Below are positions 1-64,000 of a stretch of DNA of 64,000 nucleotides, in pieces. The translations under genes were made by a program, and so were the position numbers. How positions within the stretch are numbered: the stretch's first letter is position 1; the number at the start of each line of letters is the position of its first letter. The stretch is from the NCBI RefSeq assembly GCF_005877055.1, contig NZ_CP039424.1:930001-994000 (forward strand). Direction: 5' to 3'. The notes beneath the pieces were generated by a model. That model was not told where the DNA came from. It made no database searches and was given only the letters and a program-made list of their open reading frames with translations. The stretch is from Citricoccus sp. SGAir0253 (GTDB lineage Bacteria; Actinomycetota; Actinomycetes; Actinomycetales; Micrococcaceae).

Positions 1-1
1 G

Positions 2-187
2 CGGTACGACCGGGGCCGGCGTCGGGCCGCCCTGCGCGCCGCGCGCCAGGCCGAGGCCAACATGCTGCTGGGGCGGCCGATGCCCGCGGCCGCCTGGCGG
101 GCCCGTGACGCGGTGGCGCGGGCCGCGCTCGCCGGTGGGGCCGGGTCCGCGCTCACCCGGCTGTACACGATGGGCTGGGCGGGCTGA
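2..187 (+). CDS. C-terminal fragment of an unrecognised protein
   Basis: An open frame enters from the left edge and stops at TGA 185-187. The 61 visible residues are Arg/Ala-rich, with a stretch reading QAEANMLLGRPMP and the end LTRLYTMGWAG. Codon use is strongly G/C at third positions, which supports real coding. I do not recognise the family. The 3' end lies about 60 bp before the CmtR-like regulator and appears to be a separate transcription unit, because a promoter and operator lie in the gap. Confidence 0.45.
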   Translation, partial: RYDRGRRRAALRAARQAEANMLLGRPMPAAAWRARDAVARAALAGGAGSALTRLYTMGWAG

Positions 188-219
188 GCCCGGCCGGTGC
201 GCCACCCGGGCTCCGGCGT

Positions 220-242
220 CAGTACACGACAGCCTGTACTGT
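220..242 (+). promoter_or_regulatory. Promoter and operator of the metal-sensor gene
   Basis: A perfect inverted repeat, CAGTAC-N10-GTACTG, spans 220-241. It overlaps a -10-like TACTGT at 237-242, which ends 6 nt before the ATG at 249. No Shine-Dalgarno sequence precedes that ATG, so the transcript may be leaderless. A dyad on the -10 box of an ArsR-family gene is the usual arrangement for autorepression released by metal. Confidence 0.55.
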
Positions 243-248
243 GTGGGC

Positions 249-587
249 ATGACCGCGACTCCCGTCAGTCCCGCCCACGCCTCGGCGCTGTCCCGCTGGG
301 GGTACGCGATCGCGGACGACACGCGCGCCCGCGTCCTGCTCGCCCTGCGCGGCGGCGAGGCCCGGCCCTCGGACCTCGCCGCGCTGCTGGGCGTGTCCCG
401 GCAGGTCATGTCCAACCAGCTGGCCTGCCTGCGCGGATGCGGGCTCGTGGAGGGCCGCGCCGAGGGGCGCAGCACGTGGTACCGCCTCGCGGACGAGCGG
501 ATCGGCACCGCGCTGGACGGGCTGCTGGACCTCGTCGTCGCCCTGCGGCCGGACTGCTGCGCGCCGGAGGGGTGCACGTGCCGATGA
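249..587 (+). CDS. cmtR: ArsR/SmtB-family metal sensor, CmtR-like
   Basis: A 112-residue winged-helix repressor. Residues 12-80 form the ArsR helix-turn-helix, and the recognition region contains [15 protein letters not shown] with Cys60 and Cys64. The C-terminal tail is rich in cysteine (Cys103, 104, 109, 111). Mycobacterium tuberculosis CmtR, a Cd(II)/Pb(II) sensor, uses Cys57, Cys61 and Cys102 in the same context, so a soft-metal sensing role is likely. ATG 249 was chosen because the family alignment begins just after it and a -10 box sits 6 nt upstream. The stop overlaps the start of the efflux gene by 4 nt, which indicates translational coupling. Confidence 0.8.
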
Positions 588-1291
588 CGAGCCACTCCCT
601 CTCGCCCGTCCCCCGGGCCGAGGTCCGCCGATCCGTGCTGCGCCGGCGCATCCGCTGGATCGTCGCAGCGACCATCTCCTACAACGTGGTCGAGGCGGTC
701 GTGGCCCTGGCGGCGGGGGCGGTGGCCTCGTCCTCGGCGCTCATCGGCTTCGGCCTGGACTCGGTCGTGGAGGTCCTCTCCGCCGCGGCAGTGGCCTGGC
801 AGTTCGCCGGAGCGGACCCGGAGCGCCGGGAACGGACGGCCCTGCGGCTCATCGCGGTCTCGTTCCTCGGCCTGGCGGCGTTCGTGGCGGTGGACGCCGT
901 GCGCACGCTGCTCGGCGCCGCCGAGCCGGAGCACTCGCCCGTGGGGATCGCCCTGGCCGCGGTCAGCCTCGTGGTCATGCCGGCACTGTCCTGGCTCGAG
1001 CGGCGCACCGGACGCGAGCTGGGCTCGGCCTCCGCGGTGGCGGACTCGAGACAGACGCTCCTGTGCGCCTACCTCTCGGCAGTGCTGCTCCTCGGCCTGC
1101 TGCTCAACAGCCTGGCCGGGTGGACCTGGGCGGATCCGCTCGCCGCCCTCGTGATCGCGGGCTTCGCGGTGCGCGAGGGGCTCGAGGCGTGGCGGGGCGA
1201 GACGTGCTGCACGCCGGTGTCCGTGCTGACCGGGGAGGCGGGACCGGGCGCGGACGGCTGCGACGGCGGCCCCTCCTGCGGCGCGTCCTGA
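584..1291 (+). CDS. Cation efflux membrane protein (CDF-like)
   Basis: A 235-residue membrane protein with five or six hydrophobic segments. [14 protein letters not shown] near residue 55 resembles the second helix of cation diffusion facilitators, where the Asp binds metal. It lacks the cytoplasmic domain of longer family members. The last 35 residues are cysteine-rich (a CC pair and CDGGPSC), which could bind thiophilic metals. The start ATG overlaps the regulator's stop (ATGA at 584-587). With a CmtR-like partner, the inferred role is export of Cd, Pb or Zn. The exact ion is not readable from sequence. Confidence 0.75.
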
Positions 1292-1300
1292 CCCGAGGGT

Positions 1301-1314
1301 CCCGGCCGGCCGGG
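1301..1314. terminator. Possible terminator after the metal-efflux pair
   Basis: A perfect GC palindrome, CCCGGCC/GGCCGGG, lies 10 bp after the efflux gene stop, with further flanking complementarity (GACCCG and CGGGTC). There is no T-tract. It could terminate the metal-resistance transcript ahead of glmM. Confidence 0.35.
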
Positions 1315-1419
1315 TCGCCGTCCTCCGGGCCGTCACATGACGTCCCGCAGCCCCCATCCGACAGGTCGCGCCGCGTCCCTGGGAGGACGGCCCAGCCCCG
1401 GGGCATACAATCCGAGGTG

Positions 1420-2766
1420 ATGAGCAGACTATTCGGAACCGACGGAGTCCGTGGCCTGGCCAATGGGGACCTGACCGTCGAACTTGCAACCCAACTGGCA
1501 CAGGCCGCCGCCGTGGTCCTCGGACACCGGGAGTCGGACGGGCGCCGCCCGGTGGCCGTGGTGGCCCGTGACCCCCGCATCAGCGGCGAGTTCCTCAACG
1601 CCGCCGTGCAGGCCGGACTGGCCAGCTCGGGCGTTGACGTCTTCGACGCGGGCGTGCTGCCCACCCCGGCCGCGGCCTTCCTCGTGGGGGACGTGGAGGC
1701 CGACTTCGGCGTGATGATCTCCGCCTCCCACAACCCGGCCCCGGACAACGGCATCAAGTTCCTGGCCCGCGGTGGGGAGAAGCTCACGGACGAGCAGGAG
1801 GACGCCATCCAGCTGGAGATGGGGCTGGCCCCCCGTCGTCCCACGGGAGCGGACGTCGGCCGGATCCAGCGCTTCGCGGACGCCGAGGACCGCTACGTGC
1901 TGCACCTGCTGAAGTCCCTGCCCAACCGCCTGGACGGGCTCAAGGTCGTCCTGGACTGCGCCCACGGCGCGGCGGCCGGCTGCTCCCCGCAGGTGTTCGC
2001 GGCGGCGGGCGCGGAGGTCGTGGTGATCGGCGCGGACCCGGACGGGGTCAACATCAACGACGGGTACGGCTCCACCCACCTGGAGAACCTGCAGCGCGCC
2101 GTCGTGGAGCACGGGGCGGACCTCGGCATCGCCCACGACGGCGACGCCGACCGGTGCCTGGCCGTGGACGCGACCGGCACCGTGGTGGACGGGGACCAGA
2201 TCATGGGCATCATGGCGGTCGCCCTCAAGGAGTCCGGCCGGCTCAAGGACGACACCCTCGTGGTCACCGTCATGAGCAACCTGGGCCTGAAGCTGGCGAT
2301 GCAGCGCGAGGGCGTGCGCCTGGTGGAGACCAAGGTGGGCGACCGCTACGTCCTGGCCGGCATGAAGCACGGCGGCTACTCGCTCGGCGGGGAGCAGTCC
2401 GGTCACGTCATCTTCTCCGAGTACGCCACCACCGGCGACGGCGTGCTCACCGGCCTGCAGCTCGCCGCCCGGCTCGCCGCCACCGGCCGGCCGCTGGCCG
2501 AGCTGGCCGCCGTGATGCAGCGCATGCCGCAGGTGCTCGTCAACGTCAAGGGCGTGGACAAGTCCCGCACCGGCGACGACGCCGAGGTCCAGGCCGCGGT
2601 GGCCGACGTCGAGGCGCGCCTGGGTGCCTCCGGGCGGGTCCTGCTGCGCCCCTCGGGGACCGAGCCCGTGGTCCGGGTGATGGTCGAGGCCGAGCACGAG
2701 GACATCGCGCGCCGCGAGGCCGAGGGCCTGGCCAGCGTGGTCAAGCGCGAACTCGCCCTGTCCTGA
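1420..2766 (+). CDS. glmM: Phosphoglucosamine mutase
   Basis: Converts glucosamine-6-phosphate to glucosamine-1-phosphate, a cytoplasmic step toward UDP-GlcNAc for peptidoglycan and the amino sugars of the glycan locus. The 448 residues match the usual length. It starts [11 protein letters not shown]. The phosphoserine loop is [12 protein letters not shown] (catalytic Ser about 103), the metal-binding loop is HDGDADRC, and the C-terminal phosphate-binding loop is [21 protein letters not shown] at 1406-1411 lies close enough to the start for a leaderless or very short-leader transcript; GTG at 1417 is the alternative start. glmS, the preceding step of the pathway, lies 14 kb downstream. Confidence 0.97.
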
Positions 2767-2783
2767 ACGGGACCGGGCCGTCC

Positions 2784-3032
2784 ATGACCGAGCGGGAGGC
2801 GCTGGAGCCCGGGGAGCCGGACGCCGGTGAACCGGACGCCGGGGAACCGGACGCCTGCGCCGAGGAGCCCGAGACCGAGGAGGAGACGGGCGCCTCGCCC
2901 CTGACCGCGGCCGCCGTGTTCGCCGCGGTCCTGCTCGGCGTCGGCGTGCTGTTCGCGCTCGTGTTCCTGGCGATGGGCCTGCCCGCGTGCGAGGACCCGG
3001 TGCTCGACTGGGCCCCCTGCATCGGTCCCTGA
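2784..3032 (+). CDS. Small single-pass membrane protein
   Basis: An 82-residue protein starting 17 bp after glmM, probably cotranscribed. Residues 1-35 are strongly acidic and contain three near-identical GEPDA repeats, visible as a DNA repeat around 2813-2855. One hydrophobic segment of about 23 residues follows (TAAAVFAAVLLGVGVLFALV), then a short tail with two cysteines. I recognise no domain and assign no function. Confidence 0.6.
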   Translation: MTEREALEPGEPDAGEPDAGEPDACAEEPETEEETGASPLTAAAVFAAVLLGVGVLFALVFLAMGLPACEDPVLDWAPCIGP

Positions 3033-3064
3033 CGGCCGCGACGGCCCGTCAGCGTCCCCCGGCC

Positions 3065-3748
3065 TCAGCCGTCCTCGGCGGAGAGCCGGCCGGCCAGGTC
3101 CGTGAGGTCCGCCGCCTGGAGGTCCGGGGCGGCGAAGTAGTCCGGGTACTCCCCGCCGTTCCGGTTGATCCACGCGGTGCGCAGCCCGGCCGCGTGCGCG
3201 CCGTGCAGGTCCCACGGGTGCACGGCCACCAGCAGCATCCGCCCGGGTTCCACCCCGCACTGTCCCGCGGCGTACTCGTAGGCGCCCAGCGCCGGCTTCC
3301 ACGCGACGGCGTCCTGCACGCTGAGCACGTGGCTGACGTGATCGCGCAGCCCGGCCGAGCGCAGCAGTGCCTCGGCCACGGAGGCCGCGCCGTTGCTCAG
3401 CGTGACCAGCTCGGCCATGCGGGCGAGCTGGGGAATGCCCGCGGTGACGTCCGGGTGGACGTCCAGGGCGGTGAAGCGCTCCATGATCCGGTCGGTGGCG
3501 TCTGCGGCGGTGCGACTCGCGATCCCCTGGCCGGCGAGCAGGCGCCGCAGGCTGTCCTCGGCGATCACGGCGAAGTCGATGTTGTCCCCCGTGGCGGCCG
3601 CCGCGAAGCCGTCCCGGAGCAGCTCGGCGAACCAGGTCCGCAGCAGGCCGCGGTCCACACCCGCCTCCTCGAAGGAGGCCGCGAGCGGGCTCATGTCGGA
3701 CAGGGTGCCGTTGACGTCGAAGACGATCACGTCCGTGCGCTGGGTCAT
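3065..3748 (-). CDS. HAD-type hydrolase, haloacid dehalogenase-like
   Basis: A 227-residue cytoplasmic hydrolase. The nucleophile motif DVNGTLSDM is near residue 10. The second motif Ser is in VTLSNGAAS, the Lys motif is AWKPALGAYEYA, and the acidic motif region reads VAVHPWDLHGAHAAG. The cap between motifs 1 and 2 is of the type II haloacid dehalogenase kind. The substrate could be a 2-haloacid or a small phosphoester; sequence alone does not decide. ATG 3748 is the first start giving the complete motif 1. It lies downstream of mscL on the same strand, separated from it by a strong hairpin, so it is probably expressed independently. Confidence 0.8.
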   Translation of the reverse strand: MTQRTDVIVFDVNGTLSDMSPLAASFEEAGVDRGLLRTWFAELLRDGFAAAATGDNIDFAVIAEDSLRRLLAGQGIASRTAADATDRIMERFTALDVHPDVTAGIPQLARMAELVTLSNGAASVAEALLRSAGLRDHVSHVLSVQDAVAWKPALGAYEYAAGQCGVEPGRMLLVAVHPWDLHGAHAAGLRTAWINRNGGEYPDYFAAPDLQAADLTDLAGRLSAEDG

Positions 3749-3813
3749 GGGGCGAGCGTACAAGCAGGGCCCGGCGCCGACCACCGACGACGAGGGCACC
3801 GACGGCCGGGCCA

Positions 3814-3858
3814 CCGCCGACGAGGGCACCGCAGTGACTGCGGTGCCCTCGTCGGCGG
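3814..3858. terminator. 22-bp-arm hairpin between mscL and the HAD gene
   Basis: A perfect inverted repeat has arms 3814-3835 and 3837-3858 around a single G. The arm begins CCGCCGACGAGGGCACCGC. There is no T-tract. It lies 40 bp beyond the mscL stop, so it probably terminates mscL. A partial copy of the left arm (CGACGACGAGGGCACCG) precedes it at about 3785-3801. Confidence 0.65.
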
Positions 3859-3897
3859 GTCGTCGGTGGGCCGGAGGTGGACCGGGGGAGGGCGGCC

Positions 3898-4350
3898 TCA
3901 GAGGCCGGTGGCCGGGGGCATGGCGCCGGGGGCACCGGGGCCGGCGGAGCCGGTGGTGCCGCGCTGGGCCACGAGGGCGTCGCGGATCTCGGTGAGCAGC
4001 TGCACGTCCTCGGGGACGGGCTCGAGCTCGGGCTCGATGCCCATGCGGCGGTTGCGGGCCTCGATCATCCTGTTCATGGGCATGACGATGACGAAGTAGA
4101 CCGCCGCGGCGATCAGCAGGAAGTTGACGATGGCGGTGAGCAGGACGCCGAACTTGATGTCGTTGCCGTTGAGGGTGACCACGGCGAACGAGTCGAAGTT
4201 CGGGGACCCGACGAGTCCGGAGATGAACGGCATGAGCACGGAGTCGACGAGCGCGGTGACGACGGAGCCGAAGGCGGCACCGATGATGACGGCAACGGCC
4301 AGGTCGAGGACGTTGCCCTTCATGATGAAATCCCTGAATCCCTGGAGCAT
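3898..4350 (-). CDS. mscL: Large-conductance mechanosensitive channel
   Basis: MscL opens under membrane tension and releases solutes during hypo-osmotic shock; it acts as a homopentamer. The 150-residue frame starts MLQGFRDFIMKGNVLDLAVA, the typical N-terminal amphipathic helix and first transmembrane helix (VIIGAAFGSVVTALVD). The second helix is VLLTAIVNFLLIAAAVYFVI, followed by a charged cytoplasmic helix and a Gly/Ala/Pro-rich tail. ATG 4350 was chosen over upstream starts because it matches the conserved family N-terminus. Confidence 0.95.
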   Translation of the reverse strand: MLQGFRDFIMKGNVLDLAVAVIIGAAFGSVVTALVDSVLMPFISGLVGSPNFDSFAVVTLNGNDIKFGVLLTAIVNFLLIAAAVYFVIVMPMNRMIEARNRRMGIEPELEPVPEDVQLLTEIRDALVAQRGTTGSAGPGAPGAMPPATGL

Positions 4351-4396
4351 GCCCCGAGCGTAGCCGCCCACGCCAGGGCGGACCAGCCCCGACGAT

Positions 4397-4422
4397 GGAC
4401 GCACCACGGACCGGGTGCGTCC
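4397..4422. terminator. Hairpin terminator
   Basis: Nine-bp perfect arms, GGACGCACC and GGTGCGTCC, enclose an 8-nt loop. It lies just past the stop of the secreted AMIN-like gene on the minus strand and upstream of mscL, so it probably ends the secreted-protein transcript. Confidence 0.55.
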
Positions 4423-4475
4423 GCCCGGGGCCGGGCGTCGCTGGGCGTGACCGCGGGGAGGTCACTGCCGGGCGA

Positions 4476-5033
4476 TCACCACCGGTGGGCGACGTCCACC
4501 ACGAGCCGCGAGCCGGTGCCCGGGCCGTCGAGGATGAACACCCGCATCGGCAGGCGCTCGCGCACGCCGATGCCGAAGGTCGTGTGGCCCTCGAAGCTGC
4601 CGCCGTAGGCCACCTGCCGGAACGTGCGATAGCCGCTGACGTTGGCGACGTGGTCCCAGTCGACGGGGTCGTAGGTGGCCCGGCCGGAGTCGGTGTAGGC
4701 GTTGGCGAGCACGGTGATCGAGATGTCGCGGCCCCGCATGGGGATGTGCCGGCCCTCGCCCTCGGTGGCGATGCTGCCGTAGTGCACCTCGTAGCCCCGG
4801 ACCTTGTGCTGCAGGTCCACCACGAAGCGGTCGAAGCAGGCGTGCTGACCGGTGCGGACGCCGGTGACGTGGGCGCCGGAGTAGAGCCAGCGGGCCTTGG
4901 CCTGCGAGCCCCAGGAAATGCCGCAGTAGTGCGCTTCGGCCGAGGGCGCCGAGGCGACCGTGACGGCGCCCGCGCCCCCGAGCATCCCCAGGGCCAGGGC
5001 CCCGGAGGCCGCGGCGGCGAACAGTTTCTTCAT
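4476..5033 (-). CDS. Secreted AMIN-like domain protein
   Basis: A 185-residue exported protein. The signal peptide is MKKLFAAAASGALALGML with a likely cleavage after SAEA near residue 35. The mature part is a compact beta-rich domain with FDRFVVDL and a terminal RVFILDGPGTGSRLVVDVAH, features I associate with the AMIN-like domain found in actinobacterial secreted proteins. Two cysteines (HYCGISW and HACFDRF) could form a disulfide. The role is unknown; a cell-surface or peptidoglycan-associated function is an inference from AMIN domains elsewhere. A GTAACGGTCAC motif lies about 150 bp upstream. Confidence 0.75.
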   Translation of the reverse strand: MKKLFAAAASGALALGMLGGAGAVTVASAPSAEAHYCGISWGSQAKARWLYSGAHVTGVRTGQHACFDRFVVDLQHKVRGYEVHYGSIATEGEGRHIPMRGRDISITVLANAYTDSGRATYDPVDWDHVANVSGYRTFRQVAYGGSFEGHTTFGIGVRERLPMRVFILDGPGTGSRLVVDVAHRW

Positions 5034-5184
5034 GACTGAGCCTTCCACAGGGCGCCGCCCGATCGGCGCCGGGTGGACACAGTGTGCTCCGGGCGGCGAG
5101 GAGGCGGACAGGGTGCGAGGGCTCCCCCCATGTTGCAGTTCACCACCCATTCCGGGGGCGCGCGGGGACCGAGGACACGGCCCA

Positions 5185-5195
5185 GTAACGGTCAC
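5185..5195. promoter_or_regulatory. GTAACGGTYAC motif upstream of the secreted AMIN-like gene
   Basis: GTAACGGTCAC is an imperfect palindrome. Near-identical sequences occur at 49565-49575 (GTAACGGTTAC) and 18413-18421 (AACGGTTAC), each in an intergenic region upstream of an envelope gene. It could be a response-regulator site such as MtrA, which recognises GTAAC-type repeats in actinobacteria. This assignment is a guess. Confidence 0.25.
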
Positions 5196-5291
5196 CGGGG
5201 CAGGGCGGGGACCGGGGGAGACCGTTCGGCGACGGGCACCGGGACAGTCCTGGGCGGGTCGGCGCGGGATGACGCGGGGTGCGGGGCCCGC

Positions 5292-6215
5292 TCAGTACCC
5301 CGGCGCGGCTGGGAAGCCCCACGCCGTCTCGAGCACGCCGCCGACGGCGGCCACGCGGGCTGCCTCGGCGGTCCCCAGGTAGCGCAGGTGCCAGGGCTCG
5401 TACGAGTAGCCGGTGACCGCCTCGGACCCGGCGGGGTACCGGATGACGAAGCCGTGCTCGACGGCGTGCGCGGCCACCCAGCGCCCGGCGCGGGTGTCCT
5501 CGAAGCAGGTCTCGAGGGTGCAGGAGCCGTCCCGGGCGCCGACGTCCAGGGCGAGCCCGGTCTGGTGCTCCGAGTGCCCGGGCCGGGCGGAGACGCGGTC
5601 GGCGCCGGCCCGGCCGTGCTGGCGGACCCAGCCGGCGTAGGTGTCCTGCTGGTAGGCGTGGGACCGGTAGGCGCTGACGAGGGACAGGTCCACGCCGTCG
5701 GCCGCGGCGGCGGCGAACAGCTCCTCGGCGGCCCGCGCGGCCGGGGCGCGCAGGGTGAGTCCGCTCCGCGTGGCCGGGACGTCCGGGGTGACGAGGTCCG
5801 CCGGCGCCCAGTCGAGCGGGCGCAGCGGGTTCTGCTTGTTCACGAGCACGGACAGCGAGGCAGGGTCGCGGTGGCCCGCGGCGGCCCCCGGCGCGGGGGC
5901 CGAGGAGCGCGGCGGGGCCGGGGAGCTCGAGGCGGTGGCCGGTGCGGTGGACCGGCTGGCAGTGGAGGACGACGACGCCGGCGAGCCCGGCGCGGAGGTG
6001 CCCCCGGCGGTGCTCGCACCGGTCGGGGCGGGCGACGAGCCACCCCGGGCGGGAGAGGTCACGGCCCCCGCGGACGGCGACGCCGTTCCCGACCCCGCGC
6101 CCGGGGTGGCCGGACCGCCCGGGCCGCCGGGCGCCGTCGTGCACCCGGCCAGCAGCAGGGCGGCGAGGCCGAGGGCCGGGACCACGGCCCGGCGCGGGCG
6201 GCGGGGGAGGGGCAT
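5292..6215 (-). CDS. D-alanyl-D-alanine carboxypeptidase lipoprotein (VanY type)
   Basis: A 307-residue zinc peptidase that trims D-Ala from peptidoglycan stem peptides at the outer face of the membrane. A type II signal peptide ends in LLLAGC (lipidated Cys25). A low-complexity Gly/Ala/Ser/Thr/Pro linker of about 85 residues follows, then the VanY domain with SAYRSHAYQQ, the zinc motif GHSEHQTGLALDVG and the catalytic EPWHLRYLG. ATG 6215 was chosen because it opens the signal peptide directly. The stop codon of coaA lies 6 bp away, so the gene is probably cotranscribed with coaA. The long linker suggests a reach through the wall. Confidence 0.93.
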   Translation of the reverse strand: MPLPRRPRRAVVPALGLAALLLAGCTTAPGGPGGPATPGAGSGTASPSAGAVTSPARGGSSPAPTGASTAGGTSAPGSPASSSSTASRSTAPATASSSPAPPRSSAPAPGAAAGHRDPASLSVLVNKQNPLRPLDWAPADLVTPDVPATRSGLTLRAPAARAAEELFAAAAADGVDLSLVSAYRSHAYQQDTYAGWVRQHGRAGADRVSARPGHSEHQTGLALDVGARDGSCTLETCFEDTRAGRWVAAHAVEHGFVIRYPAGSEAVTGYSYEPWHLRYLGTAEAARVAAVGGVLETAWGFPAAPGY

Positions 6216-6220
6216 GGGAC

Positions 6221-7276
6221 TCAGACCTTCCGCATCAGGACGCGCTTGACGGTGTGCCCCACGTCCTTGGACATCACCAGCTTGGCGCGGCCGCGCGTGG
6301 GCAGGACGTTCTGCACGAGGTTCGGGCCGTTGATGCGGTCCCAGATGTCCTGGGCGGTGAGCTCGGCCTCCTCGTCGGACAGGGTGGAGTAGCGGTGGAA
6401 GTAGCTCTGCGGGTCGGCGAAGGCGCCCGAGCGCAGGCGCATGAACCGCTCCACGTACCACTGCTTCACCGCGGGGGTGCGGGCGTCCACGTAGATGGAG
6501 TAGTCGAAGAAGTCGGACACGCTCAGGCCCGTGGTGCCGTCGGCGCGCACGCGCGGCGGGGCGAGCACGTTGAGCCCCTCCATGATCAGCACGTCCGGGC
6601 GGTGCACCACGACCTCCTCGTGCGGGAGGATGTCGTAGGTCAGGTGCGAGTACATGGGGGCCCGGACCTCCGGGGCACCGGACTTGACGTCGGCCACGAA
6701 CCGCAGGAGCCGGCGCCGGTCGTAGGACTCCGGGAAGCCCTTGCGGTCCATCAGCCCGCGCCGCCTCAGCTCGGCATTGGGGTAGAGGAAGCCGTCCGTG
6801 GTGACGAGCTCCACGCGCGGGGTGTTGGGCCAGCGGCGCAGCATCTCCTGCAGCACGCGCGCGGTGGTGGACTTGCCCACGGCCACCGAGCCGGCCACGC
6901 CGATCACGAAGGGCGTGCGCCGCGTGGACTCGCCGAGGAAGGAGTTCGACTCCCGGCGCAGGTGGGCCGCGGCGTCCACGTGGATGCTCAGCAGCCGGGA
7001 CAGCGGCAGGTAGACCTCCGCGACCTCGCGCAGGGACAGGTGCTCGCCGATGCCGCGCAGCCGGTCCACGTCCGCCTGGTCGAAGGGCTGCTCCATCTCC
7101 CGGGCGAGCCGCGCCCAGGCCTGGCGGTCCAGCTCGATGAAGGGGGAGTAGTTCTCGGTGGCGCCCTCGGGCTCGGGCGGGGAGCCGGCCCAGGCCTGCG
7201 ACGGCGGCGCAAGGGGCACGGCCGGGCGCAGTCCGGTACCGGCGGTGGTGGGTCGGGTCACGGCTCCATTATCCAT
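6221..7276 (-). CDS. coaA: Pantothenate kinase type I
   Basis: Phosphorylates pantothenate, the first step of coenzyme A synthesis. The 351 residues include the P-loop [15 protein letters not shown] (near residue 125), [15 protein letters not shown], the substrate region HLTYDILP and IMEGLNVLA. The family usually begins at the SPFIELDR region, seen here near residue 45. ATG 7276 is the longest start. GTG at 7261 is a strong alternative because GATAAT at 7268-7273 (minus strand) would sit 6 nt before it as a -10 box for a leaderless message. The gene belongs to the conserved glmM-coaA-glmS neighbourhood. Confidence 0.95.
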
Positions 7277-7421
7277 CCGGCGAGGTGAGGGGCCGGGACG
7301 TGTGGCGTGGTCCGTGCCGAGTGTGGCTGCGGTGCGAGGTTCGAGCGCCTGGTCCGTGCTGTGCCGGAGGCGGCCGCGGCCCTAGGGTGGTGGGCATCCC
7401 TCACGCGGGCGGAGGCAGCAC

Positions 7422-8426
7422 ATGCGGGTGGCGGTCTACAGCACGAAGCCGTACGACAGGCAGTTCCTGACCGAGGCGAACCCCGCCCCGGGGCACCGGC
7501 TGTCCTTCCTGGAGCCGCGCCTGACGCCGGATACGGTCCCGCTGGCGGCGGATGCGGACGCGGTCTGCGCCTTCGTCAACGACGACCTCGGCGGCGGCGT
7601 GCTGGAGCGCCTGGCCGCCCTGGGGATCCGTCACGTGGCCCTGCGGTGCGCGGGCTTCAACCAGGTGGACCTCCGGGCGGCGGAGCGCCTCGGGATCTCC
7701 GTGTCGCGCGTCCCGGCCTACTCACCCCACGCGGTGGCCGAGCACTGCGCGGCCCTGGTGCTGGCGCTGGACCGCAGGACGCACCGGGCCTACAACCGGG
7801 TGCGCGAGGGGAACTTCGCGCTGACGGGCCTGCTGGGCTTCGACCTGCACGGCAAGACCGTGGGCATCGTCGGGACCGGCCGCATCGGGACGTGCTTCGC
7901 GCGCATCATGACGGGCTTCGGGTGCCGGGTGGTGGCGAGCGACCCCCATCCCAGCGAGGAGTGCCGGGCCCTGGGGGTGGAGTACCTGCCGCTCGGGCCC
8001 CTGCTGGCCCAGTCCGACATCGTGTCCCTGCACCTTCCCCTCACGCCCCAGACCCACCACTTCCTGGGTGCCGCGGAACTGGACGGCATGCGTGACGGCG
8101 TCATGCTCATCAACACGAGCCGGGGCATGCTGATCGACACGGTCGCCGTCATCGAGGCGCTCAAGCGGGGGAAGATCGGCTACCTGGGCCTGGACGTGTA
8201 CGAGGAGGAGGCGGACCTGTTCTTCGAGGACCTCTCCGACCAGGTCCTGCGCGACGACGTGTTCTCGCGGCTGCTCACCTTTCCCAACGTGCTGGTCACC
8301 GGCCACCAGGGGTTCTTCACCCGCGAGGCCATGACCAGCATCGCGGCCACGACGCTGGGGAACCTGACGGCGGCGGAGCGGGGCGAGGGCCTGAACCTGG
8401 TCACCGCGGCCCACGTCGCGCGGTAG
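7422..8426 (+). CDS. ldhA: D-2-hydroxyacid dehydrogenase, D-lactate dehydrogenase-like
   Basis: A 334-residue NAD-dependent oxidoreductase, probably reducing pyruvate to D-lactate in the cytoplasm. The N-terminal catalytic lobe contains [11 protein letters not shown], and the Rossmann motif [20 protein letters not shown] lies near residue 145. The catalytic Arg is in [13 protein letters not shown], the Glu in [15 protein letters not shown] and the His in [12 protein letters not shown]. The DLFFED segment is typical of the fermentative LdhA subgroup. A GGAGG ribosome site lies 7 nt before ATG. A TAGGGT box is about 33 bp upstream. Confidence 0.93.
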
Positions 8427-8429
8427 CCG

Positions 8430-8454
8430 GCGGGCCGCACGCAGGACGGCCCGC
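8430..8454. terminator. Bidirectional terminator between convergent genes
   Basis: Perfect 8-bp arms, GCGGGCCG and CGGCCCGC, enclose a 9-nt loop. It sits 4 bp after the ldhA stop and 19 bp from the stop of the convergent cation transporter, so it could serve both. Confidence 0.6.
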
Positions 8455-8472
8455 CCGTCGGCGCCCAGCCCG

Positions 8473-9513
8473 TCAGCGCTCCGCCCACTGCATCCCGCCC
8501 TCGGCCTGGCGGTCCCCGGCCCGGCCGCCGTGCACCTCGGCGGGCAGCTCCGGCACGGGCACCACCACGATGTCCTCGAGCTTCCAGTCCAGCTCCGCGA
8601 GGGAGTCGCGCAGGGACTGCAGCCGCTCCAGGGTCACGGTGGCCCCGGGCTCGGGGACCACGAACATCTCCACGTGGAACACGTGGCCCTCGTCCCGGAC
8701 CCGGGCGCCGGCCTGCCGCACCCAGTCGCTCGAGCTCGCGTGGTCCTCGGCCCGGTAGACCAGCGGGTGCTCGCCCTTGCCCTCGATCGTGCGGGCGCGG
8801 GCGTCGGCCAGGTCCGTGACGGCCGTGCCGACGTTGCGCACGCCGTCGTACACGATGCTCGCGCCCACGAAGATCGCGGCGGCGGCGTCCGCCCACCACC
8901 AGCCCAGGCCCACGCCGGCCACGCCCACCGCGGTGGCGATGCCGGTCTGCCAGTCGGCCTTGTTCATGTCCGCGTCCGCGTAGAGGACCTTGTCGTGCAG
9001 CTGGTCGGCGATCTTGAGCTTCATCCGGCCCAGGATCACCGGCCCCGGGACGGACAGGAGCATGACCACGATCATGAACCAGCCCATCCAGATGGTCTGC
9101 CCGAACAGGTGGTAGGAGCCGATCGGCGGGTGCTCGCCGGTGACCAGCCCGATCGCGGAGTCCACCACGAGGAAGACGCCCATGGTCAGCAGCGCCACGC
9201 CCGCCACGAGGTGGCCGATCCCGATGGCCCGGTGGTTGCCGTAGGGCCGGTTCCGCGAGGGCGGGCGGTTGATGACGCGCATGGCCACGAGGAAGGCGGT
9301 CGGCGGGACGAAGGACAGCATGTCCTCGATCCACGCGGCCTTCATGGCCTGGGAACTGCCGGTCACGAGCCCCACCACGAGCACCGTCACGGCTAGGACG
9401 CCCAGGGTGATCCACTCCAGGCGAATCGCACGGTGCGCGGCCTGCTGCAGCTCCGGCGGCAGCTCCGTGCGTCCGAAGCGGCGCCCGGCGTGCCGGTTCC
9501 CGTTGCCGCTCAT
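8473..9513 (-). CDS. Cation diffusion facilitator family transporter
   Basis: A 346-residue CDF protein, presumably exporting a divalent metal in exchange for protons. After a 40-residue charged N-terminus come about six transmembrane helices. AWIEDMLSFVPPTAFLV is the metal-binding helix 2 (the usual HxxxD is altered to ExxxD-like WIEDMLS), and helix 5 contains ADADMNKADWQTG. The remaining C-terminal cytoplasmic domain includes the helix pair around VTLERLQSLRDSLAELDWK. The start codon overlaps the stop of the preceding short binding-protein gene by 4 nt. That pairing is unusual for this family. Confidence 0.88.
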   Translation of the reverse strand: MSGNGNRHAGRRFGRTELPPELQQAAHRAIRLEWITLGVLAVTVLVVGLVTGSSQAMKAAWIEDMLSFVPPTAFLVAMRVINRPPSRNRPYGNHRAIGIGHLVAGVALLTMGVFLVVDSAIGLVTGEHPPIGSYHLFGQTIWMGWFMIVVMLLSVPGPVILGRMKLKIADQLHDKVLYADADMNKADWQTGIATAVGVAGVGLGWWWADAAAAIFVGASIVYDGVRNVGTAVTDLADARARTIEGKGEHPLVYRAEDHASSSDWVRQAGARVRDEGHVFHVEMFVVPEPGATVTLERLQSLRDSLAELDWKLEDIVVVPVPELPAEVHGGRAGDRQAEGGMQWAER

Positions 9514-10031
9514 GGCCGCGCCCCCGGGTGCTCGGTGTCCAGGTACCGCTCGAGCTCGGTGAGCATCTGGTTCTCGCCCAGCGGCACCGCCATGACGAGC
9601 CTCGCGGTCTTCCCGTCCGGACCGGTGTCCTCCGCGTAGGAGCGCGTGATGGCGGCGTGCGTGGTCCAGGGCGTCTTGGTGGTGAGCCCGCCGGCCACCA
9701 GGTCGAGGTCGCCTTCCTTCAGGGCGGTCATCGCCGCGGCCTCGCCCGTGACGGTCCACTCGATGTCCGCGTCGATGCTGCGGGCAAAGCCCTCCACGAG
9801 CTCCGCCTCGCTGCCCTCCGGCTCCGCGCCGCTCGCGTCCACGTAGGGCGGGTGGTGCACCGCGCCCACCCTCAGGGTGCCCCCGGTGGCCCGGTCGTAG
9901 GTGCCGTCCGGGTCCGCCGGATAGCCCGACGACGTGCAGCCGGTCAGTGCCAGGGCGGCGGTGAGTGCCAGTCCCGCGAGCGGCAGCCCCGCCCGGTCCC
10001 GCCGTGGTCCACCGTCTCTCCCGTGTCTCAT
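9510..10031 (-). CDS. Short family-3 solute-binding lipoprotein
   Basis: A 173-residue lipoprotein with lipobox LTGC (Cys32). The mature part matches the front of family-3 solute-binding proteins (TLRVGAVHHPPYVDASG, DLVAGGLTTKTPW). It stops at about 140 mature residues where full proteins have about 230, so the hinge-crossing second half is largely missing. ATGA overlap with the cation transporter gene indicates coupling. It may be a shortened ligand sensor or an eroding gene. The absence of frameshifts and the intact coupling favour a functional short form. Confidence 0.75.
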   Translation of the reverse strand: MRHGRDGGPRRDRAGLPLAGLALTAALALTGCTSSGYPADPDGTYDRATGGTLRVGAVHHPPYVDASGAEPEGSEAELVEGFARSIDADIEWTVTGEAAAMTALKEGDLDLVAGGLTTKTPWTTHAAITRSYAEDTGPDGKTARLVMAVPLGENQMLTELERYLDTEHPGARP

Positions 10032-10127
10032 CCCCGTCTCCTCTCGACGTGCGCCACTGTAGGCATGCCCGTTCCGGGGAAGCCAGTCGGCGGACGGCGA
10101 TGTCCGGGTCGTGCCCGGTCAGCCGGG

Positions 10128-10133
10128 TAGGAT
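10128..10133 (+). promoter_or_regulatory. -10 box, leaderless arrangement
   Basis: TAGGAT ends 7 nt before the GTG start of the SGNH protein, with only cytosines between and no ribosome-binding site. Confidence 0.5.
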
Positions 10134-10140
10134 CCCCCCT

Positions 10141-11058
10141 GTGAGCGCGCATGAGGGTGTCCGGAAGCTGCAGTGGGTGGGCCTGGTGGTCCTCGTGGCG
10201 GGCATCCTCGCCCTGCTCGTCACGCTGGTGAACCAGCAGCGGGAGTACCGCACGGCCGCCCAATCGGCCCAGGCCGCGCAGGCCAGCGCCGGGTCCACCG
10301 CCCCGGACGGGAACGCCCCGGGCGGCCGGGAGTCCTCCGCCGGTGCGTCCGCCTCGCCCTCGGCGTCCGAGGCCCCCTCCCGGTCCGCGGCCGAGGACGA
10401 GGACGGCACCGAGGACCCCGTCGCGGCGGCCACCGCGGCCGCCCGCGACGTGGTCGGCGGGGACGAGGACATCGTCATCAGCGTGCTCGGCGACTCCACG
10501 GGAGACGTCTCCACCGAATGGGTGGGCCGCTGGGCCGCGCTGCTCGGGGAGGAGGCGTCCGTGGAGATGCACTCCTGGAACGCGGACGAGGACCGGTTCT
10601 ACCTCCAGCCGCGCACCTACGGCTCCGGCGAGCGCCGGATCACCCTCTACAACGGCTCGCCCGGGGACGCCACCCCGGCGGACGGGCTGCGGCACCTGGA
10701 GGCCATGCGGCCGGAGTCCGTGGACCTCACCCTCGTGAACTACGGCCACCGCGGCACCCTGGACGAGCTGCAGGAGGGCCTGCCCGGCCTGCTGGACGCG
10801 CTCACCGCCGGGGAGGACGCCGCCCCGGTCGCGCTCATCGCGCAGAACCCCGCCACGGGGGACTGGGAGGAGCAGGACGCGCGGATCCGCGAGGCGGTCC
10901 GGGCCGAGGCAGCCGAGCGGGACCTGCCGGTCATCGACGTCGAGGGGGCCTTCGAGGACGCCGGGGACCTCGGGCCCCTGCTGGTGGACGCCATCCACCC
11001 CTCCGAGGAGGGCAGCCTGCTCTGGGCGGAGACCGTTCATGGGGTCCTCACGGACTGA
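10141..11058 (+). CDS. Membrane-anchored SGNH/GDSL-like esterase domain protein
   Basis: A 305-residue protein with one N-terminal transmembrane anchor (WVGLVVLVAGILALLVTLV). A low-complexity Ala/Ser/Gly/Asp/Glu linker follows to about residue 110, then an SGNH-like domain. Block I is ISVLGDSTGD with the likely nucleophile Ser, and the last block is DAIHPSEEGSLLWAE, which supplies the Asp-His pair. NYGHRG may play the block III role. It probably deacylates a surface glycan or other exported ester; the substrate is unknown. GTG 10141 is favoured by the -10 box 7 nt upstream. Confidence 0.72.
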   Translation: MSAHEGVRKLQWVGLVVLVAGILALLVTLVNQQREYRTAAQSAQAAQASAGSTAPDGNAPGGRESSAGASASPSASEAPSRSAAEDEDGTEDPVAAATAAARDVVGGDEDIVISVLGDSTGDVSTEWVGRWAALLGEEASVEMHSWNADEDRFYLQPRTYGSGERRITLYNGSPGDATPADGLRHLEAMRPESVDLTLVNYGHRGTLDELQEGLPGLLDALTAGEDAAPVALIAQNPATGDWEEQDARIREAVRAEAAERDLPVIDVEGAFEDAGDLGPLLVDAIHPSEEGSLLWAETVHGVLTD

Positions 11059-11101
11059 CCGGCCCTTGCGGAGCGGGCCCCGGTCCGCGTAGTCAGGGAC
11101 C

Positions 11102-11641
11102 ATGAGCACCAGCGACGCCACCGGCACCCCGAAGGACCACGTCCCCCAGCTCCTGGACCGCCACGAGCTCCAGGACTACCTCAACCACCACCTGCTCGGC
11201 TCCCGCAGCGGCGTGCGCATGTTCCGCACGGCGGCGGACACGTGGCGGGGCACCCCGTACGAGCAGCGGTTCAAGGACCTCACGGCGCAGGTGAGCGAGA
11301 TGCAGGACCGGCTCATCGCGCTCATCGACCGGCTGGGCCTGCACCGGTCGCCCCTGCACGCCATGGCCGGCCTGGCCGCGGCCGTGGCAGGCCGGTTCAA
11401 CCCCGTGAACCTCACCCGCTCCAAGACCCAGGGCATGACGCAGGTGGAGCTGGACATCCTGCAGGGCGCCCTGCAGGGCCAGATGGGCATGTGGCAGGCC
11501 CTCGCCGAGCTCGCGACGCTCGCTCCCGAGGGCGGCCTGGACCGCGCCGAGATGGAGGCCAACCACGAGCGCACGCGCGAGCTGCAGGACGCCGTCCGCC
11601 GCATCAGCGACGAGACCCTCGGCACGCGCTTCCTGCGCTGA
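11102..11641 (+). CDS. Conserved alpha-helical protein of unknown function
   Basis: A 179-residue soluble protein predicted almost wholly helical, with segments suggesting a four-helix bundle (RHELQDYLNHHLLG, DLTAQVSEMQDRLIALIDRLG, VELDILQGALQGQMGMWQAL, and a C-terminal EANHERTRELQDAVRR). Histidine and acidic residues recur on the helices, as in ferritin-like folds, but I cannot pick out a clear ExxH pair. No function is assigned. It starts 43 bp after the SGNH gene. Confidence 0.6.
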   Translation: MSTSDATGTPKDHVPQLLDRHELQDYLNHHLLGSRSGVRMFRTAADTWRGTPYEQRFKDLTAQVSEMQDRLIALIDRLGLHRSPLHAMAGLAAAVAGRFNPVNLTRSKTQGMTQVELDILQGALQGQMGMWQALAELATLAPEGGLDRAEMEANHERTRELQDAVRRISDETLGTRFLR

Positions 11642-11660
11642 CCCGCCGCGCCCCCCCCGG

Positions 11661-11721
11661 GTCACGTACACGCCCGACGTCGCGACGCGCCGAGCGGGCC
11701 GACGTCGGGCGTGTACGTGAC
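11661..11721. terminator. 22-bp-arm hairpin between convergent genes
   Basis: Arms 11661-11682 and 11700-11721 are perfect reverse complements starting GTCACGTACACGCCCG, around a 17-nt loop. The hairpin lies between two convergent stops and probably acts in both directions. The arm length equals that of the unrelated hairpin at 3814-3858. Confidence 0.65.
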
Positions 11722-11732
11722 CTCCTCTTGGG

Positions 11733-12785
11733 CTACTCGGCGGGGGAGTGGGAGCGGTGGTCCGCGTTGCCCAGGGCCTCGAGCCCGGCGAAGTGGTCCA
11801 GCAACTCCCGCACCGCGCGCTGCGAGGACACGGTCTCGTTCCAGCCGACCTCGCGCCGGATCCTCGAGGTGTCCATGATGGGCACGACGGCGGCCATGTC
11901 CACCCAGCCCGGGTCGGTCGGCTGCAGCCGCAGCCGGTAGGTGGCCGAGGCGAGCCGGGCGAAGAGGCCCACCGGCAGCTCCAGGTACCGGCGCGAGCCG
12001 AGCAGCTGTCCGACGGTCCGGGCGTCCAGCACCGGCTCGGCGGCCACGTTGAACGCCCCGGCGGCGCGCTGGCGGGTCACCTGCCAATACGCCTCGGCGA
12101 TGTCCACGTCCGCCACCGCCTGGAAGCGGATGCCGCGCGGGAAGGGCAGCACCGGGATCCGCCCCGGGGCGAGCAGCCACGTCAGCAGCCGCGCGGGGAG
12201 TAGGTCGCCCAGGAAGTAGTCCTTGATCTCCGGCGCCGGCCGGGCCCCGAAGATCAGCCCCGGCCGCAGGCGCGTGACCAGCAGGTCCGGGTGCTCGGCC
12301 TGCAGCTCGTCCAGCAGGTGCTCCACCTCGGCCTTCTGCGCCCCGTAGTGGGAGGTCGGCGTGCCCGTGGTGGGGTGGGACTCGTCCACCGGCACGGTCT
12401 TGGAGCCCTTGCCGTAGGCGCCGATCGAGGAGGCGTAGACGAGGTGGGGGACCTGCGCATGGGCCACCGCCTGGAAGACGGTGCGGTTGCCCTCCACGTT
12501 GACCCTCCGCAGGAACTCGCGGTCGCGGTTGGGGCGGATGACCCACACGAGGTCGATCACCGCGTCCGCACCGCGCATCACGATCTCCAGCCGCGGGCCG
12601 GCGTCCGGGTCCGTGACGTCGATCCGGTGCCACTCGACGCCCTCGTAGGGGGCGCCCGCGCGGTCCGGGCCCTCGCGGGAGACCCCCACGATCGACTGCA
12701 CCTGGCCGTCGGCCCGCGCCTGCTGCAGCCGGTGCAGCAGGGCGGTGCCGACGTTGCCGGTGGCGCCGAGGACGACGATCCGCAT
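11733..12785 (-). CDS. NAD-dependent epimerase/dehydratase
   Basis: A 350-residue extended SDR protein. The Rossmann motif is VVLGATGNVGTALL at the N-terminus. The active-site region contains VYASSIGAYG and HYGAQKAEVE, the Tyr-x-x-x-Lys pair. RLRPGLIFG follows. Substrate and product are unknown; similar proteins act on nucleotide sugars or quinone-type substrates. Its start overlaps the stop of the upstream alcohol dehydrogenase by one base (TGATG), so the two are expressed together. Confidence 0.82.
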   Translation of the reverse strand: MRIVVLGATGNVGTALLHRLQQARADGQVQSIVGVSREGPDRAGAPYEGVEWHRIDVTDPDAGPRLEIVMRGADAVIDLVWVIRPNRDREFLRRVNVEGNRTVFQAVAHAQVPHLVYASSIGAYGKGSKTVPVDESHPTTGTPTSHYGAQKAEVEHLLDELQAEHPDLLVTRLRPGLIFGARPAPEIKDYFLGDLLPARLLTWLLAPGRIPVLPFPRGIRFQAVADVDIAEAYWQVTRQRAAGAFNVAAEPVLDARTVGQLLGSRRYLELPVGLFARLASATYRLRLQPTDPGWVDMAAVVPIMDTSRIRREVGWNETVSSQRAVRELLDHFAGLEALGNADHRSHSPAE

Positions 12786-14104
12786 CAGATGTCCCAGGAG
12801 GTGTCGGTGGGCGACGTGGCCCGCGGGGCGGACGCGGAGGACGACGAGGAGGCCGCGGAGGCACCCGCCTGCGGGGAGAAGCCCGCGCGGGCGATGCCGG
12901 ACTGCGAGGCCTGGCCGGCGGCGTGGAGCCCGGGCTTGAGCACCACCTTGATGCAGCCGTCCTGCTTCTTCTGGAAGATGTCGTACATCTCCGGGGCGCG
13001 GTCCAGCGGCACCCGGTGGGTGGCCAGGTCCAGGGTGCCCAGCGGGTCGGACGGATCGTCCACGAGGGGCATGAGGTCGTCGATCCAGTGCTTGACGTTG
13101 CACTGGCCCTGGCGGATGGTGACCTGCTTGTCGAACAGGGTGAGCATCGGCAGCGGGTCCGCCATGCCGCCGTAGACGCCGGAGAGGGAGAGCGTGCCGC
13201 CGCGGCGCACCGCGTCGATCGCCGTGGACAGGGCGTTGAGCCGGTCCACGCCGCCCTTCTTCATCATCAGCCGGCCGATCGCGTCCGGCAGCATGCCCAC
13301 GAGCTGGTGGGCGGTCCCGGCGGCGGGGGAGCCGTGGGCCTCCATCCCGACGGCGTCCAGCACCGCGTCCGGGCCGCGCCCGTCCGTGGCCAGCCGCAGG
13401 CGGTCGACGACGTGCTCGTCCTGGTCGATGGCCTCGATGCCGTGGCGCTCGGCCAGGGCCCGGCGCTCCGGGACGGGGTCCACGGCGAGCACCCGGTACC
13501 CGAGGTGCCGGCCGATGCGGGCCGCGAACTGGCCCACCGGGCCGAGCCCCAGGACGGCGAGCGAGCCGCCGTCGGGAACCTGGGCGTACCGCACGCCCTG
13601 CCACGCGGTGGGCAGGATGTCCGAGAGGTAGAGCCACTGCTCGTCCTCGCCCGTGTGCGGGACCTTGATGGGCCCGTAGTCCGCGTTGGGCACGCGCAGG
13701 TACTCCGCCTGGCCGCCGGGCACGGAGCCGTAGAGCCGGGAGAAGCCGAACAGGGCGGTGCCGGAGCCGTGCTCGCGCACCTGGTTGGTCTCACACTGGG
13801 ACTGCAGCCCGCGCTCGCACATCCAGCAGTGGCCGCAGGAGATGTTGAAGGGGATGACCACGCGGTCGCCCACCGAGATGTTCGTCACCTCGGAGCCGAC
13901 CTCTTCCACGATGCCCATGGGCTCGTGGCCGAGGACGTCGTCCTTGTCCATGAACGGACCGAGGACCTCGTAGAGGTGCAGGTCCGAGCCACAGATGGCC
14001 GAGGAGGTGATGCGGATGATGGCGTCCGTGGGGGCCTGGATGACCGGATCGGCCACCTCCTCGACCGCGACGTGCCGCTTTCCCTGCCAGGTGAGTGCTC
14101 TCAT
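12785..14104 (-). CDS. Zinc-dependent alcohol dehydrogenase, formaldehyde dehydrogenase-like
   Basis: A 439-residue MDR enzyme. The catalytic zinc ligands are in ICGSDLHLY and LGHEPMGIV. The structural zinc cysteines are in SCGHCWMCERGLQSQC, and the NAD motif is VLGLGPVGQFAAR. The RLMMKKGGVDRLNAL insert is typical of glutathione-independent formaldehyde dehydrogenase relatives. From about residue 395 there is an Ala/Ser/Gly/Gln-rich tail (an SSSSS run included) absent from ordinary family members, perhaps disordered. The gene is translationally coupled to the downstream epimerase. Confidence 0.88.
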   Translation of the reverse strand: MRALTWQGKRHVAVEEVADPVIQAPTDAIIRITSSAICGSDLHLYEVLGPFMDKDDVLGHEPMGIVEEVGSEVTNISVGDRVVIPFNISCGHCWMCERGLQSQCETNQVREHGSGTALFGFSRLYGSVPGGQAEYLRVPNADYGPIKVPHTGEDEQWLYLSDILPTAWQGVRYAQVPDGGSLAVLGLGPVGQFAARIGRHLGYRVLAVDPVPERRALAERHGIEAIDQDEHVVDRLRLATDGRGPDAVLDAVGMEAHGSPAAGTAHQLVGMLPDAIGRLMMKKGGVDRLNALSTAIDAVRRGGTLSLSGVYGGMADPLPMLTLFDKQVTIRQGQCNVKHWIDDLMPLVDDPSDPLGTLDLATHRVPLDRAPEMYDIFQKKQDGCIKVVLKPGLHAAGQASQSGIARAGFSPQAGASAASSSSSASAPRATSPTDTSWDI

Positions 14105-14237
14105 GCCGTACCTCCTGCTGATCGCTGGTGGTGGCGCCCGTGCCCCGGTGCGGGGCCTGCGCCCTCTGCGTCACCGTAGGCACGGACGCCGGGGATTGGC
14201 TAGTGGCGGCGGTGTTGATCACTCCACGGAGAGGGGC

Positions 14238-16364
14238 TCAGGCACCGGCCGAGGCCACCGGAATGCCGGTGGCACGGAGGGCGTCTCCGAGGGCCGGCGC
14301 CAGCGTGGTGGAGTAGGTGGCCGTCAGGTGGCTCGTATCGCGGTAGACCAGGACGTCCCCGATCACGGCCCGGCAGGTTCCCTCGGGGCAGATCCACGGC
14401 TCGAGGTCGATGGGGTGGGCCTCTGGGACGAGGCGCAGGGCCGCCTCCTGGGCGGCCCGGCCGCTCTCTCCGCCCTCGCGGGCGGGGAAGTCACAGCGCG
14501 CCACCACGGACGAGTTCCGTTCGACGCACTCGGCCATGTGGAAGCCGGGCGACGGCGGATCGACGAGGACCCGGACCGGGATCCCCGCGGCGTCCAAGGC
14601 CCTCCAGGAGGCGGCCAGGCCCGCGTGCATCGGCTCGTCCGTCGCGGAGTCGTACTGGAAGCTCGACGTGAGCACCAGATCGGGCTCCAGGGCGAGGAGC
14701 CTCCGGCGCACACCGTCGTTCCAGGCCTCGCAGGAGGGATGGCTGATGCCGTCGTACGAGACTGACCCCTCGGTCATGGGACAGGAGGACTTGGTGTACG
14801 CATGGACCTGCCAGCTGTTCCTCTCGGCTAGGGGCACGAGCGCCGGCAGCCACTGGGCGGCGTGCGAGTCCCCGACGACGGCGATCGTCAGCTTCGGCCG
14901 GTCCGAGCCGTAGACGCAGGCCGTCGGACCGGTCCCCGTGGCGCTCTGGTGGCATCCGTCGCGATAGCTCGCGGGGTTGTCCGCCGTCGCCGTCCCGGGC
15001 GAGGGGATGACGTGCCCGCCCGCAGGGTCGAGGGCTGCGTCCGCGTCGGCGGGGAGGAGCTCGGCTCCGAGCAACAGCCGGCTCCCGGAGCCGGTCCTGT
15101 CGAACTCGAGGCCCTGCTCGTACTCCTGCTTGACGCTGGCAGAGAGGGCGGCCTCCCGGGACTCCCGGAGGGCACTGGCCGCGGCCCAGGTGAACGTGCA
15201 CGCCGTGACCGCCAGGGTGGCGGCCAGGCCCACCTGCACGGCACGGGCCGGCCCCTGGGCGAACCGCCACCGCTGCGCCGGCCGCTCGATGTATCGATAG
15301 CTCAGCCATGCCGGGAGGAAGGAGAGACCGGCGACCGCGAGCCCGCTGGCCGGCGTGAGTCCGTCGAGGAGGAACTCCGCGACGACCAGCAGCGGCCAGT
15401 GCCAGAGGTACAGGGAGAAGGAGAGGTCACCGACCCAGCGCAGGGGGCGGAGCGAGAGGAGCGATCCCACGCCGGTGGCCCGGGACGAAGACAGCCCGGA
15501 GACGATGATGGCCGCCGCCCCCAGGGTGGGGACCAGGGCTGCGATGCCGGGGAACGGGGTGGAGGATCCGAAGAAGGCGCCTGCCCCCAGGACGGCGGCG
15601 AGTCCGGTCCAGCCGAGGATGGCGGCCAACCAGTGCGGGGTCCGGGCGAGACGCGCCGAGAGCAGGGCCACGAGGACACCGAGGCCGAGTTCGTGCATCC
15701 GGGCGGAGGTGGAGAAGTATGCGGCCGCGGGATCGGCCAAGGAGAGGTACACGGACCGTCCCAGCGACGCGGCCGTCAGGAGGACCGCTGCGCCGAGGAC
15801 GACGGCTCGCGGCGGGAGCACCAACGACATCCCCCCAAGGTGAAGGCCCCCTGACCTCCGTGACCCCAGGAAGGCCCCCGCGACCAGGACTGGCCACAGG
15901 AGGTAGAACTGCTCCTCGACGGCCAGGGACCAGAAGTGCTGGAGCGGACTGGCGGCCTCGTCCTGCACCAGGTAGTCCGTGGCTGCGTCGGACAGGTGCC
16001 AGTTGACGGCGAACAGGCCGCTGTACGCCGCGTCGGTGGCGATGCCGTCCCAGCGGGAGTGGGGCAGGAAGGCCACGGTCAGGCCCACGGTCCCCGCGAT
16101 GGCAGTGAGCGCCGCCGGGAGGATGCGCCGCACCCGCCGGGCGTAGAAGTCGACGAGGTCCACCGTGCCCGATGCCTCGGCTCGTCTCATGAGCCCCCGG
16201 GTGATGAGGTAGCCGGAGACCACGAAGAAGACGTCCACGCCGATGTACCCGCCCGGCAGGAGGGGGACGCCCGCGTGGTAGACCACCACGAGGAGCACGG
16301 CCACCGCGCGCAGGCCCTGGATGTCGAGCCTGAGGCCCTCGGAACCTGGGCGGGAAGATGACAT
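14238..16364 (-). CDS. Membrane O-acyltransferase with SGNH domain (OafA/YrhL family)
   Basis: A 708-residue protein of the acyltransferase-3 plus SGNH architecture that transfers acetyl groups to exported glycans. Residues 10-395 form about ten transmembrane helices with RLDIQGLRAVAVLLVVVYHA and GYIGVDVFFVVSGYLI, which carry the conserved His and Arg. The extracytoplasmic SGNH domain begins near residue 500 with AVVGDSHAAQWLPAL and ends with RDTSHLTATYS. ATG 16364 was chosen because the acyltransferase domain begins within 15 residues. It lies upstream of glmS in the opposite orientation and could decorate peptidoglycan or the glycan made by the 18-38 kb locus. Confidence 0.9.
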   Translation of the reverse strand: MSSSRPGSEGLRLDIQGLRAVAVLLVVVYHAGVPLLPGGYIGVDVFFVVSGYLITRGLMRRAEASGTVDLVDFYARRVRRILPAALTAIAGTVGLTVAFLPHSRWDGIATDAAYSGLFAVNWHLSDAATDYLVQDEAASPLQHFWSLAVEEQFYLLWPVLVAGAFLGSRRSGGLHLGGMSLVLPPRAVVLGAAVLLTAASLGRSVYLSLADPAAAYFSTSARMHELGLGVLVALLSARLARTPHWLAAILGWTGLAAVLGAGAFFGSSTPFPGIAALVPTLGAAAIIVSGLSSSRATGVGSLLSLRPLRWVGDLSFSLYLWHWPLLVVAEFLLDGLTPASGLAVAGLSFLPAWLSYRYIERPAQRWRFAQGPARAVQVGLAATLAVTACTFTWAAASALRESREAALSASVKQEYEQGLEFDRTGSGSRLLLGAELLPADADAALDPAGGHVIPSPGTATADNPASYRDGCHQSATGTGPTACVYGSDRPKLTIAVVGDSHAAQWLPALVPLAERNSWQVHAYTKSSCPMTEGSVSYDGISHPSCEAWNDGVRRRLLALEPDLVLTSSFQYDSATDEPMHAGLAASWRALDAAGIPVRVLVDPPSPGFHMAECVERNSSVVARCDFPAREGGESGRAAQEAALRLVPEAHPIDLEPWICPEGTCRAVIGDVLVYRDTSHLTATYSTTLAPALGDALRATGIPVASAGA

Positions 16365-16497
16365 GGGCGGACTCCGGAGGAAGAGCGATGGGACCGGGCG
16401 GAGTATACCGACGCGGGGTTGACATCGGGTGACGGTGATCACCTCCCGACGCGGCCTCGATCGGGCCCGCGTGCAAGGTGCGGTCCACGTGGCGGGA

Positions 16498-16503
16498 TAC
16501 GCT
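16498..16503 (+). promoter_or_regulatory. -10 box of glmS, leaderless arrangement
   Basis: TACGCT ends 7 nt before the glmS ATG. The intervening AGGCGGC is too close to serve as a normal ribosome site. Confidence 0.5.
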
Positions 16504-16510
16504 AGGCGGC

Positions 16511-18382
16511 ATGTGTGGAATCGTCGGCTATATCGGCCTGCCCTCTCAGCTGGACCAGCACTCCGCCCTGGACGTGCTCATGGAAGGCCTCAAGCGCCTC
16601 GAGTACCGCGGCTATGACTCCGCGGGCGTGGCCGTCATCAACGACGGCGGCATCGAGTACCGCAAGAAGGCCGGGAAGCTCTCCAATCTCGCCGACGAAC
16701 TGGAGTCCCGCCCGGTGGGCGTCTCCACGGTGGGTATCGGCCACACGCGCTGGGCCACCCACGGCGGGCCGACCGACCTCAATGCCCACCCGCACCTGGC
16801 GGACGGGGACCAGCTCTCCGTCATCCACAACGGCATCATCGAGAACTTTGCCGAGCTGAAGCGGGAGCTGCTCGCCGCCGGCGTCACGTTCCGCTCGGAG
16901 ACCGACACCGAGGTGGCCGCGGCGCTCCTCGGCCACATCTACCGCCACGAGGCCGGCCAGGACCTGACCAAGGCGATGCAGCTCGCCGCCCAGCGGCTCG
17001 AGGGCGCCTTCACCCTGCTCGCGGTGCACGCCGAGCACCCGGACCGCGTGGTCGCCTCCCGCAAGAACTCCCCGCTGGTCGTCGGGCTGGGCGAGGGCGA
17101 GAACTTCCTCGGCTCGGACGTCTCCGGCTTCATCGACTTCACCCGCAAGGCCGTGGAGCTCGAGCAGGACCAGGTGGTCACCATCACCGCGGACGGCGTG
17201 GAGATCACCGACTTCTACGGCAACCCCGCCTCCGGCAAGGAGTTCACGGTGGACTGGGACGCCTCCGCGGCCGAGAAGGGCGGCTTCGCCACCTTCATGG
17301 AGAAGGAGATCCACGACCAGCCCGCCGCCGTGGCCGACACCCTGCTGGGCCGTAGCGACGAGACCGGCCGGCTGATCCTCGACGAGCTGCGCATCGACGA
17401 GCAGGAGCTCAAGTCGATCAACAAGATCATCGTGCTAGCCTGCGGCACCTCCTCCTACGCCGGCATGGTGGCCAAGTACGCGATCGAGCACTGGTGCCGG
17501 ATCCCGGTGGAGGTGGAGCTCTCCCACGAGTTCCGCTACCGGGACCCGATCATCGACCCCAACACGCTCGTGGTGTCCATCTCCCAGTCCGGGGAGACCA
17601 TGGACACCCTCATGGCGGTCCGCTACGCCAAGGAGCAGGGCGCCCGCACGGTGTCCATCTGCAACACCAACGGCTCCACGATCCCGCGCGAGTCCGATGC
17701 CGTGCTGTACACGCACGCCGGCCCGGAGATCGCGGTGGCCTCCACCAAGGCCTTCCTGGCGCAGATCACCGCCGCGTACCTGCTGGGCCTGTACCTGGCC
17801 CAGCTGAACAAGAAGCTGTACAGCCAGCAGATCAAGGACATCCTGGCCGCGCTGGCCGCGATCCCGGCAAAGGTGCAGGAGATCCTGGACAACGCCGAGG
17901 GCATCAAGGCCCTGGCCCGCGACATGGCCGAGGCGTCCTCCGTGCTGTTCCTGGGCCGCAACGTGGGCTACCCCGTGGCCCTCGAGGGCGCGCTCAAGCT
18001 CAAGGAACTGGCCTACATCCACGCGGAGGGCTTCGCCGCCGGCGAGCTCAAGCACGGGCCGATCGCCCTGATCGACGAGGGCCAGCCGGTCTTCGTGGTG
18101 GTCCCGTCCCCCATGGACCGGCACTCCCTGCACGCGAAGGTGGTCTCCAACATCCAGGAGGTCCGCGCCCGCGGCGCGAAGACCATCGTGGTGGCCGAGG
18201 CCGGCGACGAGACGGTCCAGGCCTACGCCGAGACGGTCTTCTACGTGCCGGAGACGCAGCCCATGCTCATGCCGCTGCTGACCACCGTGCCGCTGCAGAT
18301 TTTCGCCTGCGAGCTGGCCACGGCCAAGGGCTACGACGTGGACCAGCCGCGCAACCTGGCCAAGTCCGTCACGGTGGAGTGA
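16511..18382 (+). CDS. glmS: Glutamine-fructose-6-phosphate aminotransferase
   Basis: Makes glucosamine-6-phosphate from fructose-6-phosphate and glutamine, the committed step to UDP-GlcNAc. The 623 residues are the full family length. MCGIVGYIG places the glutaminase nucleophile at Cys2. The two SIS isomerase domains include ACGTSSYAG, SISQSGETMDTL and the C-terminal DQPRNLAKSVTVE. It supplies the precursor for all three amino-sugar modules that follow on the same strand. Confidence 0.97.
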   Translation: MCGIVGYIGLPSQLDQHSALDVLMEGLKRLEYRGYDSAGVAVINDGGIEYRKKAGKLSNLADELESRPVGVSTVGIGHTRWATHGGPTDLNAHPHLADGDQLSVIHNGIIENFAELKRELLAAGVTFRSETDTEVAAALLGHIYRHEAGQDLTKAMQLAAQRLEGAFTLLAVHAEHPDRVVASRKNSPLVVGLGEGENFLGSDVSGFIDFTRKAVELEQDQVVTITADGVEITDFYGNPASGKEFTVDWDASAAEKGGFATFMEKEIHDQPAAVADTLLGRSDETGRLILDELRIDEQELKSINKIIVLACGTSSYAGMVAKYAIEHWCRIPVEVELSHEFRYRDPIIDPNTLVVSISQSGETMDTLMAVRYAKEQGARTVSICNTNGSTIPRESDAVLYTHAGPEIAVASTKAFLAQITAAYLLGLYLAQLNKKLYSQQIKDILAALAAIPAKVQEILDNAEGIKALARDMAEASSVLFLGRNVGYPVALEGALKLKELAYIHAEGFAAGELKHGPIALIDEGQPVFVVVPSPMDRHSLHAKVVSNIQEVRARGAKTIVVAEAGDETVQAYAETVFYVPETQPMLMPLLTTVPLQIFACELATAKGYDVDQPRNLAKSVTVE

Positions 18383-18487
18383 TCTCCCGCCGGCCGGCGC
18401 ACGCGTTCACCCAACGGTTACCGGCAGGACGCCGGGTGGTCGCTGCGCTGACGGCCGGCGACGACCCACGGCGTAGAGAATGATCCG

Positions 18488-18510
18488 GTCACAGGAGTAT
18501 GCCCTAGGCT
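18488..18510 (+). promoter_or_regulatory. Promoter region of the glycan operon with an element shared with glgX
   Basis: TAGGCT at 18505-18510 is a -10 candidate about 97 bp before the first gene. The stretch GTCACAGGAGTAT-GCC-CTAG at 18488-18507 matches GTCACGGGAGTAT-CGA-CTAG upstream of glgX (38504-38523) with identical spacing. A further AACGGTTAC motif lies at 18413-18421. Confidence 0.45.
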
Positions 18511-18606
18511 GAATCAGTCACTTTGTCACCACGGGGATGGTGGGGACGGGGAGGCCGGTTCGGGCTGAGGGGCCCGTGGCTGGATCATTCGCAATGGGGG
18601 GTCTTG

Positions 18607-20397
18607 GTGAACCGCATCAATCGCAATCGACTGGCGCGCGCCGTCTTCTGGGCGGTGGACATGCTGAGCTGGGTGGTGATGATCCCCGTGGCGGCCTGGT
18701 TCCGCTACGAGTTCGAGGTCCAGCGCATGCCCGTCCTGGGGCTGCTCCTCATCGCCATCGTGACCATCGCACTCCAGTCGGTCCTCGGCATCGTCACCGG
18801 TGTCTACCGCGGCCGTCATCCCTACGGCACCTTCGCCGAGGTCCGGGCACTCACCTACGTGGTCGTGCTGGTAGGAGCCCTGACCTCCGTGCTGGTCTTC
18901 GCCGTCGGCACGGCCTGGAACGTTCCGCGCAGCGTCGCTCTGATCGCGACCCCTATGGCGCTGTTCTGCATGCTGGCAGCCCGGTACGTGTTCCGCCTCA
19001 GCCGTGAGCGCCGCCTCGGGCCGAGGCAGGACGCCGCCCGCACGATCGTCTACGGGGCCGGTTACCTGGGGGAGACCGTCATCCGCCGGATGCAGACCGA
19101 TGCCGACTCGACGTTCCGGCCCGTCGCCCTGCTCGACGACGACCCGGAGCTCTCGAACCTGGAGATCCGCGGCGTGCGGGTCCTGGGTGGGTTCGACGAC
19201 ATCGCCACGGTGGCCGAGTGCACGGCCGCGGAGGAGCTGGTCATCGCGATCGGCCGCGCCGACTCCTCGCTGGTCCGGCGCATCACCGACGCCGCCCAGG
19301 ACGCCGGTTTGCGGGTGCGCGTGCTGCCCCTGCTCGAGAACATCCTCGCGGGGCACACGAAGCTGTCCGACCTGCGAGACATCTCCATCGAGGACCTCAT
19401 CGGCCGGCACCCGGTGGACACCGAGGTGGAGTCGATCGCCGACTACATCGCCGGCAAGCGCGTCCTCGTGACGGGCGCGGGCGGGTCGATCGGCGCCGAG
19501 CTGTGCCGCCAGATCGCCAAGTACGCGCCCACCGAGCTGATCATGCTGGACCGGGACGAGACCGGCCTGCAGCAGGCCCAGCTGGGGGTCGTGGGCCACG
19601 GCCTGCTCCACACCCGGGACGTGGTGCTGGCGGACATCCGCGAGCCCGAGGCCCTCGAGCGCGTCTTCCAGGAACGCCGGCCGGAGGTGGTCTACCACGC
19701 GGCGGCCCTGAAGCACCTGCCGATGCTGGAGCAGTACCCCGAGGAGGCGTGGAAGACCAACGTGCTGGGGACGCTGAACGTCCTCCGGGCGGCGAGGAAC
19801 GCCGACGTGGCAACGTTCATCAACATCAGCACGGACAAGGCCGCCAATCCGACGAGTGTCCTGGGTCACTCCAAGCGCGTCGCCGAGAAGCTGACCGCCT
19901 GGATGGGCCAGGAGACCGGCCGGCCGTACCTCTCCGTGCGCTTCGGCAACGTCATCGGCAGCCGCGGCTCCATGCTCCCGACGTTCCGCTCGCTCATCGA
20001 GAAGGGCGGCCCCCTGACGGTCACCCACCCGGACGTCACCCGCTACTTCATGACCATCCCGGAGGCCTGCCAGCTCGTGGTCCAGGCCGGCGCCATCGGC
20101 GCCCCGGGCGAGGTGCTCATCCTGGACATGGGCGAGCCCGTGCGGATCCTCGACATCGCCGAGCGCATGATCGAGATGTCCGGCAAGGACATCGAGATCA
20201 CCTTCACGGGCCTCCGCGAGGGGGAGAAGCTCCACGAGGAGCTCGTGGGCCTGGGCGAGGGCGATGAGCGCCCGTTCCATCCGAAGATCTCACATGCACT
20301 CGTCAGCGCCTTGTCACCGGACCAGATGGACCGGGACGTCTGGCTGAAGCGGTGCGGCAAGACGGAACACGAGGCAGGAGTAGTCAGTGGCAACTGA
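18607..20397 (+). CDS. Membrane-bound UDP-GlcNAc 4,6-dehydratase (PglF/CapD/WbpM family)
   Basis: Removes water from UDP-GlcNAc to give the 4-keto-6-deoxy intermediate, the first step of bacillosamine-type sugars. Of 596 residues, the first 145 form four transmembrane helices. A first Rossmann-like region follows (IVYGAGYLGETVIRRM), then the SDR catalytic domain with VTGAGGSIGAELCRQIA near residue 287. The active site reads STDKAANPTSVLGHSKRVAEK, where the usual Tyr of YxxxK is replaced, as in this family. GTG 18607 was chosen for the GGGGGG-rich site just upstream. The stop overlaps the next gene by 11 nt. Confidence 0.9.
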   Translation: MNRINRNRLARAVFWAVDMLSWVVMIPVAAWFRYEFEVQRMPVLGLLLIAIVTIALQSVLGIVTGVYRGRHPYGTFAEVRALTYVVVLVGALTSVLVFAVGTAWNVPRSVALIATPMALFCMLAARYVFRLSRERRLGPRQDAARTIVYGAGYLGETVIRRMQTDADSTFRPVALLDDDPELSNLEIRGVRVLGGFDDIATVAECTAAEELVIAIGRADSSLVRRITDAAQDAGLRVRVLPLLENILAGHTKLSDLRDISIEDLIGRHPVDTEVESIADYIAGKRVLVTGAGGSIGAELCRQIAKYAPTELIMLDRDETGLQQAQLGVVGHGLLHTRDVVLADIREPEALERVFQERRPEVVYHAAALKHLPMLEQYPEEAWKTNVLGTLNVLRAARNADVATFINISTDKAANPTSVLGHSKRVAEKLTAWMGQETGRPYLSVRFGNVIGSRGSMLPTFRSLIEKGGPLTVTHPDVTRYFMTIPEACQLVVQAGAIGAPGEVLILDMGEPVRILDIAERMIEMSGKDIEITFTGLREGEKLHEELVGLGEGDERPFHPKISHALVSALSPDQMDRDVWLKRCGKTEHEAGVVSGN

Positions 20398-21523
20398 ACG
20401 AATCTTGATGTCGAAGCCGGACGTCGGAGAGCTGGAGGAGGAATACGTCCTCTCGGCGGTGCGATCGGGCTGGATTGCACCACTGGGACCGGACGTGGAC
20501 GCCTTCGAGGCGGAGATCTCGGAGCGCACCGGGGTGAGGCATGCCGTGGCGCTGTCCTCGGGTACGGCGGCCCTGCACTTGGGGCTCCTGTCACTGGGCG
20601 TGGGGCGCGGCGACATCGTCGTGACGTCCACGATGACCTTCGCTGCGACGGCGAATGCCGTGGCCTACACCGGAGCGACCCCGTTCTTCGTGGATTCGGA
20701 TCCCATGACTGGCAACATCGATCCTGAGCTCCTGGACCAGGCGCTGGCCGAACTTCAGGGAGCAGGGACGCCCGCCTCCGCGGTGGTCCCGGTGGACCTG
20801 CTAGGGAAGGCAGCGGACTACTCCCGGATCGAGTCCATCTGCGCGGTGTACGAGGTGCCGCTGTTCTGCGACGCCGCCGAGTCCCTGGGCGCCTTCCACC
20901 GCGGGAAGGCCGCGGGTTCGTTCGGACGCGCTGGGGTCTTCTCCTTCAACGGCAACAAGATCATGACGACCTCTGGTGGCGGCATGTTCGTGACCGACGA
21001 CGAGATGCTGGCCCAGAACGTGCGCTACCTCTCCACGCAGGCACGCCAGCCGGTGGTGCACTACGAGCACACGGATGTCGGTTACAACTACCGGATGAGC
21101 AACATCCTGGCGGCGCTGGGACGGGCGCAACTGAGCCGCCTTGACGAGATGATCAGCAGGCGCCAGCAGTGGCGTGCAAGGTACAAGGACTTCTTCGAGC
21201 ACATTCCGGGCATCGAGGTCTTCGGTGGCACGAACGACACCGAGGACAATTGTTGGCTGTCGTCCATCGTCGTGGACTCCACACAGACCACCCTCACCGC
21301 ACGCGACCTGCAGGCGAAGCTCGACCGCGATGGCATCGAGTCGCGTCCGCTGTGGAAGCCGATGCACCTACAGCCGGTCTTCCGGGGTGCCCCTCGTCTC
21401 GTCAACGGCTCTTCCGAGTCCCTGTTCGAGAACGGGCTCACCCTCCCCAGTGGTTCATCGATGAGCGAGGCACAGTTCACGCGGGTGCTGGACGCGCTCG
21501 AGGACGCCATGGTTCCCGCATGA
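20387..21523 (+). CDS. PLP-dependent sugar 4-aminotransferase (DegT/DnrJ/EryC1, PglE-like)
   Basis: Transfers an amino group to C4 of the keto-sugar made by the preceding dehydratase. The 378-residue fold-type I enzyme has ALSSGTAALHLGLL for cofactor phosphate binding, the acidic CDAAESLGAFHRG and the PLP lysine in FSFNGNKIMTTSGGGM (near residue 190). The position between PglF-like and PglC-like genes matches the bacillosamine order. GTG is the start, inside the previous gene's end. Confidence 0.88.
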   Translation: MATERILMSKPDVGELEEEYVLSAVRSGWIAPLGPDVDAFEAEISERTGVRHAVALSSGTAALHLGLLSLGVGRGDIVVTSTMTFAATANAVAYTGATPFFVDSDPMTGNIDPELLDQALAELQGAGTPASAVVPVDLLGKAADYSRIESICAVYEVPLFCDAAESLGAFHRGKAAGSFGRAGVFSFNGNKIMTTSGGGMFVTDDEMLAQNVRYLSTQARQPVVHYEHTDVGYNYRMSNILAALGRAQLSRLDEMISRRQQWRARYKDFFEHIPGIEVFGGTNDTEDNCWLSSIVVDSTQTTLTARDLQAKLDRDGIESRPLWKPMHLQPVFRGAPRLVNGSSESLFENGLTLPSGSSMSEAQFTRVLDALEDAMVPA

Positions 21524-22176
21524 TCGACTACGGGTTCGTCAAGCGAAGCCTCGACGCCCTCGGCGCCGCCGGGTTGCTGGTGCTCGCCTCACCGGCGCTC
21601 GGGATCACGGCGCTGATGGTCCGGAGGAACTTGGGCCGACCGGTCTTGTTCACGCAGGAACGTCCCGGGAGGGCGGGAAAGACGTTCCGGATGTACAAGT
21701 TCCGCAGCATGAAGGACGTCGATCCCGAGGCGGGTCTGGTTACCGATGAGGAGCGGCTGACCGACTTCGGCCGATGGTTGCGCTCGACAAGCCTGGATGA
21801 ATTGCCATCCCTGCTCAACGTCCTCAAGGGGGACATGAGCTTCGTGGGACCTAGACCGCTCCTAGTGTCGTATCTGGACCGGTACACGCCGGAGCAGGCA
21901 CGGCGGCACGAGGTCAGGCCCGGAATCACCGGTCTGGCCCAAGTGAGCGGCAGGAACCTCGTGGATTGGGAGGAGCGCTTCCGGCTCGATGTCGAGTACG
22001 TGGACAACATGACCCTGCGGACCGACGCGAGGATTCTGCTGCAGACGGTCAGTGCCGTGTTCCGCCGCCATGGCATATCCGCGGACGGCCAGGCGACCAT
22101 GAGCGAGTTCACGGGGAGTCCGCTTCCGGCCTCCAGCAGGACTGGAGTCCTTGAATCGCGGGGAACCTCGACGTGA
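21520..22176 (+). CDS. Initiating phosphoglycosyl transferase (PglC-like)
   Basis: A 218-residue monotopic enzyme that moves a sugar-1-phosphate from UDP-sugar to undecaprenyl phosphate, starting repeat-unit assembly. It has a single N-terminal hydrophobic re-entrant segment (LGAAGLLVLASPALGITAL), RPGRAGKTFRMYKFRSM, the catalytic DELPSLLNVLKGDMSFVGPR, and RPGITGLAQVSGRN. The short length, without the extra transmembrane domain of WbaP, matches PglC. ATGA overlap with the aminotransferase couples sugar synthesis to its use. Confidence 0.92.
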   Translation: MIDYGFVKRSLDALGAAGLLVLASPALGITALMVRRNLGRPVLFTQERPGRAGKTFRMYKFRSMKDVDPEAGLVTDEERLTDFGRWLRSTSLDELPSLLNVLKGDMSFVGPRPLLVSYLDRYTPEQARRHEVRPGITGLAQVSGRNLVDWEERFRLDVEYVDNMTLRTDARILLQTVSAVFRRHGISADGQATMSEFTGSPLPASSRTGVLESRGTST

Positions 22177-22817
22177 CGCCGCGTCCGATGGTCATCGTGG
22201 GGGCCGGCGGATTCGGTCGTGAGGCCGCCGATGTGGTTGAGGCCGTCAACTCCGCCGCGGGTACACCGCTGTGGGAACTGTCAGGGTTCTATGACGACGC
22301 CCCTGCGGAGAAGAACCTCACTCGATTGCGGCAACGAGGCCTGGCATACCTGGGTCCCATCCCGCAGGAATGGGACGGGACGGACATCAGTTTCGTCATC
22401 GGCATCGGCAGCCCTGCCGTGCGCGAGATCCTGGCAGCGCGACTGGAACGGCTGGGCTGGGAGCCGGCCGTCCTTGTCCACCCGGCCGCCGTCGTCGGTT
22501 CCCGGTCTCTCCTCGGCGCAGGAAGCGTCGTCTGCGGGGGAGTACAGGTCTCAACCAATGTGCAGCTCGGACGGCACGTCCATCTCAACCCGAATGCGAC
22601 CATCGGCCATGACGCGGTCTTGGAGGACTTCGTGTCCGTCAATCCCGCTGTCACCGTGTCAGGTGAGGTGCGTGTCCGGACGGGGACCCTCCTTGGCGCG
22701 GGCAGCGTCGTCCTGCAGGGACTGGAGGTCGGACCCGGCGCCTTGGTTGGAGCCGCCGCCTGTGTTGTACGGGACGTCCCCGCCGACGCCACGGTCAAGG
22801 GGGTGCCCGCACGATGA
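22173..22817 (+). CDS. Sugar O/N-acyltransferase of the PglD/NeuD family
   Basis: Acetylates the 4-amino group of the UDP-sugar, completing a diacetamido sugar. The N-terminal Rossmann-like part reads MVIVGAGGFGREAADVV. The left-handed beta-helix of hexapeptide repeats starts near residue 100, with the catalytic His in NATIGHDAVLEDFVSVNP and the usual ending VKGVPAR. The 214 residues fit the family. GTGA overlap with the transferase gene. The acyl donor is presumably acetyl-CoA. Confidence 0.88.
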   Translation: MTPRPMVIVGAGGFGREAADVVEAVNSAAGTPLWELSGFYDDAPAEKNLTRLRQRGLAYLGPIPQEWDGTDISFVIGIGSPAVREILAARLERLGWEPAVLVHPAAVVGSRSLLGAGSVVCGGVQVSTNVQLGRHVHLNPNATIGHDAVLEDFVSVNPAVTVSGEVRVRTGTLLGAGSVVLQGLEVGPGALVGAAACVVRDVPADATVKGVPAR

Positions 22818-24055
22818 AGATCGTCGTTCTCAGCCAGTACTATGATCCAGAGCCGGTGCCGATCCCGGGGCAGGTGGCCCGTGGCCTCCGCGCCCGCGGG
22901 CACGAGGTGCAGGTCCTGACCGCACCGCCGAGCTATCCGGCCGGAAGGGTCTACGAGGGCTTCCGCAACCACGACACCACCACCGTTGCGGACGGGGTGC
23001 CGATACACCGGGTCCGGACGCCGATCTCCCACTCGCAGAACGCCGTGGGACGATTCGCCAGCTACTTCGGCTTCGCGGGGTCGGCTTCGAGGGCGCGCTC
23101 CCTGATCAGCGGCGCGGACGTCGTGTACGTGTACGCCACGCAGATGACGGCCTCCATCCCGGTGCACGTATGGAGCCTCCTGTGTGGAACCCCGTTCGTG
23201 CTGCACGTCCAAGACCTGTGGCCGGAGTCCATATCCGAGTCCTCGATGATCCCGCCGAAGGCCAAGCAGGCGGTCGAGGCGGTCCTGAACCCGTGGCTGC
23301 GCCGTGCCTATGCGCGTGCCGAGGCCATCGTCGCCATCGCCCCGACAATGGCGGAGGTGCTGAGCCGGCGCGGCGGTGATGCCCGCAAGGTGCGGACCAT
23401 CCTCAACTGGTCCGTGGAAGATGGTCGCCAGGTCACACCTCGGGAACGCCGTACCGCCAGCGAGGGCGGACTCCACCTGCTCTACGCGGGGAACGTGGGA
23501 GACCTGCAGGGGTTTGACGTGGTGATAGATGCGCTGTCCAAGAGCTCAGACCCCGGCGTGCGGCTGCGGGTGGTCGGCGCCGGCAGCAGCCTGGAGGACG
23601 TCAAGCGGCGTGCCGCTGTTCGGTTGCCCCCGGGGCGGGTGGAGTTCTTCGATCCTGTCCCGCGTGAGAGGCTCGGCCCGCATCTTGACTGGGCGGACTT
23701 CCAGTTGATCCCCCTCCGCAACCTGGACATCTTCCGTGGGACCATCCCGTCGAAGTTCCAGGGGAGCATGCGGGAGGCCATCCCCGTGATCACGAACGTC
23801 CCGGGCGACCTGGCGCAGATGGTAGGGGACGAGCAGGTAGGTCTGGTCGCGACGCCTGACGACGCGCAAAGCCTGGCCGCGTGCGTCGATCGAGCGGCAC
23901 GCATCGACGACGAGACGTACGCCGGACTCAGCCGTCGCAGCCTGGAGTTCTACAACCGGTCCATGTCGGCCGACTCCGGGCTGGACCGACTGGAACGGAT
24001 CCTGACAGAAGCAGCATGCGCAAGGAAGAAAGGGAGCGACCGTGTCGGACGCTAA
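22814..24055 (+). CDS. Glycosyltransferase family 4, WbuB-like
   Basis: A 413-residue GT-B enzyme. The N-terminal domain starts MKIVVLSQYYDPEPVPIPG, typical of WbuB L-FucNAc transferases, and contains VLHVQDLWPESI. The C-terminal donor domain has LLYAGNVGDLQGFDVVIDAL and the nucleotide-binding RGTIPSKFQGSMREAIPV. WbuB genes commonly neighbour FnlABC, which follow here directly. The inferred job is addition of L-FucNAc to the lipid-linked first sugar. ATGA overlap with the acetyltransferase gene. Confidence 0.87.
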   Translation: MKIVVLSQYYDPEPVPIPGQVARGLRARGHEVQVLTAPPSYPAGRVYEGFRNHDTTTVADGVPIHRVRTPISHSQNAVGRFASYFGFAGSASRARSLISGADVVYVYATQMTASIPVHVWSLLCGTPFVLHVQDLWPESISESSMIPPKAKQAVEAVLNPWLRRAYARAEAIVAIAPTMAEVLSRRGGDARKVRTILNWSVEDGRQVTPRERRTASEGGLHLLYAGNVGDLQGFDVVIDALSKSSDPGVRLRVVGAGSSLEDVKRRAAVRLPPGRVEFFDPVPRERLGPHLDWADFQLIPLRNLDIFRGTIPSKFQGSMREAIPVITNVPGDLAQMVGDEQVGLVATPDDAQSLAACVDRAARIDDETYAGLSRRSLEFYNRSMSADSGLDRLERILTEAACARKKGSDRVGR

Positions 24056-25070
24056 GAGAATCATGATCACTGGGGGTACCGGCTCCTTCGGGCACACGGT
24101 GACCCGTCGTCTGCTCGACCGCGATGACATCCAGGAGATCCGCATCCTGAGCCGGGACGAGGCCAAGCAAGACCAGATGAGGCACGACCTGGGCGATGAC
24201 CGCCTGCGTTTCTACGTTGGAGACATCCGGGACTACACCAGCGTCGAGCGGGCCATGAAGAACGTGGACTATGTCTTCCATGCCGCCGCATTGAAGCAGG
24301 TCCCGTCCTGTGAGTTCTTCCCCATGGAGGCGGTGCGGACCAACGTCTCCGGATCGGAGAACGTGGTCAGGGCCGCTGACCACGAGGGCGTCTCCTCGGT
24401 GGTGTGCCTCTCGACCGACAAGGCCGTCTACCCGGTCAACGCCATGGGCATGAGCAAGGCCCTCATGGAGAAGGTCGCCATGTCCTACGGCCTCAACAAC
24501 CGTGGGACAACGACCACGGTCTCGTGTGTGCGCTACGGCAACGTGATGTACTCCCGGGGCTCGGTGATCCCGTTGTTCATCAAGCAGCTCAAGTCCGGGA
24601 AGAACCTCACGGTGACCAACCCGGAGATGACGCGCTTCATGATGTCCCTGGAGGACTCCGTCTCCCTAGTCGAGTTCGCCTTCGAGAACGCACGCCAAGG
24701 CGACCTGTTCATCCGCAAGGCGGCATCGTGCACGATCGGAGACCTCGCGCAGGCCGTCATCAACCTGTTCCGGTCGCCCGCCAGCGTCGACGTCATCGGT
24801 ACCCGGCATGCGGAGAAGCTGTCCGAGGCGCTGGCCAGCCGAGAGGAGCTCTCGCGGGCGGAGGACATGGGGGAGTACTTCCGCATCCCGGCCGACAACC
24901 GTGACCTCAACTACAGGATCTATGTCGAGGAGGGGGATCGTGCCCAGATCCTCTACGACGACTACGACTCACATTCCGTCGAGCGCATGACCGTCGAGGA
25001 GGTCGAGGCCCTGCTGCTCACGCTCCCCGAGGTGCGCGCGGAACTCAGTCTGGCCGACGTCGGTGCCTGA
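24042..25070 (+). CDS. capE: UDP-GlcNAc 4,6-dehydratase/5-epimerase (CapE/FnlA/WbjB)
   Basis: First enzyme of UDP-N-acetyl-L-fucosamine synthesis, a soluble SDR of 342 residues. MITGGTGSFGHTVTRRLL binds NAD(P). The active site contains STDKAVYPVNAMGMSKALME, with Met in place of the usual Tyr, a hallmark of CapE/FnlA. SVVCLSTDK and GNVMYSRGSVIPLF match this group. GTG 24042 lies within the end of the upstream glycosyltransferase gene (14-nt overlap). It is distinct from the membrane PglF-like dehydratase: this branch also epimerises C5. Confidence 0.92.
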   Translation: MSDAKRIMITGGTGSFGHTVTRRLLDRDDIQEIRILSRDEAKQDQMRHDLGDDRLRFYVGDIRDYTSVERAMKNVDYVFHAAALKQVPSCEFFPMEAVRTNVSGSENVVRAADHEGVSSVVCLSTDKAVYPVNAMGMSKALMEKVAMSYGLNNRGTTTTVSCVRYGNVMYSRGSVIPLFIKQLKSGKNLTVTNPEMTRFMMSLEDSVSLVEFAFENARQGDLFIRKAASCTIGDLAQAVINLFRSPASVDVIGTRHAEKLSEALASREELSRAEDMGEYFRIPADNRDLNYRIYVEEGDRAQILYDDYDSHSVERMTVEEVEALLLTLPEVRAELSLADVGA

Positions 25071-25083
25071 GGGGGATGAATCC

Positions 25084-26178
25084 ATGAGCAAGATCGCCAT
25101 CACGGGCGCCGGCGGTTTCCTCGGGCTGCACGTGCGTGCCGCGGCACGGGAACTCGGGGTGAACACTGTGGCCATCCCGGTGGGTCCAGGCTTCGACGTT
25201 GATCATGCCGTCGGCGCACTCGACGGGGCGACTCGACTGATCCACTTGGCGGGCGTGAATCGCGGGACTGACGCCGAGATCCAGGAGGGCAACGCCCTGT
25301 TCGTCCAGCAGTTGGGCCAGGCCCTGGAGCGCTGCGAGCGGGCTCCGGAGTCGGTCATCTTCGCCAACAGCATCCAGGCCGGCAACGGCACGGTGTACGG
25401 AACGGCGAAGCAGAGGGCCGGGGCCGAGTTGGGCACTGCAGTAGAGCGCGCGGATTCCACCTATGAAGACGTCCTGCTTCCAAACCTGTTCGGCGAATAC
25501 GGACGCCCGCACTACAACTCGGTGGTCGCCACGTTCTCCCACGTGGTAGCTCGAGGCGGAGCCCCGGAAGTCCACCAGGACAAGGAACTGCAACTTCTAC
25601 ACGCCCAGGACGCGGCCGACATCATGCTGGGAGTCGTCGGAGCCTCTGACATGGATCGAGCCTCCCATCGCGAGACCGTCGCAGGCATCCTGGGACACCT
25701 GCAGGAGTTCGCTGCGCATTACACCAGCGGAGAACTGCCGGACCTCTCCTCGCCCTTCCGCCGGGACCTGTTCAACACCTATCGGGCCTATGCGTTCCCG
25801 GAGAACATGCCCCTTCCGATCACCCGTCACGCCGACAAGCGGGGATCGTTCTTCGAGATCGTGCGTTCGCACGGGGGCACCGGGCAGACCTCCTTCTCGA
25901 CGACGGCTCCGGGGATCACCCGCGGGGATCATTTCCACCGGCGCAAGGTGGAACGCTTTACCGTCCTATCGGGGACTGCCGAGATCAGGCTTCGACGCCT
26001 CTTCGACGACCAGGTGTTCACCTACACGATCACCGGCGATGAACCCAAGAGTGTGGACATGCCCACGCTGTACGCGCACAACATCAGCAACGTCGGGGAC
26101 GACACGCTGTACACCGCGTTCTGGACCAATGACATCTTCGACCCGAGCAACCCCGACACGATTCCGGAGACAGTTTAA
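25084..26178 (+). CDS. capF: Bifunctional reductase/epimerase for UDP-L-FucNAc (CapF/FnlB/WbjC)
   Basis: A 364-residue two-domain enzyme. The N-terminal SDR domain (IAITGAGGFLGLHVRAAA, with Tyr and Lys in VYGTAKQRAG) reduces the 4-keto group. The C-terminal cupin domain (ADKRGSFFEIVRS, GDHFHRRKVERFTVLSG) performs the C3 epimerisation, with metal-binding His residues in GDHFH. ATG 25084 was chosen for the GAGGGGGATG site upstream and the match to the family start. Confidence 0.92.
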   Translation: MSKIAITGAGGFLGLHVRAAARELGVNTVAIPVGPGFDVDHAVGALDGATRLIHLAGVNRGTDAEIQEGNALFVQQLGQALERCERAPESVIFANSIQAGNGTVYGTAKQRAGAELGTAVERADSTYEDVLLPNLFGEYGRPHYNSVVATFSHVVARGGAPEVHQDKELQLLHAQDAADIMLGVVGASDMDRASHRETVAGILGHLQEFAAHYTSGELPDLSSPFRRDLFNTYRAYAFPENMPLPITRHADKRGSFFEIVRSHGGTGQTSFSTTAPGITRGDHFHRRKVERFTVLSGTAEIRLRRLFDDQVFTYTITGDEPKSVDMPTLYAHNISNVGDDTLYTAFWTNDIFDPSNPDTIPETV

Positions 26179-27309
26179 GTGAGCAGACGTTTGAAGGTCA
26201 TGACGGTCGTCGGTACACGGCCGGAGATCATCCGGCTAGCTAGCGTGATCCAGCGGCTGGAGGAGTGCACGGACCACGTGCTGGTGCACACCGGGCAGAA
26301 CTATGACTACACCCTGAACGAGATCTTCTTCGAGGACCTCGGATTGAGGCGTCCGGACTACTTCCTCAACGCCGACACCTCGTCCCTTGGGTCCGTGCTC
26401 GGGGACGTCCTGCGGGGGACGGAGAAAGTCCTGCTCGAGGAGCGTCCGGATGCCATGGTCGTACTGGGGGACACCAACAGTTGCGTCTCCGCGATCATGG
26501 GCAAGCGCTTGAAGGTGCCGGTGTTCCACTTGGAGGCGGGCAATCGGTCCTTCGACCCCAATGTGCCGGAGGAGATCAATCGGCACCTCGTGGACCATGT
26601 CAGCGACTACAACCTCGTCTACACCGAGCATTCGCGCCGGAACCTCCTGGCCGAGGGACTGCACCCGCGGGACATCATGGTCATGGGCTCGCCCATGCTG
26701 GAGGTCCTCACCACCTACCGCGACCGGATCGACGCCTCGGACGTGTTGAAGCGCCTAGGACTGCGCGAGGGCGAGTACCTTCTGGCCAGCGTCCACCGCG
26801 AGGAGAACGTGGACAGCAAGGACCGGCTGGAGAAGGTCATAGCTTCGCTCCAGGCTGTCGCCGCGGACCAGGGCGTACCCTTCCTCGTCTCCACGCATCC
26901 GCGGACCCGCAAGCGCCTCGAACAATTCGACCTGACCACGGACAGCAACATCCGCCTCCACGACCCGTTGGGATTCCACGACTACAACCGCCTCCAGCTC
27001 GGGGCTCGTTGCGTGATCTCGGACTCCGGCACCATCTCGGAGGAGTCATCCATGCTGGGGTTCCCCGCGGTGACGCTCCGCGATGCGATCGAGCGGCCGG
27101 AAGCCCTCGACACCGGATCCATCATCACCACGGGGTTGAACCCGGCTGACGTGGTGGATGCCGTCTGCATGACGATCAGGCAGCACGAACTCGATGGGCC
27201 TTCCACCATTCCCGCGGACTACCGAATCGCGGACTCTTCCCGACGCGTGGTCAATTTCATCCGGTCGATGGCTACGACCCACCACCTGCGCAGGGGCATT
27301 CGCGTCTGA
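26179..27309 (+). CDS. capG: UDP-L-FucNAc C2 epimerase (CapG/FnlC/WbjD)
   Basis: Last enzyme of UDP-L-FucNAc synthesis, 376 residues of the UDP-GlcNAc 2-epimerase fold. TVVGTRPEIIRLASVIQRL and LVHTGQNYDYTLNE mark the N-terminal domain. FHLEAGNRSFDPNVPEEINR carries the catalytic acidic and His/Arg residues, and SDSGTISEESSMLGFPAVT the C-terminal UDP-binding site. GTG directly abuts the capF stop. A hairpin follows, so this ends the plus-strand operon of eight genes begun at 18607. Confidence 0.92.
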   Translation: MSRRLKVMTVVGTRPEIIRLASVIQRLEECTDHVLVHTGQNYDYTLNEIFFEDLGLRRPDYFLNADTSSLGSVLGDVLRGTEKVLLEERPDAMVVLGDTNSCVSAIMGKRLKVPVFHLEAGNRSFDPNVPEEINRHLVDHVSDYNLVYTEHSRRNLLAEGLHPRDIMVMGSPMLEVLTTYRDRIDASDVLKRLGLREGEYLLASVHREENVDSKDRLEKVIASLQAVAADQGVPFLVSTHPRTRKRLEQFDLTTDSNIRLHDPLGFHDYNRLQLGARCVISDSGTISEESSMLGFPAVTLRDAIERPEALDTGSIITTGLNPADVVDAVCMTIRQHELDGPSTIPADYRIADSSRRVVNFIRSMATTHHLRRGIRV

Positions 27310-27322
27310 CGACAGCGCACCC

Positions 27323-27380
27323 GTGTGGCTCCACGGGCTGATTGCCGAATCGGCAGATCGGGGTAGCCATGGAGCCACGC
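27323..27380. terminator. Nested hairpins between convergent capG and wzy
   Basis: Outer arms GTGTGGCTCCACGG (27323-27336) and CCATGGAGCCACGC (27367-27380) are near-complementary. Between them lies a smaller dyad, TGCCGAATCGGCA. The structure follows capG and precedes the wzy stop on the opposite strand, consistent with bidirectional termination. The remaining 100 bp of the gap show no further features. Confidence 0.5.
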
Positions 27381-27487
27381 GGGGTGCTTGGCATGGCCTC
27401 GGCTTTGTGGGCGCAGCTCGACCTGCGGCCCGCCCGGCGGATCTCGTTGTACGTGAATGGGACCCCGTCGTGCTTCCGGTGAAGCAC

Positions 27488-28936
27488 CTATCGCCGGTAC
27501 GTCGGGTGGGCTTGGAGTGATTGGCGGAACCTCAGGCGGGGCGCCCCGGCCGGTACGTGGTCATCCGGCTCCCGGATGTGGTCGGGACGGAATCCTTGGA
27601 AGTCGTCCCGAGGGACCAAGGCAAAGACCAGGGCGGAGAGCAGCAGGCCATAGCTGAAGAGGGCAGTAATGGGACTGCCGTTGGCCAAGGCGATCACAGG
27701 AAGCAGGAGTGTGCCTGAGATGAGGGATATGGGAAGTCCACGTGCAGTCATGTTGAGGAGTATGACGGCACCCACCAGAACGAGCGCCTCGATGGCGATC
27801 CCGGCCACGCCCAGATTGGCGAATCCATCGGCAAAGAGATTCGCATTGACATTGAGTTCTTCGAATCCGAAGTACTTCTGTCCGAGGTATATAGACGGCG
27901 GGGCGTCATAGGGGGAAGTCGTGATCCCCGAGAGGAAGGAGTAAGACCACAAGTGCTTGGGGGCCTCAGAGTAGAAATCCGCATAGATGGCCGTCAGGTA
28001 TCCGGAGGTGATCATGAGTCTGTTGACAAAGATCTGCACGACGGAAACATCGCGAATGGAGTCAATGACGACCGATGCGATCGCCACGAGGTTCACGGCA
28101 TGGAAGAAGAGCGTGCTCCTGGGTTGCGTCTTGCCCTTGAGCATTAGCCCAAGGGCAATAGCTACGGGCACGGAGAGGAAGATCGTCTTGAAGCCCGTCT
28201 CAGAATAGATCAAGAGTTGGCCAAGTATTCCTATCAGAACGAGTGGAATATTTTTTTTGAGGGCACCGATGCTCATGAGCAGCGGGTTGATTACGTAGCC
28301 CTGATTGCTGACCAAATAGCCGACGATCGGGCTGGCCGCCGTTAGCGCGGACTTATACTCGTCCCGCACGTCATAGACCGACAGCAGTGAGTGGATGTCT
28401 ATGGTGAGGCCCACGGTAAATGCCATGGAGGTATAAGTGACGGCAGTGAATCCAAAGACCACGGCCCACAGCATCAGGGAACCCCTCCGTACCACCGGGA
28501 TCACGTCCGGTGCCCGGATGGACCAGAGCCAATTCATGACGAGGAGGACGAAAGCGCTGCCAAGCGACCACGCGAGGGCTTCGGAAGACTTGAGTGCTCC
28601 ACTGAAGAAGGGGACAACCCCGATGGGCAGGACTACAAAGCTCAGCGTCAGCCAAGCCATGACGTCGGAGGGACGTTGCCATCGTGCGTTGAACGTCCAC
28701 GCCGTGACGATGTGCGCGCACAGGCCCAGCCACATCAGGACCCTGTCGGGCTCCACGTAGTAATAACGCAGATACCCGAACTTCGGTGCAATGAAGGTCA
28801 CATAGGCATATTCGAGCACCATGGCATAGACGATGACCCCCACGACGACCGATGCGCGGAAGCGCCACCCGCGCGGCTGCCGAGTAACAGGCCCGCCATC
28901 GTCCGCAACCAGCACGTCATGGAAGTCTCTAGACAT
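27488..28936 (-). CDS. wzy: Polysaccharide repeat-unit polymerase (Wzy-like)
   Basis: A 482-residue polytopic membrane protein with about ten to twelve hydrophobic helices and no soluble domain. A large extracytoplasmic loop contains SPYDAPPSIYLGQKYFGF, a pattern seen in oligosaccharide repeat polymerases of the O-antigen polymerase type. Wzy proteins are poorly conserved, so the call rests mainly on topology and on placement beside a flippase and glycosyltransferase. It would join repeats block-wise on the outer face. Codons here are less G/C-biased than in the flanking backbone genes, which suggests transfer. Confidence 0.72.
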   Translation of the reverse strand: MSRDFHDVLVADDGGPVTRQPRGWRFRASVVVGVIVYAMVLEYAYVTFIAPKFGYLRYYYVEPDRVLMWLGLCAHIVTAWTFNARWQRPSDVMAWLTLSFVVLPIGVVPFFSGALKSSEALAWSLGSAFVLLVMNWLWSIRAPDVIPVVRRGSLMLWAVVFGFTAVTYTSMAFTVGLTIDIHSLLSVYDVRDEYKSALTAASPIVGYLVSNQGYVINPLLMSIGALKKNIPLVLIGILGQLLIYSETGFKTIFLSVPVAIALGLMLKGKTQPRSTLFFHAVNLVAIASVVIDSIRDVSVVQIFVNRLMITSGYLTAIYADFYSEAPKHLWSYSFLSGITTSPYDAPPSIYLGQKYFGFEELNVNANLFADGFANLGVAGIAIEALVLVGAVILLNMTARGLPISLISGTLLLPVIALANGSPITALFSYGLLLSALVFALVPRDDFQGFRPDHIREPDDHVPAGAPRLRFRQSLQAHPTYRR

Positions 28937-30125
28937 TCGCCTTCCCTCCAGTGTTGAAGACAGCCTCCGCCAAGCGTGTCAGCGAAGCGGCCGGCCTCTG
29001 CTCCCATTGCAGGTGGCCGTCTGCGGCCTGGGCGGCCGCGAGAGCCCGGGCCTTCAAGGCGTCATCATGCGCGTCCATGATGGCTTGGGCCATCCCTAAG
29101 GTGTCGTCATCGGCAAAGAGGAAGGACTGCCCCCAAGTCTGCAGGAATTGACGCTGAGCCATGCGCTGCGTGCCAACGACGGTTACGCCGGCTAGAACGT
29201 ACTCGTAGAGCTTCGTGGGGACGGCGATGTCATTCTGTCCGGCGTCGAGAATCGTGGACACGCCCACGGCATACGTGTCGAGGAGCCCGGGGATTTCAGA
29301 AGGCCTGACGGGGTCGATGAGGTTGATGACTGACGAGGCCTGGCTGCGAGCAAGGCGTTCCCGAAACGTCCTCTCCGTATCGGCGTTCGGGAACTTCTTC
29401 ACCAAGTCCAGAGAAAAGGAAGCTTCCATGTCGACCAAGTGCTCGCCGATGGAGATGAGCTGGTCCATCCCATAGGTGTGGCTGAGGGTGCCTATGTGGA
29501 TCGCGCCAGTGCGCTCGGTGCCCCCCGCCGTCGAGGCCCGCGTGTTGTACGGATAGTTGGGCGTGATTGCCGTCGGCGCCCCGGCCTTCTGGAAGGCAGG
29601 TGTCATCGGTTCTGCAACGAGATTGGCCCCACCGATTACCCGTGCGGAGATTACCTGGAAGCCCGAGATGGCGCGATGCGCGAGGGGCCGAAGGGGAGCT
29701 GGCAGTTTGGACGAGTAGTACTCCGGATAGTACTCGTGGACGTCGTAAATGGTGCGGATACCCCGCAACCGGGCCGCCAGTGCGCTCGGCAGCATGTAGA
29801 AGTCATGGATATGCCAGTTCCGCGCGCCTGTCCGCAATCCCCTTGAAGTCAATCCGGCAAGCTTGATGAGCCGCTCGGCGAAGGAGGTGCTTGGAACGAC
29901 CAGTTGTTCCGATATGACATCGTCCGTCGACGGTCGCCCTGTGCCCTCCCAGATGAGCTCCACGCGGAAACCGGCATTCAGCAGCACTTGTGTGCATCGG
30001 AGGATGCGTTGGTCACCACGCGGGTGAATCGTGGGGATACAGACTAGCGGCGAGGTCGAGGTCGTTGTCCGCGGGACGTGAAGGGTCCACTTGTCGGTCG
30101 TGACCGTTCTTGACTGCAAATCCAT
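28929..30125 (-). CDS. Glycosyltransferase, GT4-like
   Basis: A 398-residue GT-B transferase. The acceptor domain contains NWHIHDFYMLPSALAAR and RTIYDVHEYYPEYYSSK, common to family 4 members that act on lipid-linked intermediates. The donor domain has GAIHIGTLSHTYGMDQLI and PTKLYEYVLAGVTVVG, the nucleotide-sugar-binding region. It is the third transferase of the locus and might add the GlcNAc3NAcA residue, an inference from module counting only. It overlaps the wzy start by 8 nt. Confidence 0.8.
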   Translation of the reverse strand: MDLQSRTVTTDKWTLHVPRTTTSTSPLVCIPTIHPRGDQRILRCTQVLLNAGFRVELIWEGTGRPSTDDVISEQLVVPSTSFAERLIKLAGLTSRGLRTGARNWHIHDFYMLPSALAARLRGIRTIYDVHEYYPEYYSSKLPAPLRPLAHRAISGFQVISARVIGGANLVAEPMTPAFQKAGAPTAITPNYPYNTRASTAGGTERTGAIHIGTLSHTYGMDQLISIGEHLVDMEASFSLDLVKKFPNADTERTFRERLARSQASSVINLIDPVRPSEIPGLLDTYAVGVSTILDAGQNDIAVPTKLYEYVLAGVTVVGTQRMAQRQFLQTWGQSFLFADDDTLGMAQAIMDAHDDALKARALAAAQAADGHLQWEQRPAASLTRLAEAVFNTGGKANV

Positions 30126-30143
30126 GGAAGGACCACGAACCTT

Positions 30144-31364
30144 TCAGGTTAAGGTGTCACTTTTTCGGGTTGCGCGGAGGAGCAAGACTAGATAAACGAC
30201 ATAGAAGACGGTGATGACCACGCTAATGCCCAGGACCGTCACAATTGGATCGTGTGACATTGCGCCCAGCGCGACGCCTACGGACGCCACGGCCGCGAAG
30301 CGACAGGCGTCCCAAATAAGTTGGAGTCGATCGCGGCGGAAGATTGCGAGCAGTGTAGACAATGGGCCGCACACCAGCTGGCTGGCGATCATCGGAGCGA
30401 GCGGCGCGAAGTAGGCGTGAGAGGCACTGAAGCCCGCACCCAACAGGGCGGCGACCCATGACTGCGGGACCACGACCAACGCCGCACCTGCAACGGCGCC
30501 GACAATCGACAACCGGCGGATCCAGGTTTTCACGACTACGGATGTCGGTTTGCCTGTGCGCAGTCGAGCACTGACCGTTGCGATAATCACGGGAGATAGT
30601 GCGGCAAGAACCAATCCGACCGGTACGAGCGCCAGACGCTGGACGACCGAGAATTGGCCTGTCGCTTCGGTGCCGAACTGATAGGACAGCAGTAGTGGCA
30701 GGAAGGCCACCGTGATCGAGTTCAGTGTTGCTGACAGCGTGAGCCGGATCATCTGCCGCAGGTTCTGGCGGCCGAAGGCCGCGACGCTTCCATCTCCATT
30801 CGGTCGCGGCCGAGGAGCCCGCAGAAGCGCGAAAGCGCATCCGTACCCCGCTACGAGGCCGCCGACCAGGCCTGCCCCGGTAGGAGAGACTAAGGCGAAA
30901 CCACCTTGGGCTACGACCTGTCCCAGTCCTTGGGCGGCTTTGGCGCTTCCGATCCGCCCCAGCGCGTTGCGGCGAATGCGGGATTGCTGATAAATCGCCG
31001 CTCCACCCAGAAAGAAAGTCACCGCTCCTACCAGCGCCGACTCCAAGAGTCCCGCTCGCGTGGAGAGGTACATGGCAAGGGCGCCGAGGAGAGATGCAGC
31101 GAACAGGGTCAGCGAACTGAAACGGGTTGCGTTGGCGAGTTCGGATTCGTCCAAGCGGGGAATGAGAAGCTCCACGCGGAGCGTGCCGAAGGTCGCGCAG
31201 ATGCCGGCAATGGCCAGCCCTACCGTCATGACGCCGAACGCCTCCGGACCGTATAGGCGCGTCAACCATGGTGTGGAGATGAAGATGGCTCCCTGGCCGA
31301 TGGCCAGGCCCAAACCGATGCGAGCGGCGGGGGACTCAAAGGCCCGCCTCCAGAGCTGCCTCAC
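30144..31364 (-). CDS. wzx: Polysaccharide flippase (Wzx-like, MOP/MATE superfamily)
   Basis: A 406-residue membrane protein with about twelve helices. The start region (GLGLAIGQGAIFISTPWLTRLYG, split by helices) and the repeated LVGGLVAGYGCAFALL-type segments resemble Wzx/RfbX flippases, which move undecaprenyl-linked repeats across the membrane. GTG 31364 was chosen because GGAGGAG lies 7 nt upstream; a longer frame exists but is poorly coding. It heads a minus-strand trio of wzx, glycosyltransferase and wzy. Confidence 0.8.
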   Translation of the reverse strand: MRQLWRRAFESPAARIGLGLAIGQGAIFISTPWLTRLYGPEAFGVMTVGLAIAGICATFGTLRVELLIPRLDESELANATRFSSLTLFAASLLGALAMYLSTRAGLLESALVGAVTFFLGGAAIYQQSRIRRNALGRIGSAKAAQGLGQVVAQGGFALVSPTGAGLVGGLVAGYGCAFALLRAPRPRPNGDGSVAAFGRQNLRQMIRLTLSATLNSITVAFLPLLLSYQFGTEATGQFSVVQRLALVPVGLVLAALSPVIIATVSARLRTGKPTSVVVKTWIRRLSIVGAVAGAALVVVPQSWVAALLGAGFSASHAYFAPLAPMIASQLVCGPLSTLLAIFRRDRLQLIWDACRFAAVASVGVALGAMSHDPIVTVLGISVVITVFYVVYLVLLLRATRKSDTLT

Positions 31365-31435
31365 GCCACCGCTCCTCCAGGTCGTGGGATGAGCCGCAGG
31401 GCCCTGCCGCTGCTGCCGGGACAAGGTGCGCCGTG

Positions 31436-31459
31436 CCAGACATTGCATAGATTGTCTGG
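31436..31459. promoter_or_regulatory. Dyad in the divergent wzx/acyltransferase promoter region
   Basis: CCAGACA (31436-31442) and TGTCTGG (31453-31459) form a perfect 7-bp dyad around an AT-rich 10-bp centre. It lies 72 bp before the wzx start and could be an operator or cover the minus-strand promoter. Confidence 0.4.
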
Positions 31460-31502
31460 CCCCCGCACCGAGCGATGACTGTACCGGACCCTGCGATGGA
31501 TC

Positions 31503-31586
31503 GATGCACTGACGCCCTTGTCGGGGCCGGGAGGACAAATCGGGGGACCACAAGGCGAGCCCTCGCAGTTGATACACTGACGCCTG
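31503..31586 (+). repeat. Direct repeat pair before the acyltransferase gene, with promoter
   Basis: GATGCACTGACGCCC at 31503-31517 recurs as GATACACTGACGCCT at 31572-31586. The second copy contains TACACT (31574-31579), a reasonable -10 box 37 nt before the ATG. The duplication may mark a regulator site or a duplicated promoter. The rest of the 251-bp divergent gap shows only the dyad at 31436. Confidence 0.4.
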
Positions 31587-31615
31587 TTTGTGTCCAAGGC
31601 TGATCGGAGACCAAG

Positions 31616-32776
31616 ATGACATTTGCGCCGATGAGTCGGGACAACGCCTTTGATTTCCTCCGATTATTGGCGTCCTTAATGGTGCTGATCCACCATAGCG
31701 TCATCCACTTAGATGCCCAGTTCCTGTGGCATTCCGCCACTGCGGGACCGTGGTTCCACGGCGGTGTGTCCCTCTTCTTCGTTCTCAGTGGATACTTGGT
31801 CGTCCGATCGGCGGAGCGGTGTCTCGAAGATCACCGCCCATGGTGGGAGTTCTACCGGAACCGGGCACTACGGATCCTCCCGGCCATTTATGCGTACGGC
31901 ATCGTATCCATTGTCTTGTTGCTGATCTTGGGCGTCATCGACCTCGGATGGTTTGCCTCACTGGAGTCCTGGGCCTTCGTCCTGAGCTACATGTTCCTCA
32001 TTCCGGTCTTCAATCCCGAGGCTCTCGGGTCCTTCGGGATCGGTGTCATCAATGGGAGCCTGTGGACAATTCCCGTCGAGGTGAGCTTCTACGTCGTGGT
32101 TCCGTTGGTGGTGATCGCGGCGCGGAGATGGGGGTGGCGCGTGGCCATGGTCGCTGTGACAGTCTTGTCCGTTGCCGGTGTCGTCATCTATGGCATTACG
32201 GACGGGCCAGCCGCGGAATCCCTCCTTCTCAAAGTCTTTGGCGTAACTTTCATTCCCTTTTTATGGTTTTTTGCAATTGGAATAGTGTGGTCTCGAGCTT
32301 GGCACAAGGTCGTGAAATCCGCCTGGCTGGCACTCGCTTCATTGATGGCGTATTTTGCCATCATCAATGTTCCCCATGGCGGAGGCGAAGGGATGGACTC
32401 CGTTCTCACGGCCGTGGCGGCAGTCCCCTTGTCCTATGCAGCGCTGTGGTTCGGCCACAACGCGCCGAGGTTCTTCGTGCGGCTGCCCAGAAAGGTCGGC
32501 GATCTAAGCTTCGGGACCTATATCTGGCACATGTTCGTGGTCAACGTGATGGTGCAAGCGGGGGCGCGGGACTGGCCGATCAACGGCACCGTCCTTGTGT
32601 GTTTGGTGCTCGCTGTCTCCATGGTTTTGGCGGCAATGTCATGGTGGCTGGTCGAGAAGCCCGCCCTGCGCCTGAAGCACTACTCCATCGCGGGCGCGTC
32701 CCTATCCTTCGGGGCGGCTCGACGCCCTGCGGATGAGATCGTCAAGGATCAAGGTCGCAGTGCCCGCAGATTCTGA
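31616..32776 (+). CDS. Acyltransferase family 3 membrane protein
   Basis: A 386-residue protein with about ten transmembrane helices and no SGNH domain. The N-terminus DNAFDFLRLLASLMVLIHHS carries the conserved Arg and HH, and GGVSLFFVLSGYLVVRSA and FYRNRALRILPA are the second family signature. It would transfer an acyl group, usually acetyl, to the glycan under assembly. It is the first gene of the second plus-strand unit and overlaps the beta-helix gene by 44 nt, or by 17 nt if that gene starts at GTG 32760. Confidence 0.87.
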   Translation: MTFAPMSRDNAFDFLRLLASLMVLIHHSVIHLDAQFLWHSATAGPWFHGGVSLFFVLSGYLVVRSAERCLEDHRPWWEFYRNRALRILPAIYAYGIVSIVLLLILGVIDLGWFASLESWAFVLSYMFLIPVFNPEALGSFGIGVINGSLWTIPVEVSFYVVVPLVVIAARRWGWRVAMVAVTVLSVAGVVIYGITDGPAAESLLLKVFGVTFIPFLWFFAIGIVWSRAWHKVVKSAWLALASLMAYFAIINVPHGGGEGMDSVLTAVAAVPLSYAALWFGHNAPRFFVRLPRKVGDLSFGTYIWHMFVVNVMVQAGARDWPINGTVLVCLVLAVSMVLAAMSWWLVEKPALRLKHYSIAGASLSFGAARRPADEIVKDQGRSARRF

Positions 32777-34307
32777 ACGGCAGCACCTGCTGCGTCGCCG
32801 GTCGATGCTCAAGTCTGCTGCCATCCCACTCGGCGCGGGACTCATCGGCGGTGGAGTGGGCTTCAGCATGTCGGAATTGGGACGCCCTGAGGAGGCAGAT
32901 CCTCGCGTTGCACCGGAAGGTCTCAAGCGCTTCTCGACGAGCGGCACGGACAGACCGGAGCGGTTTCAGGATTTCCTGGATTCCCTCGCCGATGGTGATT
33001 CGGCTGTAGTTGACGGGTCGTTCTCCATCCGTTCTGCCACCATTCGGGCTAATTCTGTCCGCATTGGCTTTGGCCCCGGGGCGAAGCTTGTCCTAGAGGA
33101 ACCATTCGAGGACGGCGTGGTGATCGAAGGGGACCGCGTTTCACTGTTCGGCGGCAGTATTGAGGGGCCGGGGGCGTGGAATGGCGTCAATACGCCATGG
33201 ACACATGCCATGGTTCATGTGAAGGGTGAAAGCTTCACCGCCCAAGGGATGACGCTGCTCAAAGTGCCCAAGGTAGGGTTTGGCATCCGAGGCAATGGCG
33301 GGGGGATCCGCGACTGCGTCATAGTTGGGGGATATCCGGAGCGGTCTTGGACGGGTGTGGAAACCGGTCACTTCGGTATCGTTTTCGATCCCTCGACCGG
33401 TTCATCTCGCAGCACCGCGGGCTCGGTCCACGGCACTAGCATCGCCAGTTGTGTCCAGGGCATCAGCATCGCAAATCACGGCCCCGGCGTGGGCGGATCA
33501 TATTCGATGGTCCAGAACAGTTTCGAAGACTGCCACAACCACGGAGTGTATGCGCAAAGCGGTCTAGGAAACGTGGTGGCCAATAACTCGTTCATAGGCT
33601 GTCAGGTTCCCATAGTCGCTTCGGGAGAGGGTCACGTGATATCGAATAACTCCCTGCGGGCTAAAATGGATGGAACCACTCGGGACCTCACGGGAATAAA
33701 TGTGCGCGATGCGAGAAATTGCGTTGTTGCCAACAATGTTATAAAGGGTCAAGTTTCCTCCTCAAGCGTCGCAGTGTCCTTGGATTCGATCAATGAAACG
33801 GCGATAGTTGGGAATATCATTCATGGAAATGTAATCTCCGTTCAGGGTGAAGGGCGACCTGTAATTCGAGTAGGTCAGAATTCCACGGAGTGCAGCTTTA
33901 ACAAGGTCGAGGGAAACGTTATCTCGGGTGGGGGGCAGGCGGGTCAGGCCGTGGTGGTCGTGACGGTGGCGAGTGAGTCGACCGGTGGGCGCTTCAACGA
34001 AGTTACCTCTAACACCATTCGTACAGTTACGTCGACTGCGGGAATACTCCTCGAGCGGCAGGTCAGCGGGACCGTGCGGCACAACACTGTGATTGCTGAT
34101 TCGCAGCGCCCTATGCCGGAACAAAAAGCTGTAATCGTCCGCGATTCCTCCAGGGTCTTGGTGAAAGACAACGTCTGGAGAACTTCTGGCGACGGAGACA
34201 TGACAGAGCCGTTCGTGGAAGTGAATAGTGCGGGGAATTTCCTCGCAGGGAATATGAAGGAAGGTCCTCGGGGTCTTGAGGAAATCGCAAGATCCCCCAG
34301 GACTTAG
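32733..34307 (+). CDS. Exported right-handed beta-helix protein, paralogue A
   Basis: A 524-residue protein. A twin-arginine-like signal (LLRRRSMLKSAAIPLGAGLI) near residues 20-40 predicts export, then repeated short strands typical of a pectate-lyase-type beta-helix: SVRIGFGPGAKLVLEE, GHVISNNSL, NCVVANNVIKG, NEVTSNTIRT. Blocks GAWNGVNTPWTHAMVHVK, SWTGVETGHFGI and CVQGISIANHG closely match the protein at 46565-48307. Such folds act as polysaccharide lyases, hydrolases or epimerases, or as tailspike-like binders; I cannot see which. Its codons are much less G/C-biased than backbone genes. GTG 32760 is an alternative start. Confidence 0.8.
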   Translation: MRSSRIKVAVPADSERQHLLRRRSMLKSAAIPLGAGLIGGGVGFSMSELGRPEEADPRVAPEGLKRFSTSGTDRPERFQDFLDSLADGDSAVVDGSFSIRSATIRANSVRIGFGPGAKLVLEEPFEDGVVIEGDRVSLFGGSIEGPGAWNGVNTPWTHAMVHVKGESFTAQGMTLLKVPKVGFGIRGNGGGIRDCVIVGGYPERSWTGVETGHFGIVFDPSTGSSRSTAGSVHGTSIASCVQGISIANHGPGVGGSYSMVQNSFEDCHNHGVYAQSGLGNVVANNSFIGCQVPIVASGEGHVISNNSLRAKMDGTTRDLTGINVRDARNCVVANNVIKGQVSSSSVAVSLDSINETAIVGNIIHGNVISVQGEGRPVIRVGQNSTECSFNKVEGNVISGGGQAGQAVVVVTVASESTGGRFNEVTSNTIRTVTSTAGILLERQVSGTVRHNTVIADSQRPMPEQKAVIVRDSSRVLVKDNVWRTSGDGDMTEPFVEVNSAGNFLAGNMKEGPRGLEEIARSPRT

Positions 34308-34369
34308 CATTGGTTTGGTCGTCGCTAGCGCTAATGGGTGGAGCGTCAAACGTTGAGGGAGGGCACTCT

Positions 34370-35707
34370 GTGAAAGTTGCTGTCGTTGCTTTGGGGAAGA
34401 TTGGACTGCCGCTGGCTGTGCAGTTCGCATCAGCTGGTCATGAGGTCACTGGGGTCGATGTCAATGAGCGTCTCGTGGATGTGGTGAACACGGGACGGGA
34501 GCCTTTCCCGGGAGAGGCACGCCTGCAGGAAAAGCTCGCCCACGTTGTGAAGAATGGCAACCTGTGTGCGACGACACAGTATGCAGAGGCGATCCCGCAG
34601 GCCGACGCTGTGGTTCTCGTCGTGCCGCTCTTCGTCGACGAGGAGGCTCGACCAGACTTTGAATGGATGGATGTTGCCACGAAGGAACTGGCTAGGCATC
34701 TCACGTCCGGCACGCTCGTGTCCTACGAGACCACACTTCCCGTGGGCACCACGCGCAACCGGTGGAAACCGATGCTGGAGGAAGGATCGGGACTTAAGGA
34801 GGGCAAGGACTTCCATCTCGTCTTCTCGCCAGAACGAGTCCTGACGGGACGGGTCTTCGAGGACCTTCGCAAGTACCCGAAGCTGATCGGCGGGCTGAGC
34901 CAGGCGGGCGCCGACGCTGCCCGGGCGTTCTACGAGTCGGTCCTCGAGTTCGACGAGCGCGAAGACCTCGCGCGGCCCAACGGTGTCTGGGATCTCGGTT
35001 CCGCGGAGGCCTCCGAACTGGCCAAGCTCGCGGAGACCACCTACCGGGACGTGAACATCGGCCTGGCGAACCAGTTCGCCCGGTTCGCCGCCGAGCAGAA
35101 CATCGACATCTACAAGGTCATCGAGGCCTCGAACTCGCAGCCCTACTCGCACATCCACCGTCCGGGAATCGCCGTGGGTGGGCACTGCATCCCGGTGTAT
35201 CCCCGCCTCTACCTGTGGAATGACCCTGCCGCGACGATCGTGCGCTCCGCGCGCGAGGCCAATGCGGGGATGCCGGACTACACGGTCGGCCTGCTGGAGG
35301 GAGTCCATGGGGACCTCGAAGGTCAGCATGTCGTGGTGATGGGGGCTGCGTATCGAGGAGGCGTGAAGGAGACCGCCTTCTCCGGCGTCTTCGCCGCGGT
35401 GACGTCCTTGGAGTCCCGAGGTGCCAACGTGACCGTCCATGATCCGATGTACACGGACGAGGAGCTGGCCGGTTACGGCTTCGCTCCCTATGCGCGCGGC
35501 ACGGGTCCCGTGGACGCGGCCGTGCTGCAGGCGGACCACGCCGAATACAAGGACTGGACGCCGGCCGACCTGCCGGGCATCCGAACGCTCATCGACGGCC
35601 GCAGCATCGTGGATGCCAGCGCCTGGGACGGCGTGATGGTCCGGACCATCGGCCGGCCGATGGACAAGGCCGCGGCGGGGGATTGGACCGGTGGCAGTGA
35701 GCGTTGA
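34370..35707 (+). CDS. wbpA: UDP-N-acetyl-hexosamine 6-dehydrogenase (WbpA-like)
   Basis: Oxidises C6 of UDP-GlcNAc to the uronic acid, the first step toward UDP-GlcNAc3NAcA. The 445-residue protein begins VKVAVVALGKIGLPLAVQFA (Rossmann). The central domain has LAKLAETTYRDVNIGLANQF, the catalytic Cys is in GIAVGGHCIPVYPRLYLW, and a C-terminal UDP-binding domain follows. GTG 34370 has GAGGGAGGG upstream, and the longer ATG start lacks homology. UDP-ManNAc dehydrogenase (WecC) is an alternative reading; the three following genes favour WbpA. Confidence 0.88.
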   Translation: MKVAVVALGKIGLPLAVQFASAGHEVTGVDVNERLVDVVNTGREPFPGEARLQEKLAHVVKNGNLCATTQYAEAIPQADAVVLVVPLFVDEEARPDFEWMDVATKELARHLTSGTLVSYETTLPVGTTRNRWKPMLEEGSGLKEGKDFHLVFSPERVLTGRVFEDLRKYPKLIGGLSQAGADAARAFYESVLEFDEREDLARPNGVWDLGSAEASELAKLAETTYRDVNIGLANQFARFAAEQNIDIYKVIEASNSQPYSHIHRPGIAVGGHCIPVYPRLYLWNDPAATIVRSAREANAGMPDYTVGLLEGVHGDLEGQHVVVMGAAYRGGVKETAFSGVFAAVTSLESRGANVTVHDPMYTDEELAGYGFAPYARGTGPVDAAVLQADHAEYKDWTPADLPGIRTLIDGRSIVDASAWDGVMVRTIGRPMDKAAAGDWTGGSER

Positions 35708-36314
35708 GGGCAGCGCCTTCGTGGCGGCCACGGCGGACGTGGCAGATGACGCCCGGATCCAGGACGGTGCGAAGATCTGGCACCTCGCCCAGGTCCGGGA
35801 GGGCGCCGACGTCGGGCCCCGGACCATCGTGGGACGAGGCGCCTACATCGGCACCGGAGTCCGCGTGGGAGCGGACAGCAAGATCCAGAACTACGCGCTG
35901 GTCTACGAGCCGGCCGAGATCGAGGACGGGGTCTTCATCGGCCCCGCAGTCGTCCTGACGAATGACACCTACCCTCGCGCGATCGCACCGGACGGTGCTC
36001 AGAAGTCCGCCGAGGACTGGGAGGCCGTCGGCGTGACCCTGCGGCGTGGGGCCTCGGTCGGCGCGCGCGCCGTCTGCGTCGCGCCGGTCACCATCGGGCG
36101 GTGGTCCATGATCGCGGCAGGCTCCGTGGTGACCAAGGACGTGCCCGACTACGCCCTCATGGCCGGCGTGCCGGCACGCCGGATCGGGTGGGTCGGGGAG
36201 GCCGGCCGGCGACTCGAGGCAGACGGCGTGGGCTGGGTGTGTCCGGAGAGCGGGCGACGCTATGTGGAGAACGACAACGGAGACCTGGAATCGGGGGATG
36301 AGCATGGCCTTTGA
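35691..36314 (+). CDS. wbpD: UDP-3-amino-sugar N-acetyltransferase (WbpD-like)
   Basis: A 207-residue left-handed beta-helix enzyme that acetylates the 3-amino group of UDP-GlcNAc3NA. Hexapeptide repeats run from ARIQDGAKIWHLAQVREGA to TIGRWSMIAAGSVVTKDVP. FIGPAVVLTNDTYPR is a WbpD family signature, and MAGVPARRIGWVGEAG follows. A C-terminal extension contains CPESGRRY. GTG 35691 overlaps the dehydrogenase stop by 17 nt; GTG 35697 is equally possible. Confidence 0.9.
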   Translation: MAVSVEGSAFVAATADVADDARIQDGAKIWHLAQVREGADVGPRTIVGRGAYIGTGVRVGADSKIQNYALVYEPAEIEDGVFIGPAVVLTNDTYPRAIAPDGAQKSAEDWEAVGVTLRRGASVGARAVCVAPVTIGRWSMIAAGSVVTKDVPDYALMAGVPARRIGWVGEAGRRLEADGVGWVCPESGRRYVENDNGDLESGDEHGL

Positions 36315-37428
36315 GGGAGCGACCATTCCGGTGGCGAAGCCACTGATCGGTGCGGAGGAACGTCAGGCGGTGGATCGGGTCATGTCGTCGGGCATGGTCG
36401 CGCAGGGTCCCGAGGTGGCGGCCTTCGAGCAGGAGTTCAGCGACGTCCTGGTTCCCGGGGTGCACAGCGTCGCCGTGAACTCGGGCACGTCGGCCCTGCA
36501 CCTAGGGCTCCTGGCGGCCGGTATCGGCGCCGGCGATGAGGTGATCGTCCCGGCCTTCACCTTCGCGGCGACGGCCAACTCCGTGGCCCTCACCGGGGCG
36601 ACCCCGGTCTTCGCCGACATCGATCCCGCCACCTTCTGCCTCGATCCCGCGGCGGCCGCGGCGGCGGTCACCGCGAACACCCGGGCCATCATGCCCGTCC
36701 ACCTCTACGGACAGGCGGCGGACATGACCGCCTTCTCCCGGCTCGCCGCGGAGAAGGGCCTGCTGATCCTCGAGGATGCGGCCCAGGCGCATGCGTCCAC
36801 GTGGGAGGGGAGGCGGGTCGGGACGTTCGGGTCCTTCGCCGCCTTCAGCCTCTACCCGACGAAGAACATGACCTCGGGTGAGGGCGGCATGGTCACCACC
36901 GGCGACGAGGAGCTTGCCCGGTCCATCCGCGTCCTGCGGAACCAGGGCATGGAGAAGCAGTACCGCAACGAGGTCGTGGGCCTGAACAATCGCATGACGG
37001 ACATCCATGCCGCCATCGGTCGGGTCCAGCTGACCAAGGTGCTCGACTGGACGGCTCGTCGGCAGGCCAACGCGGCGGTTCTCGACGAGGCGCTGTCGTC
37101 CGTCCACGGCGTGGCGACCCCGGTGGTCGACTCGCGCGCGGGGCACGTCTACCACCAGTACACGATCAGGCTGGACGGTGCCTCCACCGAGGACCGTGAC
37201 TCCTTCGTCGCGGCACTGAGGGATGAGCACGGGGTGGGGGCCGGCGTGTACTACCCCGTTCCCGTGAACCGCCTGGACTCGTTCGCGGTGGAGGCGGACC
37301 TGCCGCACACGGAACGAGCGGCCCGTGAGGTCGTCTCGCTTCCCGTTCACCCCTCGCTCGAGGCGGTTGACCTGGAGCGCATCGCCACCGCCGTCGCGGT
37401 TGTGGCCTCCGCGGGGGTGACCGCATGA
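36298..37428 (+). CDS. wbpE: UDP-3-keto-sugar aminotransferase (WbpE-like)
   Basis: A PLP enzyme that converts the 3-keto uronic acid made by the oxidoreductase to the 3-amine. It has PVAKPLIGAEERQAVDRV at the N-terminus, AVNSGTSALHLGLLAAG for phosphate binding, EDAAQAHASTWEGRRVG, and the PLP lysine in SLYPTKNMTSGEGGM near residue 188. It is about 376 residues long. ATG 36298 or 36304 could be the start, both overlapping the acetyltransferase gene. It is distinct from the PglE-like enzyme at 20387, which acts at C4. Confidence 0.9.
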   Translation: MSMAFEGATIPVAKPLIGAEERQAVDRVMSSGMVAQGPEVAAFEQEFSDVLVPGVHSVAVNSGTSALHLGLLAAGIGAGDEVIVPAFTFAATANSVALTGATPVFADIDPATFCLDPAAAAAAVTANTRAIMPVHLYGQAADMTAFSRLAAEKGLLILEDAAQAHASTWEGRRVGTFGSFAAFSLYPTKNMTSGEGGMVTTGDEELARSIRVLRNQGMEKQYRNEVVGLNNRMTDIHAAIGRVQLTKVLDWTARRQANAAVLDEALSSVHGVATPVVDSRAGHVYHQYTIRLDGASTEDRDSFVAALRDEHGVGAGVYYPVPVNRLDSFAVEADLPHTERAAREVVSLPVHPSLEAVDLERIATAVAVVASAGVTA

Positions 37429-38408
37429 TGCGGGTGGGATTGATCGGCCTGGGCATGATGGGGCGCCACCACGCCCGGGTGCTCCAGCACCTGGACGGCG
37501 TCGAACTGGCGGCGGTCTCCGATCCCGGAGGCGACGTCCACGGCGCGGCTCCCGGGGTCCCCTTGTACCCGGACGTCGCGGGACTCATCGGGCACGGCGT
37601 GGACGCCGCTGTCTGCGCCGTGCCGACGGCCCTGCACGAGCCGGTGGGGATGCAGCTGGCGGAGGCGGGCATCCACGCCTTCATCGAGAAGCCGATCGCC
37701 GCGGACGTGGCCTCGGGACAGCGCCTCGTCGACGCCTTCGCGTCCCGCGGCCTGGTCGGTGCCGTGGGCCACATCGAGCGTTTCAACCCCGCCCTCCAGG
37801 AACTCAAGCGCCGACTGGATGCGGGGGATCTGGGCAAGATCCACCAGATCGCGACGCGTCGCCAGGGCCCCTTCCCGGGACGCATCACGGACGTGGGGGT
37901 GGCCCGGGACCTGGGTACCCATGACCTCGACCTGACCATGTGGCTCGGCGGCGATCGATTCGCGGAGATCGACTCGCAGTCCGCGATCCTGGTCCGGGAC
38001 GGGCGGGAGGACCTCATCGCGATCACCGGTCGTCTCCGGAACGATGTCATCACCAATCACCTCGTCAACTGGCTGTCCCCGATGAAGGAGCGGGTCACCA
38101 CGGTCACCGGTGAGGCCGGGGCCTTCGTCGCCGACACCCTGACGGCGGACCTGACCTTCTATGAGAACGGCAGCGTCGAGACCGAGTGGGAGGCGCTCGC
38201 CAACTTCCGGGGGGTGAAGGAGGGGAACATCACGCGCTTCGCCTTCCCGAAGCCCGAACCGCTCAAGACCGAGCTCGAGGCCTTCCGGGATGCGATCCGC
38301 AGCGGCGCGCCGGGGATCGTGACGCTCGAGGACGGGCTCCACACCTTGCGTGCCGCCGAGGCCGTGATCAACGGCCCCTCGGTCTCCGGCTCGTTCAACG
38401 GCGACTGA
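37425..38408 (+). CDS. wbpB: UDP-GlcNAcA 3-dehydrogenase (Gfo/Idh/MocA family, WbpB-like)
   Basis: A 327-residue NAD-dependent oxidoreductase that oxidises C3 of UDP-GlcNAcA. MRVGLIGLGMMGRHHARVLQ is the Rossmann start, FIEKPIAADVASGQRLVDAF carries the catalytic EKP motif, and GHIERFNPALQEL and DLGTHDLDLTMWL supply the Asp/His active-site residues. ATGA overlap with the aminotransferase. It is the last gene of the acyltransferase-to-wbpB unit and is followed at once by a hairpin. Confidence 0.9.
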   Translation: MMRVGLIGLGMMGRHHARVLQHLDGVELAAVSDPGGDVHGAAPGVPLYPDVAGLIGHGVDAAVCAVPTALHEPVGMQLAEAGIHAFIEKPIAADVASGQRLVDAFASRGLVGAVGHIERFNPALQELKRRLDAGDLGKIHQIATRRQGPFPGRITDVGVARDLGTHDLDLTMWLGGDRFAEIDSQSAILVRDGREDLIAITGRLRNDVITNHLVNWLSPMKERVTTVTGEAGAFVADTLTADLTFYENGSVETEWEALANFRGVKEGNITRFAFPKPEPLKTELEAFRDAIRSGAPGIVTLEDGLHTLRAAEAVINGPSVSGSFNGD

Positions 38409-38425
38409 CGCCGACTCGGCGCCTA

Positions 38426-38455
38426 GGCCGCCACCTCCAGCCGGGGGTGGCGGCC
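38426..38455 (+). terminator. Terminator of the wbp operon
   Basis: Perfect 10-bp arms GGCCGCCACC and GGTGGCGGCC enclose a 10-nt loop, 17 bp after the wbpB stop, followed by TGTTG. Confidence 0.7.
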
Positions 38456-38497
38456 TGTTGCGTCCCGGGTCGTCGATGGCTCGCGCTCGAGTCGAAC

Positions 38498-38523
38498 TAG
38501 GATGTCACGGGAGTATCGACTAG
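38498..38523 (+). promoter_or_regulatory. glgX promoter region
   Basis: TAGGAT at 38498-38503 is a -10 candidate. It is followed by GTCACGGGAGTAT-CGA-CTAG (38504-38523), the element also found before the glycan operon at 18488-18507. A GGGAG ribosome site lies just before the ATG at 38536. Confidence 0.45.
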
Positions 38524-38535
38524 CCAGGGAGACAC

Positions 38536-40656
38536 ATGTTCGAGACAGCCGCCGGCGAGCCGTACCCCTTGGGCGCCACGCCCGACGAGGACGGGACGAA
38601 CTTCGCGGTCTCCGTGGGGCAGGACGCCGAGAAGGTCGTCCTCTGCCTCATCGACGACCAGGGTGAGGAGACCTGCCTCGAGCTGACGGAGCACTCCGGC
38701 AACACGTGGCACGTCCACGTGGCCGGAGTCGGCCACGGCCAGATGTACGGTTACCGCGTCCATGGCCCGTGGGACCCGGCCGCCGGCCTGCGGTTCAATG
38801 CGGCCAAGATCCTCATCGACCCCTACGCCAAGGCCATCACCGGGGACTTCAACTGGGGCCAGCACCAGTTCTCCTACGACTTCGAGAACAACGACGAGAT
38901 CGACACCACCGACTCGCTGGGCCACACCATGCTCGGCATCGTCATCGACGACTCCTTCGACTGGGGCGAGGACGAGCGGCCGGGCATCCCGTTCAACGAG
39001 ACGGTGATCTACGAGACCCACGTCAAGGGCATGACCCAGCTCCACCCGGACGTTCCGGAGGAACAGCGCGGGACCTACGCCGGCCTCGCGCACCCGAAGG
39101 TCATCGAGCACCTGACCCGGCTCGGCGTCACCGCGGTGGAACTCATGCCGGTGCACCAGTTCACCAACGACTCGTACCTGCAGGACAAGGGCCTGTCCAA
39201 CTACTGGGGCTACAACACCCTGGGGTACTTCGCGCCGCAGAACACCTACTCCTCCGGCGGGGACCACGGTCAGCAGGTCGCCGAGTTCAAGCAGATGGTC
39301 AAGGACCTCCACGCCGCCGGACTGGAGGTCATCCTGGACGTGGTCTACAACCACACGTCCGAGGGCAACCACATGGGGCCCACCCTGTCCTTCCGCGGCC
39401 TGGACAACAAGAGCTACTACCACCTGGTCGAGGGCGACGAGCGCCACTACATGGACTACACGGGGACCGGCAACTCCCTGAACCTGTCCAACCCGATGGT
39501 TCTGCAGATGGTCATGGACTCCCTCCGCTACTGGGTGGAGGAGATGCACGTGGACGGGTTCCGCTTCGACCTGGCCACCACGCTGACCCGGACCGAGGGG
39601 GAGCAGGGGCCGGACATGATGTCCGGTTTCTTCCAGGTCGTCCGGCAGGACCCGGTGCTCCGCCAGGTCAAGCTCATCGCCGAGCCCTGGGACGTCGGCT
39701 GGGCCGGCTACCAGGTGGGCAACTTCCCGGGCCTGTGGAGCGAGTGGAACGGCAAGTACCGGGACTCCGTGCGGGACTTCTGGCGCGGGGAGCCGGGCAC
39801 CCTGGCCGAGTTCGCCACCCGGATCACGGGCTCCGCGGACCTCTACGAGGACGACAACCGCACCCCCCGCGCCTCGGTCAACTTCGTCACCGCCCACGAC
39901 GGCTTCACCTTGCGGGACCTCGTGTCCTACAACGAGAAGCACAACGAGGCCAACGGCGAGGACAACAACGACGGCGAGTCGCACAACCGCTCGTGGAACT
40001 GCGGCGAGGAGGGGCCGACCGAGGACCCCGCGGTCAACAGGCTGCGGTCCCAGCAGCAGCGCAACTTCCTGACCACGCTGATGATGAGCCAGGGCGTGCC
40101 CATGATCTGCCACGGCGACGAGCTCGGGCGCACGCAGCGGGGCAACAACAACGTCTACTGCCAGGACAACGAGTTGTCCTGGGTCCACTGGGACGAGGCG
40201 GACGAGGACCTCATCGACTTCACCTCCTCGGTCATCAGGATGCGCCGCGATCACCCGGTGTTCCGGCGGCGCCAGTTCTTCGACGGCCGGCCGATGTCCC
40301 GGGAGAACCCGGACGAGTTGCCGGACATCGTGTGGCTGGAGCCGGACGCGACGCCGAAGGACGAGACGGACTGGGAGTCCTACCACGCCCGGTCCATCGC
40401 CGCCTTCCTCAACGGCCACCGCCTGCCGCCGTCCACCCGGCCCGACGGACAGGACACCGACCACGACTTCTACGTCCTGTTCAACGCCTACTGGGAGCCG
40501 GTGGAGTACACCCTGCCCGGGGAGCCCTTCCCCGGGTCCTGGGAGCTCGTGGTGGACACCGCCCAGGCGTCCACCGACGTCGCCACCTTCAGCGCGGGGG
40601 ACAAGGTGACCGTGCCGAACCGCGGCATCGTCATCCTCCAGTCCGCGGACCGCTGA
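38536..40656 (+). CDS. glgX: Glycogen debranching enzyme
   Basis: A 706-residue GH13 enzyme that cleaves alpha-1,6 branches of partly degraded glycogen. An N-terminal beta-sandwich (residues 1-130) is followed by the TIM barrel: DVVYNHTSEGN, VDGFRFDLATTL (nucleophile Asp near 345), LIAEPWDVG (acid/base Glu near 381) and TAHDGFTLRDLVSYNEKHN. The GNNNVYCQDNELSWVHWD segment is typical of GlgX/TreX. The gene stands alone with its own promoter and has no visible link to glycan assembly except the shared upstream element. Confidence 0.96.
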   Translation: MFETAAGEPYPLGATPDEDGTNFAVSVGQDAEKVVLCLIDDQGEETCLELTEHSGNTWHVHVAGVGHGQMYGYRVHGPWDPAAGLRFNAAKILIDPYAKAITGDFNWGQHQFSYDFENNDEIDTTDSLGHTMLGIVIDDSFDWGEDERPGIPFNETVIYETHVKGMTQLHPDVPEEQRGTYAGLAHPKVIEHLTRLGVTAVELMPVHQFTNDSYLQDKGLSNYWGYNTLGYFAPQNTYSSGGDHGQQVAEFKQMVKDLHAAGLEVILDVVYNHTSEGNHMGPTLSFRGLDNKSYYHLVEGDERHYMDYTGTGNSLNLSNPMVLQMVMDSLRYWVEEMHVDGFRFDLATTLTRTEGEQGPDMMSGFFQVVRQDPVLRQVKLIAEPWDVGWAGYQVGNFPGLWSEWNGKYRDSVRDFWRGEPGTLAEFATRITGSADLYEDDNRTPRASVNFVTAHDGFTLRDLVSYNEKHNEANGEDNNDGESHNRSWNCGEEGPTEDPAVNRLRSQQQRNFLTTLMMSQGVPMICHGDELGRTQRGNNNVYCQDNELSWVHWDEADEDLIDFTSSVIRMRRDHPVFRRRQFFDGRPMSRENPDELPDIVWLEPDATPKDETDWESYHARSIAAFLNGHRLPPSTRPDGQDTDHDFYVLFNAYWEPVEYTLPGEPFPGSWELVVDTAQASTDVATFSAGDKVTVPNRGIVILQSADR

Positions 40657-40673
40657 CGCCGGAGGGGCCCGGC

Positions 40674-41354
40674 ATGACCGTGGAACGGGGGATGCCCGAC
40701 GGCGGCCCGGACCGGACGGCGGAGGACCCGACCCGCCGCGGGGGCCGGCTGCACCGGTCCACGCGGCGCCACCGGTGGCGCCGCTGGGTCCTGCGCGGCG
40801 TCGGGCTGGTGGTGGTGGGCCTGCTGGCCCTCGGCGCAGTGCTGGCCTGGTTGACCGTCAACCCGCGGGTCGACTCGGCAGACCACGTCGACGCCCTCCT
40901 GGTGCTCTCGACGCAGGCCGGGGCGCAGGAGGAGGCACATCGCCTCGCGCAGCAGGGCGTCACGGACTTGCTCATCGTCTCGGTGCCCGTGGGGGCCTAC
41001 GACTGGCTGTGCAGCAACGCCCCGCAGGGCACCGAGGCGGTCTGCTTCTCCCCGGACCCGGCGACCACCCAGGGGGAGGCCATGGGCGGGACCGCCATCG
41101 CCCGGGAGCATGGGGCTGGGAGCCTCGGCGCGCTGACCTTCGACCACCACGTCGAGCGATCCAGGCTGCTCGTGGAGCGGTGCTGGGACGGACCCGTGCA
41201 CATGTACGAGTTCCAGCCGGTCCGCGGCAAGCGGGGGTACCTGTACGACTTCGTCTACGCCATGGCCGCCTACGGGAAGGTGTTCCTCACGCCGGGCTGC
41301 GACACCCCGCCGCCCCAGTGGCTGCAGTCGCCGATCGAGCGCGTCAAGCGCTGA
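40674..41354 (+). CDS. Membrane-anchored protein, possibly SanA/ElyC/YdcF-like
   Basis: A 226-residue protein with a basic N-terminus, one transmembrane segment (LRGVGLVVVGLLALGAVLAWL near residue 45) and an extracytoplasmic domain. DALLVLSTQAGAQEEAHRLAQ, EAMGGTAIAREHGAGSLGAL and TFDHHVERSRLLVERC lie in the order seen in DUF218 proteins, but the usual Gly-rich first motif is altered. DUF218 proteins are linked to envelope integrity. The assignment is tentative. It follows glgX by 17 bp. Confidence 0.5.
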   Translation: MTVERGMPDGGPDRTAEDPTRRGGRLHRSTRRHRWRRWVLRGVGLVVVGLLALGAVLAWLTVNPRVDSADHVDALLVLSTQAGAQEEAHRLAQQGVTDLLIVSVPVGAYDWLCSNAPQGTEAVCFSPDPATTQGEAMGGTAIAREHGAGSLGALTFDHHVERSRLLVERCWDGPVHMYEFQPVRGKRGYLYDFVYAMAAYGKVFLTPGCDTPPPQWLQSPIERVKR

Positions 41355-42439
<1,085 letters not shown>

Positions 42440-42440
<1 letters not shown>

Positions 42441-43894
42441 TGGCAGAAGCAGCGGCGGAGACGTCACCCCTGAAGTACGCGAAACCGCTGGCCGCCCACG
42501 CCACGCCCATCCCGGGGCTCACGCTCTTCGACCTGCCCGTCCACGGGGACAACCGGGGCTGGTTCAAGGAGAACTGGCAGCGGCAGAAGATGACCGAGCT
42601 GGGCCTGCCGGACTTCGGCCCGGTGCAGAACAACATCTCCTTCAACGCCGCCCGGGGCACCACGCGCGGCTTCCACGCCGAGCCCTGGGACAAGTACATC
42701 TCCGTGGCCACCGGCTCCGTCTTCGGCGCGTGGGTGGACCTGCGGGCAGGCAGCACCTTCGGCCGGGTGTTCACGGCGGTCATCGACCCGTCCGTCGCGA
42801 TCTTCGTCCCCCGCGGCGTGGGCAACGCCTTCCAGAGCCTGGAGGAGGACACGGCCTACACCTACCTCGTCAACGACCACTGGTCGGCCGAGGCACAGGC
42901 CAAGTCCACGTTCCTCAACCTCGCGGACGAGACCGTGGCCATCGACTGGCCCATCGCCCTGGAGGAGGCGGAGGTCTCCGCCAAGGACCGCACCCACCCC
43001 CGGCTGCCCGCGGTGACCCCCATGGCTCCGGCGTCCACCCTGATCCTGGGATCCACCGGCCAGCTCGGCCGGGAACTGGCCCGCCGGCTCGCCGACCGGC
43101 CGGGGGTCGAGCTGCTCGGACGGGACCGCTTCGACCTGGCCGACCCGGCCGCCGTCGGCTCCATCGACTGGACCGGCGTCACCACCGTGGTGAACGCCGC
43201 CGCCTACACCGCCGTGGACGAGGCGGAGACGCCCGAGGGCGCCCGGGCGGCCTGGGCGGCGAACGCCGAGGGCATCGCCCGCCTCGCCTCGGCGTGCGCC
43301 CAGCACAACGTGACCCTCTTCCACGTCTCCACCGACTACGTCTTCGACGGCACGAAGGACGCGCCGTACACGGAGGCGGATGCCCTGTGCCCGGTCAACA
43401 CGTACGGCACGTCCAAGGCCGCCGGTGACGTCGCCGTCGGGGTGGTGCCCAAGCACTACGTGCTCCGCACCTCCTGGGTGGTCGGGGAGGGGAAGAATTT
43501 CGTGCGCACCATGCGCTCCCTGGCCGAGCGCGGGGTGAGGCCCACCGTGGTGGACGACCAGGTCGGCCGGCTGACGTTCACGGAGGACCTGGTGGACGCC
43601 ATCATCCACCTGCGCACCACGGGCGCCCCCTACGGCACCTACAACGTGACCAACGGCGGGCAGCCTGGATCGTGGGCGGACATCGCCCGGCGGGTCTTCG
43701 AGCACGCCGGACGGCCGGCGTCGGACGTTGCCGGCACGACCACGGGCGTGTACTTCGCCGGCACGGCGGCGGCCCCCCGGCCTCTCTACTCCGTCCTCGA
43801 TCTCTCCAAGCTCGAGGCGACCGGATTCACGCCCCGGGACCAGTGGAAGGCACTCGATGCCTATCTCGAGGCGGGCGCCTCGGCAGGGGTCTAA
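42440..43894 (+). CDS. rfbCD: Fused dTDP-4-dehydrorhamnose epimerase/reductase (RfbC-RfbD)
   Basis: One 484-residue chain carries the last two steps of dTDP-L-rhamnose synthesis. Residues about 20-190 are the RmlC cupin (LPVHGDNRGWFKENWQRQKM, RGTTRGFHAEPWDKYISV with the catalytic His, VPRGVGNAFQSLEEDTAYTY). Residues about 198-484 are the RmlD reductase (LILGSTGQLGRELARRL, AAAYTAVDEAE, VSTDYVFDGTK, NTYGTSKAAGD with Tyr and Lys). Separate genes are the rule in most bacteria. The FHAEPWDK motif differs from the LHYQ of classic RmlC. Confidence 0.93.
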
Positions 43895-43923
43895 CGGCCG
43901 GCCGGTCCCGACGGGGCAGTGGC

Positions 43924-43929
43924 TAGGAT
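43924..43929 (+). promoter_or_regulatory. -10 box of acpS, leaderless arrangement
   Basis: TAGGAT ends 6 nt before the acpS ATG at 43936. Confidence 0.5.
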
Positions 43930-43935
43930 GGCCAG

Positions 43936-44286
43936 ATGATCATCGGCATCGGAGTGGACGTGGTCCAGGTCAGCCGCTTCCAGGAGCAGCTCGCCAAGGC
44001 CCCCGGGCTGCGCGAGCGACTGTTCACCCCGGCCGAGCGCCAGCTGAACCTGCGCTCCCTGGCCGCGCGCTTCGCCGCGAAGGAGGCCATCGCCAAGGCC
44101 CTCGGCGCGCCGGCTGGCATGAACTGGCAGCACTGCCAGATCGACGTGGACGCCGCCGGCGCCCCGCACGTGGTGGCCACCGGCACCGTGGCGGACGTGG
44201 CGGACGCCAAGGGCGTGAAGAGGTGGCACCTGTCCCTGAGCCATGATGGTGACGTGGCCACCGCCATGGTCGTGGCCGAGGGCTGA
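43936..44286 (+). CDS. acpS: Holo-acyl-carrier-protein synthase
   Basis: Transfers 4'-phosphopantetheine from CoA to acyl carrier proteins. The 116-residue trimeric-type enzyme has [15 protein letters not shown] with the metal-binding Asp, [15 protein letters not shown] with the catalytic Glu/Lys region, and [18 protein letters not shown]. It returns the window to the conserved glmM-glmS-acpS-nnr-alr order after the glycan insertion. Confidence 0.95.
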
Positions 44287-44311
44287 TCCACAGCAGACCG
44301 GGAGAGGCGCC

Positions 44312-45799
44312 ATGATCCATGCCTATACGGGCTCCGCCGTCCGGGCCGCGGAGAAGCCCCTGCTCGAGGCCGGACAGGGCGAGGAGTTGATGCGTCGTGC
44401 CGCGTGGGGGTTGGCGGCCGTGGTCCTGCGCGAGCTGCGCGCCCGCGGACCCGTCGCCGGATCCACCGTGGCCGCCCTCGTGGGCACCGGGAACAACGGC
44501 GGGGACGCCCTCTGGGCGCTGAGCTTCCTGCGGCGCCGGGGCGTGGATGCGGTGGCCGTGCCGATGGGGGAGAGAATGCACGAGGTCGGCCGCATCGCAT
44601 TGCTGCGGGCCGGCGGCCGGGTGGCCGAGCGGGTTCCCCCGCGGACGACCCTGCTGATCGACGGGGTGTTGGGCACCGGCGCCCGCGGGGGATGGGACCC
44701 CCCGGCCATCCCCGAGGGCCTGGCAGTGGTCGCGTGTGACCTGCCCTCCGGCGTGGACGCGGACACGGGCCACGTGGCCCGGGGCGTCATCCCCGCGGAC
44801 GTGACCGTCACCTTCGGCGCCCTCAAGACCGGCTTGCTCGTCGGCGCCGGGGCGCATGCCGCCGGCCGGGTGGAGCTCGTGGACATCGGACTGGGGCCGT
44901 ACCTCGGCGAACCGGACGTCTCCTCCCTGCAGGCCGAGGAGGCGCTCGCCGTCTTCGGGCCGCCTGTCTGGAACGCCCACAAGTACAGCCGCGGCGTGCT
45001 GGGGGTGTGCGCCGGTTCCGAGCAGTACCCGGGTGCCGCAGTGCTCGTGTGCGCGGCGGCCGTGGCTTCCGGCCTGGGCATGGTGCAGTTCGCCGGTCCT
45101 GCCGCCGTGCGCGACCACGTCCTCTCCTCCTTGCCCGAAGTCGTCGTTGGTGAGGGAACCCAGGGCAAGGCCCGGGCGTGGGTCGCAGGTCCCGGGCTGG
45201 GATCGGGCGAGGATGCTGGGAAGCGGCTGTCCGAGGTTGTCGACACGTGCGTTGAAGGCTCCCTACCGCTCGTCCTGGACGCCTCCGCCCTGGACCTGGT
45301 CACCTTGGGAGACCTCAAGCGACTGAGGTCGGCCGGCTGCCCTGTCGTGGTGACTCCCCATCAGGGGGAACTTGTCCGCCTCACGGAGCGCCTGGTGAAG
45401 CCGTCTGCTGCACCTGGAAGTGCCGTCGCGCCTGCGCCCTTCGAGGAGGTCGCCCGGAAGGACCCCGTCGCAGCGGCCAGGTTTGCCGCTCGTTCACTGG
45501 ACGCTCTCGTACTCTTGAAGGGGCCGACGACGGTATGCGCCTCGTCTGACGGCGCCGTCTTCGTCCAGAACGAGGGGGGTCCCGAATTGGCCACCGCCGG
45601 ATCCGGTGACTGTCTCGCGGGACTCGTGGGGTCGGCGGTTGCGCGAGTTCGGCGGCCAGAGGTCACTCATGAATTGCGGCGCGTTGCCGCAGCCTCGTGG
45701 CTTCACGGTGAAGCAGGCAAGCGGGCAGTCGTTTCCGGACCTTTCGGTGCATCTTCCCTCATTGGTGCCGTTCGCAAGACCTTAGCGCTAGGACCTTAG
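44312..45799 (+). CDS. nnr: Bifunctional NAD(P)H-hydrate epimerase/dehydratase
   Basis: Repairs hydrated NAD(P)H. Of 495 residues, the N-terminal half is the epimerase (VGTGNNGGDALWALSFL, ACDLPSGVDADTG, VTFGALKTGLLV). The C-terminal half from about residue 230 is the kinase-fold dehydratase (HKYSRGVLGVCAGS, VVVTPHQGELVRL, TAGSGDCLAGLVGS). The first half is strongly G/C at third positions; the last 550 bp use visibly more A/T-ending codons, close to the island that follows. ATG 44312 has GGGAGAGG upstream. Confidence 0.93.
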   Translation: MIHAYTGSAVRAAEKPLLEAGQGEELMRRAAWGLAAVVLRELRARGPVAGSTVAALVGTGNNGGDALWALSFLRRRGVDAVAVPMGERMHEVGRIALLRAGGRVAERVPPRTTLLIDGVLGTGARGGWDPPAIPEGLAVVACDLPSGVDADTGHVARGVIPADVTVTFGALKTGLLVGAGAHAAGRVELVDIGLGPYLGEPDVSSLQAEEALAVFGPPVWNAHKYSRGVLGVCAGSEQYPGAAVLVCAAAVASGLGMVQFAGPAAVRDHVLSSLPEVVVGEGTQGKARAWVAGPGLGSGEDAGKRLSEVVDTCVEGSLPLVLDASALDLVTLGDLKRLRSAGCPVVVTPHQGELVRLTERLVKPSAAPGSAVAPAPFEEVARKDPVAAARFAARSLDALVLLKGPTTVCASSDGAVFVQNEGGPELATAGSGDCLAGLVGSAVARVRRPEVTHELRRVAAASWLHGEAGKRAVVSGPFGASSLIGAVRKTLALGP

Positions 45800-46279
45800 T
45801 CGCGTGGATGATTTTTCTGACGCGTCTGAATTCGGCGTGCATTCTGAGAGAGCTTCGCGACTAACGGGGTCGCGGAACGTGCTGCGCGCTCACACCGATG
45901 CCGGGACACGAGCCTTTCCGTGGTGCCGCGTAATCGCTTGCCAACTTGTCTTCCTGAAATTTCTCCCTCCGCCCGGGGCGACCCTGCACCGACCCTTGGT
46001 CGGATGCCGTGACTATGGAGGGAGGAGACAGCTTGCCGACGAAGATCCAGGAGCAAACCGACCCGCTGGTGGCTTGGCTGGCATTGGGCGGACTCGATGA
46101 GTATCTCCACGCGAACCGTGGACCGCCAGTCCGTCGGAGAGTCGCTTTGCCTCATCAGGACCGCGATGCACGGGCGATGGAAGATAACCGCGCAACTGCC
46201 GCGCCCTTGTCTTCAGAGGCCGGGGACTCGGGTGTACCAGTTGATGGGTCAGCTTGGGACTGCGGGCCTGAGCGGATCC
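45800..46279. other. Non-coding or degraded stretch after nnr
   Basis: No convincing gene. GC content is lower than in flanking backbone genes. A small perfect hairpin, CCGACC-CTT-GGTCGG, lies at 45989-46003. GGAGGAG at 46021-46027 precedes a TTG at 46033 that opens a plus-strand frame (MPTKIQEQTDPLVAWLALGG), but codon use deteriorates within 40 residues and I see no family match. It is probably the eroded front part of the IS remnant or its flank. Confidence 0.4.
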
Positions 46280-46572
46280 ATGGAGCGTGCACACCACCGC
46301 GCTCCAGAGGGCTCTATAGCTGCGTAATCGGAGCACGATGGCTGGTACATCAGGGCGAGGGCAGGCCGCTTTGGAGTAGCGCCTCCTTCGCTAATTCCTG
46401 GGTGGTTGAGGGCATCGCCGCCTCATTGGATCGGTCACGAGGCCTGCGACAACGCGTTGCCCGAGTCGACGATAGGGATGTTCAAGCATCAAGCTATCCG
46501 AGACGTGCGCATTCGGGACTGTTGCGTAGCGTTGACGACGTCGAGCGAGTCTTGACCTGCTGCATCAAGTAA
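46280..46572 (+). mobile_element. Degraded IS3-family transposase (OrfB end)
   Basis: Fragments of an IS3-type DDE transposase are split over two plus-strand frames. One frame gives LVHQGEGRPLWSSASFAN and EGIAASL, recalling the H-S-D-x-G-x-Q-Y block. The second frame gives EACDNALPESTIGMFKHQAI, close to the standard DNALAESTIGLFKTE block that carries the catalytic Glu. The first frame resumes with RSVDDVERVL (46525-46554), matching the usual WRSxxDVE. At least two frameshifts make it non-functional. No terminal inverted repeats were found by eye. It ends inside the 3' end of the convergent beta-helix gene. Confidence 0.65.
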
Positions 46573-48307
46573 TGGACCTATACACGGGCACCCACCCGCG
46601 TACGGCCCCGCTGGGCGAACGCACTTCAAGCTTGCCGATGAGTCGTCCAAGGGTATGAGCAGTTGCATAGTTGCCTACAATCTCCTCGCATACCGATGTT
46701 GACGAGGTGTTGGCTTTGACGGTCGCCGTGGACGAGGCGAGTCTCGTTTTGTCGTGCTTGACGATGTTGCTGATTACGTTATTCGTGCTCTTGATGTCTT
46801 CTTGTACGCCGCGTAGCGCGACCTTTATTCCGGCTGATGCCGGGTTGACGAGTTCATTGTCGGTGACGGCGGAACTGCTTACCCTGTCGAGGTAGATCTG
46901 AACCAGTGTGGTAAGGGATGAGGCGTTATACCCGTTAGAGACAAGATTTCCGCTGATTTTCGCGTTGATCTGATTAGCCACATAAATTCCGTGGTTTTTG
47001 TGGACCGCCGATACTCGATTGCCGACGACCATGTTGTCACTTCCCAGATAGGTTGAAGACGCGGTGGTCAGCAGGATAACTCCGGCAGATGCCTGTCCGC
47101 CCCCAACGCACAGGTTGCCTTCAATCACGTTGTCCGTGCATTCTCTCGCGCCGACTCCTACCCTGATGGCCGGCCGGCCGGAGCCTTTGAGGACGAGAAC
47201 ATTTCCCTTGATAATGTTCCGCGATACGACGGTTCCAGAGAGCGCGTCCAGTCCAATACCGCTGTTCGTTGCGGTCGAGTCTCCGAAGATGGTGTTGCCT
47301 TCCACGACGCATCCCACGGCGTCGCGAATGCTAAGACCTGTCATGTCGAAGCTTCCCCCCGTGCCTGTCGTATAGAGGGTGTTGCCGGAGATCACGTGGG
47401 CTGCGCCCGTGATCACCACGGGCACTTGGCATTTAGAGAACGCATTGCCGCTGATGACGTTTCCAACGCCACTCTGGGAGTAGATGCCGTGGTTGTAGCA
47501 GCCATAGAAACTGTTCCCAGTGATGGTGTATCCAGTGCCCCTCCCGGAACCATAGTTTGCTACTGAAAGTCCCTGGACGCACCCGCTGATGTGGTTGTTG
47601 GAGACGATGCCCGCGCCGCCCATGCCTTGCGCGGTGGGATCGAGTGCGATACCTAGGTGCGCGGTTTCCACGCCAGTCCACTGGGCGGCGGGGTAGTTGC
47701 CGACGATCCGGCAGTCGGTGATATTGACCGCGTCGGCTCGAACTCCGATGCCTACCTTATGGATGTTCTCCAGGGTGACACCCCGGATGGTGGCGTTATT
47801 GGCAGTAGTCTCCTTGACATGGACCATCGCGTAGGTCCAGGAAGTGTTTCTTCCGTTCCAAGCAGCGGGGCCTTTGATTTTGCCGCCCTCAATGGTGACA
47901 TTTGCCGCGTTTATGGTGATGCCGTCGCTGCCGGCGTCGATTTTATTTAGGACTGCCCCGGGGGCAAGGCGCAGGCGGATGTTAGCTCGATTGATGGTGA
48001 CGGTGGTGAAGTCCACAATGCCACGAATTTCGACATCCCGGCCTACTGGCAAATCATCGAGGAATGCCTGCAAAGCCACTGTTTGGTCCCCTTCAGTGGC
48101 CCTGTAAACGGCGGGCGTGACTTCCGCGCTGACCTCGTTCAAAGCAGACCGCGTCTTGGTGCGTTCGTCTTGGATCTTCGTGGCGATCTGCTCGTCGTCC
48201 ACGTCGCCGGCGCTCGGCTGGAGATTCGCGCCCAGGGACGTGACGGCGGCGGCCATGGCGAAGAGCGCCGCCCGTCGGTTCGTCACCATGCCGTTGATGT
48301 TGACCAT
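46565..48307 (-). CDS. Exported right-handed beta-helix protein, paralogue B
   Basis: A 580-residue protein with a twin-arginine-like signal (TNRRAALFAMAAAVTSLG), a short helical stretch with charged residues (IQDERTKTRSALNEVSAEV) and a long beta-helix. Strand repeats include NVTIEGGKIKG, NNATIRGVTLENI, NVISGNAFSKCQ and AHVISGNTL. GPAAWNGRNTSWTYAMVHVK, QWTGVETAHLGI and CVQGLSVANYGSG align with paralogue A (32733-34307). It is longer at the C-terminus. GAGGAAG before ATG 48307 supports the start. The likely target is a polysaccharide; whether it cuts, epimerises or binds is unknown. Low GC for the region. Confidence 0.8.
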   Translation of the reverse strand: MVNINGMVTNRRAALFAMAAAVTSLGANLQPSAGDVDDEQIATKIQDERTKTRSALNEVSAEVTPAVYRATEGDQTVALQAFLDDLPVGRDVEIRGIVDFTTVTINRANIRLRLAPGAVLNKIDAGSDGITINAANVTIEGGKIKGPAAWNGRNTSWTYAMVHVKETTANNATIRGVTLENIHKVGIGVRADAVNITDCRIVGNYPAAQWTGVETAHLGIALDPTAQGMGGAGIVSNNHISGCVQGLSVANYGSGRGTGYTITGNSFYGCYNHGIYSQSGVGNVISGNAFSKCQVPVVITGAAHVISGNTLYTTGTGGSFDMTGLSIRDAVGCVVEGNTIFGDSTATNSGIGLDALSGTVVSRNIIKGNVLVLKGSGRPAIRVGVGARECTDNVIEGNLCVGGGQASAGVILLTTASSTYLGSDNMVVGNRVSAVHKNHGIYVANQINAKISGNLVSNGYNASSLTTLVQIYLDRVSSSAVTDNELVNPASAGIKVALRGVQEDIKSTNNVISNIVKHDKTRLASSTATVKANTSSTSVCEEIVGNYATAHTLGRLIGKLEVRSPSGAVRGWVPVYRSIT

Positions 48308-48354
48308 GGTTCTTCCTCATGCTCCGGTAGTCCAGAAGTGCCTTCTTGGCGAAG

Positions 48355-48360
48355 AACCTA
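48355..48360 (-). promoter_or_regulatory. -10 box for beta-helix gene B
   Basis: On the minus strand, TAGGTT lies 47 nt before the ATG at 48307, leaving room for a leader with the observed GAGGAAG ribosome site. Confidence 0.35.
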
Positions 48361-48400
48361 GGAGCAATGGCAGCTTCGGAAACGCGAAAGCGATACTCGT

Positions 48401-48455
48401 CCACCTCTCACTCATTTGCCGCCTGACGTGGGACGTCCCTCATGAGTAGAGGTGG
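48401..48455. terminator. Terminator downstream of rfbA
   Basis: CCACCTCTCACTCAT (48401-48415) pairs with ATGAGTAGAGGTGG (48442-48455) with a single-base bulge. It lies 115 bp beyond the rfbA stop on the minus strand. Confidence 0.45.
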
Positions 48456-48569
48456 TGGGAATCTCCGGCGGACCACGTGGTCGCAGCAGGTGTCATCACG
48501 TGAGCCGGCCTCCGCATCCAGGGCAGCGGAAGGCGGCCGCTGGCATCGGGCGGCCGCTCAGGAGATCAC

Positions 48570-49472
48570 TCAGGACGCCGCGCGGAGCCGCAGCTCCGGC
48601 ACCTTCGACTCCCGCTCCAGCAGGTCGAGCAGGTAGGCGCCGTAGCCGCTCTTGACCAGGGGCTCGGCCACGCGGCGCAGGTCGTCGTCGGAGAGGAAGC
48701 CTCGGCGCCAGGCGACCTCCTCGGGGGCGGAGACCTTCAGGCCCTGGCGCTTCTCGAGGGTGCGGATGAAGTCCGAGGCGTCGATGAGGTCCTCGAAGGT
48801 CCCGGTGTCCAGCCACGCGGTGCCGCGGGGCAGGATGGAGACCTGCAGCCGGCCCTGCTCCAGGTAGGTGCGGTTGACGTCCGTGATCTCCAGCTCGCCG
48901 CGGGCGGAGGGCTCCAGCCCCCGGGCGATCTCGATGACGTCGTTGTCGTAGAAGTACAGCCCGGGCACGGCGTAGTTGCTCCGGGGCTCGGCCGGCTTCT
49001 CCTCCAGGGACAGGACGCGGCCGTCGTCGTCGAACTCCCCCACGCCGTAGGCGTGGGGGTTCTTCACTCAGTAGCCGAAGACGGCCCCGCCCTCGATGTC
49101 CTGGAAGCGCTGGAGCTGGTCGCCCATGCCGGCGCCGTAGAAGAGGTTGTCCCCCAGGACCAGGGCCACGGTGTCCTGGCCGATGTGCTCCTCGCCGAGG
49201 AGGAAGGCCTGGGCCAGCCCGTCCGGGGAGGGCTGGACCGTGTAGCCGAGGTTCACCCCGAAGCGGGAGCCGTCCCCGAGCAGGCGGTGGAAGGCCTCGG
49301 CGTCGTGCGGGGTGGTGATGACGAGGATGTCCCGGATGCCCGCGAGGATCAGCGTGGAGAGCGGGTAGTAGATCATCGGCTTGTCGTAGACGGGGACCAG
49401 CTGCTTGCTCACGCCCAGGGTGATCGGATGCAGGCGCGAACCGGTGCCCCCGGCCAGGATGATGCCCTTCAT
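48570..49472 (-). pseudogene. rfbA: Glucose-1-phosphate thymidylyltransferase interrupted by in-frame TGA
   Basis: First enzyme of dTDP-L-rhamnose synthesis. The frame opens [16 protein letters not shown] and would run 300 codons, the normal RmlA length, but codon 135 is TGA (49068-49070). The residues around it read GGAVFGY[13 protein letters not shown], where homologues have Trp, so a single G-to-A change explains it. Both halves keep conserved motifs ([28 protein letters not shown], then [31 protein letters not shown]). The 134-residue fragment lacks the catalytic C-terminal parts. A sequencing error, a recent mutation or readthrough are possible. GTG directly after the TGA could restart translation. 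Confidence 0.85.
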
Positions 49473-49564
49473 GGTCCCGAAGCTACGGAGGCCGCGCCGG
49501 ATCCGGAACGGGGGGGCACACCCGTCCGCCACGGGGGCGCGGCCCCCGGGTCCGCGCAGGGCAC

Positions 49565-49575
49565 GTAACGGTTAC
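49565..49575. promoter_or_regulatory. GTAACGGTTAC palindrome
   Basis: A perfect 5-bp dyad around a central G, upstream of the promoter at 49595. It shares AACGGTTAC with 18413-18421 and is near-identical to 5185-5195. Confidence 0.3.
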
Positions 49576-49591
49576 CTGATCGTGATGAAAT

Positions 49592-49622
49592 ACCTTGTCT
49601 GACAAGGTTTTATTCGTATACT
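49592..49622 (+). promoter_or_regulatory. Promoter with GntR-like operator before the small membrane protein and alr
   Basis: ACCTTGTC-T-GACAAGGT (49592-49608) is a perfect palindrome whose core TTGTCTGACAA fits the GT-N3-AC pattern of FadR-type GntR regulators. It covers a -35 candidate TTGTCT (49595-49600), spaced 16 bp from the -10 TATACT (49617-49622). The whole stretch is AT-rich against the local GC background. Confidence 0.6.
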
Positions 49623-49724
49623 TACTAATGACCGGTCCGGCGTCATCCCCGACGCCCCGACCGCCTCCCGGCGGCGCCGCATCCCCGCGCGCCGTCTCCC
49701 GCACCGTCCCCCTGGAGCCGTCTC

Positions 49725-49868
49725 ATGACCCAGCACACCCCCCATCTCCGTTACCGTTCGCGCTACGCCCGGAACGGCTCCGCCACCACCGGACTCCAGG
49801 TCGCCGCGATCGCCCTGGTGGTCTGCGTGCTCGGCGTCCTCGCCATGGTGCTGCTCAGCAACCCGTAG
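49725..49868 (+). CDS. Small membrane protein, 47 residues
   Basis: MTQHTPHLRYRSRYARNG is a basic N-terminus, followed by a single hydrophobic helix (LQVAAIALVVCVLGVLAMVL) and the end LSNP. Third codon positions are almost all G or C, and TGGAG precedes the ATG, both supporting translation. It lies between the palindromic promoter and alr, in a different frame from alr. No family was recognised; a positive-inside topology is predicted. Confidence 0.6.
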   Translation: MTQHTPHLRYRSRYARNGSATTGLQVAAIALVVCVLGVLAMVLLSNP

Positions 49869-49918
49869 GCCGCGCTGCCGCGTGGCGCGGCGGTGCGGGT
49901 GGAACAATGGAACGCATC

Positions 49919-51226
49919 ATGTCTTCCGTCAGTGACGCCCTCGCCGCCGCCCACCACGACCCCGCCCGGCACCCCGCCGGCGGCCCGGACGGCCGCCGCG
50001 CCGCCGTCCCCGGCGGCCGCCACCACTCCCGTCCCGACCACCGCCCGGCGGGACCGTCCCTGCCGGCGGAGCGCGCCGCCGTCGTGGACCTCGCGGCCAT
50101 CCGGCACAACGTGGCCACGCTGCGCTCCTGGGTCCAGCCCGCCGCCCTCATGGCCGTGGTCAAGGCCGACGGCTACGGGCACGGGGCCGTGCCCGTGGCC
50201 CGCGCGGCCGTGGAGGCCGGCGCCACGTGGCTGGGCACCGCGCACGTGGCCGAGGCGCTCGAGCTGCGCGAGGCCGGGATCAGCGCTCCCCTCCTGGCCT
50301 GGCTGCACACCCGCGCCACCCCGTTCGGGCGGGCGATCGAGGAGAACGTGGACCTCGGCGTCTCCGGCTGGGAGCTCGAGCCGATCGCCGAGGCCGCCCA
50401 GCGCCTCGAGCGCCCCGCCCAGGTGCACCTCAAGGTGGACACCGGACTGGGCCGCAACGGCGCCACGCTCGCCGACTGGCCCCACGTGGTCCGGCGCGCC
50501 CACGAGCTGCAGGAGGCCGGGCTGATCCACGTCATCGGCATCTTCTCCCACCTGGCCGTGGCGGACGAGGAGGAGCGCGGCGGCGAGACCGACGAGCAGC
50601 TCGAGCACTTCCACGCCGCCGTGGAGGCCGCGCGCGCCGCCGGGCTGAACCCCGAGGTCCGGCACATCGCCAACACCCCCGGCATCCTCAGCCGCCCGGA
50701 TGCCCACCTGGACCTGGTGCGCGCCGGCCTGGGCATCTACGGGCTCTCCCCGTTCACCGGCCGGGCCGCCGCGGACTTCGGGCTGCGCCCGGCCATGAGC
50801 GTCACCACCACGGTGGCCAACAACAAGGCGGTCGAGGCCGGGCAGGGCGTCTCCTACGGCTACCGGTACCACACGAGCGCCCCCACCCGGCTGGCCCTCG
50901 TGCCGCTGGGCTACGGCGACGGCGTGCCGCGCACCGCGGTGGCCGCGCCCGTGGCGATCGACGGGCGCCGCTACGAGGTGGCCGGGCGGATCGCCATGGA
51001 CCAGTTCGTGGTGGACCTGCACACCGAGGACGGGGCCGTGGCCCCCGTGGGCTCCTCCGTGGAGCTGTTCGGGCCGGCCTCCGGGATCGCCGCCGACGAG
51101 TGGGCCGCGGCCGCCGGGACGATCAACTACGAGGTGGTCACCCGGATCGGGGCGCGCGTGCCGCGCATCCACGTGGACACGGACCCGGGCAACGCCGCCG
51201 GCGCGCCCACGGGGGAGAGCCGGTGA
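49919..51226 (+). CDS. alr: Alanine racemase
   Basis: Makes D-alanine for peptidoglycan. AVVKADGYGHGAVPVA carries the PLP lysine (about residue 82), KVDTGLGRNG and RHIANTPGIL follow in the barrel, GQGVSYGYRYHT holds the second catalytic Tyr, and PLGYGDGVPR and RIAMDQFVVDL belong to the C-terminal beta domain. The first 50 residues are a Pro/His/Arg-rich extension not needed for the fold. ATG 49919 has a GGAA site; ATG 49907 is an alternative. GTGA overlap with tsaE. Confidence 0.95.
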   Translation: MSSVSDALAAAHHDPARHPAGGPDGRRAAVPGGRHHSRPDHRPAGPSLPAERAAVVDLAAIRHNVATLRSWVQPAALMAVVKADGYGHGAVPVARAAVEAGATWLGTAHVAEALELREAGISAPLLAWLHTRATPFGRAIEENVDLGVSGWELEPIAEAAQRLERPAQVHLKVDTGLGRNGATLADWPHVVRRAHELQEAGLIHVIGIFSHLAVADEEERGGETDEQLEHFHAAVEAARAAGLNPEVRHIANTPGILSRPDAHLDLVRAGLGIYGLSPFTGRAAADFGLRPAMSVTTTVANNKAVEAGQGVSYGYRYHTSAPTRLALVPLGYGDGVPRTAVAAPVAIDGRRYEVAGRIAMDQFVVDLHTEDGAVAPVGSSVELFGPASGIAADEWAAAAGTINYEVVTRIGARVPRIHVDTDPGNAAGAPTGESR

Positions 51227-51831
51227 GGCCCGTGCACGTGCCGGCGCCCGAGCCGGTGGCCCGGCTCGAGGTGACCCTCGACGGCGCCGCGGCCACCCAG
51301 GGGTGGGCCCGGCGGCTGGCGGGGGTGCTGCGGGCCGGCGACGTGCTCATCCTGACCGGGGAGCTCGGCGCCGGCAAGACGACGTTCACGCAGGGGCTCG
51401 GCGCGGGCCTGGGCGTGCGCGAGGGCATCATCTCCCCGACGTTCGTGCTCTCCCGCATCCACCCCGCCCTCGCCGAGGGCCCGGACCTGGTGCACGTGGA
51501 CGCCTACCGCCTGGGCTCCGCCGGGGAGTTGCTGGACCTGGACCTGGACGCCACCGCCGACCGCTCGGTGACCGTGGTGGAGTGGGGCCGGGGGATGGCC
51601 GAGGCCCTCGCCGGCTGGCCGGACGACCCGGACGCCTCGTGGCTGGACCTCGAGCTCGTGCGGGCGCAGGGTGCCGGGACGAGCGGGGGCGCCGGGGTCC
51701 GCGCGGACGCCGAGGCCGGGACGATCCTCACCGACTTCTCCGACGAGGACGGGGCGGGCCAGGACGAGCTGCGCGCCGCCCACGTGGTGGCCTACGGGCC
51801 GCGCTGGGAGGGCGTGGAACTGCCCGCCTGA
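51223..51831 (+). CDS. tsaE: tRNA threonylcarbamoyladenosine ATPase subunit
   Basis: TsaE drives turnover of the TsaBD complex making t6A37 in tRNA. The 202-residue P-loop protein has LTGELGAGKTTFTQGLG, SPTFVLSRIHP, VHVDAYRLGSAGEL and VTVVEWGRGMAEAL. Its neighbour alr and the overlap (GTGA at 51223-51226) match the usual actinobacterial arrangement, in which tsaB would normally follow. Here the catabolic cluster lies downstream instead, on the other strand. Confidence 0.94.
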   Translation: MRPVHVPAPEPVARLEVTLDGAAATQGWARRLAGVLRAGDVLILTGELGAGKTTFTQGLGAGLGVREGIISPTFVLSRIHPALAEGPDLVHVDAYRLGSAGELLDLDLDATADRSVTVVEWGRGMAEALAGWPDDPDASWLDLELVRAQGAGTSGGAGVRADAEAGTILTDFSDEDGAGQDELRAAHVVAYGPRWEGVELPA

Positions 51832-51878
51832 CCCCGCGCGCGCCGCGCACCGGGCCCCCGTGGGCCGGCCCATGCCGG

Positions 51879-53675
51879 TCAGCGCAGCGCGTCCGGCGCC
51901 TGCCGGGAGATGGGCGGCAGCCGGACGGCCACGACGGCGGCCCGCCCGCCGGCCACGGCCTCCAGCCCCCGGCGCAGGGCCGGCTCCAGGTCGGCGTGCC
52001 GAGCCACGGTGGCACCCCAGGCGCCGCCCGCGGCCGAGGCGATCCCGGGCAGGTCGGCGGTCTGCCCCAGGTTCACGAAGGCCCGGTCCGTGGCGTCGGC
52101 CACCCCGCCGGGATGCTGGCGGACGAGGTTGCGCTGGGTCGCGCGCCACCCGCCGTTGTCCAGCACCACGGTCAGCGTGGGCAGCCCGTAGCGACCGGCC
52201 ACCCACGCGGCGGATGCCGGCTCGCCCAGCAGGTACGTGCCGTCACCCACCACCGCGACCACCGGGCGATCGCCGGCGGCCAGCCTCACCCCGAGGGCGC
52301 CGCCGCCGAACCAGCCCAGCGAGGTGCCCCGGTTGCCGAACAGCGTGCCCGCCCGCGTCCGGGGCAGGTGCCGCCAGACCGCGGGCGCCTCCGTGATGGC
52401 CTCGTTGATGACCACGGCCTCCGGCGGCAACAGCTCGGCCAGGGCGCCGGCCACCGTGGCCGCCGTCAGGCGCTCCCCGGAGCGGTCCTCGCGCAGCTGC
52501 CGCCGCCACTCCTCCCGGGTCTGCCCATGGAGGCGCTCGGCGGCCTCGACGCGCTCCGCCCGTCGGTCCGGGTCCGGCCCCCGTCCCGAGTGGAGCGCGG
52601 CGGCCGCGGCGAGGAGCTGGCGCAGGAACGTGGCGGCGTCGGCGCGCACCACGTGCGTGGCCGGGTAGTACCAGAGGGGGATGGACTCCTGCAGCGGGTC
52701 CTCGTTGACCACGGCCACCGTGGCCCCGGGCCGCGGCGAGACCGCGGTGTGCAGCCACGGGGCATCCGTCTGCAGCGCGATGATGACGTCCGCCTCCGCC
52801 ACGAGCGGCCGCGGATCGTCCCCGGCGTGCAGGGGATGGTCGGCCGGCAGGGACACGTGCTCGGCGTACGGCTCCACCACCGCCAGGCCCAGCCGCTCGG
52901 CGGCCTCCGCCAGTGCCCCGACGGCGTCCCGGTCCCGGCCCGCGTACGAGGTCACGACGACGGCCGACCGGGCGGCGTCCACGGCCTCGGCCAGGGCCTC
53001 CACCGTGCCCGGCGGGGCCGGGCACGGGGCGAGGGGCGGCCAGTCCCCGTGGGCCGTGGTGTCCGGCCGCGGCGCGGTCTCGGCGAGCACCTCCCGTGCC
53101 GCCGTGAGGTACACCGGCCCGCGCGGGGCGCTGAGGGCGAGCTGCAGGCCCCGGCGGACCACCTGGGGGACATTGCGGGCGGTCCGCAGGTCATAGCTCC
53201 ACTTGACGTACTGGCGCACGAGGGCGTGCTGGTCGGGCACGTCCTGCAGGTGGTTGACGTGGGTGGTCCGGCTGCCGGGCAGTTCCCCCTCCAGCGTGTA
53301 GGGCGTCAGCCCGGCGAACACGAGCACCGGGACCCGGGACCGGTGGGCGTTGTGCACCATGCCGCCCAGGTTCGCCGTCCCCACGTCCGTGTGCACCAGC
53401 ACCGCCGTGGGCTCCCCGGTGGCGGCCGAGTAGCCGTGCGCGGCGCCCAGCGCCGTGGCCTCGTGGGGGCACAGGACCACCCGCGGGGCGTCCTCGCCGC
53501 GCTCGCGGTCCTCGGCCAGCGCCTCGATGAGGGCCGGGTGGTCGCTGCCGAGGTTGGCGAAGGCGTAGCGCACCCCCGCCTCGCGCAACGCCTCCACGAG
53601 GAGCCGGGCCGCCGTGGCCTCCTCCGCGGGCGGAGCCCCCGCGGCGGGCGGATCCTCCTCAGCGGGCGGGGCCAC
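51879..53675 (-). CDS. ThDP-dependent enzyme (acetolactate synthase/benzoylformate decarboxylase family)
   Basis: A 598-residue three-domain enzyme. The N-terminal domain has GVRYAFANLGSDHPALIEAL and the cofactor-activating Glu in LCPHEATALGAAHG. The C-terminal domain has the ThDP/Mg motif GDGTYLLGEPASAAWVAG ending in VVLDNGG. The family includes acetolactate synthases and 2-keto acid decarboxylases. Coupling to an aldehyde dehydrogenase and an importer favours keto-acid decarboxylation or a C-C cleavage releasing an aldehyde over valine synthesis. The GTG start lies 17 nt inside the aldehyde dehydrogenase gene's end. Confidence 0.85.
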   Translation of the reverse strand: MAPPAEEDPPAAGAPPAEEATAARLLVEALREAGVRYAFANLGSDHPALIEALAEDRERGEDAPRVVLCPHEATALGAAHGYSAATGEPTAVLVHTDVGTANLGGMVHNAHRSRVPVLVFAGLTPYTLEGELPGSRTTHVNHLQDVPDQHALVRQYVKWSYDLRTARNVPQVVRRGLQLALSAPRGPVYLTAAREVLAETAPRPDTTAHGDWPPLAPCPAPPGTVEALAEAVDAARSAVVVTSYAGRDRDAVGALAEAAERLGLAVVEPYAEHVSLPADHPLHAGDDPRPLVAEADVIIALQTDAPWLHTAVSPRPGATVAVVNEDPLQESIPLWYYPATHVVRADAATFLRQLLAAAAALHSGRGPDPDRRAERVEAAERLHGQTREEWRRQLREDRSGERLTAATVAGALAELLPPEAVVINEAITEAPAVWRHLPRTRAGTLFGNRGTSLGWFGGGALGVRLAAGDRPVVAVVGDGTYLLGEPASAAWVAGRYGLPTLTVVLDNGGWRATQRNLVRQHPGGVADATDRAFVNLGQTADLPGIASAAGGAWGATVARHADLEPALRRGLEAVAGGRAAVVAVRLPPISRQAPDALR

Positions 53676-55143
53676 GGTGCCCCTGGAAGTCGGTGGAGTG
53701 GAACTGCAGGTACTCCTCGATCCCGTGGGGCGAGCCCTCCCAGCCGATGCCGCTGCGCTTCCAGCCGCCGAACGGGATCCGGGCGGTGCCGGTGGGGGAG
53801 AACAGGTGGCTGTTGACGATCGTCATGCCCGCCTCGATCCGCGAGGAGACCTGCTGGGCGCGGTCCGGGTCGGCCGTCCACACGGAGGAGCACAGGCCGT
53901 ACTCCGTGTCGTTGGCCATCCGGACCGCCTCGTCCAGGTCGTCGTAGGCGACGACGGGCAGGACGGGGCCGAACTGCTCCTGGCGCACCAGCTCGTCGCC
54001 GTGCTCGGCGTCCAGGACGAGCGTGGGGCGGTGGAAGTGGCCGCCGGACCAGCCCTCCGGGTCCAGCACCGTGCCGAGTTCCCGCACGTCCCGGCCGGCC
54101 TCGCGGGCCCCCGCCACGAGCGCGGCCACCTTCTCCAGCTGGCCGGCGTTGTTCAGCGGCCCCATCCCGGCCCGTGGGTCCAGGGGATCCCCGACGGCGA
54201 TGCGGTCCACGCTCTCCACCAGCCGGGCCCGGAACTCCTCGGCGAGCCGGCGCGGGACGTAGACCCGCTTGGCGGCGAAGCACACCTGGCCGGCCCGCCG
54301 GAAGGCCGAGGCCACGATCCCGTCCGCGGCGCCGGGGAGGTCGGCGTCGTCGAGGACGAGCGCCGGGTCGTTGCCGCCGAGCTCGAGGTGCACCCCCGTG
54401 AGGTTGGCGGCGGCCTGGCGCAGGATGTGGTGGGCGGTCTCGCCGCCGCCGGTGAAGGAGACCTTGCGGACCCGCGGGTGCCCGACCAGGGCGGCCCCGG
54501 TCTCCCCGCCGCCGTTGAGCACGTTGACGACGCCGGCCGGCAGCACCCCGGCGGCGATGCGCCCGATGGTGCTGGCGCCCAGCGGCGCCAGGGGGGAGGG
54601 CTTGAGCACGATGGCGTTGCCGGCGGCCAGCGCCGGGGCGATCTTGTTGGCGGTCAGCAGCAGGGGCGCGTTCCACGGGACGATGCACCCGACCACGCCG
54701 AAGGGGCGACGCTCCACGCGCACCCGCTCGCCGGCGTCGCCGTGGTGCTCCTCCGGGGCGAGCCGTTCGGCGAGGTAGGTGCCGACCGCGCGCCAGGCCC
54801 CGGCGGCCCCCTGGAGCTCGCGCCGGATGATCGCCCGGGCACTGCCGTTCTCCCGCGCGGTGAGGTCGGCCAGGTCCTCGGCGACCGCGTCGATCCGGTC
54901 CGCGATCTCGGCGAAGAGGGCCAGCCGCTCCTCCACGGGCGTGGCCTCCCAGCCCGGCTGGGCGCGCTCGGCGGCGGCGACGGCCGCGTCCACGTCCGCC
55001 GCCGTCCCGACGGCCACGGTGCCGACGGTCTCGGCGGTCCGGGCGGGGTTGGACACGGTGATGACCTCCGCGCGCGGGACGTCCCGGCCGTCGATGAACA
55101 GGCCGAGCCGGTGGTCGAGGGTCGTCTGGTCGGCGGTGGTCAT
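53659..55143 (-). CDS. NAD(P)-dependent aldehyde dehydrogenase
   Basis: Oxidises an aldehyde to its acid. The 494 residues have VGCIVPWNAPLLLTANKIAP for cofactor binding, the general-base Glu in HLELGGNDPALVLDDAD, the catalytic Cys in RRAGQVCFAAKRVYV, and EQFGPVLPVVAYDDLDEAV. It resembles aromatic and aliphatic aldehyde dehydrogenases of catabolic operons. ATGA overlap with the ABC ATPase gene upstream and a 17-nt overlap with the ThDP enzyme downstream place it in one transcript. Confidence 0.92.
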   Translation of the reverse strand: MTTADQTTLDHRLGLFIDGRDVPRAEVITVSNPARTAETVGTVAVGTAADVDAAVAAAERAQPGWEATPVEERLALFAEIADRIDAVAEDLADLTARENGSARAIIRRELQGAAGAWRAVGTYLAERLAPEEHHGDAGERVRVERRPFGVVGCIVPWNAPLLLTANKIAPALAAGNAIVLKPSPLAPLGASTIGRIAAGVLPAGVVNVLNGGGETGAALVGHPRVRKVSFTGGGETAHHILRQAAANLTGVHLELGGNDPALVLDDADLPGAADGIVASAFRRAGQVCFAAKRVYVPRRLAEEFRARLVESVDRIAVGDPLDPRAGMGPLNNAGQLEKVAALVAGAREAGRDVRELGTVLDPEGWSGGHFHRPTLVLDAEHGDELVRQEQFGPVLPVVAYDDLDEAVRMANDTEYGLCSSVWTADPDRAQQVSSRIEAGMTIVNSHLFSPTGTARIPFGGWKRSGIGWEGSPHGIEEYLQFHSTDFQGHRGPAR

Positions 55144-55976
55144 GGGCGCTCTCCCTTGGGCATCACGAGGGCCAGCAGGTGCTGCCGCAGCTCGACGAAC
55201 GCCGTGCTGGCCCGGGTCTCGGACTGGGTCCGCTCGGGACCGAGCGGGACGTCGACGATCTCCCGGACCACGCTCGGGCTGGCCGAGAGCACGACGATCC
55301 GGTCGCTGAGGTAGATGGCCTCGTCGATGTCATGGGTCACGAGGACCACCGTCACGCCCAGGTCCCGCCGGACGCGCAGGATGAGGTCCTCGAGGTCGAA
55401 GCGCGTCTGGGCGTCCACCGAGGCGAACGGCTCGTCCATGAGCAGCAGCTCGGGGCGGTAGGACAGGGCGCGCGCGATCGCCACGCGCTGCTGCATGCCG
55501 CCGGACAGCTCCCAGGGATACTGGCGCTCCACGTGACCGAGTCCGACGGCGGCCAGCACCTCGGCCACGCGCGTCGCGCGCGCGGCCTTGGGCACCCCGC
55601 GGGCGGCGAGCGGCAGGGCGACGTTCCGGCCGTTGGTGAACCACGGGTAGAGCGAGCGGCCGTAGTCCTGGAAGACCAGGCCGAGCTTCTGGGGGACGTC
55701 CGAGAGCACCTGGCCCTCGAACACCGTGGACCCGCGCGAGGGCGCCGCGAGACCGGCGATCGCCCGCAGCAGGGTGGTCTTGCCGGCGCCGCTGGGCCCC
55801 ACGACGCAGACGAACTCGCCCTTCTCCACGGTGAAGGAGATGTCCCGGATCGCCGTGACCTCGTGGTCGGTGCCGGCGTTGAACGTCTTCTGGATGCCCC
55901 GGACCTCCAGGATGGGGCCCGGGGGTGCGGCGCCTGCGGCGGCGGGGACCGGGTGGTCACTGGTGGTCGACGACAT
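55140..55976 (-). CDS. ABC transporter ATPase (SsuB/TauB/NrtD type)
   Basis: A 278-residue ATP-binding subunit: Walker A GPSGAGKTTLLRAIAGL, Q-loop LVFQDYGRSLYPW, signature LSGGMQQRVAIARAL, Walker B LLLMDEPFASVDAQ, H-loop VTHDIDEAIYLSD. The SLYPWFTNGRNVALPL segment is typical of importers for sulfonates, nitrate and related organic anions. It would serve both permeases and the lipoprotein encoded upstream. Confidence 0.93.
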   Translation of the reverse strand: MSSTTSDHPVPAAAGAAPPGPILEVRGIQKTFNAGTDHEVTAIRDISFTVEKGEFVCVVGPSGAGKTTLLRAIAGLAAPSRGSTVFEGQVLSDVPQKLGLVFQDYGRSLYPWFTNGRNVALPLAARGVPKAARATRVAEVLAAVGLGHVERQYPWELSGGMQQRVAIARALSYRPELLLMDEPFASVDAQTRFDLEDLILRVRRDLGVTVVLVTHDIDEAIYLSDRIVVLSASPSVVREIVDVPLGPERTQSETRASTAFVELRQHLLALVMPKGERP

Positions 55977-56002
55977 GTCGTGTCCTTTCACGGGGCCGGG
56001 GG

Positions 56003-56833
56003 TCACGAGGCCAGCGCGCGCGAGCGGTAGTGCCACCGGAGGACCCGGCGCTCGATCGCGACGAAGAGGTAGTTGAGCAGCGTCCCGATCAGCGCCAGGA
56101 CGAGGATCCCGGTCCACATCTTGAGGATGGCGAACTCGGCCTGGGCCTGGAGGATGAAGTACCCGATCCCGGAGCGTGCGGCCACCATCTCGCTGACGAC
56201 CATGAGGATGATGGCCACCGTCAGGCTGGCCCGCAGGCCGGCGACGATCTGCGGCGAGGCGCCCGGCAGCACCAGCTGGAAGTAGCTGCGCCAGCCGCCC
56301 AGGCGCAGCGCCCGGGCCGTGTCGAACTTCACCGCGTCCACGCCGCGCATGCCGTCGAGGGTGTTCAGCAGGGTGGGCCAGATCGAGCCGAGGGTGATCA
56401 GGGCGATCTGCCGGACGTCCCCGATGCCGAACAGGGCGATCATGGCCGGCAGCAGCGCGGGGGAGGGGAGGACGTAGAGGAAGTAGATGATCGGGTTCGA
56501 GGCCGTGCGGACGGCCCGCCACCGCCACATCAGGGACCCGGCCACGATCCCGACCAGGGTGCCGGCCAGGTAGCCCAGGAAGAGGTTCCGCAGGCTGGTG
56601 ACGGCGTTGACCCAGGCCCCGTACCTGATCCACTGGTTCCACGTCTCCTCGACGATGGCGGACAGCGGCGGGAAGAACGGGGAGGTGCTGTTCTCGCTGG
56701 CGAACCACCAGGCCACCAGGAGGAGCACGGGCAGCCAGGCCATGGCGGCCGCGCTGCGCCAGCCGGTCCGGGCCCGGCCCGGGGACCGCCCCCGTGCCGG
56801 GGAGGGGATGTAGGCGCCGGTGACGCGACTCAT
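56003..56833 (-). CDS. ABC transporter permease (SsuC/TauC type), first of two
   Basis: A 276-residue permease with about six transmembrane helices. The EAA loop, contacting the ATPase, lies around DTARALRLGGWRSYFQLVLP. It starts one base inside the stop of the second permease gene (TGATG). Most SsuABC-type importers use two copies of one permease; here two different chains are encoded side by side, suggesting a heterodimer. Confidence 0.9.
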   Translation of the reverse strand: MSRVTGAYIPSPARGRSPGRARTGWRSAAAMAWLPVLLLVAWWFASENSTSPFFPPLSAIVEETWNQWIRYGAWVNAVTSLRNLFLGYLAGTLVGIVAGSLMWRWRAVRTASNPIIYFLYVLPSPALLPAMIALFGIGDVRQIALITLGSIWPTLLNTLDGMRGVDAVKFDTARALRLGGWRSYFQLVLPGASPQIVAGLRASLTVAIILMVVSEMVAARSGIGYFILQAQAEFAILKMWTGILVLALIGTLLNYLFVAIERRVLRWHYRSRALAS

Positions 56834-57798
56834 CAGGCCCCACCCGCCCCGGACTGCCGGATGCCGCGCTGGGACTCGTGCCAGTGCATGAGCCTGCGCT
56901 CCATGAGGAAGAACGCGCCGGTGAGGACCAGGCCGAGCAGGCCGGCCACCAGGATGTACGCGTACATCCGGGGATAGGCCTCGAAGCCGACGTTCTGCGC
57001 CAGCAGGATCTGCCGGCCGATCCCGTCCGCGCCCCCGACGATCTCGGCCACGATGGCCAGGATCAGGGCCTGCGCCGAGGCGATCCGCATGCCGGTGACG
57101 ATGAACGGCGAGGCGCTCGGGATGCTGACGGCCAGGAAGCGGCGGACGCCCCGGACGCCCAGGGTGCGGGCGGTGTCCCGGACCAGCGGGTCGATGGCGC
57201 GCACGCCGTAGATCACCTGGATGGTGAAGGGCCAGAAGGCCGCGAAGAAGATCAGGAACACCTTCATCGGCAGGGTGGAGCCCACGACGAGGATCACCAG
57301 CGGCAGGATGGCGATCGCCGGGATGGCCTTGAAGATCTCGATGACCTGCGAGGTGCTGAGCCGGGCGAAGTCGTTCACCCCGAGCAGGGTGCCCACCACC
57401 AGGCCCAGGGCGACGGTGACGGCCATGCCCAGCGCCCAGGCCACGAGGGTGGCCCCGACCGAGTCCCACAACCGGTCGTCGCCGAGTTCCGAGGCCAGGG
57501 CGGCCATCGAGTCCGTCATCGTGGGGAAGTCCGAGCGGCCGACCATCCCGGAGGCGGTGACCAGTTGCCACAGCCCCAGGACCACCGCGACGCTCAGCAC
57601 CGGTAGGCCCCAGGACATCCACCGGCTGGTCCCGGAGGAGCGCCCCGGTCGCCGCGTCCGTCCGGACCGTCCGGCGGAGCGGGCGGAGCGCGCGGGGGCG
57701 GGCCCCGGCACCCCGTGCGGGGTGCCGGGGCCGTCGTCGCCCCCACGGCCGGGCGCCGCCGCGTCGTACGGCTGACGGGGGCGCATGGTGGCGGTCAC
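56833..57798 (-). CDS. ABC transporter permease (SsuC/TauC type), second of two
   Basis: A 321-residue permease. The first 65 residues are a charged Arg/Gly/Ala-rich extension, followed by about six transmembrane helices. The EAA loop is DTARTLGVRGVRRFLAVSIP. GTG 57798 was chosen because it overlaps the binding-protein stop (GTGA); ATG 57786 is the alternative. Sequence differs clearly from the neighbouring permease. Confidence 0.88.
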   Translation of the reverse strand: MTATMRPRQPYDAAAPGRGGDDGPGTPHGVPGPAPARSARSAGRSGRTRRPGRSSGTSRWMSWGLPVLSVAVVLGLWQLVTASGMVGRSDFPTMTDSMAALASELGDDRLWDSVGATLVAWALGMAVTVALGLVVGTLLGVNDFARLSTSQVIEIFKAIPAIAILPLVILVVGSTLPMKVFLIFFAAFWPFTIQVIYGVRAIDPLVRDTARTLGVRGVRRFLAVSIPSASPFIVTGMRIASAQALILAIVAEIVGGADGIGRQILLAQNVGFEAYPRMYAYILVAGLLGLVLTGAFFLMERRLMHWHESQRGIRQSGAGGA

Positions 57799-58883
57799 TG
57801 CTCGAGGGCGCCCGGCCAGACGAGCGTCTCCAGGTCGAGGTCCTGTACCTTGTCCTGGACGGTCGGGTCGTCGCTGTACTTGACCAGGCTCTCGACCGTC
57901 TTCTCGAAGGCGTCCATGTTCACGGGCGGCTTGCCGCCCACGTTCCACCGGGCGTTCTCGGCCTGCTGCTCGCTGAAGTCCAGCCCCTCGACCAGGGACA
58001 TGTTGGCCGCCTCCGGATCCTCGTTGGCGGCCTCGATGGACTCGACCATCGCGGCGTTGAAGGCGGCCACGGTGTTCGGGTTCTGGTCGATGAACTGCTG
58101 GGAGGTGTTGAAGAAGGTGGTGGCCGTGTTCGCGTACAGCGCCCGGTTGTTGTAGGCCAGGGTCTTGCCGCCGGCCTCGAGGGCCTGGCCGGCGAAGGGC
58201 CACTGCAGCACGGCGGCGTCCACGTCTCCGGCCTCCAGTGCCGCCGGCATCTGCGGGAACGGCAGCTGGACGAGCTCGATCGAGCGGGGGTCGATCCCGG
58301 CCTGGTCGGCCAGGGCCCGCAGGGTCAGGGTGTTGTGCGAGGACAGGCCCACCGTGGCCACGCGCTTGCCCTCCAGCTCGGCGATCTCGGTGATCCCGGA
58401 CTCCGCCGAGGCGATGGTGGTGGTGCCCTCGTCGTCCTCCTGGATCTGCCCCTCGATGGTGGACACGGTGCGGATGGGCACGCCATTGGCGTTGGCCGTC
58501 ACCACGTGGACCACGGTGGCGAAGCCGAAGTCGTAGGTCCCCGAGGCGATGCCGGAGATGATCGCGGCGATGTCCGTCTGGGGGACGACCTCCAGCTCCA
58601 GTCCGTGCTCCTCGAAGATGCCCTCCTGGATGCCGTAGAAGAACGGGGCGAACTGGGTCGAGGGGTTGATGGCCACGGTGAGGTCGGTCTTCTCCGGCTC
58701 TCCGGTGGCCTCGCCACCGCCGGCCGTGCCGGTCTCCCCGCTCGGGCTGGTCTCCCCACCGGGGCTGGCGTCGCCGCCTCCGCCCCCTCCGCTGCCGCCC
58801 CCGCCGCCGCAGGCGGCCAGGGCGAACAGGGCCAGGACGGCGGTGACCAGCAGGGCGAGCCAGCGGGGTCTGCGGGTGTTCAT
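57795..58883 (-). CDS. ABC transporter substrate-binding lipoprotein (SsuA/NMT1-like)
   Basis: A 362-residue lipoprotein with lipobox LAAC (Cys25) and a Gly-rich linker, then a Gly/Glu/Ser/Thr spacer to about residue 65. The periplasmic-binding fold starts with DLTVAINPSTQFAPFFYG and continues with VVPQTDIAAIISGIASG and GKRVATVGLSSHNTLTLRAL, as in binding proteins for nitrate, taurine, thiamine precursors and aromatic carboxylates. The ligand is not readable. It is the first gene of the transporter block. Confidence 0.9.
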   Translation of the reverse strand: MNTRRPRWLALLVTAVLALFALAACGGGGGSGGGGGGDASPGGETSPSGETGTAGGGEATGEPEKTDLTVAINPSTQFAPFFYGIQEGIFEEHGLELEVVPQTDIAAIISGIASGTYDFGFATVVHVVTANANGVPIRTVSTIEGQIQEDDEGTTTIASAESGITEIAELEGKRVATVGLSSHNTLTLRALADQAGIDPRSIELVQLPFPQMPAALEAGDVDAAVLQWPFAGQALEAGGKTLAYNNRALYANTATTFFNTSQQFIDQNPNTVAAFNAAMVESIEAANEDPEAANMSLVEGLDFSEQQAENARWNVGGKPPVNMDAFEKTVESLVKYSDDPTVQDKVQDLDLETLVWPGALEQ

Positions 58884-58963
58884 GATGGGCCTCGATTCGG
58901 TGCCGGGGTGGGTGATGCGTGCGGTGGGGACGCCCCGGGGATAGGGCGGTCCCCGGGTGGTCC

Positions 58964-59992
58964 TCAGTCCGGCAGGCCGAGCAGCCGGGCGACGTTGCCG
59001 TGGTAGATGGCCTCGCGGTCGGCGTCCTCGAGGATGTCCATCTCCTCGAGGTTCGCGATGGTCGAGCGGATGTACCCGGGACCCTTCTCGGGGTCGAAGG
59101 GGGAGTCCGAGGCGAACAGGGTGTGGTCCACCCCGAAGAACCTGATCGCCGTCCGCATCGGGTCACCGGCCCCGAAGTAGGCGGTGTCCACGTAGAACTC
59201 CTTGAAGTAGTCCAGGGGACGGCGCGTCAGGGGGTAGCCGGTGATGTCCTCCTGCTGGTCCTCCGGGGTCCGCGCGCCCAGCTGGTCCCAGCCGGGACCC
59301 ACGCGTCCGGCGAAGTGCGGGATCATCGCCCCGCCGTGGTGGATGAGGATCTTGATCCCGGGCAGTCGCTCGAAGACGCCGGCGAACACGAGCCGGGACA
59401 TGAAGGCCGAGAGGTCGTACTCCCAGCCCAGCGTCCACCAGATCTCGAACCTCGAGCGGTCCTCGGTCTTGTAGTCCGCCCAGCTGGAATCGCGGCACGG
59501 GTGGACCTGGATGATCTTGTTCCCGCGCTCGGCCACCGCCTGGTAGAAGGGGAAGAACCGCTCCTGGTCCATCGGCCCGCCCTGGAAGTGGGTGTAGATC
59601 TGGACCCCGTGGGCCCCCAGGTCGTCGAAGGCCCGCTGGGCCTCCTCGATCGCGGCGTCGACGTCGGCCAGCGAGACCGCCGCGACGAAGCCGGCGAAGC
59701 GGTCCGGGTGGGCCGCGACGATCTCCGCCATGCCCTCGTTGGCGATCCGCGCCAGTTCGGTGGTCCGGTCCCGGGGACCGAGGTCCTCCAGGGGCGGTGC
59801 GGCCGTGTTGATGATCTGCCGGTAGTCGGGCCCGAACTCGTCCATGATCCGCAACCGGACGTCCATGTCCACCAGGGCAGGCACGCCCGCCACCCGCTTC
59901 TGGACGTTCCGGGCCACCGGGCTGTCGTCGATGGCGAACAGCCGCTGGGCGTAGGCCGGGGGCAGCACGTGGTTGAACGCATCGATCTTCAT
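58964..59992 (-). CDS. Amidohydrolase-family enzyme, ACMSD-like (A)
   Basis: A 342-residue TIM-barrel metal enzyme of the amidohydrolase 2 group, which includes aminocarboxymuconate-semialdehyde decarboxylase and o-hydroxybenzoate decarboxylases. The usual N-terminal HxH reads DAFNHVLPPAY, so the first His is Phe, as I recall from one subgroup. Later ligands are visible in IIQVHPCRDSS, ILIHHGGAMIPHFAGR and FASDSPFDPEKG. A nonoxidative decarboxylation or hydrolysis of a cyclic acid is likely. It is preceded by a candidate IclR operator. Confidence 0.82.
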   Translation of the reverse strand: MKIDAFNHVLPPAYAQRLFAIDDSPVARNVQKRVAGVPALVDMDVRLRIMDEFGPDYRQIINTAAPPLEDLGPRDRTTELARIANEGMAEIVAAHPDRFAGFVAAVSLADVDAAIEEAQRAFDDLGAHGVQIYTHFQGGPMDQERFFPFYQAVAERGNKIIQVHPCRDSSWADYKTEDRSRFEIWWTLGWEYDLSAFMSRLVFAGVFERLPGIKILIHHGGAMIPHFAGRVGPGWDQLGARTPEDQQEDITGYPLTRRPLDYFKEFYVDTAYFGAGDPMRTAIRFFGVDHTLFASDSPFDPEKGPGYIRSTIANLEEMDILEDADREAIYHGNVARLLGLPD

Positions 59993-60075
59993 GGACGGCC
60001 TCCACGGTGCGGTGATGTGGTGTGGGTCACAGTGAACGCCGGGGACGGAGGGGCGGCAAGGGGGTGCGCGCGGTG

Positions 60076-60092
60076 ATTCCGCAGGAGGGAAT
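60076..60092. promoter_or_regulatory. Candidate IclR operator
   Basis: ATTCC-GCAGGAG-GGAAT is a 5-bp dyad, 84 bp before amidohydrolase A and 55 bp after the iclR stop. IclR-family sites commonly have TTCC-GCA...GGAA arms. Confidence 0.4.
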
Positions 60093-60146
60093 ATCCGGGG
60101 TCTGGCATCTGCCTTCCCGCCGCGGGGCCGGCGGCTCGGCGGCGGA

Positions 60147-60926
60147 TCAGCCGCGGTACCGGTGGAGGTCCTGGCGGATCGCGGCCACGTAGGCCCGCAG
60201 GTGGACGACGGCCTCGCGGATCCGCGCGCGGTCCATGCGCTCGGTGGGCGCGGACATGGCGAGCGCCGCGATGGTGGTGCCCGTCTGGTCCTTGAGGGGC
60301 ACCGCCACGGCGGTCAGGCCGGGACTGCTCTCCCCGCGGTTGACGGCGTAGCCGCGCATGATGACCAGGGAGAGCTCGTCCACCAGTTGGGTGAAGGTCC
60401 GCGTCCGGGGCGTGAGCTTGCGCAGGCCGTGGGGGTAGAGCCGCTTGAGCTCCTCGCGGCTCAGCTCCGCCAGGAGCACCTTCCCGCCCGAGGTGGCGTA
60501 GGCCGGGAGCAGGGTGCCGGTCAGCACGTGGGTCCGCACCGCCTGCGTGGTGGTCTCGAGGCCCGCCACGAAGCGGATGGACGGGCCGTTCAGCACCATG
60601 AGGTTCACGGTCTCCCCGGCCTCGCGCACCAGCCGGCGCATGTGGGGCTCGGCGACCGCCCGCAGGTCGAAGGAACTCGTGCTGCGCACGCCGATCTCGA
60701 CCAGGCTCGGTCCCACCCGGTAGGTCCGGGAGACGCGGTCCTGGACCACCAGCATCCTGGCCTCCAGGGTCGTCAGCAGCCGGTGGGCCGTGGAGGGCGC
60801 GATGCCCAGGCGCCGGGCGACCTCGGTGACGCGCACCTCGCGGGACTCCTCGAAGAGCAGGAGGATCTGCGCGGCATGGTCCACCGACTGCACGATGTGC
60901 CGGGGGCCGGGATCCGGCTCGGTCAT
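60147..60926 (-). CDS. IclR-family transcriptional regulator
   Basis: A 259-residue regulator. The N-terminal winged helix has SVDHAAQILLLFEES and the recognition helix region EVARRLGIAPSTAHRLLTTL. The C-terminal effector domain has SFDLRAVAEPHMRRLVREAG, AYATSGGKVLLAEL and YAVNRGESSPGLTAVAVPL. IclR proteins in catabolic clusters respond to the substrate or an intermediate. The start overlaps the stop of amidohydrolase B by 4 nt, so regulator and enzyme are made together. Confidence 0.92.
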   Translation of the reverse strand: MTEPDPGPRHIVQSVDHAAQILLLFEESREVRVTEVARRLGIAPSTAHRLLTTLEARMLVVQDRVSRTYRVGPSLVEIGVRSTSSFDLRAVAEPHMRRLVREAGETVNLMVLNGPSIRFVAGLETTTQAVRTHVLTGTLLPAYATSGGKVLLAELSREELKRLYPHGLRKLTPRTRTFTQLVDELSLVIMRGYAVNRGESSPGLTAVAVPLKDQTGTTIAALAMSAPTERMDRARIREAVVHLRAYVAAIRQDLHRYRG

Positions 60927-61987
60927 CCGATGCCGAACACCTCCTCGGCGATGCCCTGGAAGAAGGCGGCCTTCTCCTCGTCCGGGATCGGCAGGGCGTC
61001 CTGCTCCGCCACCTCCGCCGCCTCGTACTGGTAGGGGTAGTCCATGGCGTACATGACGCGGTCCCGGCCCACCACCTCGCGGGCGAACAGGATGGGCAGG
61101 GTCGCGGGCATCCCGGAGGTGGTCAGCCAGACGTGCGTGCGCAGGTACTCGGAGGGCCGCTGCTCGAGCGGACGGATCGCCTCGTACCGCCCGGAGGCCA
61201 CCTGCTTGGCGTGCATGTGGTCGATGCGGTGCGCGAAGTACGGCAGGCCCTCGCCGAGGTGCCCGACGACGACGCGCAGCCCCGGGACGCGGTCGAGGGT
61301 GCCGGAGGTGATGATCCGCAACAGGTGCAGTCCCGTCTCCGCGGCGAAGCCCCAGATCGCCCCGTCCAGCCCGGCCTCCTGCCACGGCCCGACGACCGGT
61401 CCCGGGAGGGTCTGCGGGTGCAGGTAGAGCGGGACGCCGAGGTCGGCGACCTTCTCGAGGATCGGCCGGAACCGGGGATGGTCGAGGTACTGGCCCTTGA
61501 CGTGCGAGTTGACCATCAGGCCCCGCAGCCCCAGCTGGTTCACCGCGCGGTCCAGCTCCTCCACCGCGGTCCCGGCGTCCTCCAGGCCCACCGAGGCCAG
61601 GCCCGTGTACCGGTCCGGGTGGTCGCGGACCGCCTCGGCCAGCCGGTCGTTCGCCAGCCGGGCCATCGCCGTCGCCGTGTCCGGATCGAGCACCTGGGTG
61701 CCGGGGGCGGTCATGGCGATCACCTGGCGCGCGATGCCCGTGGCGTCCATGGCCGCCAGGCGGTCCGGGCCGAGCGAGGTCAGGCGCTCCACCACGGTGC
61801 GGGGCTGGGGGTGGGACGAGGTCAGGAAGTACCCCATGAGCGAGGCGAAGCCCACGTCGGCCTCACCCGAGTCGAGGATCCGCCGGTACTCGGCGAAGAG
61901 CTCGGGTGGTGCCCACGCCTCCTCGGTCGCGATCCTGCGGTACGGCCGGTCCTCCAGGCCCGCTGCCGGTGCCGAGTCGCCCTCCAT
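60923..61987 (-). CDS. Amidohydrolase-family decarboxylase-like enzyme (B)
   Basis: A 354-residue TIM-barrel enzyme of the gamma-resorcylate decarboxylase/5-carboxyvanillate decarboxylase type. YRRIATEEAWAPPELFAEY holds the Glu that replaces HxH in this group. Metal-site residues follow in LYLHPQ, GHLGEGLPYFAHRIDHMH and VMYAMDYPYQYEA. It may remove CO2 from a hydroxylated aromatic acid. It heads the minus-strand cluster. A TGGTGC-GGG-GCACCA dyad lies at 62012-62026, just before its start. Confidence 0.85.
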   Translation of the reverse strand: MEGDSAPAAGLEDRPYRRIATEEAWAPPELFAEYRRILDSGEADVGFASLMGYFLTSSHPQPRTVVERLTSLGPDRLAAMDATGIARQVIAMTAPGTQVLDPDTATAMARLANDRLAEAVRDHPDRYTGLASVGLEDAGTAVEELDRAVNQLGLRGLMVNSHVKGQYLDHPRFRPILEKVADLGVPLYLHPQTLPGPVVGPWQEAGLDGAIWGFAAETGLHLLRIITSGTLDRVPGLRVVVGHLGEGLPYFAHRIDHMHAKQVASGRYEAIRPLEQRPSEYLRTHVWLTTSGMPATLPILFAREVVGRDRVMYAMDYPYQYEAAEVAEQDALPIPDEEKAAFFQGIAEEVFGIG

Positions 61988-62203
61988 GGCCCGCCCCCCT
62001 TCGCCCCGACATGGTGCGGGGCACCACGTCCGTCATGGCGCCCAGTATGGCGAGGCTCCGGCACCTCGGCCATGGCCCGTCCTCTCGCGGGGCACCGGCC
62101 CCGTGGTGAACGAGTACCCGCCTCGCATCCGCCGGCACCCTCCCCGCGCCTAGGTTCTGCCGTAGGCAGGACGGCCCTGCCGCCCAGGAGACGAGGACAC
62201 ACG

Positions 62204-62347
62204 GTGGCACGAGGCAGCGAAGGCGTCGCATGGATCTGCACCTGCATCCGGGACGACCATGACCCCCGGCACGTGGCCGTCCCCGACGAGGAGTGCCCGC
62301 GGCACGGTGCCTGGGACGGGCACTACGCGTTCCCCCAGGCGAGCTGA
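62204..62347 (+). CDS. Small Cys/His protein, 47 residues
   Basis: WICTCIRDDHDPRHVAVP followed by EECPRHGAWDGHYAF shows two cysteines in C-x-C and a C-P-R-H pair, suggesting a zinc knuckle. GTG 62204 is preceded by AGGAGACGAGG, and TAGGTT lies about 50 bp upstream. The TGA stop abuts the stop of the opposite gene at 62348 without a spacer base. Function unknown. Confidence 0.55.
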   Translation: MARGSEGVAWICTCIRDDHDPRHVAVPDEECPRHGAWDGHYAFPQAS

Positions 62348-62563
62348 TCAGGCGAGCTGGACCCCGCGCGGGTCCCCGCCCTGGGCGTCCGCGCACTCCG
62401 GGGAGCAGAAGCCCTCGTGGCCGGCGGCGCGCGCCTCGCGGAGCATGAAGGTGTTGGGGCAGCGGAAGCCGCCGGGGCTGCGCCGTCGCGAGCAGCCGAG
62501 CTCCTGGTCGAGGGTGGCCGTGAGCAGGGACCGCAACAGGTTCATCGAGCGCAGGGGAGCCAT
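62348..62563 (-). CDS. Small cysteine-containing protein, 71 residues
   Basis: Begins MAPLRSMNLLRSLLTATLDQ. A basic middle (CSRRRSPGGFRCPNTFMLRE) and GFCSPECADAQGG give four cysteines spaced like a treble-clef or zinc ribbon. GGGGAGC before the ATG is a weak ribosome site. It is convergent with, and directly abuts, the 47-residue gene. Function unknown; a small zinc-binding protein is the safest reading. Confidence 0.5.
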   Translation of the reverse strand: MAPLRSMNLLRSLLTATLDQELGCSRRRSPGGFRCPNTFMLREARAAGHEGFCSPECADAQGGDPRGVQLA

Positions 62564-62655
62564 GGCCTTGACCCTACCGTGACCTGCGCGGACACTGCGA
62601 TCCGTGTCACGCCCGGACGGGAGTCGGGCCGCCGCCCTCGGGCCCGTCCCGGGGC

Positions 62656-63960
62656 CTATGGCTCGCGCGCCGGCTCCCCGGTGCCGTCCCGCTCCGGCTC
62701 GTCCCGGTCCGTGCGGTCCTCCCGGTCCTCCTGCGCGGTGACGGTCCCGAGCTCGGCGCCCAGGTCCTGCGACTGGCGCCGCATGCGCCAGTAGCGCAGC
62801 CGCTGCGCGGGGGTGGCCTTCGCCGCGGCGCGGTCCTTCGGGTCCAGCGGGTCCTCGCCCAGCACGGGGTCCGTGCCGGCCTGGTAGCGGTCGCTCCACA
62901 CCTGGATCAGCGTCCACGCCACCGCCGTGTACGGCACCGCCAGGATGGCGCCGAAGATGCCGCCGGCGATCGTGCCCACGGTCAAGGCCAGCAGCACGAC
63001 CAGCGCGTGCAGGCTCAGGGTGCGGCCCATGACCACGGGCTGCAGGAAGTTGCCCTCGACCTGGTTGACGAGCACCACGATGCCCACCACGACCAGCGCC
63101 GCCACCGGGCCGTTGGCCACGAGCGCCACCAGTGCGGCGAGGATGCCCGCCGCGGTGGCGCCCACCACGGGGATGAAGGCGCCGATGAACACGACGAGCG
63201 CCAGTGGCAGGGCCAGCGGCACGCCCACGATGAACAGGCCCAGGCCGATCAGCACGGCGTCCACGGCCGCCACGGTGGCGGTGCCGCGCACGTACCCGCC
63301 GAGCACCTGGGAGGAGCGGTCGATCGACTCGGCGAGCTTGGCCCGGGTGCCGTCCCGGAACCAGCGCAGCGTGAAGTTGGTGAACTTCCAGCCGTCCTTG
63401 AGCAGGAAGAACAGCACCACGATCATCAGCACGAGCCCGGTGAGGAACGTGGTCGCCGCCGAGAGCCCCGTGAGCGTGTTGCTGGCCAGGCCGCGGGCGA
63501 AGTTCCCGCTCGTGACGAAGTCCGTGACCTGCTGGGTGGCCGTGGACAGCTCCTGCTCGTCGATGGGCAGCGGGCCGGAGGTCAGCCACGTCTGCAGCTG
63601 GCCCCAGCCCTCCACGGCGGAGTCCACGAGGGTGTCCCACTCGCTGCGCACCGCGAAGACCACCCCGGTGAGCAGCGCGCCGAGCAGCACGAGGATGCCG
63701 AGGAACGCCGTCAGCGTGGCCAGCAGGTGCGACCAGCCGCGGTCCACCAGCCTCCGGACCAGGGGAGCGACGGCGGCGGCCAGGATGAGTGCGACGAGCA
63801 CCGCGACCAGCACGACGCTCACCCGCAGCAGCAGCCAGATGAGCCCGACGGCGACGGCGGCGATCAGCAGGGTCTGGCCCGCGCGGGCCCCGGCCCGGCC
63901 GAGGGGGTCGGACCACGGGTTCGGCGGGGTGGTCCGGGGAGGGTGGGGCGTGGTGCTCAC
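62656..63960 (-). CDS. AI-2E family transporter
   Basis: A 434-residue membrane protein of the PerM/YhhQ/TqsA (AI-2E) family with about eight helices. Family features are ALILAAAVAPLVRRLVDRG near the N-terminus, the large extracytoplasmic loop from about residue 105 to 170, FFLLKDGWKFTNFTLRWF, and the pair GAFIPVVGATAAGILAALVA and VEGNFLQPVVMGRTLSLHAL. A charged C-terminal tail of about 80 residues ends in repeated Asp/Glu/Arg. Substrates vary in the family (autoinducer-2 export, Na+/H+ antiport). GTG is the start. Confidence 0.88.
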   Translation of the reverse strand: MSTTPHPPRTTPPNPWSDPLGRAGARAGQTLLIAAVAVGLIWLLLRVSVVLVAVLVALILAAAVAPLVRRLVDRGWSHLLATLTAFLGILVLLGALLTGVVFAVRSEWDTLVDSAVEGWGQLQTWLTSGPLPIDEQELSTATQQVTDFVTSGNFARGLASNTLTGLSAATTFLTGLVLMIVVLFFLLKDGWKFTNFTLRWFRDGTRAKLAESIDRSSQVLGGYVRGTATVAAVDAVLIGLGLFIVGVPLALPLALVVFIGAFIPVVGATAAGILAALVALVANGPVAALVVVGIVVLVNQVEGNFLQPVVMGRTLSLHALVVLLALTVGTIAGGIFGAILAVPYTAVAWTLIQVWSDRYQAGTDPVLGEDPLDPKDRAAAKATPAQRLRYWRMRRQSQDLGAELGTVTAQEDREDRTDRDEPERDGTGEPAREP

Positions 63961-64000
63961 GTGCGTTCTCCTGGGTGTCGGCGGCGCAACGGTCTCCCTC

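Follow-up and report, generated by a model that had tools for sequence, protein, structure and literature searches.

The closest described systems to the locus analysed here are found outside its family. The CP5 polysaccharide of Staphylococcus aureus is built from three UDP-GlcNAc-derived amino sugars, with L-FucNAc, supplied by CapE/F/G and attached by a GT-B transferase, as the second residue, a uronic acid as the third, and putative O-acetylation before export (PMC6441080). The capsule of Acinetobacter lwoffii F78, a trisaccharide of L-FucNAc, D-QuiN4N, and 2,3-diamino glucuronic acid, has nearly the composition predicted here; the likeness is one of composition, in a Gram-negative host whose N-acyl groups include 3-hydroxybutyrate and alanine and whose uronic acid has the L configuration (PMC3726653). 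The O-polysaccharide locus of Flavobacterium psychrophilum shares pglF, pglE, a pglD homologue, and three L-FucNAc genes, but its product is LPS-bound, has L-rhamnose as the third sugar, and carries other N-acyl groups (PMC6519341). Among actinobacteria, the utr teichuronic-acid loci of Streptomyces direct O-acetylated wall polymers containing GlcNAc3NAcA or ManNAc3NAcA through a Wbp-like route and differ between species; in contrast to the present case, these polymers are bound to wall teichoic acid and involve TarS/TarM-like transferases, and the accessible part of the source does not mention diNAcBac or L-FucNAc (PMC13274773). Finally, each of the same three sugars has been assigned to a gene module (gna/dgaABC, fnlABC, and qhbAB/gdr) occurring across the K loci of Acinetobacter baumannii as a group (PMC9676051).

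In Citricoccus sp. SGAir0253, a locus within the window (the whole analysed stretch of 64,000 nucleotides) probably directs the Wzx/Wzy-dependent synthesis of a surface polysaccharide, which could be like a capsule or bound to the wall and whose O-acylated repeat would contain three rare amino sugars, diNAcBac, L-FucNAc, and GlcNAc3NAcA. The locus is not new in kind, since both its composition and its logic have precedents in other bacteria. The CapE/CapF/CapG trait of CP5/CP8 is present, whereas the D-FucNAc branch (dehydratase and CapN) is absent: after the dehydratase gene come genes for an aminotransferase, a sugar transferase, and an acetyltransferase. The ManNAcA branch (CapO/CapP) is likewise absent, and the third set consists of a dehydrogenase, an aminotransferase, an acetyltransferase, and a 3-dehydrogenase with no second 2-epimerase. 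The predicted first and third sugars are diNAcBac and GlcNAc3NAcA in place of the D-FucNAc and ManNAcA of CP5; moreover, the acyltransferase belongs to the AT3 family, CapA/B/C are missing from the locus, and a beta-helix gene is added. A preliminary description knew of no Micrococcaceae polymer of this composition, and a literature search that excluded most subscription journals brought up nothing to the contrary.

Table 1. Genes of the locus, its boundaries, and the outlying beta-helix paralogue (positions in the window).
Feature	Position	Strand	Basis or remark
glmS	16511..18382	+	left boundary of the variable interval
PglF-like UDP-GlcNAc 4,6-dehydratase, N-terminal membrane part	18604..20397	+	Pfam, PDB
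PglE-like C4 aminotransferase	20387..21523	+	DegT/DnrJ 331 bits
PglC-like initiating phosphoglycosyl transferase	21520..22176	+	Bac_transf 203 bits, cut-off 27
PglD-like N-acetyltransferase	22173..22817	+	NeuD_NnaD model 181.9 bits, cut-off 160.8
GT1, GT4-type glycosyltransferase	22814..24055	+	Pfam GT4 domains above cut-off
CapE/FnlA-like dehydratase/5-epimerase	24042..25070	+	Cap8E 419 bits (PDB)
CapF/FnlB-like reductase	25063..26178	+	PF14667 156 bits; Cap5F 196 bits (PDB)
CapG/FnlC-like 2-epimerase	26179..27309	+	CapG 7ya2 399 bits (PDB)
Wzy-like polymerase	27488..28936	-	relatives in polysaccharide clusters, hydrophobic segments
GT2 glycosyltransferase	28929..30125	-	GT4 domains, below cut-off
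Wzx flippase	30144..31622	-	PF13440 28.9 bits, cut-off 23; hydrophobic segments
Acyltransferase-3	31616..32776	+	PF01757 118 bits
Beta-helix protein copy 1, 524 aa	32733..34307	+	39% identity to copy 2
WbpA-like UDP-sugar 6-dehydrogenase	34310..35707	+	three UDPG_MGDP_dh domains above cut-off
WbpD-like N-acetyltransferase	35691..36314	+	Hexapep 71 bits; 3mqg (WlbB-type) 133 bits (PDB)
WbpE-like C3 aminotransferase	36262..37428	+	DegT/DnrJ 417 bits
WbpB-like UDP-sugar 3-dehydrogenase	37425..38408	+	GFO_IDH_MocA 77 bits; 7bvj 86 bits (PDB)
glgX-type gene	38536..40656	+	right boundary of the variable interval
Beta-helix protein copy 2, outside the locus	46565..48307	-	PF13229 65 bits, cut-off 25.9

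The interval between glmS and the glgX-type gene holds 17 genes, counted as open frames in the window: the PglF/E/C/D-, CapE/F/G-, and WbpA/D/E/B-like sets, two glycosyltransferases, Wzx, a Wzy-like protein, an acyltransferase-3, and a beta-helix protein. All the genes listed in the preliminary description (three sugar sets, an initiating transferase, two glycosyltransferases, Wzx, Wzy, and an acyltransferase) were recovered as open frames, while the beta-helix gene had been overlooked. The Wzy-like, GT2, and Wzx genes lie on the minus strand and the other 14 on the plus strand, where the acyltransferase, beta-helix, and WbpA/D/E/B-like genes form a second block beside wzx. A scan of codon positions selected 16 of the 17 frames. 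The exception was the PglC-like gene, where an antisense ORF was chosen; the frame listed here is the one with the Bac_transf match, and its start is inferred within a longer ORF. The profile searches proposed earlier gave Pfam matches above cut-off for 14 genes, the exceptions being the Wzy-like, GT2, and beta-helix genes, and the majority of equivalog models scored below their curated cut-offs. The G+C content falls to 57–61% in the centre of the locus against 69% in the whole window. Repeats across the region belong to short, diverged families only.

All the enzymes of a Campylobacter-type diNAcBac pathway are present, with PglF and PglE closest to Pgl proteins. The PglF-like protein matches Polysacc_synt_2 (349 bits) and CoA_binding_3, has four hydrophobic segments in residues 10–126, and finds WlaL (PglF; 5bju, 268 bits, against 134 for CapE) as its top PDB chain, and the PglE-like protein matches 1o61 and 4ztc (267 and 264 bits) and scores 366 bits with a LegC-family model (cut-off 420). 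WlaL, 1o61, and 4ztc are presumably C. jejuni proteins. PglC is assigned by Bac_transf only, and the PglC-like gene is 67% identical to its counterpart in the cluster of another genome, G188. PglD falls above cut-off in the NeuD/PglB/VioB family and is nearest to VioB (92 bits), ahead of a pilin glycosylation protein (74 bits) and the UDP-N-acetylbacillosamine N-acetyltransferase (46.5 bits), so that the N-acetyl group of the first sugar is only putative. As regards the repeat proposed earlier, the three sugars and their O-acylation stand as the best reading of the genes, and the choice offered between QuiNAc4NAc and bacillosamine dissolves because the two names denote a single compound, N,N'-diacetylbacillosamine (PMC6519341).

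The CapE-like protein scores 440 bits with the FnlA model (cut-off 730), and the CapG-like protein reaches only 219 bits with diacetamido-glucuronate 2-epimerases against 399 with CapG. GT1 (124 bits with a WcaI-family model, cut-off 276) is the probable L-FucNAc transferase, as suggested by gene neighbourhoods elsewhere that tie it, though not cleanly, to CapEFG. CapF matched in 59 genomes, of which 36 with partial matches only (E≥3e-6) were not counted and 23 were kept, the genome itself included; G212, with the same match score as G292, was left out of the regions compared. Among matches within these regions that reached E≤1e-8 and covered 35% or more of the query, GT1 relatives with at least 30% identity occur in 10 of the 21 other CapF regions, relatives at 22–26% only in nine, and none in two. 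A GT1 relative adjoins CapE in three genomes (G112, G054, and G008) and stands directly after CapE-F-G in three of four plasmids examined (two of Deinococcus, one of Sulfitobacter), CapEFG being absent beside the fourth, from Sphingobium. Weak relatives (21–25%) are also found in the clusters of G188, Deinococcus radiophilus, and Cetobacterium, where CapEFG is absent from the stretches compared. In F. psychrophilum, a WbuB homologue has been assigned the transfer of L-FucNAc onto Qui2NAc4NR (PMC6519341).

The third set is conserved as a module. The A-D-E-B genes lie together in all 12 fetched loci, where the WbpA-like protein, which has a GGHC motif and a true start probably near 34367, is 73–79% identical; with WbpB found in 103 of 390 family genomes, own included, the module is common within the family. 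One further stretch, from a Streptomyces plasmid with WbpD/E/B-like genes, was set aside because it showed no glycan cluster. In the PDB the WbpE-like protein matches WbpE with 241 bits and other sugar aminotransferases with 251–274 bits (top 7b0d, 274). The earlier WbpB assignment needs qualifying: the best model is an archaeal UDP-GlcNAc 3-dehydrogenase (NF040723, 208 bits, cut-off 450), and no WlbA-named chain appeared in the PDB search at E≤1e-15. The configuration of the sugar is read from 2-epimerase genes. A 2-epimerase with the GARPQF motif, presumably the WbpI type judging from its context, lies within 3 kb of A-D-E-B in eight of the 12 loci and also in G007, and among named models WbpA scores best with that for an archaeal UDP-ManNAc dehydrogenase (260 of 750 bits); both would agree with ManNAc3NAcA (or ManNAcA) as the third sugar, formed by a 2-epimerase acting in trans, for which the genome holds a further gene at C1:2113366. 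However, this gene encodes GTRPEAI in place of GARPQF and is only 33–37% identical to the eight GARPQF-type enzymes, and together with the CapG-like gene it exhausts the PF02350 matches of the whole genome. The lack of a GARPQF-type enzyme favours the gluco sugar and makes a manno sugar improbable.

The Wzy-like protein has no Pfam match and scores 19 bits with the oligosaccharide repeat polymerase model (cut-off 40). It has 13 hydrophobic segments, partly overlapping in a crude scan, is 27–28% identical to an annotated O-antigen polymerase and 36% identical to a gene of the G188 PglFECD cluster, and has relatives in three polysaccharide clusters; a scan of contigs of named genomes by a few peptide patterns confirmed none, which supports absence weakly. 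GT2, the probable uronic acid transferase judging from its neighbours elsewhere, is 27% identical to a glycosyltransferase of the G188 cluster and 24% identical to one beside WbpB/D/E-like genes in D. radiophilus; at E≤1e-12, G188 is the one other genome with a relative among 385. The G188 cluster combines PglF-E-C-D with GT2, Wzy, and Wzx, and GT2 is separated by about 8 kb from a partial WbpB; WbpB and PglF are split by three housekeeping-like genes, in a genome 91% complete and 6% contaminated. WbpB/D/E-like genes, Wzx, Wzy, and GT2 cluster in D. radiophilus, and in Cetobacterium Wzy accompanies PglF/E/C/D-like genes. These neighbourhoods appear to associate GT2 and Wzy with the set for diNAcBac or with WbpB/D/E. 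The true start of Wzx is probably near 31370. The acyltransferase has VxxFFx[IVL]SG[FWY], a motif taken from PMC9558356, at residue 51, and is probably responsible for O-acyl transfer to the polymer.

No chain-length regulator was found at the locus, and the earlier remark that it holds neither Wzz nor Wzc is correct. Such regulators may be unlinked from polymer loci, so the Wzx/Wzy class is still allowed. Length control, earlier left unexplained, has a candidate in the sole Wzz-family match of the genome (C1:2144457, about 1.2 Mb away), an ORF that is also kinase-like and adjoins an LCP gene.

In the proposed scheme, whose substrates, sugar order, and linkages are all predicted from the genes, PglF, PglE, and PglD would convert UDP-GlcNAc to UDP-N,N'-diacetylbacillosamine and PglC would load diNAcBac onto undecaprenyl phosphate. 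CapE/F/G would make UDP-L-FucNAc, attached by GT1 as the second sugar, and WbpA/B/E/D would make UDP-GlcNAc3NAcA, attached by GT2 as the third. Wzx would then flip the trisaccharide, Wzy polymerise it, and the acyltransferase O-acylate it; the distant Wzz-kinase may set the length and the LCP protein may attach the polymer to the wall. The least certain step is the last, in which the beta-helix protein may act on the finished polymer as a lyase, hydrolase, or C5-epimerase. One phosphoglycosyl transferase and two glycosyltransferases face three sugars, and family and PDB placement bears out the earlier count of three pathways with a matching number of transferases.

The three sugars need not share one polymer, since in all 12 fetched loci WbpADEB occurs without CapE/F in 12-kb stretches. 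The three sets were found together in none of the 21 other CapF regions fetched, and the nearest of these, in G007, showed no intact WbpA and no WbpD. UDP-GlcNAc3NAcA might leave the Wzx/Wzy repeat to diNAcBac and L-FucNAc and enter a teichuronic-acid-like wall polymer made elsewhere, as in the Streptomyces walls where GlcNAc3NAcA and ManNAc3NAcA are described (PMC13274773); a region near 2.13 Mb does contain UDP-sugar dehydrogenase and GT-like genes. Such a division is unlikely: it would leave one glycosyltransferase without a sugar, the block that contains WbpADEB also includes the beta-helix and acyltransferase genes and lies next to wzx, and relatives of GT2 and Wzy co-occur with WbpB/D/E or PglFECD. 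The PglF/E/C/D-like set also recalls a Campylobacter pgl-like system making a short glycan for protein glycosylation and no polymer, but the Wzx belongs to the polysaccharide family and relatives of the Wzy-like gene are found in polysaccharide clusters, which makes this very improbable. A single O-acylated polymer of the three sugars is the reading retained.

The odd part of the locus is the beta-helix protein in the same operon, whose gene overlaps the acyltransferase gene by 44 nt. It is probably exported, as its twin-arginine-like motif (RRSML at residue 22) suggests, and is a candidate polymer-modifying enzyme. It has no Pfam match of its own and none among solved structures (PDB) at E≤1. 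A paralogue is encoded 12 kb away, and searches for relatives of the two proteins returned almost nothing: a scan of contigs of named genomes by a few peptide patterns confirmed none, which is weak evidence of absence, and plasmids contained no relatives of copy 2. A phage origin is unsupported: copy 1 had no relative among 50,697 phage records, an IMG/VR pattern scan with the pair confirmed none, and neither copy had a PHROG. It is a tentative and rather doubtful suggestion that both proteins are the first members of a family tailoring or cutting a GlcNAc3NAcA polymer, for example as a C5-epimerase or lyase that works at the level of the polymer, as AlgG does, and is encoded with the enzymes for the sugar.

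Across the genus, the boundaries are largely kept, with a full-length glmS match in seven of eight genomes, own included, and a full-length match to the glgX-type gene (83–90% identity) in five of the seven others. The interval between them varies across these genomes like a serotype slot. For an actinobacterial group, the locus offers a surface-polymer structure that can be tested directly. It also extends the diacetamido-uronic acids, which were recently described from the walls of Streptomyces, to a module with a WbpB that occurs in about a quarter of the family genomes searched. The operon-linked beta-helix protein, in turn, may be an enzyme acting on an unusual polymer.

The glycan locus comprises 17 genes in three blocks between glmS and a glgX-type gene (see table), and in block 1 neighbouring gene ends touch or overlap. 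The raw Wzx ORF probably begins too early, with the protein start near 31370, so that about 250 bases would separate the divergent Wzx and acyltransferase genes. Within the window, G+C is 67% across the Pgl set, drops to 57% at the beta-helix gene and recovers to 68% over the Wbp set. An acyltransferase-3 fused to SGNH, a second candidate O-acyltransferase, adjoins glmS; rmlB and a fused rmlC-rmlD sit immediately beyond the interval in this genome but within it in three other genomes of the genus (G001, G005, G007), and an rmlA-like gene is broken by an in-frame stop, either a real mutation or a sequencing error. A rhamnose-containing polymer may also be made.

Features of the glycan locus and its surroundings (window coordinates)
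Feature	Position	Strand	Content or remark
Acyltransferase-3/SGNH fusion	14238-16442	-	
glmS	16511-18382	+	left boundary of interval
Block 1	18604-27309	+	PglF, PglE, PglC, PglD, GT1, CapE, CapF, CapG
Block 2	31622-27488	-	Wzx, GT2, Wzy
Block 3	31616-38408	+	acyltransferase-3, beta-helix protein, WbpA, WbpD, WbpE, WbpB
Beta-helix copy 1	32733-34307	+	block 3, after acyltransferase-3
glgX-type gene	38536-40656	+	right boundary of interval
rmlB, rmlC-rmlD	41442-43894	+	
Beta-helix copy 2	46565-48307	-	outside locus
rmlA-like gene	48570-49532	-	NTP_transferase match in both halves
Further genes	51879-61987		aldehyde dehydrogenase-, TPP enzyme- and two amidohydrolase-like, read from sequence starts only

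In comparison with PDB chains, PglF matched WlaL (268 bits) and then CapE (134), and PglE matched 1o61 and 4ztc (267 and 264 bits), with other sugar aminotransferases at 229-257; PglD was closer to VioB (92) than to UDP-N-acetylbacillosamine acetyltransferase (46.5), and passed the NeuD/PglB/VioB family model (181.9 bits, cut-off 160.8). CapE and CapF matched Cap8E (419 bits) and Cap5F (196), and CapG, with 399 bits to CapG versus 219 to diacetamido glucuronate 2-epimerases, is therefore placed in the L-FucNAc set. WbpD matched 3mqg (133 bits), a Bordetella WlbB chain, and WbpE scored 241 bits with a WbpE chain, below other sugar aminotransferases at 251-274. WbpB has a Gfo/Idh/MocA fold; its top curated model is an archaeal UDP-GlcNAc 3-dehydrogenase (208 bits, cut-off 450), its top chain is 7bvj (86 bits), and no chain named WlbA occurs among its PDB matches at E<=1e-15. 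WbpA exceeded the cut-off of a nucleotide-sugar dehydrogenase subfamily (300 against 190 bits), and its top named equivalog, archaeal UDP-ManNAc dehydrogenase, gave 260 bits against 750. The profile-HMM check proposed in the preliminary description bore out the families, which are secure; most equivalog models scored under their cut-offs, and the exact substrates are predicted from the set as a whole.

The third sugar, earlier proposed as GlcNAc3NAcA, could alternatively be ManNAc3NAcA. Twelve loci were taken from among the top scorers of the 103 family genomes that have this WbpB, and in every one A, D, E and B occur together (identities 73-79, 66-70, 61-66 and 63-66%); two of the loci carry an insertion separating A from D. 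A 2-epimerase with a GARPQF motif lies within 3 kb of WbpB in eight of the 12; the stretches span 12 kb, and the other four loci could have one further away. These eight share 73-87% identity, a ninth in G007 shows 56-59%, and the D. radiophilus 2-epimerase beside WbpB/D/E also carries the motif; the GARPQF group is presumably WbpI, judging by context. The two PF02350 matches in the window's genome are CapG (GTRPEII) and a GTRPEAI gene with 33-37% identity to the eight, and since neither has GARPQF, the comparison supports GlcNAc3NAcA over ManNAc3NAcA.

The earlier transferase count, one initiating phosphoglycosyl transferase and two glycosyltransferases for three sugars, held. A full-length CapF match was found in 22 other genomes, and the regions of 21 were compared (G212 left out): relatives of GT1, the probable L-FucNAc transferase, reach at least 30% identity in 10 (about 11 kb away in G375) and only 22-26% in nine, with none in two. 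GT1 directly adjoins CapE in G112, G054 and G008. Among 63 plasmid records with GT1 relatives, four were inspected; the relative directly follows CapE-CapF-CapG in Deinococcus proteolyticus, Deinococcus ficus and Sulfitobacter, and the Sphingobium one has no such set directly upstream. In PMC6519341, a WbuB homologue of Flavobacterium psychrophilum is assigned L-FucNAc addition to Qui2NAc4NR. All three sets together were found in none of the 21 regions (E<=1e-8, at least 35% of query length). The CapF relative of G139 (L009) contains one internal TGA. By reading of L070, L072 and L081 (G112, G054, G008), an ATP-grasp-like gene adjoins PglF, PglE or PglC in the place expected for PglD, perhaps giving a different N-acyl group on the 4-amino sugar; G112 and G008 also show a PLP-decarboxylase-like gene. 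G054 (L071, L072) holds two PglF-like and two PglC-like genes in about 22 kb, some of which adjoin CapEFG and others of which belong to a distinct PglF-E-C-D set.

GT2, the probable uronic acid transferase, was matched at E<=1e-12 in two of 385 family genomes, the window's own and G188 (assembly 91% complete, 6% contaminated). In the G188 cluster PglF, PglE, PglC and PglD (68, 67, 67 and 59% identity) are followed by a glycosyltransferase (23% to GT1), GT2 (25-27%), Wzy (36%) and Wzx (31%), and a partial WbpB (58%) sits where the contig stops, separated by three housekeeping-like genes and some 8 kb away from GT2. Wzy relatives also occur in two plasmid records: in D. radiophilus, WbpB/D/E-like genes (27, 37, 41%) form a row with Wzx, Wzy, GT2 and a 2-epimerase, and Cetobacterium somerae carries PglF/E/C/D-like genes together with one annotated as O-antigen polymerase. 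Searching 22 chosen genomes, G188 included, with the Wzy pair gave no further relatives, and the window Wzy had none in 48 CapF-search or 12 WbpADEB stretches. Because the three relatives all lie in clusters with a diNAcBac or diacetamido-uronate set, with CapE/F absent from the stretches compared around them, the favoured order is diNAcBac, L-FucNAc, uronic acid: diNAcBac would be the reducing end, L-FucNAc the middle and the uronic acid the non-reducing end, with Wzy joining the units.

Eight genus genomes, the window's own included, were compared; in four of the others a single contig carries both glmS and the glgX-type gene. The interval measures 20.2 kb in the window, 19.7 in G001, 19.6 in G007, 14.6 in G006 and 9.3 in G005. 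PglF follows glmS (76-83% identity) in G001, G004, G006 and G007, not in G005 nor in the 2.8 kb of G002 compared; no full-length glmS match was found in G003. The interval middle varies, many central ORFs having a third-position G+C of 0.50-0.63 and others, some doubtful, a higher one. Wzy occurs in one of the eight, and G007 retains WbpE (77%) and WbpB (88%), with neither intact WbpA nor WbpD found in its interval. Such variation is the pattern shown by loci of the capsule or O-antigen type.

Length control had been called unexplained, and the locus itself indeed lacks Wzz; the genome, however, holds a candidate, its sole Wzz-family match (C1:2144457), in a 503-aa ORF adjoining a gene of the LCP wall-attachment family. 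This ORF combines a Wzz-like start with a Walker-A kinase part, the latter by sequence reading. Given this ORF and three LCP matches in the genome, a CpsC/D-like regulator and wall-attachment enzymes encoded outside the locus are candidates for this polymer. Three related loci (G112, G054, G008) appear on reading to carry a Wzz-like gene within the cluster.

The earlier gene list was otherwise retained but left out beta-helix copy 1, which shares 44 bases with the acyltransferase gene, stops two bases short of the WbpA ORF and so belongs inside block 3. It shares 39% identity with copy 2, which matches PF13229 Beta_helix (65 bits, cut-off 25.9); copy 1 has zero Pfam matches at E<=1. Export of both is likely, and only likely, since they start with twin-arginine-like motifs (RRSML, RRAAL) and a simple hydrophobicity scan found no strong segment. 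Relatives occur in three of 395 family genomes (the own genome twice, G007, a weak match in G186) and in one of 386 order genomes, again the own; the G007 relative (L112, ~12740-13540), located about 3 kb past that genome's glgX-type gene, is broken by a stop. Copy 1 had no relatives in phages or PDB, copy 2 none in plasmids, and the pair none in IMG/VR (pattern scan) or PHROGs. AlgG and WcaM are beta-helix proteins within polysaccharide operons, and by this analogy a polymer-acting enzyme is the preferred guess.

No Micrococcaceae polymer with all three sugars appeared among the papers listed in a literature search with most subscription journals outside its scope, in agreement with the preliminary description; PMC3005890 gives M. 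luteus teichuronic acid as ManNAcA-Glc. As described in PMC6441080, S. aureus CP5 follows the same logic, with three UDP-GlcNAc-derived sugars, an initiating transferase, CapL for L-FucNAc, a uronic acid and putative O-acetylation, and its three lipid intermediates were made in vitro. Other papers describe L-FucNAc, D-QuiN4N and a diamino glucuronic acid in the A. lwoffii F78 capsule (PMC3726653), and Streptomyces wall polymers with GlcNAc3NAcA and ManNAc3NAcA (PMC13274773). On these precedents the locus is assigned to a known kind of surface polysaccharide system, and the beta-helix gene is the part worth specialist attention.
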